The translations under genes were made by a program, and so were the position numbers. The notes under the pieces are model-generated. The model was not told the origin of the DNA. It worked only from the letters and a program-made list of their open reading frames with translations, and ran no database searches. 35,600 bases of DNA from Asaia bogorensis (GTDB lineage Bacteria > Pseudomonadota > Alphaproteobacteria > Acetobacterales > Acetobacteraceae), in the NCBI GenBank assembly GCA_945897825.1, contig CAMDGX010000047.1, positions 1 to 35,600 on the forward strand, given 5' to 3'. How positions within the stretch are numbered: the first letter of the stretch is position 1; each line of letters starts with the position of its first letter. Of this stretch, positions 1 through 35,600 are shown one piece after another.

Positions 1-448
1 CAAACCAACCACCAGGCCGAAACCCAGCAACCAGCCCAACGAACAGGACCCAATCTCTCAGACATTCATCCAGCCAGCCACAAGACCAGCCAGACACTCG
101 AAGCGTCTGTCAACGCATAATCAAGACACATCAACAAACAACCCAATCATGACCCAAGAAACCAGAACCTAAATCCCAGTCACCCAAACCACGCAACCCC
201 CATACGTCTCCGCATGGACAAGGAGCGCCGCCAACGTATCCCTTCCTATTCCTGATAAAACTTTGAAAGAACAAAACCACCGATCGACCCCCACAAGGGT
301 AGGTGTCGAACGGTTCGCCGAATCCGCTTCTCGGCGAGGCCGAGTTAGATACAGGCTTTGGCGGAAGTTTGCAAGAGGCATCCCGTCGCCGTGGACGGGG
401 ATTTAGGGGGTTCACGCTGTGCGGTCAACCCCCGATTTCCAAAGACTG
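1..448. other. Left-edge non-coding region, lower GC
   Basis: No convincing gene is visible here. The first 300 bases are clearly less GC-rich than the rest of the window. The plus strand is strongly C/A-biased and G-poor, with irregular short repeats of the type CCAGCC/ACCAG around 60-95. Small open frames exist on both strands, but they lack ribosome-binding sites and have composition unlike the neighbours. The segment lies downstream of the minus-strand epimerase. It holds a short perfect hairpin at 330-344 (CTCGGC, GAG, GCCGAG) and another at 380-402. It could be decayed or foreign DNA, or the far upstream region of a gene outside the window. Confidence 0.5.
380..402 (-). terminator. Possible terminator after the epimerase
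   Basis: ATCCCGTC at 380-387 pairs with GACGGGGAT at 394-402 around a 6-base loop, with one bulged base. It sits about 50 bases downstream of the minus-strand epimerase stop. There is no clean T run after the stem, so termination is only a weak inference. Confidence 0.3.
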
Positions 449-1426
449 TCATTTTTCCGTCGCCATCCATTCCAGGAACCACTCGGCAAACCGCGGAACC
501 CCCTGCGCGAGGGACGTTCGCGGTGCAAAACCCGTAAGCGTGCCAATCGCATCGACGGAGGCAAACGTCTCCTCGACATCGGCGAGCGGCCGCGGCGCAT
601 TCCGCCGAATGGCTGTCCGCCCCAGGGATCGCTCCAGAAGATCGATCAGGTCGCTGACCGCCTCGCTACCGCTGTTTCCGATATTGAGGAGCCTCGCCTG
701 CCGCCCGTCAGCCGGTGGACGATCCAGGCTGCCCACGACGCCGGCCACGATATCGTCGATATACGTGAAGTCCCGCCTCAGGGCCCCTCCGTCATACACG
801 GTGATTGGCTCGCCCTGCATGATCGCGCGGGCAAAACTGAAATACGCCATGTCCGGCCGGCCCCACGCCCCATACACCGTGAAGAACCGAAGCCCGGTCT
901 GGGGGATCCCATAGAGATGGGCATAGGCATGGCTCATCAGTTCATCGGCACGCTTGGTGGCGGCATACAGCGATAGTGGCGTGTCCACCCGATCCGCCTC
1001 CGAAAATGGCAACTTCCGGTTCGCGCCGTACACGGATGATGAGCTCGCATACACAAGGTGCTGACATTGCTTCATATGTCGCGCAGCCTCGAGGATCACC
1101 AAATGCCCCATCAGGTTTGACGAGACATACGACCAGGGGTCCTGCATCGAGTATCGAACCCCCGCCTGCGCCGCGAGGTGAACAATGCCGCGGATATCGG
1201 GATGCCGGCCGAACACTGCACCCGCAGCCTCCCGGTCGGCGAGATCCGCGCGGTGAAACGAGAAGCCGTCCCGCCCCTCCAGTTGCGCCAGCCGCGCCTG
1301 CTTCAGCCGAACATCATAGTAGGTGTTGAGGTTGTCGATGCCGACAACACGGTCCCCGCGGTCAAGCAGGGCACGCGCCACGTGGTATCCGATGAACCCA
1401 GCGGCGCCGGTGACGAGTATGGCCAA
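449..1426 (-). CDS. UDP-glucuronate 4-epimerase-like NAD-dependent epimerase
   Basis: Extended short-chain dehydrogenase/reductase of 325 residues. The N-terminal Rossmann motif is G7-A-A-G10-F-I-G13, the catalytic region has the SSSS-V-Y stretch at 128-133, and Y154-A-A-T-K158 is the YxxxK pair. The block LRFFTVYGAWGRPDM and the later RDFTYIDDIV are typical of CapI/LspL-type UDP-glucuronate 4-epimerases. These make UDP-galacturonate in the cytoplasm for polysaccharide synthesis. I place the start at TTG 1426, giving MAILVTGAAG; a GGAGAG ribosome-binding site lies 6 bases upstream and this matches where the family begins. An ATG at 1483 would add 19 residues without homology. Other UDP-sugar epimerases or dehydratases of the same superfamily are possible. 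No other polysaccharide gene is adjacent; the next gene upstream on the same strand is a dehydrogenase 80 bases away. Confidence 0.85.
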   Translation of the reverse strand: MAILVTGAAGFIGYHVARALLDRGDRVVGIDNLNTYYDVRLKQARLAQLEGRDGFSFHRADLADREAAGAVFGRHPDIRGIVHLAAQAGVRYSMQDPWSYVSSNLMGHLVILEAARHMKQCQHLVYASSSSVYGANRKLPFSEADRVDTPLSLYAATKRADELMSHAYAHLYGIPQTGLRFFTVYGAWGRPDMAYFSFARAIMQGEPITVYDGGALRRDFTYIDDIVAGVVGSLDRPPADGRQARLLNIGNSGSEAVSDLIDLLERSLGRTAIRRNAPRPLADVEETFASVDAIGTLTGFAPRTSLAQGVPRFAEWFLEWMATEK

Positions 1427-1506
1427 GCTGCTCTCCGCTCGAAGGTGCCGTTCGCGCCTGCATCCGATCACGACCCCGCGCAAGCATGCGCGGCCGCCGG
1501 CAGTCC

Positions 1507-2295
1507 CTACTGCGCCACCCAGCCGCCATCCACCGATATCGACGCCCCGGTGATCGTCGCGGCACCATCAGAGCACAGGAACACAGCTGTCGCCCCGATC
1601 TGCTCCGGCGTGGTGAACCGGGCCATGGCCTGCTTCTCGGTGACCATCCGCCGCTGCGCCTCCTCGACCGGAATGCCCGCCTCCGCGGCCCGCGCCTTGA
1701 CCTGCACCTCGACCAGCGGCGTCATCACCCAGCCCGGGCAGATGGCGTTGCAGGTGATGCCGTCATTGGCCAGTTCCAGCGCCCCCACCTTCGTCAGCCC
1801 CACCAGGCCATGCTTTGCCGCGACATAGGCGGATTTCTGCGCGCTGGCGACCAGCCCATGCGCCGAGGCGATGTTCACGATCCGCCCCCAGCCCCGCGCC
1901 TTCATCCCCGGAATCGCCGCCTGCATCGCCAGGAACGCTCCGGTGAGGTTGATCCCGATCACCTTCTGCCACTGCGCCCACGGAAATGTCTCGATGCTCG
2001 AGACGAACTGGATGCCGGCGTTGTTCACCAGGATATCGATCTTCCCCAGCTCCGCCTCGCCCTGTGCCACCATCCCCACCACCGCCGCCGGATCGCTGAT
2101 ATCCGCCGCCGCGTAGGCCACCCGAACCCCATGCCGGCTGGCGATCTCCTCGCGCAACCTGGCGATGTCGCCAGGCTCGCCGAAGCCGTTCATCACGATA
2201 TCAGCCCCTGCCCCGGCCAACGCATGGGCGATCCCGAGCCCGATCCCGCTCGTCGAGCCGGTCACCAGCGCCACCTTGTCGCGCAACGTCGCCAT
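1507..2295 (-). CDS. bdhA: 3-hydroxybutyrate dehydrogenase (SDR family)
   Basis: Classical short-chain dehydrogenase of 262 residues, the usual length for D-3-hydroxybutyrate dehydrogenase, which interconverts 3-hydroxybutyrate and acetoacetate with NAD. Visible motifs are the cofactor loop G13-S-T-S-G-I-G, NNAG at 91-94, N116, and the catalytic S144, Y157 and K161. The segment around GIQFVSSIETFPWAQW and the C-terminal GASISVDGGWVAQ are characteristic of BdhA in alphaproteobacteria, where it serves polyhydroxybutyrate turnover. The start is ATG 2295, with an AGGAGG site 8 bases upstream; a longer open frame to 2403 has no such signal. It is divergent from the MFS exporter, with 116 bases between, and may be co-transcribed with the epimerase. 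Family certainty is very high; the exact substrate is likely but not proven. Confidence 0.88.
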   Translation of the reverse strand: MATLRDKVALVTGSTSGIGLGIAHALAGAGADIVMNGFGEPGDIARLREEIASRHGVRVAYAAADISDPAAVVGMVAQGEAELGKIDILVNNAGIQFVSSIETFPWAQWQKVIGINLTGAFLAMQAAIPGMKARGWGRIVNIASAHGLVASAQKSAYVAAKHGLVGLTKVGALELANDGITCNAICPGWVMTPLVEVQVKARAAEAGIPVEEAQRRMVTEKQAMARFTTPEQIGATAVFLCSDGAATITGASISVDGGWVAQ

Positions 2296-2411
2296 CGCCG
2301 CAGCCTCCTGTCCCATGCCGGTCCACCTATTGCGACTCGCACCACAAAGGCAACCGTGGCGACCGCGCGGATTTCCTTCCCCCGGCATCGTCGCCGCTGG
2401 CATGAAGGCGC

Positions 2412-4061
2412 ATGGCCCTCCCCGCTGCCCTCGTCCCCCTGCGGCATCCGCTGTTCCGCATGCTGTGGATCACCAACCTGGTGGTCTCCTTCGGCGTGTG
2501 GATGCAGAACACCGGCGCCGGCTGGCTCATGGCCACCCTCTCGCCGGACCCGATGACGGTCAGCCTGGTCTCGGTCGCCACAATTCTCCCTGTGTTCCTG
2601 CTCGCCCTGCCCGCCGGCGCACTGGCCGACATTGTCGACAAGCGGCTGTTCATCATCGCCACGCAAAGCTGGATGCTGGCCGTCGCCGCCCTGCTCGCCC
2701 TGCTCACCTATGCCGGCTGGGTCGGCTCCTCCACCCTGCTGATGCTCACCTTCGCCCTCGGACTCGGCGCGGCGATGAACAACCCCGCCTGGGGCACCGT
2801 GCTCAGCGAGGCGGTGCCGCGCCGCGACCTCGTGCAGGCGATCGCGCTGAACGGCGTCGGCTTCAACCTCGCGCGTGCGATCGGCCCGGCGCTGGCCGGC
2901 GTGCTGGTGGTGTTCGGCGGGCCGGAGCTGGCCTTCGCGCTCAACGCCCTGTCCTACCTCGCAGTCATCGGCGTGTTGCTCATGTGGCGCCGCACCCGGG
3001 TGCGCAGCTCCACCCTGCCCCGCGAGCACCTGCTCTCCGCGATGCGCGCCGGCATGCGGTTCGTGCGCCACTCCCCGGTAATGCGCGCGGCAATGGCCCG
3101 CACCGCCGCCTTCTTCTTCGCTGCCGCGGCACCCTGGGCGCTGCTGCCCCTGGTGGTGAAGGAACAGCTGGGCCTCGGCGCCGGCTCCTTCGGCATCCTG
3201 CTCGGCCTGATGGGCAGCGGCGGCGTGGCGGCCGGCATGCTGCTGCCACAGGTCCGCGCCCGGCTCTCGCGCGGCGCGACCGTCTTCGCCGCGAGCCTCA
3301 GCGCCGTGGCCGGCATGGCCCTGCTCGCCACCGCCCAGCACGGCGCCCAGGCGGCGCTGGCCATGGTGCTGTTCGGCATCGGCTGGGTCGCCTCCTCCTC
3401 CGTCGCCCAGGGTGCGGCCCAGCTCGCAGCCCCGGCCTGGGTGCGCTCCCGGGCGCTGGCCATCTACCAGCTCGGCTTCAACTTCGCTCTCGGTCTCGGC
3501 ACGCTGTTCTGGGGCTGGCTCGGCACCAGGCTCGGCCTGCAATCGACCATGCTCGCCGCCGCCGCGACCGGCCTCGTGCTGGCATTCCTGGCCCGCCGCT
3601 TCGACATCGACCGCGAGCCCGACGCCGCCTCCGCCGCCGGCCCCACCCTGCCGCCCCCCGAGGCGGTCGATCCCGACCTCGTCTCCGTCATGCCGAAGGT
3701 CCGCGGCCACGTGCTCGAAAGCCAGCGCTACCGCATCGACGCCGCCGACCGCGCCCGCTTCCTCGCCGTCATGGCCGAGCTGCGCGATGTCCGCGGCCGC
3801 GCCGGCGCCACCGAGTGGCACCTGTATGAAGACATCGCCCACGCCGATGCCTGGATGGAGGTCTGGACCGTCGAGAACTGGTCCGACCACCTGCGCGAAT
3901 CCTCCCGCATGGACGCGACCGACCGCGCCGCCCTGGCCCGCGCCATGGCGCTGCACCGCGGCGAACCCTTCCCCCCGAGCCGCTACCTCGCCGTCACCCC
4001 CCGTTCGGCAGCACCGCCGACGGCCAGACGGCTGTCTCCGCCGAACGATCCCGCCCGCTGA
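2412..4061 (+). CDS. MFS exporter (EntS/MFS_3 type) with C-terminal cytoplasmic domain
   Basis: Protein of 549 residues. Residues 1 to about 400 form a 12-helix major facilitator permease of the MFS_3/enterobactin-exporter type, with the loop ALADIVDKRL after helix 2 and many Ala/Leu/Gly-rich helices. Residues about 425-530 form a soluble tail (SVMPKVRGHVLESQRYRIDA onward, with EWHLYEDIAHADAWMEVWTVENW). It resembles the small ferredoxin-like antibiotic-biosynthesis-monooxygenase (ABM) fold found fused to this permease group. By family it should export small molecules across the inner membrane using the proton gradient; the cargo is unknown. The start ATG 2412 leads directly into the first cytoplasmic segment. 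It stands alone, divergent from bdhA, with no obvious terminator after the stop. Confidence 0.82.
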   Translation: MALPAALVPLRHPLFRMLWITNLVVSFGVWMQNTGAGWLMATLSPDPMTVSLVSVATILPVFLLALPAGALADIVDKRLFIIATQSWMLAVAALLALLTYAGWVGSSTLLMLTFALGLGAAMNNPAWGTVLSEAVPRRDLVQAIALNGVGFNLARAIGPALAGVLVVFGGPELAFALNALSYLAVIGVLLMWRRTRVRSSTLPREHLLSAMRAGMRFVRHSPVMRAAMARTAAFFFAAAAPWALLPLVVKEQLGLGAGSFGILLGLMGSGGVAAGMLLPQVRARLSRGATVFAASLSAVAGMALLATAQHGAQAALAMVLFGIGWVASSSVAQGAAQLAAPAWVRSRALAIYQLGFNFALGLGTLFWGWLGTRLGLQSTMLAAAATGLVLAFLARRFDIDREPDAASAAGPTLPPPEAVDPDLVSVMPKVRGHVLESQRYRIDAADRARFLAVMAELRDVRGRAGATEWHLYEDIAHADAWMEVWTVENWSDHLRESSRMDATDRAALARAMALHRGEPFPPSRYLAVTPRSAAPPTARRLSPPNDPAR

Positions 4062-4182
4062 GACCATCGCGCCCGGCCGGCCCCCTGTCCTGCCAACCGC
4101 TCCCCTATCCAGGATGTGAGCCCATCGGCCCTGGCATGGCGCGTTCGCCCGCCCATATGCTCGCCGCACAGGAGACTGCAAC

Positions 4183-4653
4183 ATGCAAACTCGCAACACT
4201 CTCGAATCGAACGCCCGCACCGCCTCGGTCGCGCTGCTCAACGCCCGCCTCGCCGACACGATCGACCTCGCCCTCGCCGCGAAGCAGGCCCACTGGAACG
4301 TGCGCGGCCCCGGCTTCATCGCCGTGCACGAAATGCTCGACACGCTGCGCACCGAACTCGACGCCCATGTCGACACCGTGGCCGAGCGCGTCTCCGCCCT
4401 GGGCGCCATCGCACGCGGCACCACCCAGGATGCCGGCAAATCGGCCCTCCCCCCCTACCCCGCCGAGGCGCGCGCCATCCCCGACCATCTCGCCGCCCTG
4501 GCCGAGCGCTTGGCCCTGCTCGGCGGCACCGTGCGCAAGAACATCGACGAGGCCGCCGAGGCGGGCGACGCCGACACCGCGGACATCTTCACCGCCCTCT
4601 CGCGCGACCTCGACAAGTGGCTCTGGTTCATCGAGGCCCACCAGCCCGTCTAG
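4183..4653 (+). CDS. dps: Dps ferritin-like DNA-protection protein
   Basis: Protein of 156 residues with the Dps dinuclear ferroxidase pattern H37, H49, D53, D64 and E68. Its spacing (12, 4, 11, 4) is identical to that of E. coli Dps, and the AHWNVRGPGF motif is typical. Dps dodecamers oxidise Fe(II) with hydrogen peroxide, store iron and shield DNA in stationary phase or oxidative stress. The N-terminal tail (MQTRNTLESNARTAS) has two arginines and no lysines, so direct DNA binding by the tail may be weaker than in E. coli. The start ATG 4183 is preceded by CAGGAGA. It is followed after 100 bases by parE, with no clear terminator. No OxyR or Fur site was recognised upstream. Confidence 0.93.
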   Translation: MQTRNTLESNARTASVALLNARLADTIDLALAAKQAHWNVRGPGFIAVHEMLDTLRTELDAHVDTVAERVSALGAIARGTTQDAGKSALPPYPAEARAIPDHLAALAERLALLGGTVRKNIDEAAEAGDADTADIFTALSRDLDKWLWFIEAHQPV

Positions 4654-4703
4654 CCGCCAAGCCCGCCCGACGCCGTCGCCACGCTTGCGCAGTGACGACT
4701 TGC

Positions 4704-4743
4704 CCAGTCTCGGGGACCGCCGATAGAGTGCCCCCGAGACTGG
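4704..4743 (+). promoter_or_regulatory. 12-bp inverted repeat at the parE ribosome-binding site
   Basis: CCAGTCTCGGGG at 4704-4715 is exactly complementary to CCCCGAGACTGG at 4732-4743, with a 16-base loop. The right arm runs into the parE Shine-Dalgarno (GGAGA, 4742-4746), which is 7 bases before ATG 4754. Within it, TTGCCC (4700-4705) and GATAGA (4722-4727) are spaced 16 bases and could be a promoter. If so, the dyad would be an operator over that promoter; if transcription starts upstream, it would be an RNA hairpin masking the ribosome-binding site. The symmetry is seen; the role is inference. Confidence 0.5.
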
Positions 4744-4753
4744 AGAACACACC

Positions 4754-6730
4754 ATGAACGACCTCTTCGACGCCGGGAAGGCCGCGCGCGACGCCGCAAG
4801 CTATTCGGCCAAGGACATCGAGGTCCTGGAGGGTCTGGAACCGGTCCGTCGCCGCCCCGGCATGTATATCGGCGGCACCGACGAAAACGCCTACCACCAC
4901 CTCGCCGCCGAGATCCTCGACAACGCCATGGACGAGGCCGTGGCCGGCCACGCCAGCATGATCGAGATGACGCTGGAGCCCGGCAACCTCCTCACCGTGC
5001 GCGACAACGGCCGCGGCATCCCGATCGACCCGCACCCGAAGTTCAAGGAACTCAGCGCGCTGGAGGTCATCCTCACCACGCTGCATTCCGGCGGCAAGTT
5101 CTCCGGCAAGGTCTACGACACCTCCGGCGGCCTGCACGGCGTCGGCAGTTCCGTGGTCAACGCGCTGTCTGAAACCCTCGAGGTCGAGGTCGCCCGCGAA
5201 CGCGTCCTCTGGCGCCAGCGCTATTCCCGCGGCGCGCCCCTCACCAAGCTGGAGAACGCCGGCCCGGTGCAGAACCGCCGCGGCACCACCTTCCGCTTCA
5301 AGCCCGACCCGCAGATCTTCGGCCCGCTCGGCTTCAGCCCCGCCCGCCTCTACCGCCTCTGCCGTTCGAAGGCCTACCTGTTCCGCGGCGTCACCATCCG
5401 CTGGTCCTGCGCCCCCGCATTGATCGCCGCCAAGGACGAGACGCCGGCCGAAGCGGTGCTCCACTTCCCCGGTGGCCTGCGCGACAGCCTCGCCGCCGAC
5501 ATCGGCGCGGCCACCACCGTGGGCCAGATGTGGGCCGGCGACGCCGACCTCCCCCCCGCCCCCGACGGCGCGAAATCCGGCCGCGTCGAATGGGCGCTGG
5601 CCTGGCTGGAGGAGGGCGAGGGCTTCGTCCATTCCTACTGCAACACCGTCCCCACCGCCCAGGGCGGCACCCACGAGGCCGGCTTCCGCGCCGCCCTGCT
5701 GAAGGGCCTGCGCGCCTGGGGCGAACAGCGCGGCAACCGCCGCGCCGCCAACGTCACCGGCGAGGACCTGATGGGCGGCCTCACCGCCAAGCTGTCGGTC
5801 TTCCTGCGCGATCCGCAGTTCCAGGGCCAGACCAAGGAAAAACTCACCAGCCCCGAAGCCACCCGCCTGGTGGAAACCGCCCTGCGCGACCGCTTCGACC
5901 ACTACCTCGCCGGCGACCCGGCCCAGGCCGACAACCTCCTCGCCTACCTGATCGAGCGCGCCGAGGAGCGCATGCGCCGCCGCGAAAGCAAGGACGTCGC
6001 CCGCAAATCCGCCACCCGCCGCCTGCGCCTGCCCGGCAAGCTGGCCGACTGCTCAGTGGAAGACGCCAACCGCACCGAGCTGTTCCTCGTCGAGGGCGAC
6101 AGCGCCGGCGGCTCCGCCAAGCAGGCCCGCGACCGCGCCACCCAGGCGGTGCTGCCACTGCGCGGCAAGATCCTCAACGTCGCCAGCGCCAGCACCGAAA
6201 AGCTGCGCCAGAACCAGGAGCTGAAGGACCTCGTCGAGGCGCTCGGCTGCGGCGTCGGCGAGCGTTTCGATCGCGCACGGCTGCGCTACGGCCGCGTCAT
6301 CATCATGACCGACGCCGACGTCGACGGCGCCCACATCGCCTCGCTGCTGATGACCTTCTTCTACCGCGAGCTGCCGCACCTCGTCCGCGAGGGCCATCTC
6401 TACCTGGCCCAGCCCCCGCTCTACCGCCTCACCCAGGGCGCGAAATCGATCTACGCGATGGACGACACCGACCGCGAACGCAAGCTGAAGCTTTTCAGGA
6501 ACGGAAAGGTCGAGGTCAGCCGCTTCAAGGGCCTCGGCGAAATGCCGCCATCCGCCCTGAAGGAAACCACCATGGACCCGGCGAAGCGCACCCTGCTCAA
6601 GGTCGTCGCCGCCCCGGAGGAGCGGGCCCAGACCAACGACCTCGTCGAGAGCTTGATGGGCCGTCGCCCCGAACTGCGCTTCCAGTTCATCCAGGAACAT
6701 GCCCGCGAGGTCGAGGAGCTGGACGTATGA
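4754..6730 (+). CDS. parE: DNA topoisomerase IV subunit B
   Basis: Protein of 658 residues, the size of alphaproteobacterial ParE and shorter than most GyrB. The N-terminal GHKL ATPase shows E53-I-L-D-N57, the VRDNGRGIPI loop, the lid GGLHGVGSSVVNALS, and RRRPGMYIG near residue 33. The TOPRIM metal site has EGDSAGG at 447-453 and DADVDGAHI starting at D520. The C-terminal RRPELRFQFIQEHAREVEELDV is typical of ParE. With ParC it decatenates daughter chromosomes in an ATP-dependent way. A partner parC is not in the window, as is usual when the two are unlinked. The start ATG 4754 has GGAGA 7 bases upstream. GyrB is the main alternative, but the length and C-terminus favour ParE. Confidence 0.93.
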   Translation: MNDLFDAGKAARDAASYSAKDIEVLEGLEPVRRRPGMYIGGTDENAYHHLAAEILDNAMDEAVAGHASMIEMTLEPGNLLTVRDNGRGIPIDPHPKFKELSALEVILTTLHSGGKFSGKVYDTSGGLHGVGSSVVNALSETLEVEVARERVLWRQRYSRGAPLTKLENAGPVQNRRGTTFRFKPDPQIFGPLGFSPARLYRLCRSKAYLFRGVTIRWSCAPALIAAKDETPAEAVLHFPGGLRDSLAADIGAATTVGQMWAGDADLPPAPDGAKSGRVEWALAWLEEGEGFVHSYCNTVPTAQGGTHEAGFRAALLKGLRAWGEQRGNRRAANVTGEDLMGGLTAKLSVFLRDPQFQGQTKEKLTSPEATRLVETALRDRFDHYLAGDPAQADNLLAYLIERAEERMRRRESKDVARKSATRRLRLPGKLADCSVEDANRTELFLVEGDSAGGSAKQARDRATQAVLPLRGKILNVASASTEKLRQNQELKDLVEALGCGVGERFDRARLRYGRVIIMTDADVDGAHIASLLMTFFYRELPHLVREGHLYLAQPPLYRLTQGAKSIYAMDDTDRERKLKLFRNGKVEVSRFKGLGEMPPSALKETTMDPAKRTLLKVVAAPEERAQTNDLVESLMGRRPELRFQFIQEHAREVEELDV

Positions 6731-6781
6731 CCACGCCTCCCATGACGATGCCGCGCACCCCCGGCAGCCGGCCCCAAACGA

Positions 6782-6811
6782 AAAGGGGCCGCCGTTTCCG
6801 GCAGCCCCTTT
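6782..6811 (-). terminator. Intrinsic terminator of the HU gene, between convergent genes
   Basis: AAAGGGGCCGCC (6782-6793) faces GGCAGCCCCTTT (6800-6811) around a 6-base loop. On the minus strand the single non-Watson-Crick position becomes a G-U pair, and the stem is followed by TTTTCGTTT. It therefore reads best as the terminator of the minus-strand HU gene whose stop is at 6836. It lies about 50 bases after the parE stop and may also stop parE transcripts. Confidence 0.75.
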
Positions 6812-6835
6812 CGCGCAATCTTCGCGTCTGACGCC

Positions 6836-7105
6836 TCAGACAGCCTTCTTGAGCGTGGGCGAGGCCTTGAACCGCACGGTCTTGCCGGCCTTGACCTTGA
6901 TCGCTTCGCCGGTGCGCGGATTGAGCCCCTTGCGCGCCTTCGTCTTTTTCACCGTGAAGGTCCCGAAGCTCGGCAGCGTGAACTTGCCGTTCTTCTTCAG
7001 CTCCTTGACGATGGCAGCCATGAGGTCACCAGCCGCCCGGTTGGCGGCAGTGCCGGTGAGCGTCGCCGACTCCTGGATCACCTGGGCGATGAAGGCTTTC
7101 GACAT
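6836..7105 (-). CDS. hup: HU-family nucleoid protein
   Basis: Small basic protein of 89 residues with the full HU/IHF fold. It has an N-terminal helical dimerisation part and then the GKFTLPSFGTFTVKKTKARKGLNPRTGEAIKV beta-arm region containing the NPRTG tip that intercalates into DNA. It binds and bends DNA without strong sequence specificity and compacts the nucleoid. Start ATG 7105 has AGGAAAG upstream. It is convergent with parE (shared terminator at 6782-6811) and divergent from murQ, with 261 bases between, which should hold its promoter. IHF subunits are less likely because the sequence lacks their characteristic extensions. Confidence 0.95.
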   Translation of the reverse strand: MSKAFIAQVIQESATLTGTAANRAAGDLMAAIVKELKKNGKFTLPSFGTFTVKKTKARKGLNPRTGEAIKVKAGKTVRFKASPTLKKAV

Positions 7106-7366
7106 GAAGGTGTCTTTCCTCTCACGAGCGGTTGTAGATCTTGATTGGTTCTGGCCAGTCCTCGGATTCGACTCGTCGATACGCCGTCGTCACCAACATC
7201 GATCCGCGTCCTATCAGCGCATTCATCGCCGTGCAAAAGATTTCTTCAGCGCAGCGTACCGCGCCACAGCCACCGCCTGCAGTCTAGCCGCGCATCGCGC
7301 AAGCATGAAGCCGCCACCAGGCGCCCTTCGCAATTCCTCAAGTCTCACACATCGGAAAGCCAGGTG

Positions 7367-8272
7367 ATGACCTCCACTCTGCCCGCAACCGAATCGATCA
7401 ATCCGCGATACCGCGATATCGATGCGTGGGATGCACCAACTGCCCTGAACGCGATGTGGGAAGCGCAGATGGCGGCGGCTGCCGCGGTCCAACCAGCCCT
7501 GCCCGCCATCGCCGCCGCCGCCCTCGCCGCCGCCGCGCGCCTCGCCCAGCCTTCCGGGCGCCTCGTCTATGCCGGCGCCGGAACATCCGGCCGCATCGGC
7601 GTCCAGGACGGCGCCGAACTCCCCCCCACATTCAACTGGCCGCTGGAACGCCTCGTCCTCCTCATGGCCGGCGGCGACACCGCCTTCACCCGCTCGATCG
7701 AGAACGCCGAAGACGACGTCATCGCCGGCACCGCCACCGTCGCGGCCCACGCGATCGGTCCGGCCGACGTGGTCATCGGCACCGCCGCCAGCGGCAGCAC
7801 GCCCTACACCGTCGCCGTCCTCCAAGCCGCCCGCGCCACCGGCGCGCTGACCATCGGCCTGGCCAACGCCGCCGGCGGCGCCGTCCTGCAGGTCGCCGAG
7901 CACCCGATCCTGGTCGAAACCGGCGCCGAGGCGATAGCCGGCTCCACCCGCATGAAGGCCGGCACCGCCCAGAAGATCGTGCTCAACCTGCTGTCCTCGC
8001 AGGTGATGATCCAGCTCGGCCACGTCCACCACGGCCTCATGGTCGACATGCAGGCCAAGAACGAGAAGCTGCGCCACCGTGCCCTGCGCATGCTGCGCCA
8101 CCTCACCGCTGTCGACGACGAACCGACCCTTCGCGCCGCGCTCGATGCCGCCGGCGGCCGGGTCAAGCCCGCCGTCCTGATCGTTCGCGGCATGGACGCC
8201 CCCGCCGCGGAGGCGCTGCTGGCCCGCAGCGCCGGCCGCCTTCGCACAGCCCTGCAGGAGATCGACAAATGA
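7367..8272 (+). CDS. murQ: N-acetylmuramic acid 6-phosphate etherase
   Basis: Protein of 301 residues with a SIS fold. It cleaves the lactyl ether of MurNAc 6-phosphate to GlcNAc 6-phosphate and D-lactate in cell-wall recycling. AGAGTSGRIGVQDGAELPP holds E84, and ENAEDD holds E115; these correspond to the catalytic E83 and E114 of the E. coli enzyme. GTAASGSTPY is the second SIS sugar-phosphate loop, and EAIAGSTRMKAGTAQK is a hallmark of MurQ. Start ATG 7367 has GGAAAG 7 bases upstream; an in-frame GTG at 7364 is an alternative. It overlaps nagA by four bases (ATGA), so the two are translationally coupled and act in sequence. Confidence 0.95.
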   Translation: MTSTLPATESINPRYRDIDAWDAPTALNAMWEAQMAAAAAVQPALPAIAAAALAAAARLAQPSGRLVYAGAGTSGRIGVQDGAELPPTFNWPLERLVLLMAGGDTAFTRSIENAEDDVIAGTATVAAHAIGPADVVIGTAASGSTPYTVAVLQAARATGALTIGLANAAGGAVLQVAEHPILVETGAEAIAGSTRMKAGTAQKIVLNLLSSQVMIQLGHVHHGLMVDMQAKNEKLRHRALRMLRHLTAVDDEPTLRAALDAAGGRVKPAVLIVRGMDAPAAEALLARSAGRLRTALQEIDK

Positions 8273-9396
8273 TCGCACTCAAGGCCGCCCGACTTTTCGA
8301 CGGGCGCAACGAACACGCCGACGCCGTCCTGCTCATCGACGGTGCCCGCATCCACGGCATCGCCGCCGACGCGCCGCCCGGCATCCCCGTCGAGGAACTG
8401 CACGAAGACGCCATCCTCGCCCCCGGCTTCATCGACCTCCAGGTCAACGGCGGCGGCGGCATCATGTTCAACGACGACACCACCCCCGAAGGCCTCGCCC
8501 GCATCGTCGCCGCCCACGCCCTGTCCGGCACCACCGCGATCCTGCCCACCCTCATCAGCTCCAGCCGCGAGCATATCGATCGCGCGATGTCGGCCACCCG
8601 CGCCGCCCTGGCCCAGGGCACCCCCGGCATCATGGGCCTGCACCTCGAAGGCCCCTTCCTCGCCCTCGCCCGCCGCGGCATCCACCCCGCCGCCGCCATC
8701 ACCGCGATCACGAGCGAAGACGTCGCGCGCCTCGCCGCCCCCTTCCCCGCCCCCCTCCTCGTCACCCTCGCCCCCGACACCGTCTCGCCGGACGCCATCG
8801 CCACCCTCGCCCGCGCCGGCGTCACCGTCTTCGCCGGCCACACCGACGCCACCTGGGAACAGGCCCGCGCGGCGCTCGACGCCGGCATCCGCGGCGCCAC
8901 CCACCTGTTCAACGCCATGTCGCCCTTCGGCGGCCGCGCCCCCGGCATGGTCGGCGCCATCCTCGACGATGCCCGCGCCTACGCCGGCATCATCGTCGAC
9001 GGGCACCACGTCCACCCCGCCGCCCTGCGCGTGGCGCTCAACGCCCTCGGCCCCGAACGCCTCTTCCTCGTCTCCGACGCCATGGCCACCGCCGCCTCCG
9101 ACGCCACCGGGTTCGAGATCGCCGGCGAACGCATCACCCTGCACAACGGCATGCTCACCAACGCCGAAGGCACCCTGGCCGGCGCGCACCTCACCATGGC
9201 CGAGGCCGTGCGCAACCTCGTCGCCTTCACCGGCGTGGACTGGACCTTGGCCCTGCGGATGGCGACCGCCACCCCCGCCGAAGTCCTCGGCATCGAAGAC
9301 CGCGGCGTCATCGCCGTTGGCGCGCGCGCAGACCTCGTGGTGCTCGACGAGGATCTCAACGTGATGGAGGTCTGGCAGGGGGGCGCCCGCATATAG
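8269..9396 (+). CDS. nagA: N-acetylglucosamine-6-phosphate deacetylase
   Basis: Amidohydrolase of 375 residues converting GlcNAc 6-phosphate to glucosamine 6-phosphate plus acetate, the step after MurQ. Seen are the PGFIDLQVNGGGG motif, the metal/substrate segments HLEGPFLA and FAGHTDA, THLFNAMSPFGGRAPGMVG, the HHVHP block, VSDAMATAA with the catalytic Asp, and the C-terminal beta-strand ADLVVLDEDLNV. Start ATG 8269 lies inside the murQ stop. No glucosamine-6-phosphate deaminase, MurNAc kinase or PTS gene is adjacent, so the pair more likely serves internal peptidoglycan recycling than uptake. The gene is followed 9 bases later by an A/T hairpin element that may end the transcript. Confidence 0.94.
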   Translation: MIALKAARLFDGRNEHADAVLLIDGARIHGIAADAPPGIPVEELHEDAILAPGFIDLQVNGGGGIMFNDDTTPEGLARIVAAHALSGTTAILPTLISSSREHIDRAMSATRAALAQGTPGIMGLHLEGPFLALARRGIHPAAAITAITSEDVARLAAPFPAPLLVTLAPDTVSPDAIATLARAGVTVFAGHTDATWEQARAALDAGIRGATHLFNAMSPFGGRAPGMVGAILDDARAYAGIIVDGHHVHPAALRVALNALGPERLFLVSDAMATAASDATGFEIAGERITLHNGMLTNAEGTLAGAHLTMAEAVRNLVAFTGVDWTLALRMATATPAEVLGIEDRGVIAVGARADLVVLDEDLNVMEVWQGGARI

Positions 9397-9405
9397 CAAG
9401 CAAGC

Positions 9406-9531
9406 GGTTCTTTTTTGAAAAAAAGATCCAAAAAACTTTGTCCATTTGCACCGCGCCCGAGATGGATGGCGCGGTGCAAATGGATGAAAAGTCTTTTTGC
9501 TTCTTTTTCTTCAGAAAAAGAAGACTCTTGC
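9406..9531. repeat. Composite palindromic element, copy 1 (A-to-B orientation)
   Basis: From left to right: A/T hairpin A (TTCTTTTTT then AAAAAAGA), an A-tract, then a perfect 17-base inverted repeat with arms 9441-9457 (TCCATTTGCACCGCGCC) and 9468-9484 around a 10-base loop. A T-tract and hairpin B (CTTCTTTTTCT, TC, AGAAAAAGAAG) follow. It fills the gap between the convergent nagA and aldehyde dehydrogenase genes. A-tract, GC stem and T-tract occur on both strands, as in a bidirectional terminator. Copies 2-5 are listed separately. Confidence 0.9.
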
Positions 9532-9535
9532 GTTC

Positions 9536-10969
9536 TTAAAGCCCAGCCTGCGTCACGAACTTCGTGTTCAGATAGGCCTCGATCGCCTCTGTCCCGCCCT
9601 CGGACCCGTAGCCGCTGTCCTTGATCCCGCCGAACGGAACCTCCGGCAACGCCAGGCCCAGATGGTTGATCGTGTGCATCCCGCTCTCGACTGCATTGGC
9701 GATCGCATTCGCCGTCTTGGCCGAGCGCGTGAACGAATACGCCGCCAGCCCATAGGGCAGCCGGTTCGCCTCGCTCACCACCTCGTCGAAGTCCCGGAAC
9801 GGCACCATCAGCGCCAGCGGCCCGAACGGCTCCTCGTTCATGGCGCGCATCTCGGTGGTCAGGTTGGTCAGCACGGTCGGCTCGAAGAAATTGCCCTTGT
9901 TGCCGATCCGCTTGCCGCCGGTCTGGATCTCCGCGCCCTTCTGCACGGCGTCACCCACCAGCGCCTCCATGGCGGTGACGCGCCGCGCATTGGCCATCGG
10001 GCCCATGGTGGTGGAGGGATCCATTCCGTCGCCCACCTTCACCTTCTTGGCGACACCCACGAAGGTCTCGACGAACTTGTCGTACACGCCCTCATGCACC
10101 AGGAACCGCGTCGGCGACACGCACACCTGCCCGGCATTGCGGAACTTCGCCGCTCCGAGGATCCGCGCCGCCGCTTCCACGTCGGCATCCTCGAAGATCA
10201 TCGCCGGCGCGTGCCCACCCAGCTCCATCGTCACCCGCTTCATGTGCAGGCCCGCCAGCGCGGCAAGCTGCTTGCCCACGGCGGTCGAGCCGGTGAAGGA
10301 GATCTTCTTGATGATCGGATGCGGGATCAGATACTCGGAAATCTCCGACGGCACCCCATAAACCAGGTTCACCACCCCGGCCGGCACGCCCGCATCCACG
10401 AAGCAGCGGATCAGCTCGGCGCACGAAGCCGGCGTCTCCTCCGGCCCCTTCAGGATCACCGAGCACCCCGCCGCCAGCGCCGCCGATGTCTTGCGCACCG
10501 CCTGGTTGATCGGGAAGTTCCACGGCGTGAACGCGGCCACCACGCCCACGGGCTCCTTCACCACCAGCTGGTAAACCCCATCGGCCCGCGCCGGAATCAC
10601 CCGCCCATAGGCGCGCCGCGCCTCCTCGGCGAACCAGTCGATCACATCGGCCCCGGCGAGCGCCTCCATCTTCGCCTCGCCCACCGGCTTGCCCTGCTCG
10701 GTGGTCATCAACGCCGCGATCAGCTCGGCCCGCTCGCGCAGCAGGTTGGCCGCCTTGCGCATCACCTTGCTGCGCTCAAAGGCGTTCACCTTCCGCCACA
10801 CGTTGAACCCGCGCTCGGCGGCCTCCAGCGCCCGATCCAGGTCGGCCCGCTCCGCATGCGCCACCTTGCCCGCCGGCTCGCCCGTCGCCGGGTTCAGCAC
10901 CGTCAGGAAGCGCCCGGCCGCCGCCGGCCCCCAGGTGCCGTCGATCAACAGGGAAACATCGTTGTACAT
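9536..10969 (-). CDS. NAD(P)-dependent aldehyde dehydrogenase, succinate-semialdehyde dehydrogenase-like
   Basis: Aldehyde dehydrogenase of 477 residues. The general base is E249 in MELGGHAPA and the nucleophile is C283 in [24 protein letters not shown] and [11 protein letters not shown] form the cofactor-binding part, and EEPFGPLA and [11 protein letters not shown] the C-terminal motifs. The closest family is the GabD type, which oxidises succinate semialdehyde to succinate. Related members use glycolaldehyde or other semialdehydes, so the substrate is not fixed by sequence alone. Start ATG 10969 has AGGAG 6 bases upstream; a longer frame to 11077 lacks such a site. It stands alone, convergent with nagA across a repeat element and divergent from the first solute-binding protein. 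Confidence 0.88.
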
Positions 10970-11141
10970 CGTCTTCTCCTTGCAGCTGCCTCGCTCGGCT
11001 TCCCTCGATCTGGCGTTCCATCGCCCGCACGCCAAGGTGCCGAGCGTTATCCTTTCTCGGGAATAGCGAGTATCCACCGAACCACCCCGCCCGTCGAGAG
11101 GCCGCGGGCCCGCACCACAGCGTCACCGAACCGCAGCATGC

Positions 11142-11173
11142 CTGCCATCAAGCTGTCGCCTCCCGCGTAGTAC
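11142..11173 (+). promoter_or_regulatory. Putative Pho box and -10 upstream of the first binding protein
   Basis: CTGCCAT (11142-11148), a 4-base spacer and CTGTCGC (11153-11159) match the PhoB direct-repeat consensus (CTGTCAT, N4, CTGTCAC) at 12 of 14 positions with the correct 11-base period. TAGTAC (11168-11173), 8 bases further on, could be the -10 hexamer, the usual arrangement for PhoB-activated promoters. The next ATG is 11211. The match is seen; PhoB binding is inferred. Confidence 0.5.
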
Positions 11174-11210
11174 CCCGCCGCCATCGCCATTGGCACGAGG
11201 TCCTATCCCC

Positions 11211-12776
11211 ATGCTCAAGATTCCCCGCCGCGCGGCCCTCGGCCTCGCCGCCGCCGCCCTGCCCCGCATCGCCATCGCCCAGTCCGACCCACGGCCCGTC
11301 GTCACCGTCGCGGTCCAGAACATGTCGACCTCCAACACGCTGGAGATGCTGCGCGAGCAGTCCAACGTCGGCACCCGCATCTTCCGCAACTACGTCGAGC
11401 CGCTGATCGACACCGACTGGATCGGCGATATGTCGATGATCCCGGGCCTGGGCACCGCCTGGCGCCGCATCGACGACCAAACCGTGGAGTTCGACCTGCG
11501 CGAAGGCGTCACCTTCCACAACGGCGACCGCTTCACCGCCGAGGAAGTCGCCTTCTCCTTCGGCCCCGAGCGCATGTGGGGCGGCGGCGCGCGCGAGGTG
11601 CCCACCCCGTCGATCGCCAATGCCCGCCGCGCCTTCCCCGGCTTCGACCGCATCGAGATCCTCGGCCCGCACCGCATCCGCGTCATCAGCAAGGTGCCGG
11701 ACATCGTGCTGGAAGGCCGCATGGCCCGCAGCCTCGCCGTCATCGCCAACCGCCGCAGCTTCATGGAAGCCGGCAGCTGGATGGAATGGGCGCGCCGCCC
11801 CATCGGCACCGGCCCCTACCGCATCGCCGAGTTCCGCCCGGACCAGTCGCTGGTCATGGAGTCGCACGACGCCCATTGGCAGGGCCGCCCGCCGATCCGC
11901 CAGCTCCGCTTCGCCGAGGTGCCCGAGGTCAGCTCGCGCATCAACATGCTGCTCTCCGGCGCCACCGACTTCGCCACCGAAATCCCGCCCGACCAGATCC
12001 CCACCATCGAGCGTGACCGCCGATTCGAAGTCGTCGGCGGCCCGATCAACAACTCGCGCTACCTGGTCTTCAACAAGTCCCACCCGTCGCTGGCCAACCC
12101 GCTGGTCCGCCGCGCCATGTCGCACAGCATCGACCGCGAGGCGATCATCGCCGCCCTCTGGGCCGGCCGCACCACCGTGCCGCGCGGCCTGCAATGGGAG
12201 TTCTACGGCGAGATGTATCTCCGCGACATCGAGGTCCCCCGCTTCGACCCCGCCGAGGCCCGCCGCCTGCTGCGCGAAGCCGGCTACCGCGGCCAGCCGA
12301 TCCCCTATCGCTGCCTGAACAACTACTACACCAACCAGACCCCCACCGCCCTGATCATGCTCGAAGGCTGGCGCGGCATCGGCCTGAACGTCGAGCTGCA
12401 AATGGTCGAGAACTGGAGCCAGATCACCGGCGGCGCGCCCGAAACCCGCGGCGTGCACGACTGGTCCGCCTCCGCCGTGGTGCCCGATCCGTCGATCCAG
12501 ATGTCCGCCTCCTGGGGCCGCACCGGCCAGCCCTGGCTTGCCAACCAGTGGCGCAACGAGGAGTTCGGCGACCTCGCCGCCGAGCTGGAAACCAGCATGG
12601 ACCAGCCCCGCCGCATCGCCGCCTGGCGCCGCATGCTGGAAATCGTCGAGCGCGAGGACCCCGGCTACGTCGTGCTGCACCGCAACGCCGCCTTCGTCGC
12701 CAAGCGCCGCGACATCGCCTGGCGCGCCTCGCAGTCCTTCTTCATGGATTTCCGCGGCAGCAATTTCACCAGCTAG
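11211..12776 (+). CDS. ABC transporter solute-binding protein, family 5 (paralogue 1)
   Basis: Periplasmic binding protein of 521 residues, SBP family 5 (DppA/OppA type). It has an N-terminal export signal with paired arginines (MLKIPRRAALGLAAAALPRIAIAQ, likely cut after AIAQ). Conserved family segments are EGVTFHNGDRFTAEEV, RPIGTGPYRIAEFRP and DAHWQGRPPIRQLRF. I chose ATG 11211, which begins the signal peptide; a TTG at 11190 would add 7 residues. It is the first of three close paralogues in this locus and shares blocks such as EVPEVSSRIN, PPDQIP and RGLQWEFYG with them. A Pho-box-like site lies about 50 bases upstream. Family-5 proteins bind peptides, opines, nickel chelates or sugars; the neighbouring phosphodiesterases suggest a phosphate ester here, which is inference. 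Confidence 0.87.
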   Translation: MLKIPRRAALGLAAAALPRIAIAQSDPRPVVTVAVQNMSTSNTLEMLREQSNVGTRIFRNYVEPLIDTDWIGDMSMIPGLGTAWRRIDDQTVEFDLREGVTFHNGDRFTAEEVAFSFGPERMWGGGAREVPTPSIANARRAFPGFDRIEILGPHRIRVISKVPDIVLEGRMARSLAVIANRRSFMEAGSWMEWARRPIGTGPYRIAEFRPDQSLVMESHDAHWQGRPPIRQLRFAEVPEVSSRINMLLSGATDFATEIPPDQIPTIERDRRFEVVGGPINNSRYLVFNKSHPSLANPLVRRAMSHSIDREAIIAALWAGRTTVPRGLQWEFYGEMYLRDIEVPRFDPAEARRLLREAGYRGQPIPYRCLNNYYTNQTPTALIMLEGWRGIGLNVELQMVENWSQITGGAPETRGVHDWSASAVVPDPSIQMSASWGRTGQPWLANQWRNEEFGDLAAELETSMDQPRRIAAWRRMLEIVEREDPGYVVLHRNAAFVAKRRDIAWRASQSFFMDFRGSNFTS

Positions 12777-12797
12777 CCGGCGCTCACCTGCCGGCCA

Positions 12798-12826
12798 ACG
12801 TCATAAAACTGAAATCCTGTTGTCAT
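12798..12826 (+). promoter_or_regulatory. Putative three-unit Pho box upstream of the phosphonate monoester hydrolase
   Basis: Three 7-base units recur every 11 bases: ACGTCAT (12798-12804), CTGAAAT (12809-12815) and TTGTCAT (12820-12826). They match CTGTCAT at 5, 5 and 6 of 7 positions; the first spacer is AAAA. A possible -10 is TGATAC (12846-12851), and the gene starts at 12877. The A/T-rich stretch stands out from its 70% GC surroundings. This would let the hydrolase be switched on by phosphate starvation independently of the first binding-protein gene. Confidence 0.55.
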
Positions 12827-12876
12827 CTGCCTGCCTTTGAGCGTGTGATACCGCAAGGGCGGAAGCGAGGACTCGA

Positions 12877-14427
12877 ATGAACAAACGCAACGTGCTGCTG
12901 ATCGTCGTGGATCAGTGGCGAGCCGACCACGTGCCGCACCTGGGTGCCACCCACCTGCGCACCCCGAACCTCGATCGCCTTTGCCGCGCCGGGGTCACCT
13001 TCCGCAACCACGTCACCACCTGCGTGCCCTGCGGCCCCGCCCGCGCCAGCCTGCACACCGGCCTCTACCTGATGAACCATCGCCAGGTGCAGAACTGGAT
13101 CCCGCTCGACGCCCGCCACACCACCCTGCCCCGCGCCATCCGCGCCTGCGGGCTCGACCCCGCGCTGATCGGCTACACCACCACGGTGCCCGATCCGCGC
13201 ACCACCCACCCCAACGACCCGCGCTTCCAGAACCTCGGCGACATGATGGAAGGCTGGCGCCCGGTCGGCGCCTTCGGCCCGGGCCACGAGGCCTATTTCG
13301 GCTGGCTGGCCCAGAAGGGCTTCCCGCTCCCGAAGAACCGCGAGGAAATCTGGCTGCCCGAGGGCGAGGACGCGCTTCCAGGCGCCACCGCCCGCCCCGC
13401 CCGCATCCCGAAGGAGCTCTCCGACAGCACCTTCTTCACCGAGAAGGCGATGGAATACCTGAAGGGCCGCGACGGCCGGCCCTTCTTCCTCCACCTCGGC
13501 TACTACCGCCCCCACCCCCCCTTCGTGGTCAGCGCCCCCTACCACGACATGTACCGCCCGCAGCACATGCCCCGCCCCGTCGCCGCCCCCACCCCGGAGG
13601 CAGAGGCCGCCCAGCATCCCCTGCTCGGCCACTACCTGCGCCATACCCGCCAGGCCAGCTTCTTCACCGGCGGCCAGGGCATGATCGCCGAGATGGACCA
13701 GGCCACCATCGCCCAGATGCGCGCCACCTATTGCGGCATGATCGCCGAGGTCGACGACAACATCGGCCGCGTCCTCGACCTGCTGGAACAGACCGGCCAG
13801 ATGAAGGACACGCTGATCATCTTCACCTCCGACCACGGCGAGCAGCTCGGCGACCACCACCTCGCCGGCAAGCTCGGCTACCACGACGAGAGTTTCCGCA
13901 TCCCGCTGGTCATCGTCGACCCCGACGCCCCGGAACAGGCCGGCCGCATCGAGGACGCGCCGACCGAGAGCATCGACCTGATGCCGACGATGATCGACTG
14001 GCTCGGCGGCGACGTGCCCCGCGCCTGCGACGGCCGCTCCCTGCGCCCCCTGGTGCTCGACATGAAGCCCGCCGACTGGCGCACCGAGCTGCACTACGAA
14101 TACGACTTCCGCGACACCTTCCACTCCCGCGCCGAAACCGAGCTCGGCCTGCACATGGACGAATGCACCCTGCTCGTCGTCCAGGACGCGAAGTGGAAAT
14201 ACGTCCACTTCACCACCCTGCCCCCGCTGCTGTTCGACCTCGAGGCCGATCCCGGCCAATTCACCAACCTCGCCGACAGCCCCGACCACGCCGCCATCGT
14301 CCGGGACTACGCCCAGAAGGCGCTGTCCTGGCGCATGTTCCACGCCGACCGCACCCTCACCCACTACCGCGCCTCGCCGAACGGCCTCGAACGCCGCATC
14401 CCGACCGCGAACGGAGAGAAAGCATGA
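12877..14427 (+). CDS. pehA: Phosphonate monoester hydrolase / phosphodiesterase (alkaline phosphatase superfamily)
   Basis: Protein of 516 residues, close to the 514 of characterised Rhizobium and Burkholderia phosphonate monoester hydrolases. It resembles them throughout: NVLLIVVDQWRAD, NHVTTCVPCGPARASLHTGLYLMNHR, FFLHLGYYRPHPPF, TSDHGEQLGDHH and AQKALSWRMFHADRTLTHYR. C52 in C-G-P-A-R is the sulfatase-type cysteine expected to become formylglycine; D12 and D319/H320 are metal ligands. These enzymes cleave phosphonate monoesters and phosphodiesters, with some sulfatase side activity; their natural substrate is unknown. No signal peptide is visible, so it should act in the cytoplasm on imported substrate. 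ATG 12877 is preceded by GCGAGGACTCGA. It overlaps the next binding protein by four bases. A formylglycine-generating enzyme must be encoded elsewhere. Confidence 0.92.
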   Translation: MNKRNVLLIVVDQWRADHVPHLGATHLRTPNLDRLCRAGVTFRNHVTTCVPCGPARASLHTGLYLMNHRQVQNWIPLDARHTTLPRAIRACGLDPALIGYTTTVPDPRTTHPNDPRFQNLGDMMEGWRPVGAFGPGHEAYFGWLAQKGFPLPKNREEIWLPEGEDALPGATARPARIPKELSDSTFFTEKAMEYLKGRDGRPFFLHLGYYRPHPPFVVSAPYHDMYRPQHMPRPVAAPTPEAEAAQHPLLGHYLRHTRQASFFTGGQGMIAEMDQATIAQMRATYCGMIAEVDDNIGRVLDLLEQTGQMKDTLIIFTSDHGEQLGDHHLAGKLGYHDESFRIPLVIVDPDAPEQAGRIEDAPTESIDLMPTMIDWLGGDVPRACDGRSLRPLVLDMKPADWRTELHYEYDFRDTFHSRAETELGLHMDECTLLVVQDAKWKYVHFTTLPPLLFDLEADPGQFTNLADSPDHAAIVRDYAQKALSWRMFHADRTLTHYRASPNGLERRIPTANGEKA

Positions 14428-16067
14428 CCCGCCTGACCCGCCGCGCCGCCCTGCGCACCCTGGGGGCCGGCACCGCCGGCCTCGCCGCCACCACCGCCCT
14501 GCCCCGCTTCGCCATCGGCCAGGCCGACAACCGGCCGACCATCACCGTCGCCGTGCAGAAGATCAGCAACACCAACACGCTCTCGGCCCTGCGCGAGCAA
14601 TCCAACGTCGGCACCCGCCTCGCCGCCCTGGTCACCGAGCGGCTGATCGACCTCAACTACCAGTCCAAGCTGGAACCCGTCCCGGGCCTGGCCACCAGCT
14701 GGAAGCGCATCAGCGACACCACGGTGGAATTCAAGCTGCGCCAGGGCGTCAAGTTCCACAACGGCACCACGCTCACCGCCGAGGACATCGCCGGCAGCTT
14801 CTCGCCCCAGCACATGTTCGGCGAAACCCGCCCCACCGTGCGCGGCCAAACCATCCCGCTCAGCAACACCAACCCCGCGGTGTTCACCAAGGAACTGATC
14901 CGCGACGTCCCCCCCGTCGCCCGCCGCATGTGGCCGGCGCTGGAGAAGGTCGAGATCGTCGACAAGGAGACGGTCCGCTTCGTCAACGCCGCCCCCGACG
15001 TCACCATCGAGGGCCGCGCCAGCGTCCGCGGCAGTGACATCGTGAACTTCCAGGCGTTCAACGACTCGCCCTCATGGCTCGAATACGCCCGCAAGCCGGT
15101 CGGCACCGGCCCCTACAAGGTGCGCGAGTTCCGCCCCGACACCTCGCTGATCCTCGATGCGCACGACGAATACTGGGGCGGCCGCCCGCCCATCAAGGCG
15201 CTGCGCTTCCTCGAGGTGCCCGAGGCCTCCTCGCGCATCAACGGCCTGCTCTCAGGCGAATACCATTTCGCCTCCGACGTCTCGCCGGACCAGATCCCGC
15301 AGATCGAGCGCAACCCCGCCTTCGAGGTGCAGCAGAGCCTGGTGCCGAACCACCGCCTGATCGTGTTCGACAAGCACCACGCCCCGATCCGCGACCCGCG
15401 CATGCGCCGCGCCATGACCCATGCCATCGACCGGCAGGCGATCGTCGATGCCCTGTGGGGCGGGCGCACCACCGTGCCGCGCGGCCTGCAATGGGACTTC
15501 TATGCCGACATGCTGATCCAGGACTGGACCGTGCCGAAATACGACCCCGCCCTGGCCCGCCAGTTGATCAAGGAGGCCGGCTACAAGGGCGACCCGATCA
15601 CCTTCCGCGTCGCCCCCGGCTACTACACCAACCAGGCCCCGACCTCGCAGGTGCTGGTGGAGATGTGGAAGCAGGTCGGCCTCAACGTCCAGATCCAGAT
15701 GGTCGAGAACTGGACCCAGATCTTCGCCCGCGGCCCCGAGCGCGGCGTGCGCGACTGGTCCAACTCCGCCAACTTCAGCGACCCGGTTTCCTCCATCGTC
15801 AACCAGCACGGCCCGAACGGCCAGCAGCAGCAGATGGGCGAGTGGACCAACGATGAGATGAACAAGCTGACGGTGGAACTGGAAAGCAGCACCGACCGCG
15901 CCCGCCGCCGCCAGGTCTTCGCCCGCATGCTGGAAATCTGCGAACGCGAGGACCCCGCCTACACCGTCCTGCACCAGACCGCGGTGTTCATCGCCAAGCG
16001 CAAGGAACTGAAGTGGAAGGCTGCCCCCAGCTTCGCCATGGATTTCCGCGCCCACAACTGGGGGTAG
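14424..16067 (+). CDS. ABC transporter solute-binding protein, family 5 (paralogue 2)
   Basis: Protein of 547 residues. The Tat-like signal peptide has T-R-R-A-A-L-R followed by a hydrophobic stretch to ALPRFAIGQA, so export in folded form is likely. The mature part is an SBP family 5 fold with RQGVKFHNGTTLTAEDI, KPVGTGPYKVREFRP, DAHDEYWGGRPPIKALRF and SSRINGLLSGEYHFA. It is close to paralogue 3: both have an extra stretch around residues 135-175 (ETRPTVRGQ... or DTRPTVDGK..., ending PPVARR) that paralogue 1 lacks. ATG 14424 overlaps the stop of the hydrolase, so hydrolase and binding protein are made together; GGAGAG is upstream. The stop is followed immediately by a repeat element that separates it from paralogue 3. 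Confidence 0.88.
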   Translation: MTRLTRRAALRTLGAGTAGLAATTALPRFAIGQADNRPTITVAVQKISNTNTLSALREQSNVGTRLAALVTERLIDLNYQSKLEPVPGLATSWKRISDTTVEFKLRQGVKFHNGTTLTAEDIAGSFSPQHMFGETRPTVRGQTIPLSNTNPAVFTKELIRDVPPVARRMWPALEKVEIVDKETVRFVNAAPDVTIEGRASVRGSDIVNFQAFNDSPSWLEYARKPVGTGPYKVREFRPDTSLILDAHDEYWGGRPPIKALRFLEVPEASSRINGLLSGEYHFASDVSPDQIPQIERNPAFEVQQSLVPNHRLIVFDKHHAPIRDPRMRRAMTHAIDRQAIVDALWGGRTTVPRGLQWDFYADMLIQDWTVPKYDPALARQLIKEAGYKGDPITFRVAPGYYTNQAPTSQVLVEMWKQVGLNVQIQMVENWTQIFARGPERGVRDWSNSANFSDPVSSIVNQHGPNGQQQQMGEWTNDEMNKLTVELESSTDRARRRQVFARMLEICEREDPAYTVLHQTAVFIAKRKELKWKAAPSFAMDFRAHNWG

Positions 16068-16071
16068 GAAA

Positions 16072-16193
16072 GAGTCTTCTTTTTTCTGAAGAAAAAAGAA
16101 GCAAAAAAGACTTCATCCATTTGCGCCGTGACAAATCCGGCAGCCACGGTGCAAATGGACAAAGTTTTTTGGTTCTTTTTTTCAAAAAAGAAC
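16072..16193. repeat. Composite palindromic element, copy 2 (B-to-A orientation), inside the operon
   Basis: Hairpin B is a perfect 12-base stem (16076-16087 with 16090-16101, loop GA). The central stem pairs 16116-16130 (TCCATTTGCGCCGTG) with 16145-16159, all Watson-Crick except one G-U. It is extended outward by ACTT/AAGT and an A-tract/T-tract pair. Hairpin A is a perfect 10-base stem (16172-16181 with 16184-16193, loop TC). The element lies between two co-directional binding-protein genes, 18 bases before the ribosome-binding site of the second. Confidence 0.92.
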
Positions 16194-16221
16194 TTCTTCC
16201 TTCCCCACCAGGAGCCACCCG

Positions 16222-17847
16222 ATGCGAAACCTCACCCGCCGCACCGCAGGCCTCCTCGCCGCCTCGGCCGCTCTCCCCCGCATCGCCATCGCCCAGGCCG
16301 ACACGCGCCCCAGCATCACCATCGCCGTCCAGCGCATCGCCAACTCCAACACCTTCGACAATTTGCGCGAGCACTCCAACGTCGGCGAGCGCACCGCACT
16401 GCTGTTCAACGAACGCCTGATCGAGATCGACTGGCGCGGCGACCTGCGCCAGAAACCGGGCCTGGCCGTCTCCTGGCACCGCCCCGACGAGCGAACGGTG
16501 GAGCTGAAGCTGCGCGAGGGCGTGGTATTCCACAACGGCGACCCCTTCACCGCCGAGGACGTCGCCGCCCGCTTCAGCGCCCAGGGCATGTTCGGCGACA
16601 CCCGCCCCACCGTCGACGGCAAGACCCTGCCGCACGCCTTCACCGGCCTGACCGGCCAAGCGTCGAAGGATCTTCCGAAGGAAATCCCTCCCGTCGCCCG
16701 CCGCCTCTGGCCCGGGCTCGACCGCATCGAGGTGGTGGATCGCCACACCGTGCGCTTCCACAACGCCACCCCCGATGTCACGCTGGAAGGCCGCATGGCC
16801 GCTCTCGGCAGCGAAGTCGTCTCCCGCCGCGCCCATGCCGAGGCGCCGAACTGGCTGGAATACGCCCGCAAGCCCATCGGCACCGGCCCCTACATGATCC
16901 GCGAATTCAAGCCCGACTCCTACCTGGTCCTCGAATCCCACGACGCCTACTGGGGCGGCCGCCCGCCGCTGAAGTCGATCCGCCTGGTCGAGGTGCCCGA
17001 GGTGTCCTCGCGCATCAACGGCCTGCTCGCCGGCGAATACCATTTCGCCTGCGACATCCCACCCGACCAGATCTCCAGCGTCGAGCGCAACCCCGCCTTC
17101 GAGGTGCTGGGCGGCACCATCCTCAACCACCGCCTGACCAGCTTCGACAAGTTCCACCCCGCCCTCGCCGACCCGCGCGTCCGCCTCGCCATGGCCCATG
17201 CCATCGACCGGCAGACCATCGTCGACGCCCTGTGGGCCGGGCGCACCCGCGTGCCGAAGGGCCTGCAATGGGAGTTCTTCGGCGACATGTTCATCGCCGA
17301 ATGGAACACCCCGGCCTACGACCCCGCGAAGTCGCGCCAGTTGCTGAAAGAGGCCGGCTACAAGGGCGACCCGATCCCCTATCGCCTGCTGAACAACTAC
17401 TACGTCAACCAGGTCGCCACTTCCCAGGTGCTGGTCGAGATGTGGAAGCAGGTCGGCGTCAATGTCGCCATCGAGATGAAGGAAACCTTCGTCCAGCTGC
17501 GCGACCGCTCCCAGCCGCGCGGCGTGCGGGACTGGTCGTCCGGCGCCACGCTGTCGGACCCGGTCGGCTCGATGGTCTCCAATTTCGGCCCCAACGGCGC
17601 CGCCCAGCAAGCGCGCGAATACGCCAACGAGGAGTTCACCAAGCTGAGCGTCGTACTCGAAACCAGCGCCGACCGCGCGCTGCGCCGCCGCGCCTTCGCC
17701 CGCATGCTGGAGATCGCCGAGCGCGACGACCCCGCCTACATCATGCTCCACCAAGCCGCGACCTTCACCGCCAAGCGCAAGGAGATCAAGTGGCGCGCCA
17801 TGCCGGCCTTCCAGATGGACTTCTCGCCCGGTAACTTCGCGCTGTGA
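16222..17847 (+). CDS. ABC transporter solute-binding protein, family 5 (paralogue 3)
   Basis: Protein of 541 residues with a Tat-like signal (NLTRRTAGLLAASAALPRIAIAQA). SBP family 5 features are REGVVFHNGDPFTAEDV, KPIGTGPYMIREFKP, DAYWGGRPPLKSIRL and SSRINGLLAGEYHFACDIPPDQ. It is the paralogue directly coupled to the transporter genes: its stop overlaps the start region of the first ATPase gene. GGAG at 16211-16214 gives good spacing to ATG 16222. Because it follows the hairpin element, its expression relative to the upstream hydrolase could be set by read-through or RNA processing there. The ligand is unknown. Confidence 0.88.
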   Translation: MRNLTRRTAGLLAASAALPRIAIAQADTRPSITIAVQRIANSNTFDNLREHSNVGERTALLFNERLIEIDWRGDLRQKPGLAVSWHRPDERTVELKLREGVVFHNGDPFTAEDVAARFSAQGMFGDTRPTVDGKTLPHAFTGLTGQASKDLPKEIPPVARRLWPGLDRIEVVDRHTVRFHNATPDVTLEGRMAALGSEVVSRRAHAEAPNWLEYARKPIGTGPYMIREFKPDSYLVLESHDAYWGGRPPLKSIRLVEVPEVSSRINGLLAGEYHFACDIPPDQISSVERNPAFEVLGGTILNHRLTSFDKFHPALADPRVRLAMAHAIDRQTIVDALWAGRTRVPKGLQWEFFGDMFIAEWNTPAYDPAKSRQLLKEAGYKGDPIPYRLLNNYYVNQVATSQVLVEMWKQVGVNVAIEMKETFVQLRDRSQPRGVRDWSSGATLSDPVGSMVSNFGPNGAAQQAREYANEEFTKLSVVLETSADRALRRRAFARMLEIAERDDPAYIMLHQAATFTAKRKEIKWRAMPAFQMDFSPGNFAL

Positions 17848-18836
17848 TGCCCTCTCCTCCTGCAATGTCTGAACCGCTTGTCTCCATCCGCGACCTGCGG
17901 GTCTCTTTCCACGGCCTGCCCGCCCTGCGCGGCATCGACCTCGATGTCGCCCCGGGCGAGGCGGTCGGACTCGTCGGCGAGTCCGGCTGCGGCAAGTCCG
18001 TCACCTGGCTCGCCGCCCTCGGCCTGCTGCCGCGCACCGCGACGGTCACCGGCAGCGTCACGCTGGGGACGCAGCAACTCCTCGCCGCCCCGCCCCCGGT
18101 GCTCGACCGCATCCGCGGCGGGCGCATCGCCATGATCTTCCAGGACCCCGCCAGCGCCCTCAATCCAGTCAAGCGCGTCGGCGTCCAGGTGGCCGAGGCG
18201 CTGCGCCTGCATCGCGGCATGGAAGGGGCGGCCGCCCAGGTGGAGGTGCTGCGCCTGTTCGACCAGGTCGGCATCCCCGATGCGAAGCGCCGCATCCACA
18301 TCTACCCGCACGAGATGTCCGGCGGGCAGAACCAGCGCGTGATGATCGCCATGGCGCTGGCCGGCCAGCCGGAACTGCTGGTCGCCGACGAGCCCACCAC
18401 GGCGCTGGACGCCACCATCCAGGCTCAGATCCTCGACCTGCTGCGCCGCCTGCAGCAGGAGACCGGCATGGCCCTCGTGCTCATCAGCCACGACCTCGGC
18501 GTGGTGGCCGAGATGTGCCGCCGCGTCTGCGTCATGTATGCCGGGCGCATCGTCGAGCAGGCGCCGAGCGACGAGCTGTTCGCCAATCCGCGCCACCCCT
18601 ACACCACCGGCCTGCTCGCCGCCCTGCCCGACATGGTCGGCCCGAGGCGGCGGCTGGAAGCGATCCCCGGTGGCGTGCCGGAGCCGTGGAACATGCCGCC
18701 GGGCTGCGCCTTCGCGCCGCGCTGCGCCCACGCCACCGCCGCCTGCGACGCCGGGATGCCCGGCTTCGTGCCGACCGGGCCGGAGCACGAAGCCGCCTGC
18801 ATCCACGTGGAGTCCGCCGCCATGGTGCCGGCATGA
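17844..18836 (+). CDS. Dipeptide/oligopeptide-type ABC transporter ATPase (DppD-like)
   Basis: ATPase of about 330 residues with Walker A GESGCGKS, signature MSGGQNQRV, Walker [13 protein letters not shown] and the H-loop ISHDL. The C-terminal OppD/DppD extension contains the cysteine-bearing segment [20 protein letters not shown] seen in this subfamily. It energises import together with the next ATPase. The start is uncertain: GTG 17844 overlaps the preceding stop, ATG 17847 is adjacent, and ATG 17865 ([11 protein letters not shown]) matches the usual family start. None has a strong ribosome-binding site, so translational coupling is likely. The order (ATPases before permeases) is reversed relative to E. 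coli dpp. Confidence 0.9.
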
Positions 18837-19813
18837 GCCTGCTCTCGCTCGACGGCGTCAGCCGCGTCTATTCCACCCGGCGCGGCCTGTTCGGCCAGCC
18901 GGTGCCGGTGCGCGCGGTCGACCATGTCTCGTTCTCGATTGCCCCCGGCCGCACGCTCGGCATCGTGGGCGAATCCGGCTGCGGCAAGTCGACCACCGGG
19001 CGGGTGGCGCTCGGCATCGAGCATCCGAGCGAAGGCACGGTAATGTTCGAAGGTGCCGCGATGCCGCACGCCGGCACGCCCGGCTGGCGCCGGATGCGGG
19101 CACGGCTGCAACTGGTCCACCAGGACCCGCTCGGCGCGATGGACCGCCGCCTGACCGTGGCCGCCCAGGTCGAGGAGCCGCTGGAGATCCACGGCATCGG
19201 CGACAAGGCGGAGCGGCGCGATCGCGTGGCCGCCCTGCTGCGCGATGTCGGGCTGCGCGCCGACCTCGCCGAGCGTCACCCGCACGAGCTTTCGGGCGGG
19301 CAGCGCCAGCGCGCCGTGCTGGCCCGGGCGCTCGCCACCGATCCCGCGCTGCTGGTGGCGGACGAGCCGGTTTCGGCGCTGGACGTCTCGATCCAGGCGC
19401 AGGTGATCAACATGCTGACCGACCTGCAGGAGGCGCGCGGCATCGCCATGCTGTTCATCAGCCACGACCTCAAGGTGGTGCGCCAGGTGAGCCACGAGGT
19501 CGCCGTGATGTATCTCGGCCGCATCGTCGAGCAGGGCGACCCGGAGGCGATCTTCGCCGATCCGCTGCATCCGTATTCCCGTGCCCTGGTCTCGGCGATC
19601 CCGGTGCCGGGGCCGCGGCGGATCGAGCGCGTGGTGCTCACCGGCGATCCGCCCAACCCCGCCGACCGGCCGAGCGGCTGCGCCTTCCATCCGCGCTGCC
19701 CGGTGGCCGTCGCCGCCTGCGCGCAGGTGGTGCCCGAGCTGCGCCCCGCCGCCGACGGGCGGAAGGTCGCCTGCCACCTGGTTCCGGAAGCTTCTGTCGC
19801 GAAGGCTGCCTGA
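18833..19813 (+). CDS. Dipeptide/oligopeptide-type ABC transporter ATPase (DppF-like)
   Basis: Protein of 326 residues, second ATPase of the pair. It has Walker A GESGCGKS, signature LSGGQRQRAVLARAL, Walker B LLVADEPVSALD and the H-loop ISHDL, plus the C-terminal oligopeptide/dipeptide domain with PSGCAFHPRCPVAVAAC. The N-terminal segment with YSTRRGLFGQPVPVRAVDHVSF is typical of DppF/OppF. ATG 18833 overlaps the stop of the first ATPase by four bases; a longer frame upstream is only read-through of another frame. The bases of its stop codon (19811-19813) overlap the permease ATG at 19813, so the five transporter genes are tightly coupled. Confidence 0.92.
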   Translation: MSLLSLDGVSRVYSTRRGLFGQPVPVRAVDHVSFSIAPGRTLGIVGESGCGKSTTGRVALGIEHPSEGTVMFEGAAMPHAGTPGWRRMRARLQLVHQDPLGAMDRRLTVAAQVEEPLEIHGIGDKAERRDRVAALLRDVGLRADLAERHPHELSGGQRQRAVLARALATDPALLVADEPVSALDVSIQAQVINMLTDLQEARGIAMLFISHDLKVVRQVSHEVAVMYLGRIVEQGDPEAIFADPLHPYSRALVSAIPVPGPRRIERVVLTGDPPNPADRPSGCAFHPRCPVAVAACAQVVPELRPAADGRKVACHLVPEASVAKAA

Positions 19814-20751
19814 TGCTCCGTTTCGTTGCGACCCGGCTTGGCCGTGCCCTGCTGACCATCACGCTGGTGGTCACCTTCGCCTTCATCGTGCTGCGCCTGT
19901 CGGGCGATCCGGCGATGATGATCATGTCGCCTGACGCCCCCCCGGAGGCGCTGGCCGCCTTTCGCGAGGCCTGGGGGCTCGATGAGCCGATCTGGCTGCA
20001 ATACCTGAAGTACTTCACCGCCATCCTGCAGGGCGAGCTCGGCCAGTCCTTCCGCGACGGGCGGCCGGCGATCGAGCTGGTGGCCGAGCGCATTCCCGCG
20101 ACGCTGACGCTGACCCTCCCGGCGCTGGCGCTGAAGGTCGGCCTGGGCATTCCGGCCGGCATCTATGCCGCGCTGCATCGCAACTCGATGACCGACCGGG
20201 TGGTGATGACCTTTGCCGTCGCCGGCTTCACGGTGCCGAGCTTCGTGCTTGGGCTGCTGCTGGTGCTGGTGTTCGCGGTGCAGCTCGGCTGGCTGCCCTC
20301 GGGCGGGCAGGAAAGTTGGCGCAGCGTGATCCTGCCGGTGATCGCCATGGGGCTGGGCGGGGCCGGCGTGTTGGCGCGGTTCACGCGATCGGCGATGCTG
20401 GAGGTGCTCGGCCAGCCCTATATCCGCACGGCGAGTGCCAAGGGCGTGCCGTGGGGGCTGGTGGTGCGCGGCCATGCGCTGCCGAACGCGGCGATCCCGA
20501 CGGTAACGGTGGTGGGGTTCATGGTCGGCTCGCTGATGGCCGGGGCCGTGGTGGTCGAGAGCGTGTTCTCCTGGCCCGGGGTCGGGCGGCTGATGGTGGT
20601 GGCGGTGGCGAACCGGGACCTGGCGGTGGTGCAGTGCGTGCTGCTGCTGGTGTCGGCGACGATGGTGACGTCGAACCTGATCGTGGACCTGCTGTACGGG
20701 GTGCTTGATCCGCGCCTGCGCGGCTCGGCGCCGGCGGGGGGCGGGCACTGA
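19813..20751 (+). CDS. ABC transporter permease (DppB-like)
   Basis: Inner-membrane permease of 312 residues with about six helices. The first helix (LLTITLVVTFAFIVLRLSGDPA) is typical of DppB/OppB/GsiC. The coupling loop that contacts the ATPase is PYIRTASAKGVPWGLVVRGHALPNAAIPTVTV, and the C-terminal part has ESVFSWPGVGRLMVVAVANRDLAVVQ. It forms the channel as a heterodimer with the next gene product. The stop and the next start share bases in TGATG at 20749-20753. The plus-strand base bias changes from C-rich to G-rich across this gene, but the protein shows no sign of disruption. Confidence 0.93.
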   Translation: MLRFVATRLGRALLTITLVVTFAFIVLRLSGDPAMMIMSPDAPPEALAAFREAWGLDEPIWLQYLKYFTAILQGELGQSFRDGRPAIELVAERIPATLTLTLPALALKVGLGIPAGIYAALHRNSMTDRVVMTFAVAGFTVPSFVLGLLLVLVFAVQLGWLPSGGQESWRSVILPVIAMGLGGAGVLARFTRSAMLEVLGQPYIRTASAKGVPWGLVVRGHALPNAAIPTVTVVGFMVGSLMAGAVVVESVFSWPGVGRLMVVAVANRDLAVVQCVLLLVSATMVTSNLIVDLLYGVLDPRLRGSAPAGGGH

Positions 20752-21626
20752 TGTCGGAACAGGTGCTTCCCCAGGCGAGTGTCGCGGCTCCGCCGCGGCG
20801 GCGGGTGGCGATTCCGCTGGGCGTGATGCTGGCCATCGTGTGGCTGGTGGCGATGGTCGGCGTGGCGCTGCTGGCCGATGTGATCCGGCCGTATGGCATC
20901 ACGGCGATGGACCTGCGGGCGCGGTTGCAGCCGCCGGTCGGGTTCGGGGGCGACTGGCTGCATCCGCTCGGCACCGACGAGTTGGGGCGGGACGTGTTCA
21001 GCCGGCTGGTGGAATCGATCCGCATGTCGCTGCTGATCGCCTTCGGGGCGACGATCATCGCGGCGGTGTTCGGCACCACGATGGGCTTCCTGGCGGCGCA
21101 TTTCCGCGGCTGGGTGGAGCAGGCGGTGCTGATGCTGATCGACTTCCAGGCATCCATGCCGTTCCTGATCCTGGCACTTTCGGTGCTGGCGTTCTTCGGC
21201 AACTCGCTGGTGCTGTTCATCTGCTTGATGGGGCTCTACGGCTGGGAGCGGCATGCGCGCATCGCACGCGGGCTGGCGATCGCGGCGAATGCGCAGGGGT
21301 ATGCGGCGGCGGTGCGGCAGCTCGGCGCGGGGCCGATGCGGATCTATTGGAAGCACGTTCTGCCCAACATTGCTTCCACGCTGATCGTGGCGGCAACGCT
21401 GTCGTTTCCTGAGGTGGTGCTGCTGGAATCCGGACTGTCATTCCTCGGGCTCGGGGTGCAGCCGCCGATGACGTCGCTTGGGAACATGGTGGGGTATGGG
21501 CGGGACTACATCACGCGGGCGCCGTGGATCCTGCTTTCTCCTTCGTGTGTGATTGTGTTGACGACGCTGTCGGTGAGCATCCTGGGCGACTGGCTGCGCG
21601 ACCGGCTTGACCCGACGCTGACGTGA
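20751..21626 (+). CDS. ABC transporter permease (DppC-like)
   Basis: Inner-membrane permease of 291 residues, partner of the DppB-like protein. It has an N-terminal cytoplasmic lead with one helix, and then the hallmark HPLGTDELGRDVFSRLVESIRMSLLIAFGA. The coupling loop is ANAQGYAAAVRQLGAGPMRIYWKHVLPNIASTLIV, and SGLSFLGLGVQPPMTSLGNMV is near the C-terminus. ATG 20751 overlaps the preceding stop by one base. It is followed after 10 bases by the glycerophosphodiester phosphodiesterase gene, which has its own GAGGA site. Confidence 0.93.
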   Translation: MSEQVLPQASVAAPPRRRVAIPLGVMLAIVWLVAMVGVALLADVIRPYGITAMDLRARLQPPVGFGGDWLHPLGTDELGRDVFSRLVESIRMSLLIAFGATIIAAVFGTTMGFLAAHFRGWVEQAVLMLIDFQASMPFLILALSVLAFFGNSLVLFICLMGLYGWERHARIARGLAIAANAQGYAAAVRQLGAGPMRIYWKHVLPNIASTLIVAATLSFPEVVLLESGLSFLGLGVQPPMTSLGNMVGYGRDYITRAPWILLSPSCVIVLTTLSVSILGDWLRDRLDPTLT

Positions 21627-21636
21627 GGATTTGGAC

Positions 21637-22368
21637 GTGACATTGATTGCATCGCATCGCGGCGGTTCGCTCGAGGCGCCGGAGAATTCGCCAACGTCGT
21701 TCCGCCATACCGCCGGGCTGGCGGTGGAGCAGGTGGAGTTCGACGTCCATCCGACCGCCGATGGGCATATCGTGGTGATCCATGATGCGACGCTGGAGCG
21801 GACGACGGATGGGACCGGGCCGGTGGCGGCGCGGACGCTGGCGGAGTTGCGGCGGCTGACCATCACGGGGACGGCTTCGGATCGGATCATGACCTTGCCG
21901 GAGGTGATCGAGCTGTTCCGGCCGACCGGGATCGCGCTGCGGATGGAAGTGAAGTCCGATGTGGAACACCAGCCCTATCCGGGGTTGCTGGCGCAGGCGT
22001 TGCGGTTGCTGGATGCGGCGGGGATGCGGGAGCGGTGCGTGGTGACGAGTTTTCTCGCACCGATCGTCGGCGAGGCGGTGCAGGCGCCGGGGTTGCTGGG
22101 GCGGATCTGGCTGGTGGCGCCGGTGATCATGGATGATTGCGGGCTGGAGGGCGTGGTGGCGACGGCGGAGGCGCATGCGATCGGACATGTCGGCATCAGG
22201 GCGCCGCGGCTGGATGGGCGGGTGATGGCGCATCTGCGGTCGGCGGGGCTGGGCGTGGGGGCCTGGGCGGTGAACGACGCGGACAGCGTGAAGCGGATGC
22301 TGGAGCTGGGGGTGGAGGTGTTCACCACCGATATTCCGACGACGGCACTGGCGCTGCGGGGCGGATGA
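21637..22368 (+). CDS. ugpQ: Glycerophosphodiester phosphodiesterase (GDPD/UgpQ-like)
   Basis: Protein of 243 residues, the size of cytoplasmic UgpQ. GDPD motifs are H7-R8-G-G, EAPENSPTSF, the metal ligands E34-F-D36, and H49-D in VVIHDATLERTTDGTG; KSDVEH and AWAVND occur later. It hydrolyses glycerophosphodiesters to glycerol 3-phosphate and an alcohol. The start GTG 21637 is preferred because GAGGA (21624-21628) lies 8 bases upstream; a TTG at 21631 is too close to that site. No signal peptide is present, so it should act on imported substrate. As last gene of the transporter operon it gives the strongest hint that the imported compound is a phosphodiester. No terminator is evident after it. 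Confidence 0.9.
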   Translation: MTLIASHRGGSLEAPENSPTSFRHTAGLAVEQVEFDVHPTADGHIVVIHDATLERTTDGTGPVAARTLAELRRLTITGTASDRIMTLPEVIELFRPTGIALRMEVKSDVEHQPYPGLLAQALRLLDAAGMRERCVVTSFLAPIVGEAVQAPGLLGRIWLVAPVIMDDCGLEGVVATAEAHAIGHVGIRAPRLDGRVMAHLRSAGLGVGAWAVNDADSVKRMLELGVEVFTTDIPTTALALRGG

Positions 22369-22415
22369 TTTTTATTCCTATATCGGAATGAATTGGCCGC
22401 GGTGAGGCGAAGCGG

Positions 22416-23045
22416 TCAGGTGCCGGATTTTTTCCAGGCGCGGGCGGCGGCGCGCACGTAGGGCTCCAGGGGGCGGTCGGTGGGCAGACGGCCGAAGGCG
22501 GGGGGGCGCGGCGGGGCGCGACGGACTCTGGGTGGGCGTGGCCGTGGTGGCAGGCGCAGGAAGGCCGGCGGGTCGATGGCCAGGGCGTGGCAGAGCGGGC
22601 GCAGCAGGCGGCCGGCGCGGGGGACCTCGGCGAGAAAACCGGCCATCTCTGGACGTTGCAGCAGACCATGCAGGTTGCCGGCGCACGAGGCTGCCGCGGC
22701 GACGCGGCGGTTGATCCAGCCGCGTTCGCGCGGCAGGCGGGCGTAGGGCGCGCGTTGGGGCCGCGGGGCCGGGGTGGTGGGCGTGCGGGGCGGGCGCAGC
22801 GTGCCGTCGTGCCAGCGCGCGACGAGGGACTGGAAGCGCTCGGCCAGGCGCTCGACGCGGCGGAGCAGCAGCGCCCAGGTTGCGGCGGGGATCGGGCGGT
22901 GCAGGTTCGGCCGGACCTCCTCGACGAAGAAGCGGGTGCCCAGCAGCACGACGCGCGGCGCCCTGCCCTGTTGGGCGAGGAATCCGGATACGGCGGTGCC
23001 GAGGCGACCGATGATGAGGGCGAGGTGGGCGGCGATTGCTAACAT
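22416..23045 (-). CDS. Uncharacterised Arg/Pro-rich protein
   Basis: Protein of 209 residues with no function I can assign. The N-terminal part (MLAIAAHLALIIGRLGTAV) is hydrophobic and the middle is rich in arginine and proline. The segment GWINRRVAAAASCAGNLHGLLQ followed by PRAGRLLRPLCHALAIDPPAFLRLPPRP reads like a conserved block, and the C-terminus ends in AAARAWKK. I have the impression of similar orphan proteins in Acetobacteraceae, but this rests on memory only. ATG 23045 lies inside a perfect 8+1+8 palindrome. GGAAGAG is about 13 bases upstream on the minus strand, a long spacing. It is convergent with the phosphodiesterase gene and divergent from the PEP-CTERM gene. Confidence 0.55.
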   Translation of the reverse strand: MLAIAAHLALIIGRLGTAVSGFLAQQGRAPRVVLLGTRFFVEEVRPNLHRPIPAATWALLLRRVERLAERFQSLVARWHDGTLRPPRTPTTPAPRPQRAPYARLPRERGWINRRVAAAASCAGNLHGLLQRPEMAGFLAEVPRAGRLLRPLCHALAIDPPAFLRLPPRPRPPRVRRAPPRPPAFGRLPTDRPLEPYVRAAARAWKKSGT

Positions 23046-23055
23046 TGAATGTTAG
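23039..23055. promoter_or_regulatory. 17-base palindrome over a start codon
   Basis: CTAACATT, a central G, then AATGTTAG: two perfect 8-base arms. It covers the ATG (23043-23045 on the minus strand) of the uncharacterised gene. Size and symmetry are those of a dimeric repressor operator; a role in repressing this gene is inference. Confidence 0.45.
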
Positions 23056-23396
23056 ATACTCTTCCGGTGGAAGCGGTGCAAGAGGATTTTGTCGCCTCTC
23101 GGGTCGGTGCCGCCGGATGTCGTTCAGGCGTCGGACCTGATCCAATCGGACGTCGTGGCAGCAGGCGGGGAAAGATCACGGACCTTCGCCGAGCCTTGGC
23201 CAGGCCCGGCGCGGACATGGGACCAATGACGATTGTCGCTGCTCGCTGTTGCAACACGGCCTCACGGGAGCGTGGGCGTTGAACCGCCAAGGAAGGGAAG
23301 CAGGAGGACACGCTTCGGTGAACAAAATAAAATATCATGGAATTCTATTTCAGGAAATGTAGGCTCAACAAATCGCCATTGGGAAGGAAACTCTCC
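23056..23396. other. Intergenic region between divergent genes
   Basis: 341 bases without a supported gene. It runs from the palindrome to the PEP-CTERM start and turns A/T-rich from about 23320. Its only clear signals are the promoter-like pair at 23305-23333 and the GGGAAGGAA ribosome-binding site before ATG 23397. I saw no DnaA-box cluster and no structured RNA. Confidence 0.5.
23305..23333 (+). promoter_or_regulatory. Candidate promoter of the PEP-CTERM gene
   Basis: AGGACA (23305-23310) and TAAAAT (23328-23333) are separated by 17 bases, resembling sigma-70 -35 and -10 hexamers. The start codon is about 64 bases further on. The assignment rests on hexamer similarity and the local A/T-rich stretch only. 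Confidence 0.35.
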
Positions 23397-24227
23397 ATGA
23401 ATATCGCAAAAATGACTGCGATGGCCGTTATTTATTCCGGAATTTGTCTCTTCTCTACCGGATCGTATGCGGGGCCTTTCATACTGGCTGGGACAGATGC
23501 GGACGACCACGGGTCGGCCACCGCCACCACCAATCTCGATGGCTGGCTGTTCATGCAGAAGGTGCTGGAGAACCTGGCGCCAGCGGTGACGAACGGGAAC
23601 AAGAACGTGGTGGCACTCGGCAGCAATCCGGGATCGACCGCCGGCAACGCTGCCACGTCTGCGTTCAGCAAGTCGAACCTGGTATCCCAGGGCTGGTCCT
23701 TTTCGATCATCGACGGCGTCGCCGATATCGAGGCCTTCCTCAGCGGGGGAATGGGCAGCACCGGCATCGTGATGCTGGATTCCGCCAACAATGTCGGCGG
23801 CGGCCTGACCTCCGCCGAGCTGACGGCGATCTCGAACAACGCGTTGAACCTGAACAACTTCGTTGGCGCGGGCGGCGGGTTGTTCAGCCAGGAGAACAAC
23901 TTCGGCTTCCTCGGCGCGCTGGGGCTGGGGGTGACGGTCACCAACGAGTCCCAGACGGGCATCGAACTGACAGCGGCCGGCCAGTCGGCGTTTCCGGGCC
24001 TGACGAACGGCGACCTCAGCGCGGGGCCGTACCACGCCGTGTTCAACAATGTCGGGCTGATCCCGGTGCTGGGCATCTCGGCGGGGAGCGGGAACAACGT
24101 GATCATTGGATCGAGCACCGGCAGCATCATCGATCCCGGCACGCCGGGCACGGTGCCGGAGCCCATGACAGCGGCGGTGCTGGGGATCGGGCTGGCGGGG
24201 CTGGGGCTGATGCGGCAGCGGCGGTAG
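23397..24227 (+). CDS. PEP-CTERM sorting-domain secreted protein
   Basis: Protein of 276 residues. Its Sec signal peptide (MNIAKMTAMAVIYSGICLFSTGSYA) is followed by a Gly/Asn/Ala-rich extracellular domain with NLDGWLFMQKVLENLAPAV and NNFVGAGGGLFSQENNFGFLGALG. The C-terminus carries the exosortase sorting signal: VPEP, a hydrophobic helix and a basic RQRR tail. Such proteins are cleaved by exosortase and linked to exopolysaccharide or the cell surface. The function of the main domain is unknown. ATG 23397 has AAGGAA upstream; a longer frame from 23337 would disrupt the signal peptide. No exosortase or EPS cluster is in the window. The gene looks monocistronic and is convergent with an M20 hydrolase across a palindromic spacer. 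Confidence 0.85.
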   Translation: MNIAKMTAMAVIYSGICLFSTGSYAGPFILAGTDADDHGSATATTNLDGWLFMQKVLENLAPAVTNGNKNVVALGSNPGSTAGNAATSAFSKSNLVSQGWSFSIIDGVADIEAFLSGGMGSTGIVMLDSANNVGGGLTSAELTAISNNALNLNNFVGAGGGLFSQENNFGFLGALGLGVTVTNESQTGIELTAAGQSAFPGLTNGDLSAGPYHAVFNNVGLIPVLGISAGSGNNVIIGSSTGSIIDPGTPGTVPEPMTAAVLGIGLAGLGLMRQRR

Positions 24228-24258
24228 GGACGCCGGAAGCCTCAGATCGGAAGCCCCC

Positions 24259-24348
24259 TCGTTTTCCCAAGAAATAAAGACTCCATTCGTCTGCGAGACC
24301 ACGACCATCGCGCAGACGAATGGAGGATTTACGTTTCTATCAAGAAAT
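24259..24348. repeat. Decayed copy of the composite palindromic element; likely terminator
   Basis: The centre is a perfect 15-base inverted repeat, CTCCATTCGTCTGCG at 24281-24295 with its complement at 24311-24325. It is flanked on the left by TTTC-CCAA-GAAA and AAAGACT and on the right by ATTTACG and TTTCT-ATCA-AGAAA. Order, spacing and the AAGACT/CCATT and AATGG junctions match the intact elements in B-to-A orientation, but the A/T hairpins are much shorter. On the minus strand the stem is followed by TCTTTATTTCTT, so it should terminate the M20 hydrolase gene, whose last codons lie within its right hairpin. Confidence 0.65.
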
Positions 24349-25566
24349 ACCTCCATCCTTCTTCAACAGCGCTCTGGCCGCGTCGACCATCACCGCGCCG
24401 CCGGTGACGATGTCCTCGTCGGCGGTGTTCTCGCTCCAGTGGTGGCTGATGCCGCCGATGCTGGGGACGAAGAGCATGGCGGACGGCATCACCTTGGCGA
24501 GCATCTGGGCGTCGTGGCCGGCGCCGCTGGGCATGCGCTGGTGCAGGCCGGGGGCGTGGGCCTCGGCGGCGGCTTCGAGGGCGGCCTGGAACGCGGGGTC
24601 CATCACCTTGGGCACCGAGCGGGAGGTGTTGGTCAGGACCGCGGTGCAGGGGCCGCGATTGGCTTCGGCGACGAGTTCCTCCAGCCGGGCTTCGAGGCGC
24701 AGGAGCAGGGCGGGGTCGGCGTCGCGGAACTGGAAGATCAGCTCGGCGCCGCCGGGGATGATGCTGCCGGCGCCGGGGTCGAGCGTGATGCGGCCGACGG
24801 TCCAGACGGTGCGGGCGGCGCAGATCTTGGGGAATTCCTGGTCGATGGCGACGGCGAGCTTGGCGGCGGCGAGGCCGGCGTCTTTCCTGATCGCCATGCG
24901 GGTGGTGCCGGCGTGGTTCTGCACGCCGGTGAAGAGGACGCGGTAGGACCAGATGCCGACGATGGAGGTGACGATTCCGATCTTGAGGTTGCGGGCTTCG
25001 AGGTCGTCGCCTTGTTCGATGTGGGCTTCGAGGTAGCCCTTGTAGCGGCCTGGTTCGAAGGCGATGCGCGGGGTGTTGGCCAGGCCGGCCTCGGCGAGGG
25101 CTTCGCGGAGGGTCTTGGCGGAGTAGCGGTTGGAGCAGGAATCAATCTCGGCCTCGGTGACTTCGCCGATATAGGAGCGGCTGCCGAGGAAGCTGCCGTA
25201 GTGGCCTTCCTCGTCGGCCCAGGAGACGACGTCGATGCCTTGGCCGAGGGCGCGGGCGGTTTCCAGCGCGTAGAGCACGCCCAGCGCCCCGTCGAGCCAG
25301 CCGGCTTCGGGCTGGGTTTCGGTGTGGCTCCCGAGGAGGAGCTTGGGGCCCGGCGTGGGGTCGCGGCCGATGACGTTGCCGATGCCGTCGATCTCGGGGA
25401 CCAGGCCGGCTTCGCGCATGCGTTCGCAGAGCCAGTGGCGGGATTCCATGTCGACCTTGGAGTAGGTCGGGCGATGGACGCCGGTCTTGAAAGTGCCGAA
25501 GCCGCGCAGCTTGTAGAGGTCGGCCAGGAGGCGCTTGCCGTCGTAGCCGGTGTTGGGGATGGTCAT
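24340..25566 (-). CDS. M20-family amidohydrolase (N-carbamoyl amino acid hydrolase/allantoate amidohydrolase-like)
   Basis: Zinc-dependent hydrolase of 408 residues in the carbamoylase branch of M20. Metal and catalytic segments are GSH81-T-E83, W-L-D92-G-A-L-G, DEE at 118-120, the hallmark EAHIEQGDDLE, the dimerisation block TGVQNHAGTTRMAIRKD, and GAGHDAQMLAKVMPSAMLFVPS. Such enzymes cleave N-carbamoyl amino acids, allantoate or ureidopropionate. The motif GSHTETQ has Glu where most relatives have Asp (GSHLDTV), so the subfamily may have a distinct substrate. ATG 25566 has GGAGAA 5 bases upstream. The gene follows an orphan solute-binding protein gene on the same strand, separated by repeat copy 3, which suggests uptake plus hydrolysis of a ureide or peptide-like compound. 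Confidence 0.82.
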   Translation of the reverse strand: MTIPNTGYDGKRLLADLYKLRGFGTFKTGVHRPTYSKVDMESRHWLCERMREAGLVPEIDGIGNVIGRDPTPGPKLLLGSHTETQPEAGWLDGALGVLYALETARALGQGIDVVSWADEEGHYGSFLGSRSYIGEVTEAEIDSCSNRYSAKTLREALAEAGLANTPRIAFEPGRYKGYLEAHIEQGDDLEARNLKIGIVTSIVGIWSYRVLFTGVQNHAGTTRMAIRKDAGLAAAKLAVAIDQEFPKICAARTVWTVGRITLDPGAGSIIPGGAELIFQFRDADPALLLRLEARLEELVAEANRGPCTAVLTNTSRSVPKVMDPAFQAALEAAAEAHAPGLHQRMPSGAGHDAQMLAKVMPSAMLFVPSIGGISHHWSENTADEDIVTGGAVMVDAARALLKKDGGIS

Positions 25567-25584
25567 GGGGTTCTCCGAAGGAAG

Positions 25585-25693
25585 AATCTTCTTTTTCTGA
25601 AGAAAAAGAAGCAAAAAGACTTTTCATCCATGGCGCCGGGAGAGCATGGCGCCATGGGGGAAAGTTTTTTGTTTCTTTTTTTCAAAAAAGAAC
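25585..25693. repeat. Composite palindromic element, copy 3 (B-to-A orientation)
   Basis: Hairpin B is a perfect 11-base stem (25588-25598 with 25601-25611, loop GA). The central stem pairs CCATGGCGCC (25628-25637) with GGCGCCATGG (25648-25657). Hairpin A is a 9-base stem (25673-25681 with 25684-25692, loop TC). The central sequence differs from copies 1, 2 and 5, yet its arms remain perfectly complementary. It fills the gap between two minus-strand genes, the binding protein and the M20 hydrolase. Confidence 0.9.
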
Positions 25694-25700
25694 GCCTTGC

Positions 25701-27206
25701 TTACTCGCTGACCTTGATGCCGTGCGGGCGGATCAAGCCGTCCGGCACCGGCGTGAAGCCGGAGAGTTTCGCCGTGTGCGCGAACAGCCAGTTGTGGTGG
25801 TACATCACCATCATCGGGCGGTCGGTGGTGTAGATGGCGGAGATGTCCCGGTAGAGGGCCTGGCGCTGGGCGGTGTCGGTGACGCCGCGGGCCTTGGCGA
25901 GCAGGCCGTCCAGCGTGGGGTTGGTGTATTTGCCCCAGTTGAGGAAGCCGTCGGATTGCAGCCAGACGGCGACGTTGCCGTCGGGGTCGGCGCGGCCGCT
26001 CCAGATGCCGATATAGGCGTTGAAGTCGCCGGCGCGGGTGGCGGCGACGGCGGCGTTGGCTTCCATGGCGGTGATCTTGACGTCGAAGCCGGCCTCGCCG
26101 GCCATGGACTGGATCAGCTCGGCGGTTTGCAGCGGGATGGGGGCGTTGCCGACCACAAGGGTGACGGGGACGCGGTCGACGCCGGCGGCCTTCAGCAGGG
26201 CGCGGGCGCCGGGGAGGTCGCGCGGCGGGACCGGGATGGCCTGGTTCCAGAAGGTGCCGCCGGGGGGTTCGGTCTGGTTGGAGGGGACCATCAGGCCGTC
26301 GAGGACGACCTGGTTGAGGACGGTGCGGTCGATGGATTTCTCGAAGGCTTCGCGCACGCGGGGGTCGCGGCCGAAGGGGCCTTCGGACATCTTGCCGTTG
26401 CCGAGGTTGAACAGCATGGTCTGGTAGGCGACGGCGGGGGCCTGGAGGAGCTTGAGGCGGGCGTCGGCCTTCACGGCGGCGGCGTCGGAGGGGGCCATGC
26501 CTTCGATGAGGTCGAGCTGGCCGGAGCGGAGGTTGACGAGCTTGACGGTGCTGTCGGGGATGGGGCGGAAGGTGACGCGGTCGACGTGGATTTTCGCGGC
26601 GTCCCAGTAGGCGGGGAAGCGGTCGAGCACGATGCGGTCTTGCGCGACGCGCTGGGTGAACTTGAAGGGGCCGGCGCAGACGGGTTCGGTGCCGAATTCC
26701 TTGCCGAGGCGGGCGAGCGCCTTGGGCGAGGCGATCATGCCGGCGCGGTCGGCGAGGACGGCGACGAGGGGGGCGTTGGGGGCGGAGAGGCGCAGGCGGA
26801 TGGTCAGCGGGTCGATCACCTCGACGGCGCTGATCGGGCGGGTTTCGGCCTTGCGCTGGCTTTCGGGGGCGGTGCGGTAGCGCTCGATGTTGATGCGGAC
26901 GGCTTCGGCGTCGAGCTTCTCGCCGTCATGGAAGGTGACGCCGGGGCGCAGGGTGATGGTGAGGGCCATGTTGTCGGCCGACCATTCCCATTTGGTGGCG
27001 AGCTGGGGGACGAGCTTCATCTGGCCGTCGAGGTCGATGAGCTTGTCGCAGAGCGAGGCGAAGACGATGCGGCCGACATAGGAGCCGCCGCTGGCGGGGT
27101 CGAGCAGGTCGGGGTCGCCGCCGAGGCCGATGCGGAGCTGGGCGGCGTGGGCCTGGGTAGCGGCGAGGAGGGCGAGAGCCAGTGTGGGGGCCAGGGGGAT
27201 GCGCAT
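25701..27206 (-). CDS. ABC transporter solute-binding protein, family 5 (orphan)
   Basis: Protein of 501 residues with a Sec signal peptide (MRIPLAPTLALALLAATQAHA, cut before AQLRIG). The family-5 fold shows GGDPDLLDPASGGSYVGRIVF, LRPGVTFHDGEKLDAEAV, CAGPFKFTQRV, SGQLDLIEGMAPSD and DPRVREAFEKSIDR. It differs clearly from the three paralogues of the large operon: Sec instead of Tat-like signal and none of their shared blocks. ATG 27206 has AAGGAA upstream. No permease or ATPase gene is adjacent, so it must use a transporter encoded elsewhere. The downstream partner on the strand is the M20 hydrolase, which hints at the ligand class. Confidence 0.87.
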   Translation of the reverse strand: MRIPLAPTLALALLAATQAHAAQLRIGLGGDPDLLDPASGGSYVGRIVFASLCDKLIDLDGQMKLVPQLATKWEWSADNMALTITLRPGVTFHDGEKLDAEAVRINIERYRTAPESQRKAETRPISAVEVIDPLTIRLRLSAPNAPLVAVLADRAGMIASPKALARLGKEFGTEPVCAGPFKFTQRVAQDRIVLDRFPAYWDAAKIHVDRVTFRPIPDSTVKLVNLRSGQLDLIEGMAPSDAAAVKADARLKLLQAPAVAYQTMLFNLGNGKMSEGPFGRDPRVREAFEKSIDRTVLNQVVLDGLMVPSNQTEPPGGTFWNQAIPVPPRDLPGARALLKAAGVDRVPVTLVVGNAPIPLQTAELIQSMAGEAGFDVKITAMEANAAVAATRAGDFNAYIGIWSGRADPDGNVAVWLQSDGFLNWGKYTNPTLDGLLAKARGVTDTAQRQALYRDISAIYTTDRPMMVMYHHNWLFAHTAKLSGFTPVPDGLIRPHGIKVSE

Positions 27207-27300
27207 CGCCGGTTCCTTTTTCGTGTTCCGCGATGGATGCAAGCATGCCGTGCGTTCTGCGCACAGGGGGTTTGTGCGATGCAGCGGGGATACTGATGCG

Positions 27301-27774
27301 ATGAGCGAGACGAAACGGACCGAGATCTACGTGGATGCCGATGCCTGCCCGGTGCGCGATGAGATCTATCGCGTGGCGGGGCGGCTGGGGCTGGTGGTGC
27401 ACCTGGTGTCGAACGGGTCGCGGCCGATTCGTCCGCCGGGGATGGCGAATGTGCGGATGGTGGTGGTGGAGGCGGGGGCGGATATCGCCGATGACTGGAT
27501 CGCCGAGCGGGTGACGGCGGCCGATGTGTGCGTGACGTCGGATATTCCGCTGGCGGCGCGGTGCCTGGCGAAGGGGGCGCGGGCCTTGGCGAGCAACGGG
27601 CGGGTGTGGAGCACGGACAATATCGGCAATGCGCTGGCCGGGCGCGAGGTGTCGCGGCACATGCGGGAGATGGGGATGATGACGGGGGGGCCGGCGCCGT
27701 TGGCGAAGGCGGATCGGTCGAAGTTTCTCTCGGCGCTGGATACGCTGGTGCAGGCGGCGCTGCGGGGGCGGTGA
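27301..27774 (+). CDS. yaiI: YaiI/YqxD family (DUF188) protein
   Basis: Protein of 157 residues with the conserved YVDADACPV N-terminus, VSNGSRPIRPP, AADVCVTSDIPLAARCLAKGA and SNGRVWSTDNIGNALAGRE, which define the YaiI/DUF188 family. The acidic residues suggest a PIN-like, metal-dependent nuclease fold, but the function is not established. ATG 27301 is divergent from the solute-binding protein gene. Its stop lies one base from the stop of the convergent cysK, with no room for a terminator. Confidence 0.92.
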   Translation: MSETKRTEIYVDADACPVRDEIYRVAGRLGLVVHLVSNGSRPIRPPGMANVRMVVVEAGADIADDWIAERVTAADVCVTSDIPLAARCLAKGARALASNGRVWSTDNIGNALAGREVSRHMREMGMMTGGPAPLAKADRSKFLSALDTLVQAALRGR

Positions 27775-27775
27775 G

Positions 27776-28774
27776 CTAGAGGCCGGCGAACAGGGCGGTG
27801 GAGAGGTAGCGTTCGGCGAAGCTGGGGGCGATGGCGACGATGAGCTTGCCGGCATTGGCGGGGTCGCGGGCGAGGTCCATGGCGGCGTGCAGGGCGGCGC
27901 CGGAGGAGATGCCGAGGGGGAGGCCCTCGACCTGGGCGCAGAGGCGGGCGGCGGCGATGGCTTCGCGTTCGGAGACGCGCAGCACGGTGTCCATCAGGGC
28001 GAGGTCGAGCACGGCGGGCTGGAAGCCGGGGCCGATGCCTTGCAGGCCGTGCGGGCCGGGTTCGTCGCCGGAGAGGACGGCAGATTCGGTGGGCTCGATG
28101 GCGATGACCTGGAGGGTGGGGCGGCGGGGCTTGAGGGCGCGGGCGATGCCGGTCAGCGTGCCGCCGGTGCCGGCGCCGCCGATGACGATGTCGACCAGGC
28201 CGTTGGTGTCGGCCCAGATTTCCTCGGCGGTGGTGGCTTCGTGGATGGCGGGGTTGGCCGGGTTGTCGAACTGGCGCGGCATCCAGGCGCCGGGGGTTTG
28301 GGCGACGATGCGTTCGGCCTCGGCGATGGCGCCGGCCATGCCTTCGCGGGCGGGGGTGAGTTCGACCTGTGCGCCCATCAGGCGGAGCATCTTGCGGCGT
28401 TCGACCGAGGCGCCCTCGGGCATGCAGACGATCAGGCGGTAGCCGCGGGCGGCGGCGACGAAGGCGAGCGCGATGCCGGTGTTGCCGCTGGTGGGTTCGA
28501 CCAGGATGGAACGGTTCGGCGCGATGGTGCCTTCGGCCTCGGCGGCGTCGATCATCGCCAGGCCGATGCGGTCTTTCACGGAGCCGAGCGGATTGAAGAA
28601 TTCGAGCTTCAGCGCGACGTCGCCCACCAGGCGCTCGGCGGCGGTGAGGCGGGGGATGCGGACCAGGGGGGTGGCGCCGATGGTTTCCAGCACGCTGGCG
28701 TGGATGCGGCCCCGGAAGGATGCGCTGGCGTGGGAGACAGGCGGGGCGGCGGCCGGGAGCGGGGGACGGGTCAT
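27776..28774 (-). CDS. cysK: Cysteine synthase A (O-acetylserine sulfhydrylase)
   Basis: Pyridoxal-phosphate enzyme of 332 residues that makes L-cysteine from O-acetylserine and sulfide. The Schiff-base lysine is K67 in FFNPLGSVKDRIG; PTSGNTGIAL binds the carboxylate, GAGTGGTLTG binds the cofactor phosphate, and GISSGAAL supplies the PLP nitrogen contact. The N-terminus is about 20 residues longer than most CysK (family start near GRIHASVLETIGATPLV). No ribosome-binding site precedes ATG 28774, but TATAGC (28786-28781) sits 6 bases upstream, so the mRNA may be leaderless. It is divergent from an Rrf2 regulator gene. CysM-type or cystathionine beta-synthase-like activity is less likely. Confidence 0.92.
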   Translation of the reverse strand: MTRPPLPAAAPPVSHASASFRGRIHASVLETIGATPLVRIPRLTAAERLVGDVALKLEFFNPLGSVKDRIGLAMIDAAEAEGTIAPNRSILVEPTSGNTGIALAFVAAARGYRLIVCMPEGASVERRKMLRLMGAQVELTPAREGMAGAIAEAERIVAQTPGAWMPRQFDNPANPAIHEATTAEEIWADTNGLVDIVIGGAGTGGTLTGIARALKPRRPTLQVIAIEPTESAVLSGDEPGPHGLQGIGPGFQPAVLDLALMDTVLRVSEREAIAAARLCAQVEGLPLGISSGAALHAAMDLARDPANAGKLIVAIAPSFAERYLSTALFAGL

Positions 28775-28927
28775 GCGTCGGCTATAGCACGCAGATCGGT
28801 GCTTTACACGTCCGCTGGTCGTGGTTTAGTGCGCCGCACCCGGGCCGCGTCGCCGCGATGCCGGCCGGGGCAACCATACAAACGCCCCAATGCGGGCGGA
28901 CGGGGACGGACCACCGAGGGAACCGAC

Positions 28928-29377
28928 ATGCTGATCCGCAAGGACCGGGCCATGCTTGCCATCACCATCCTGCTGGACGTCGCCTTCCATGGCGGGCGGA
29001 CTGCGACCGTGAGCGCCGCGGACCTTGCCGAGCGGCTGGGGCTGGCGCGGCGGGGGATGGAACCGCTGTTGCAGACGCTGTCGCGGGCGGGGTTGCTGGA
29101 GAGCGTGCGCGGGCCGCGCGGCGGGTATCGGCTGGGGCGACCGCGGCGGGACATCCGGCTGTCGGACATCGTGGCGGTGGTGAGCGGCGACGACGGCGAG
29201 GCGGTGGATGGGCCGGGAGGTGCGTTGCAGGAGAAGGTGGTCGATCCGCTGTGGGCGAAGCTGGAGACGACGGCGCAGGGGGTTCTGGCGGGGCTGACGC
29301 TGGACGACATGGTGCGCCAGGCGACGGCTTCGGGGCTGCGGCGGCCGAACGCGGAGCCGATCACGTTTGCGATCTAA
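28928..29377 (+). CDS. Rrf2-family transcriptional regulator
   Basis: Protein of 149 residues with an N-terminal winged helix (AMLAITILLDVAFHGG, then AADLAERLGLARRGMEPLLQTLSRAGLLESVRGPRGGYRLGRP), the Rrf2 signature. It has no cysteine, so it cannot carry the three-Cys iron-sulfur cluster of IscR or NsrR. It resembles the cluster-free CymR type, which in Firmicutes senses cysteine status through CysK. Its position divergent from cysK, 153 bases away, supports a role in sulfur or cysteine control. ATG 28928 has GAGGGA upstream. It heads a four-gene plus-strand run with the MBL-fold, glutamine synthetase-like and isochorismatase-like genes. Confidence 0.88.
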   Translation: MLIRKDRAMLAITILLDVAFHGGRTATVSAADLAERLGLARRGMEPLLQTLSRAGLLESVRGPRGGYRLGRPRRDIRLSDIVAVVSGDDGEAVDGPGGALQEKVVDPLWAKLETTAQGVLAGLTLDDMVRQATASGLRRPNAEPITFAI

Positions 29378-29457
29378 GCGTCCCCGCGGCGAAGCGTGTC
29401 GGGTGGACAGCGTGCGCCGGCGCCGGTAAGGCCGGGGGCGACCGGCTGGAGAACAAG

Positions 29458-30129
29458 ATGTCCGACTACCGACTGGCGATCGTTCCCGTCACGATGTTCC
29501 AGCAGAACTGCACCGTGCTGTGGCATACCGGGACGAAGCGCTGCGTGATCGTCGATCCCGGCGGGGAGCCGGGGCGGATCCTGGACGTGCTGGTGCAGCA
29601 GGAATTGCAGGCCGAGACGATCCTGCTGACGCATGGGCACCTGGACCATGCCGGCGGGGCGCTGGCGACCAAGGGGACGATCGACCTCGACTATGTCGGG
29701 CGGGGCTGGGACACGGTGCCGATCGTGGGGCCGGACGAGCGCGACCGCTTCCTGCTGGACGGCATCGAGGCGCAGGCGGAGCAGCTGGGCCTGCCGGGGC
29801 TGCGCAACGTGACGCCGGACCGGTTCCTGGTGGAGGGCGACACGGTCGAGACGATCGGGCTGACCTTCGAGGTGCTGCACTGCCCCGGCCACACGCCCGG
29901 GCATATCGTGTTCGTGGAGCGGACGCTGCGGCTGGCGTTCGTGGGCGATGTGATCTTCCGCGGCTCGGTGGGGCGGACGGATTTTCCCTATGGCGACGGG
30001 GCGGCGCTGATCGCGGGGATCAAGCAGAAGCTGCTGCCCCTGGGCGACGACATGAATTTCATCTGCGGCCACGGCGAGGGCTCGACCCTGGGCGTCGAGC
30101 GGCAGCGCAACCCGTTCCTGCAGGGCTGA
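29458..30129 (+). CDS. Metallo-beta-lactamase-fold hydrolase (glyoxalase II-like)
   Basis: Protein of 223 residues with the metal motif T-H59-G-H61-L-D63-H64, a downstream CPGHTPGHIVF histidine, FVGDVIF with the bridging Asp, and GHGEGSTLGVERQRNPFL at the C-terminus. These features are those of the YcbL/GloB-like group, which hydrolyses thioesters such as S-lactoylglutathione or related compounds. The protein is shorter than true GloB and lacks its C-terminal helical glutathione domain, so the substrate is open. ATG 29458 has GGAGA 5 bases upstream. It lies 80 bases after the Rrf2 gene and 16 before the glutamine synthetase-like gene. Confidence 0.85.
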   Translation: MSDYRLAIVPVTMFQQNCTVLWHTGTKRCVIVDPGGEPGRILDVLVQQELQAETILLTHGHLDHAGGALATKGTIDLDYVGRGWDTVPIVGPDERDRFLLDGIEAQAEQLGLPGLRNVTPDRFLVEGDTVETIGLTFEVLHCPGHTPGHIVFVERTLRLAFVGDVIFRGSVGRTDFPYGDGAALIAGIKQKLLPLGDDMNFICGHGEGSTLGVERQRNPFLQG

Positions 30130-30145
30130 GGAAAGGATCGACGCC

Positions 30146-31402
30146 ATGAACCGCGAGCCGCTGATCATGGTCTGCACCTGCGAAATGGCCGGGCGGGTGC
30201 GGGGCAAGGGGTTCCCGGCGCGCGAGCTGCCGGGGCGGATGGCGCGCGGCGTGGGCTGGGTGCCGACGAATGCGATGATCAACGCGTTCTCGACCATTCC
30301 CGCGACGCCGTTCGGCACCGGCGGCGACCTGATCCTGGTGCCCGACCCCGCCAGCGAGGTGGAGGTGGATTTCGCCGACGGGTCGGCCAAGGAGCATTTC
30401 CTGCTGGGCGACCTGCGCTGGCTCGACGGCACGCCGTGGGAGCTGTGCCCGCGCGATTTCCTGCGCCGGGCGCTGGCGGCGCTGAAGGAGGCGGCGGGGC
30501 TGTCGCTGGTGGCGGCGTTCGAGCACGAGTTCACCTATACGGGCGTCGATGAGGCGCCGGGCAGCCCGTATTCGCTGGATGCGTTCCGGCGGCAGGGGGT
30601 GTTCGCGGAGGCGTTCATGGCGGCGCTGCGGGCGGCGGGGTGCGAGCCGGACAGCTTCATGGCCGAGTATGGCGCGCGGCAATACGAGTTCACCGTGGAC
30701 GTGGCCGAGGGCGTGCGCGCGGCGGACCGGGCGGTGGTGGCGCGCGAGATGGCGCGGGCGACGGCGCACCGGCTGGGGCATCGGGCGATCTTCTCGCCGA
30801 TCCCCGACCCGGCGGGGGTGGGCAACGGGGTGCACATCCATTTCAGCTTCAAGGACGCGGCCGGGGCGCCGGTGATGCATGATCCGGCGGGGGCGCATGG
30901 CTTGTCCGACGTGGCGCGGGCGTTCGTGGCGGGCATCCTGCACCACCAGCCGGCGCTGTGCGCGCTGACAGCGCCGGCGACGGTTTCGTATCTGCGGCTG
31001 CGGCCGAACCGCTGGGCGCCGACGCATGCCAACCTGGAGCAGCAGGACCGCGGGGCGGCGTTGCGCATCTGCCCGGTGCTGCCGGGGGGCGATGTCGCGC
31101 GGCAGTTCAACGTGGAGTATCGCGTCGCCGATGGCGCTGCCTCGCCGTATGTCGCGCTGGCGGCCGTGGTGTGGGCCGGGGTGGACGGCATTCGCCGCGG
31201 GCTGGCGATTCCGGAGGAGGGCCCTGCCCTGCCGGCGACGCTGGAGGAAGCGCTCGATGCGCTGGCGGCGAGCGATGCTGCCAAGACCTGGATGGGCGAG
31301 AGCTTCCATGGCGCCTACCTGTTGCACAAGCGCGGCGAGGCGGCCCTGATGGCGGGGCTGACCGAGGCCGAACAGTGCGCGCGCTACGCGGAGACTTATT
31401 GA
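30146..31402 (+). CDS. Glutamine synthetase-like ligase
   Basis: Protein of 418 residues in the glutamine synthetase superfamily. Metal and ATP-site segments are AAFEHEFTYTG, AEYGARQYEFTVDV, VGNGVHIHFSFKD, TVSYLRLRPNRWAP and FNVEYRVADGAASPYVALAA. The last block usually reads E-x-R, and here the residues are E-Y-R. The N-terminus (VCTCEMAGRVRGKGFP) differs from GlnA, and the adenylylation-site loop of GlnA was not recognised. The enzyme therefore probably joins glutamate, or another carboxylate, to an amine, as gamma-glutamylpolyamine or gamma-glutamylamide ligases do. ATG 30146 has GGAAAGGA 6 bases upstream. It is followed after 37 bases by an isochorismatase-fold hydrolase. Confidence 0.82.
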   Translation: MNREPLIMVCTCEMAGRVRGKGFPARELPGRMARGVGWVPTNAMINAFSTIPATPFGTGGDLILVPDPASEVEVDFADGSAKEHFLLGDLRWLDGTPWELCPRDFLRRALAALKEAAGLSLVAAFEHEFTYTGVDEAPGSPYSLDAFRRQGVFAEAFMAALRAAGCEPDSFMAEYGARQYEFTVDVAEGVRAADRAVVAREMARATAHRLGHRAIFSPIPDPAGVGNGVHIHFSFKDAAGAPVMHDPAGAHGLSDVARAFVAGILHHQPALCALTAPATVSYLRLRPNRWAPTHANLEQQDRGAALRICPVLPGGDVARQFNVEYRVADGAASPYVALAAVVWAGVDGIRRGLAIPEEGPALPATLEEALDALAASDAAKTWMGESFHGAYLLHKRGEAALMAGLTEAEQCARYAETY

Positions 31403-31416
31403 GCGCGCTTGCGCGC
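31403..31416 (+). repeat. Small GC hairpin at the end of the glutamine synthetase-like gene
   Basis: GCGCGC, TT, GCGCGC: a perfect 6-base stem starting right after the TGA. There is no T run, so it is not a typical terminator. It may mark an intercistronic RNA processing point before the next gene. Confidence 0.35.
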
Positions 31417-31439
31417 GACGACCTAATAAGGAACGACCG

Positions 31440-32093
31440 ATGGCCAACCTGCCGCATCCCGATACGCGCGACCTTCCGGTCGACAAGCCGCACACCACGC
31501 TGCTGTTCATCGACGTGCAGAACTACTGCGCACGGCGCGACGGCAGCGAGTTCGCGCACATGTCCAAGGAGCAGTTCGACCGCGAGCTGGGCTGGTTCTT
31601 CGACAGGTTCGAGTCCGAGACGCTGCCGAACATGCAGAAGCTGCAGGCAGGGTGCCGGGCGGCGGGGATCGAGGTGATGTACACCATCATCCGCAACCTG
31701 ACGCAGGACGGGCGCGACCGGTCGCTCGACTACAAGATCACCGGGTTCAGCGTGCCGCCCGATTCGTGGGACGGGCAGGTGCTCGATGCGATCAAGCCGG
31801 GGCCGGACGAGATGGTGATCCCGAAGACGTCGTCGAACGTATTCGTCTCGACCAACCTCGACTACGTGCTGCGCAACCTTTCCACGAAGCACTTGGTGAT
31901 TTCGGGGATCGTGACCGACCAGTGCGTGGCCTCGGCGACGATGACGGCGTGCGACCTCGGCTATCTCGTGACGCTGGTGACGGATGCCTGCGCGACCTAC
32001 ACGCAGGAGCGGCACGACGCGACGCTGAAGGCGATCAAGGGGTATTGCCGGCAGCGGACGACGGCGGAATTCCTGGCCGAGATCCGGGGGTAG
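31440..32093 (+). CDS. Isochorismatase-family cysteine hydrolase
   Basis: Protein of 217 residues with the catalytic triad D25 (LLFIDVQNYC), K129 (VIPKTSSNVF) and C162 (GIVTDQCVASA), the last in the cis-peptide context typical of the family. Members hydrolyse amides or ureides (nicotinamide, N-carbamoylsarcosine, biuret, ureidoacrylate) or isochorismate. The Cys nucleophile points to an amidase rather than a true isochorismatase. Together with the glutamine synthetase-like ligase just upstream it may release and re-assimilate nitrogen from an amide compound; this is inference. ATG 31440 has AAGGAA 7 bases upstream. It is convergent with cutC, 15 bases away. Confidence 0.87.
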   Translation: MANLPHPDTRDLPVDKPHTTLLFIDVQNYCARRDGSEFAHMSKEQFDRELGWFFDRFESETLPNMQKLQAGCRAAGIEVMYTIIRNLTQDGRDRSLDYKITGFSVPPDSWDGQVLDAIKPGPDEMVIPKTSSNVFVSTNLDYVLRNLSTKHLVISGIVTDQCVASATMTACDLGYLVTLVTDACATYTQERHDATLKAIKGYCRQRTTAEFLAEIRG

Positions 32094-32108
32094 AAGCGGC
32101 GCCCGGCC

Positions 32109-32849
32109 TCAGGCGCGGGCGGCGGCGATGACGGCGCGCACGCGGGCGGGGTCGGTGACGGTGTGGCGGTATTCGCGCTCCTTGTCGTCGCCGCCCATGG
32201 CGAGGGCGGGGTTGCGGTAGCGCATGGCGCTGGCGATCGTCGCCGGGGCGGAGAAGTGGAGCTCGGCGAGGCCGGCAATGCGGCGGACCTGGGCGATGGT
32301 GGCTTCGTCGAGGTCGCCGCAGCCGAGGATGGTGATGCGGCCGGCGGCCTGGCGCACCAGGCGGGCAAGCAGGGGCGCACCGTCGATGCCGCGCGGGCGC
32401 TGGCCGCTGGTCAGCACGCGGCCGACGCCGCATTCGATGAGGGTTTCGAGCGCGGCTGCGGGATCGGCGGTCATGTCGAAGGCGCGGTGGACGGTGGTCG
32501 AGAGCGGGCCGGCGGCCTGAACAAGGGCGCGCGTGCGGGGCGCGTCGATGGCGCCGTCGGGCGTGAGGCAGCCGAACACCACGCCGGCCGCGCCGGTCTC
32601 GCGGATGGCGGCGACATCGTCGCGCATGGTGGCGAATTCGCGCTCCGAGTAGAGGAAGTCGCCGCCGCGGGGGCGGACCATGACCATGACCGGGACGCGC
32701 ACGGCGGCGACGGTGGCGCGGATGGTGGCGAGGCTGGGGGTGATGCCGCCTTCGATGAGGCTGGCACAGAGTTCGATGCGGTCGGCCCCGGCCTCGGCGG
32801 CGGCGATGGCGTTGTCGATGCCTTCGACGCAGAGTTCGATCAGGGGCAT
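32109..32849 (-). CDS. cutC: Copper homeostasis protein CutC
   Basis: Protein of 246 residues with a TIM-barrel fold. Family segments are IELCVEGIDNAIAAAEAGADRIELCASLIEGG, VMVMVRPRGGDFLYSE, GVVFGCLTPDGAIDAPRTRAL, TVHRAFDM and RVLTSGQRPRGIDGA. CutC was linked to copper tolerance in E. coli, but its biochemical activity is unclear. ATG 32849 has GGAG 6 bases upstream. It is the last gene of a minus-strand series, after the M20 peptidase and repeat copy 4. No other copper gene is nearby. Confidence 0.92.
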   Translation of the reverse strand: MPLIELCVEGIDNAIAAAEAGADRIELCASLIEGGITPSLATIRATVAAVRVPVMVMVRPRGGDFLYSEREFATMRDDVAAIRETGAAGVVFGCLTPDGAIDAPRTRALVQAAGPLSTTVHRAFDMTADPAAALETLIECGVGRVLTSGQRPRGIDGAPLLARLVRQAAGRITILGCGDLDEATIAQVRRIAGLAELHFSAPATIASAMRYRNPALAMGGDDKEREYRHTVTDPARVRAVIAAARA

Positions 32850-32873
32850 GGAGCACTCCAGGAAAGGAAGCAT

Positions 32874-32992
32874 GTTCTTTTTTGAAAAAAAGAACCAAAA
32901 AACTTTTCCGACTTTGCGCGGGGGCTAGCTTCGGCGGAAAGTCGGAAAGTCTTTTTTGCTTCTTTTTTCTTCAGAAAAAAGAAGATTCTTGC
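32874..32992. repeat. Composite palindromic element, copy 4 (A-to-B orientation)
   Basis: Hairpin A is a perfect 10-base stem (32874-32883 with 32886-32895, loop GA). The central stem pairs TTCCGACTTT (32906-32915) with AAAGTCGGAA (32938-32947), with a further three pairs inward after one mismatch. Hairpin B is a perfect 12-base stem (32959-32970 with 32973-32984, loop TC). The central sequence is unlike the CCATTTGC type of other copies. It lies between cutC and the M20 peptidase and is inverted relative to copy 5. Confidence 0.9.
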
Positions 32993-32993
32993 T

Positions 32994-34196
32994 TCAGGGC
33001 GCTACACCTGCGACGGCGAGGATGGCGGTGAGGCCGGCGGCCATGCCCTTGACGGAGTTGGTTTTCTCCACGTCGATCCACTCGTCGAGCGAATGGCCGC
33101 GGCCGCCGGTGCCGCCGGAGCCGATCTTCACGGCGGGGATGCCGAGGCTCATCGGGATGTTGGCGTCGGTGCTGGAAAAGACGTGCTTCACCTCGAAGCC
33201 ATGCGCCTTCAGGGCGGCGGTGCTGTGGGAGACGATGTCGGTGTCCATCGCCGTCGAGCCGGCAGGGCGGTCGCCGATGAGCTTGGCCTCGACGGTGATT
33301 TCGCCCTGGGCGATGGAGCGGGCGTGGTTCTCGGCGGCGGCGGCCTGCTGCACGATGGCGAGGAAGCGGTTCTCCAGGCGGGCGAGTTCGGCCGGCGCCT
33401 CGGAGCGCAGGTCGACCTCCACCCACACTTCGTTCGGGATAGAGTTCACGCTGGTGCCGCCGCCGAAGACGCTGGCGCTGAAGGTGGTTTTCGGCTTGGC
33501 GGGGACGGCGATGCGGGAAAGCTCCAGCATGGCCTGGCTCATGGCGAAGGCGGGCGAGACCAGGCCGAAGGCACCGAAGCTGTGGCCGCCGGGGCCGCGG
33601 AAGGTGGCGCGGTAGCGCTTGGAGCCGACGCCGCCGACGACCAGGCCCTCCATGTCGGGCGAGTCGACGGTGAAGAAGGCGTCGATGCGGCCCTTGTACT
33701 TGCCCTCGGAGAACAAATGGCGGATGCCGCGCAGATCGCCCAGGCCCTCCTCGCCGACGTCGCCGACGAACAGGATGTCGGCGTTGGTGCGCACTCCGGC
33801 GGCATCCAGCGCGCGAATGTAGGCCAGGAGGACGGCGAGGCTGCGAGTGTCGTCGCCGACGCCCGGCGCGTGGAGCTTGGTGCCCTCGCGGCGGACCTTC
33901 ACGTCGGTGCCGGCGGGGAAGACGGTGTCGAGATGGGCGGCGACGACGATCAGGCGGCCGTTGCCGGCGCCGCGGCGCACGCCCATGGCGTTGCCGATGC
34001 CGTCCAACTCGACGTCCTCAAGGCCGTGGGCGTGCAGCATCTCCAGGTAGTGCGCGGCCTTGGGGGCCTCTCCGAACGGGGGGGCGGGGATTTCAGTGAG
34101 GGTGATGATGTCGGCGACCGTGCGGTCATGCTCGGCGTCGAGCACGTCCACGATCTTGCGGTAGGCGGGGGAGTGCATGATCTCGGCGACGGTCAT
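32994..34196 (-). CDS. M20-family metallopeptidase (peptidase T-like)
   Basis: Zinc peptidase of 400 residues. Metal and catalytic residues are H88 and D90 in AAHLDTVF, D115 in PGVGDDTRS, E149/E150 in GDVGEEGLGD, a later Asp in FFTVDSPDMEG, and a histidine in GGRGHSLDEW. The middle lid domain has FRGPGGHSFGAFG. The fold and motifs match the M20 peptidase T/M42-like group of aminopeptidases and carboxypeptidases that act on short peptides in the cytoplasm. Substrate specificity is not evident. ATG 34196 has only a weak ribosome-binding site. The gene is bracketed by repeat copies 4 and 5 in opposite orientation. Confidence 0.85.
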   Translation of the reverse strand: MTVAEIMHSPAYRKIVDVLDAEHDRTVADIITLTEIPAPPFGEAPKAAHYLEMLHAHGLEDVELDGIGNAMGVRRGAGNGRLIVVAAHLDTVFPAGTDVKVRREGTKLHAPGVGDDTRSLAVLLAYIRALDAAGVRTNADILFVGDVGEEGLGDLRGIRHLFSEGKYKGRIDAFFTVDSPDMEGLVVGGVGSKRYRATFRGPGGHSFGAFGLVSPAFAMSQAMLELSRIAVPAKPKTTFSASVFGGGTSVNSIPNEVWVEVDLRSEAPAELARLENRFLAIVQQAAAAENHARSIAQGEITVEAKLIGDRPAGSTAMDTDIVSHSTAALKAHGFEVKHVFSSTDANIPMSLGIPAVKIGSGGTGGRGHSLDEWIDVEKTNSVKGMAAGLTAILAVAGVAP

Positions 34197-34220
34197 CTGG
34201 AGCTCTCTGGCGAAAGGAAG

Positions 34221-34340
34221 GATTCTTCTTTTTCTGAAGAAAAAGAAGCAAAAAGACTTTATCCATTTGCGCCGTGCTTGACGGATCAGCCCCGGCGCAA
34301 ATGAGGGGAAGTTTTTTGGTTCTTTTTTTCAAAAAAGAAC
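34221..34340. repeat. Composite palindromic element, copy 5 (B-to-A orientation)
   Basis: Hairpin B is a perfect 11-base stem (34225-34235 with 34238-34248, loop GA). The central stem pairs CATTTGCGCCG (34264-34274) with CGGCGCAAATG (34293-34303). Hairpin A is a perfect 10-base stem (34319-34328 with 34331-34340, loop TC). It fills the gap between the VWA gene and the M20 peptidase gene, both minus. Confidence 0.92.
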
Positions 34341-34353
34341 GTGCTTTCTTCCC

Positions 34354-35532
34354 TTAGCGATTGAGCTCCTTGGCCATCTCGTCGATGCCCCCGAGCGTGA
34401 GCGGGAACATGCGGTTTTCCATCAGCTTGCGCAGCATGCCGACGGTCATCGCGTGGTCCCAGGCGCTCTTGGGGCGCGGGTTCAGCCAGGCGGCGCGGCG
34501 GAAATGGCTGGTCAGGCGCTGCATCCAAACCGAGCCGGGCTCGTCGTTCCAGTGCTCGACGCTGCCGCCGGGGTGGGTGACCTCGTAGGGCGACATGGAG
34601 GCATCGCCGACGAAGATCGCCTTGTAGTCCGGGCCGTACTTGCGCATGACCTCTTCCGTCGGGGTCATGTTGTCGTTGCGGCGGCGGTTGGTTTTCCAGA
34701 CGCGCTCGTAGATGCAGTTGTGGAAGTAGAAGTATTCGAGGTGCTTGAACTCGCCGCGCGCGGCGCTGAACAGCTCCTCGCAGACGCGCACGTGCTCGTC
34801 CATCGAGCCGCCGATGTCGAGGAACAGCAGCACCTTCACCGTGTTGTGGCGCTCCGGCACCATCTTGAGGTCGAGGTAGCCGGCGTTGTTGGCGGTGGTG
34901 CGGATGGTCTCGGGGATATCGAGCTCGGTCGGCGCGCCCTGGCGGGCGAATTTGCGCAGGCGGCGCAGGGCGAGCTTGATGTTGCGGGTGCCGAGCTCGA
35001 CGCTGTCGTCGAGGTCCTTGAACTCGCGCTTGTCCCAGACCTTGATGGCGCGGCGGTTGCGGCCTTCCTGCTGGCCGATGCGCACGCCCTCGGGGTTGGA
35101 GCCGTAGGCGCCGAAGGGCGAGGTGCCGGCGGTGCCGATCCACTTGCTGCCGCCCTGGTGGCGGCCCTTCTGCTCGGCCATGAGTTCCTGCAGGCGCTTC
35201 ATCAGCGCCTCCAGCCCGCCGAGCTTCTCGATCTTGTCCATCTCCTCGGGCGTGAGGAGCTTCTCGGCGAGCTTCTTGAGCCATTCTTCGGGCAGGTTCT
35301 GGATCGGCATGCCCTCGGGCGGCTCCAGGCCCTTGAAGACCTCGCCGAACACGCGGTCGAAGCGGTCGAGGTGGCGCTCGTCCTTCACCAGGGTGGCGCG
35401 GCAGAGATAGTAGAAGTCATCGACCGAATAGTCGGCAACGCCGGCCTTCATGGCGCCCATGAGGGTCAGGTACTCGGTGACGGAGGCGGGGAGGCCAGCG
35501 CTCCGTAAGGCCAACACGAACGACGCGAACAT
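34354..35532 (-). CDS. VWA domain protein, CoxE-like
   Basis: Protein of 392 residues. The N-terminal half (SVTEYLTLMGAMKAG and the YLCRATLVKDERHLDRFDRVF segment) is typical of CoxE-like proteins. The C-terminal von Willebrand A domain has the metal-site motif D-I-G-G-S (KVLLFLDIGGSMDEHVRVCEELF), with threonine and aspartate positions further on (FVGDASMSPYEVTHPGG). These proteins usually work with a MoxR-type AAA ATPase to insert metals or remodel enzyme complexes. The ATPase gene is expected upstream on the same strand, just outside the window. ATG 35532 has TAGGAGG 6 bases upstream. The region at 110-165 (GGLEALMKRL... GSKWIGTAGTSPFGAYG) is a Gly-rich linker. Confidence 0.87.
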   Translation of the reverse strand: MFASFVLALRSAGLPASVTEYLTLMGAMKAGVADYSVDDFYYLCRATLVKDERHLDRFDRVFGEVFKGLEPPEGMPIQNLPEEWLKKLAEKLLTPEEMDKIEKLGGLEALMKRLQELMAEQKGRHQGGSKWIGTAGTSPFGAYGSNPEGVRIGQQEGRNRRAIKVWDKREFKDLDDSVELGTRNIKLALRRLRKFARQGAPTELDIPETIRTTANNAGYLDLKMVPERHNTVKVLLFLDIGGSMDEHVRVCEELFSAARGEFKHLEYFYFHNCIYERVWKTNRRRNDNMTPTEEVMRKYGPDYKAIFVGDASMSPYEVTHPGGSVEHWNDEPGSVWMQRLTSHFRRAAWLNPRPKSAWDHAMTVGMLRKLMENRMFPLTLGGIDEMAKELNR

Positions 35533-35555
35533 CGACGCCTCCTAACAAGACAAGG

Positions 35556-35596
35556 CCAGGGCTCTGCCCTGGACCCGCTGGGGCCTGAGGCCCCAG
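35556..35596. repeat. Tandem GC hairpins at the right edge
   Basis: CCAGGGC-TCT-GCCCTGG (35556-35572) is followed at once by CTGGGGCC-TGA-GGCCCCAG (35578-35596). Both stems are perfect, and the window ends shortly after. On the minus strand they lie upstream of the VWA gene and probably downstream of the preceding gene, acting as terminator or REP-like repeat. I recall similar CCAGGGC/GCCCTGG hairpins between genes of many alphaproteobacteria. Confidence 0.6.
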
Positions 35597-35600
35597 ACCC

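Follow-up and report, generated by a model that had tools for sequence, protein, structure and literature searches.

Introduction

The REP and BIME sequences of enterobacteria are palindromic and extragenic, and they are found at gene 3' ends and between the genes of operons. These repeats are named in the paper on REPINs by Bertels and Rainey (2011), which, in the excerpt considered here, presents REPINs as REP doublets forming hairpins and models segments of 71 and 110 bp (PMC3116915). Repeats of the CGTC class are stated to be missing in the Acetobacteraceae (PMC3733652, excerpt). Here, we analyze a dispersed palindromic element of a member of this family, Asaia bogorensis, and compare it with these and other described systems.

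Results

Copies in the Window and Family Size

The window analyzed is a stretch of 35,600 nucleotides (assembly GCA_945897825.1, contig CAMDGX010000047.1, positions 1-35,600). A previous sequence-only reading had placed five copies of an element of ~120 bases, foldable into three hairpins, in this window; all were present, and our script returned exactly five two-hairpin clusters and zero single hairpins (Table 1). Hairpin A, described as an arm followed by its complement, carries one mismatch in two of the five copies (GTTC..GATC at 9407-9428 and TTTC..GAAC at 25672-25693), and the 2-base loop assigned to the hairpins is the center of a DNA palindrome; in RNA, the loop would be the tetraloop UGAA, or UUCA from the other strand.

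Table 1. Coordinates of the element copies and outer flanks in the window.
Feature	Positions	Strand	Order	Parts	Gene context
Copy 1	9407..9523		A-first	hairpin A 9407-9428 (one mismatch); A-tract/stem/T-tract 9429-9499; hairpin B 9500-9523	convergent pair: Amidohydro_1 gene (+, end 9396) / Aldedh gene (-, end 9536)
Copy 2	16076..16193		B-first	hairpin B 16076-16101; center 16102-16171; hairpin A 16172-16193	tandem: behind TAG of SBP_bac_5 gene (14424-16067, +); next SBP_bac_5 gene (16222-17847, +) 28 nt on
Copy 3	25588..25693		B-first	hairpin B 25588-25611; center 25612-25671; hairpin A 25672-25693 (one mismatch)	tandem, minus strand: SBP_bac_5 gene (25701-27206) / Peptidase_M20 gene (24340-25566)
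Copy 4	32874..32984		A-first	hairpin A 32874-32895; center 32896-32958; hairpin B 32959-32984	tandem, minus strand: Peptidase_M20 gene (32994-34196) / CutC gene (32109-32849)
Copy 5	34225..34340		B-first	hairpin B 34225-34248; center 34249-34318; hairpin A 34319-34340	tandem, minus strand: VWA_CoxE gene (34354-35532) / Peptidase_M20 gene (32994-34196)
Copy 1 outer flank	9397..9406	+		(SAAG)n-type, left side; mirror-image flank 9524-9535	
Copy 2 outer flank	16068..16075	+		TAG-GAAAGAGT	directly behind TAG stop
Copy 5 outer flank	34341..34353	-		minus-strand reading TAA-GGGAAGAAAGCAC	directly behind VWA_CoxE TAA stop

The sequence-only reading had staked the family on further copies in the genome, and hundreds more are present. 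The hairpin regular expression found 704 hairpins genome-wide and none with the reversed pattern, and 690 element ends were counted, equivalent to ~345 copies (reversed-pattern control, 0). In 811,007 nt of sampled stretches, there were 198 matches and only 1 in the same sequence reversed, a frequency far beyond chance; 92 of the 106 clusters in this sample were two-hairpin copies. The A- and T-tracts of the element stand in stretches of 70% GC.

High copy number and inverted pairs between convergent genes would also be displayed by DNA uptake signals doubling as terminators, as in Neisseria and Pasteurellaceae (PMC1852404, excerpt). However, the unit here is a hairpin of 22-26 nt plus a tract and not a signal of ~9-11 nt, 184 of the 198 hairpins were paired, and of the remaining 14, which were single, 13 likewise lay at most 21 nt from a gene 3' end; pairs of uptake signals are thus extremely unlikely.

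Within the Acetobacteraceae, the distribution was patchy, with a hairpin match in 71 of 200 genomes. A strict pattern for a CACGGAG-type sister repeat with at least two full units gave no match in the host stretches, where half units were seen by eye. No Rfam family exceeded the gathering threshold in the window, and a permissive scan of copy 2 gave 48 matches, all below gathering scores and mostly to eukaryotic microRNAs. No description of the repeat family or its sequence was recognized in a search of openly accessible literature.

Architecture of the Element

Each end is an A/T hairpin, with the T-arm outside, a UGNA loop and the A-arm inside; an A-tract and CTTT come next toward the center. 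The element consists of two such ends inverted about a drifting central stem. RNA made from either side would contain the stop codon, (SAAG)n, the first hairpin, the A-tract, the central stem, the U-tract, and then a second U-run, which is provided by the T-arm of the other hairpin. Hairpins and tracts are conserved in this architecture: among 193 hairpins, the terminal pair was CG in 109, GC in 83 and mismatched in 1, the loop-closing pair was TA in 86, CG in 77, GC in 26 and mismatched in 4, and both tracts were nearly invariant in 33 aligned copies, chosen among the 92 by similar length and intact hairpins. A profile of 183 flanks revealed purine-rich (SAAG)n sequences outside each hairpin. 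The two ends of a copy are heterotypic, since two G-type ends occurred in 0 of 92 copies when 18.5 were expected and the lowest of 10,000 shuffles gave 10. The flanks had been absent from the sequence-only reading, as had the heterotypic-ends rule and the stop-codon rule set out below.

A cloverleaf closed by an outer helix of the GGAAG/CTTCC flanks was dropped because left and right flanks did not covary (within copies -8.19, permuted -8.79). An integron attC site was ruled out, with RYYYAAC/GTTRRRY core sites at the ends of 0 of 92 copies.

Pairing of the Central Stem

The central stem has undergone compensatory change. At least 15 symmetric central pairs were found in 90 of 92 copies and at least 20 in 77 of 92, the shuffled-core controls giving 59% and 39%. 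Pairing of arms within the copy gave -21.3 kcal/mol, against -16.9 kcal/mol when permuted (85 copies), and 0 of 10,000 permutations were as low. When arms were swapped between 31 pairs of orthologous copies, the value changed from -22.7 to -17.8 (Wilcoxon P 2e-4), pairing becoming weaker in 18, equal in 9 and stronger in 4. Both results support the proposal that structure was retained through sequence change. The stronger wording, that the arms of each copy stay complementary, holds as a tendency of most copies and not for every one, because the upper stem is imperfect in many copies and the own right half had a median rank of ~22 among all 85 right halves.

RNAalifold on the 33 copies recovered the two outer hairpins as well as the basal stem of A-tract and T-tract. 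It left the variable core open, with both-sided change in only 1 of 29 pairs and a covariation term of -0.31. With a three-helix structure written by hand, 90.3% of cells were paired, as compared to 61.5 and 62.5% when it was slid by -1 and +1, and 88.5% after dealing the 3' letters anew; 13 pairs showed both-sided changes, a number that 4 of 500 shuffles reached.

Orthologous Gaps and Drift

The proposed comparison of orthologous gaps with and without the element showed some filled and some empty: 43 comparisons at 17 host sites gave 12 empty, 23 filled, and 8 other. The gap of copy 2 was also filled in G033, G119 and G171, that of copy 4 was filled in G033 and empty in G119 and G171, and that of copy 5 was filled in G033 and G485, empty in G119, and occupied in G171 by a 1.2-kb insert of unrelated sequence. 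In element-free relatives, the genes at five tandem sites overlap (GTGA) or are spaced by 7-11 nt, indicating that the copy splits a tight gene pair. No target site duplication was clear by eye in filled/empty pairs, whose flanks were ~80-90% identical.

Between species, the outer hairpins stayed similar while the central stem drifted yet tended to remain paired. In 30 non-flipped of 32 parsed orthologous pairs (14 rows remained unparsed), identity was 97.0 and 97.1% for the hairpins, 95.6 and 93.0% for the linkers, and 68.6% for the core; an earlier, smaller set of 16 pairs gave 97.9 and 97.8, 92.0 and 91.5, and 56.9%, respectively.

Dispersal, as seen in this presence and absence, agrees with the suggestion of a non-autonomous mobile repeat, although no transposase was identified for it. 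The Y1 transposase PF01797 (RAYT) had 0 matches in the host genome (G000, assembly 96.7% complete), and at E 1e-3 it was found in 4 of 15 high-copy relatives, with none in the other 11, and in 1 of 11 low- or zero-copy relatives, with none in the other 10 (some assemblies being 85-90% complete). An origin from RAYT/IS200-IS605 is disfavored by this absence and by the lack of a clear tie to copy number.

A mobile palindrome that is purely selfish and serves no function in the host, found at 3' ends through least-harm insertions or a target preference for stop codons, would fit the orthologous presence and absence, the uneven counts within genera (14, 476 and 1211 in g49, for example) and the stop codons often made at the junction. 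A dead insert, however, would not keep hairpins at ~97% and tracts at 93-96% identity against 69% for the core at orthologous places; moreover, the sampled stretches, the part of the genome compared, showed no sign of fresh copies, nearest-copy identity among their 81 cores being at most 0.84, and the host lacks the Y1 transposase. This explanation is therefore quite unlikely.

Placement at Gene Ends

The copies are positioned at stop codons, as located with our own codon-usage gene finder. A copy was faced by 121 gene 3' ends, of which 107 were 3-17 nt from the hairpin, 6 had the stop inside the hairpin and 8 were farther away; distances from copy to start ranged from 8 to 1280 nt. When a 117-nt block was placed at random in tandem gaps of at least 150 nt, its distance from the stop was 3-17 nt in 27 of 94 cases, as compared to 31 of 35 for real copies. 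The stop beside a copy was TAA in 51 of 107 cases and elsewhere in 40 of 634 (P about 1e-24). The stop codon was often created at the element junction.

Convergent gaps were occupied in 36 of 115 cases, tandem gaps in 49 of 502 and divergent gaps in 6 of 115, with 1 further copy at an edge (92 copies). This context favors the bidirectional terminator that had been suggested, a role qualified by the tight tandem spacing: 29 of the 49 tandem copies leave at most 40 nt before the next start, so a full stop of transcription there is unlikely. No promoter would fit in so short a space, and transcription must therefore read through the copy into the gene that follows. Divergent copies are not all gene-calling errors, as the element at L128:1784 is also present in G033 and G171. 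On the side of tandem copies that faces no gene 3' end, the hairpin was intact as often as on the other side (45 of 49 each), a figure biased by the choice of copies with intact hairpins.

A REP/BIME-like RNA stabilizer or processing element, whose hairpins would not terminate transcription but would stop 3'-5' exonucleases or define intercistronic cleavage, would explain placement behind stops even inside tight pairs lacking promoter room, a half-element 33 nt before an AAA-domain gene (which we take to encode HslU), and the conserved pairing of hairpins and stem. We nevertheless consider it unlikely, because pairing alone needs no pure A- and T-tracts in such GC-rich stretches, yet these are nearly invariant, and the convergent excess is what a terminator predicts. 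The same excess, along with the tracts and two-strand symmetry, could reflect a DNA-level element, in which the supercoils of convergent transcription are dealt with at gene ends by A/T palindromes, through cruciform extrusion or through binding of gyrase or a nucleoid protein; neither the strict distance of ~10 nt from the stop codon nor a stem that drifts but stays paired is required by this very unlikely alternative.

Predicted RNA Folding

The first hairpin was predicted to be local in 171 of 184 strand-copies when the transcript ended at the first U-tract; with the second U-run included in the transcript, it was predicted to pair with U-runs in 124 of 184. For whole-element RNA, a long rod was preferred over three hairpins in 142 of 184. 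A simple promoter/terminator scan was not informative: in positions 20000-35600, which hold three copies, the terminator pattern gave 14 matches where 8.7 were expected, and only 3 of the 14 lay within copies.

Discussion

With about an even chance, in our judgment, this dispersed REPIN-like palindromic element anchored at stop codons serves as a transcript-end structure in both directions, and is probably a partially effective intrinsic terminator. It has a stem with A-tract and T-tract on both strands, lies at gene 3' ends, and is in excess between convergent genes. We propose that it would form transcript 3' ends both ways; termination would be decisive between convergent genes, and inside operons the element may work as a leaky attenuator or intercistronic stabilizer. 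The first hairpin would plausibly guard the terminator by holding its own A-arm away from the U-runs downstream; this role would account for the rarity of same-type ends. The copies would presumably be moved by some enzyme.

A wider reading, less likely than not, is that of a RAYT-independent class of mobile 3'-end modules that enter at reading-frame ends, split tight pairs, give each gene a two-way transcript end and, over time, re-partition operons family-wide. Because their (SAAG)n ends would supply a fresh stop codon (T+AAG) where they join the gene, such modules could insert precisely where a reading frame finishes. If true, the REPIN design would have a second, transposase-orphan solution, and one repeat family would be rewriting the stop codons and transcript ends of a whole genome. 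Gene pairs whose gap is filled in some genomes and empty in others offer a natural experiment for measuring directly how a terminator-like insert affects operon expression, and annotators of Acetobacteraceae gain a simple landmark for gene 3' ends.

Compared with known systems, the element shares with REPINs, as far as these are covered in the excerpt of PMC3116915, two conserved palindromic ends inverted around a spacer that is less conserved but retains its pairing through compensatory changes, a similar size, hundreds of copies, an extragenic location, and the dominance of doublets over singlets that look like remnants. Here, two inverted palindromic ends were present in 92 of 106 clusters, and the spacer paired beyond permutation. 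Unlike REPINs, its host has no Y1 transposase, PF01797 shows no clear tie to copy number in the relatives, and its two ends are heterotypic and rich in A/T; within 14 nt at the outer edges, the REPIN head tags GTAG and CGTC occurred in 0 and 1 of 92 copies. REPIN doublets are described as randomly placed in extragenic space (PMC3116915, excerpt), whereas this element is tied to stop codons (107 of 121 gene 3' ends at 3-17 nt; 6 of 115 divergent gaps). Its likeness to the REP/BIME of enterobacteria lies in palindromic, extragenic placement at gene 3' ends and between operon genes, sequence having been compared by the two head tags only. The inverted repeats of E. coli, in the excerpt of PMC6060812, are likewise enriched directly after stop codons and are mostly parts of intrinsic terminators, but they are described there as a class and not as one dispersed repeat family. 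Finally, bidirectional intrinsic terminators, including those of Neisseria that contain USS, share the A-tract, stem and T-tract on both strands and the convergent excess (PMC1852404, excerpt), to which this element adds an A/T hairpin on each side, a high-copy stereotyped repeat, junction stops, and placement within tight gene pairs.

Copy number in the host genome

A script recovered in the window the five copies described in the sequence-only reading and no further ones there. The outer hairpins had been called nearly constant; one mismatch is present in two of the five A hairpins. Further copies number in the hundreds in the host genome (4.93 Mb, 208 contigs, 96.7% complete), where the end-plus-tract pattern gave 340 forward and 350 reverse matches and the reversed-pattern control gave none; this corresponds to about 345 copies if each has two ends. 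With the pattern for the palindromic hairpin, 704 hairpins were found. The sampled set of 41 stretches (the window and 40 others, 811,007 nt, 70% GC) held 106 clusters, of which 92 had two hairpins and the other 14 a single one; in a relaxed search a degenerate partner adjoined six of the 14. The nearest named relatives of a ParE-like protein were from Pseudoroseomonas (74% identity), a member of the Acetobacteraceae, and are the basis for placing the host in this family. The best match to this protein (79%) was in a MAG labelled Acidobacteria (L009, CAJCIS010000257.1) that also bears copies of the element, and that label is therefore probably wrong.

Structure of the element

From either side inward, the element reads (SAAG)n flank, hairpin, CAAAAAACTTT or CAAAAAGACTTT, and stem, and its two ends are inverted repeats of each other. 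The hairpins are GTTCTTTTTTGAAAAAAAGAAC (A), CTTCTTTTTCTGAAGAAAAAGAAG (B), CTTCTTTTTGTGAACAAAAAGAAG (C), or near variants. Two G-type (A) ends were found in none of the 92 copies, against 18.5 expected, and two C-type ends in nine, against 27.5. Among 193 hairpins, the terminal pair was CG in 109, GC in 83 and mismatched in one, and the loop-closing pair was TA in 86, CG in 77, GC in 26 and mismatched in four; these pairs change almost solely in a compensated manner, representing a few inherited types and not 193 independent events.

RNAalifold, applied to 33 of the 92 copies picked for similar length, recovered both hairpins (B and A) along with a basal stem of 10 pairs between the A- and T-tracts; the variable core stayed open, and both-sided change was present in just one of 29 pairs. 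In a fuller three-helix structure that we wrote by hand, 90.3% of cells paired, 88.5% when the 3' letters were dealt anew, and 61.5% and 62.5% when it was slid by one column; both-sided change affected 13 of 48 pairs, and the central helix held 12 of these. Minimum-energy folding of complete elements produced a long rod for 142 of the 184 strand-copies, which counts against a three-hairpin form. We nonetheless favour the three-hairpin form in these models, because heterotypic ends mismatch in the rod, while both local hairpins remain paired.

Pairing of the central arms

The arms of each copy had been said to stay complementary. Core halves did pair better within a copy than when permuted, with none of 10,000 permutations as low (85 copies, after exclusion of five unparsed and two too short), and this persisted in the inner part of the core (z −6.9, 79 copies). 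The own right half of a copy had a median rank of about 22 of 85, so that within-copy pairing is a tendency and not a property of every copy. At least 15 symmetric central pairs were present in 90 of 92 copies and at least 20 in 77, compared with 59% and 39% in shuffled-core controls.

Orthologous gaps were compared in seven same-genus genomes (the host and six others), giving 32 unique parsed pairs and 14 unparsed rows. Identity was 97.0 and 97.1% in the hairpins, 95.6 and 93.0% in the linkers and 68.6% in the core. Swapping arms between orthologues weakened pairing in 18 of 31 pairs, left it equal in nine and strengthened it in four, the pairs stemming from few sites and related species and thus not being independent. 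The clearest compensatory case was the copy 2 site, with GATGCGGA/TCCGCATC in the compared genome G033 and GAGGCGGA/TCCGCCTC in G171. Hairpins A and B were exchanged in two of the 32 pairs. Such an exchange was seen in genome G119 at the gap of window 16076, where the element was either flipped whole or inserted independently.

Placement at gene ends

With genes called by our own codon-usage gene finder, 49 of the 92 copies lay in tandem gaps, 36 in convergent and six in divergent ones, and one at a stretch edge. Convergent gaps were occupied in 36 of 115 cases, tandem in 49 of 502 and divergent in 6 of 115 (Fisher P for convergent occupancy, 2.7e-7 versus divergent and 3.5e-8 versus tandem). 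Of the 3' ends of genes that face a copy (n = 121), 107 were 3-17 nt from the hairpin, six had the stop within it and eight were farther; in convergent gaps such short distances were usual on both sides. Stops beside copies (n = 107) were TAA 51, TAG 34 and TGA 22, and elsewhere (n = 634) TGA 431, TAG 163 and TAA 40 (P 1.5e-24), the stop being typically formed at the join of gene and element (T+AAG, TAG+SAAG, TGA+AG). At one of the divergent copies, position 1784 of stretch L128, G033 and G171 also carry an element, and therefore not all six are gene-calling errors, which counts against a pure gene-end role.

Seventeen host sites, from the window and stretches L127, L128, L122 and L136 only, had a two-sided orthologue. 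Their 43 comparisons comprised 23 filled gaps, 12 empty ones (no hairpin and a length below 80 nt) and 8 other outcomes; seven sites were filled wherever compared, seven were empty in at least one relative (table), and three yielded "other" alone. In the empty relatives of the five tandem sites, genes overlap (GTGA) or are spaced 7-11 nt. No target duplication was evident in the filled and empty gaps compared.

The table also lists neighbouring genes and other repeats. The CTCCGTGCCTCCGTG..GGTGAA type is bordered by the same GGAAG/CTTCC-like flanks as the element, as if two unrelated 3'-end palindromes shared one kind of border.

Sites empty in at least one relative, and other mapped features (stretch:position)
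Location	Feature	Detail
L127:10799	Empty site, convergent	G033: TGACCCTCA, 3 nt between stops; G119: anchors 63 nt apart
window 32874	Empty site, tandem	
window 34225	Empty site, tandem	
L128:8354	Empty site, tandem	Stop TAA with element; TGA in G033, G171; TAG in G119 (longer, different gap)
L128:14125	Empty site, tandem	
L128:19358	Empty site, tandem	
L136:16289	Empty site, divergent	Gap in G489 less clean
window 11211-12776	ORF	Resembles SBP_bac_5 genes by eye
window 14424-16067	SBP_bac_5 gene	Element behind; tandem with next
window 16222-17847	SBP_bac_5 gene	No element behind
window 25701-27206	SBP_bac_5 gene	Element behind
window 25585	CTCCGTGCCTCCGTG..GGTGAA repeat	In orthologous gaps of G033, G171
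L122:16078, L127:18614	CTCCGTGCCTCCGTG..GGTGAA repeat	At half-elements
L120:19390, L135:8087, L143:2041, L146:16436	AGAGCAATATCCGACCGGATGGAATCATCCGGTCGGAAGATTTGCGTTCTC and variants	Further repeat, convergent gaps
L156:18457-18480	Solitary hairpin	Flanked left and right (GGAAGGATT[hairpin]CGCTTACTTCC); resembles a solo remnant or a minimal unit
L131:10334-10355	Half-element	33 nt upstream of AAA-domain gene (Pfam AAA_2), presumably HslU

A possible role at transcript ends

Transcript-end formation in both directions is predicted from the A-tract/stem/T-tract order on both strands, the near-invariant tracts and the position at gene ends. In 29 of the 49 tandem copies the next start is at most 40 nt away, so the element is no complete stop everywhere; for this reason, we propose that it may be a partial bidirectional terminator or 3'-end structure, which within operons would serve intercistronic attenuation or stabilisation. 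Folding of modelled truncated transcripts would fit a partial terminator: in transcripts ending at the first U-tract, hairpin one was local in 171 of 184 strand-copies, and in those that included the second U-run it paired with the U-runs in 124 of the 184.

Distribution and relation to known elements

At least one hairpin match was found in 71 of 200 Acetobacteraceae genomes and 100 or more in 26 (our tally), with copy number patchy within genera. Ends with an AAGGAAG flank occurred in all nine same-genus genomes (the host and eight others). Across 289 genomes of the class, including the host and three other family members, the stricter end-plus-tract pattern matched only the host and, once, genome G363. 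Many of 30 further Acetobacteraceae loci had the same ends and flanks, and nine of the 30 had two hairpins by a strict regex; a few (L162, L171, L172) had a hairpin-like match alone. For nine of the 30 loci the genome was identified, in each case from another genus.

In the literature searched, no report of this repeat family was found. The closest kind is the REPIN, a REP doublet, which shares inverted conserved ends and a drifting spacer that pairs (PMC3116915). The Y1 transposase (PF01797) was absent from the host genome and from 11 of 15 high-copy relatives (E 1e-3), and present in one of 11 low-copy ones. Of the REPIN tags, GTAG was in none and CGTC in one of the 92 copies, and placement is not random, unlike that of REPINs. 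Given the lack of a host Y1 transposase, the near-absence of the tags and the non-random placement, we do not class the element as a REPIN, although it is REPIN-shaped in its working.
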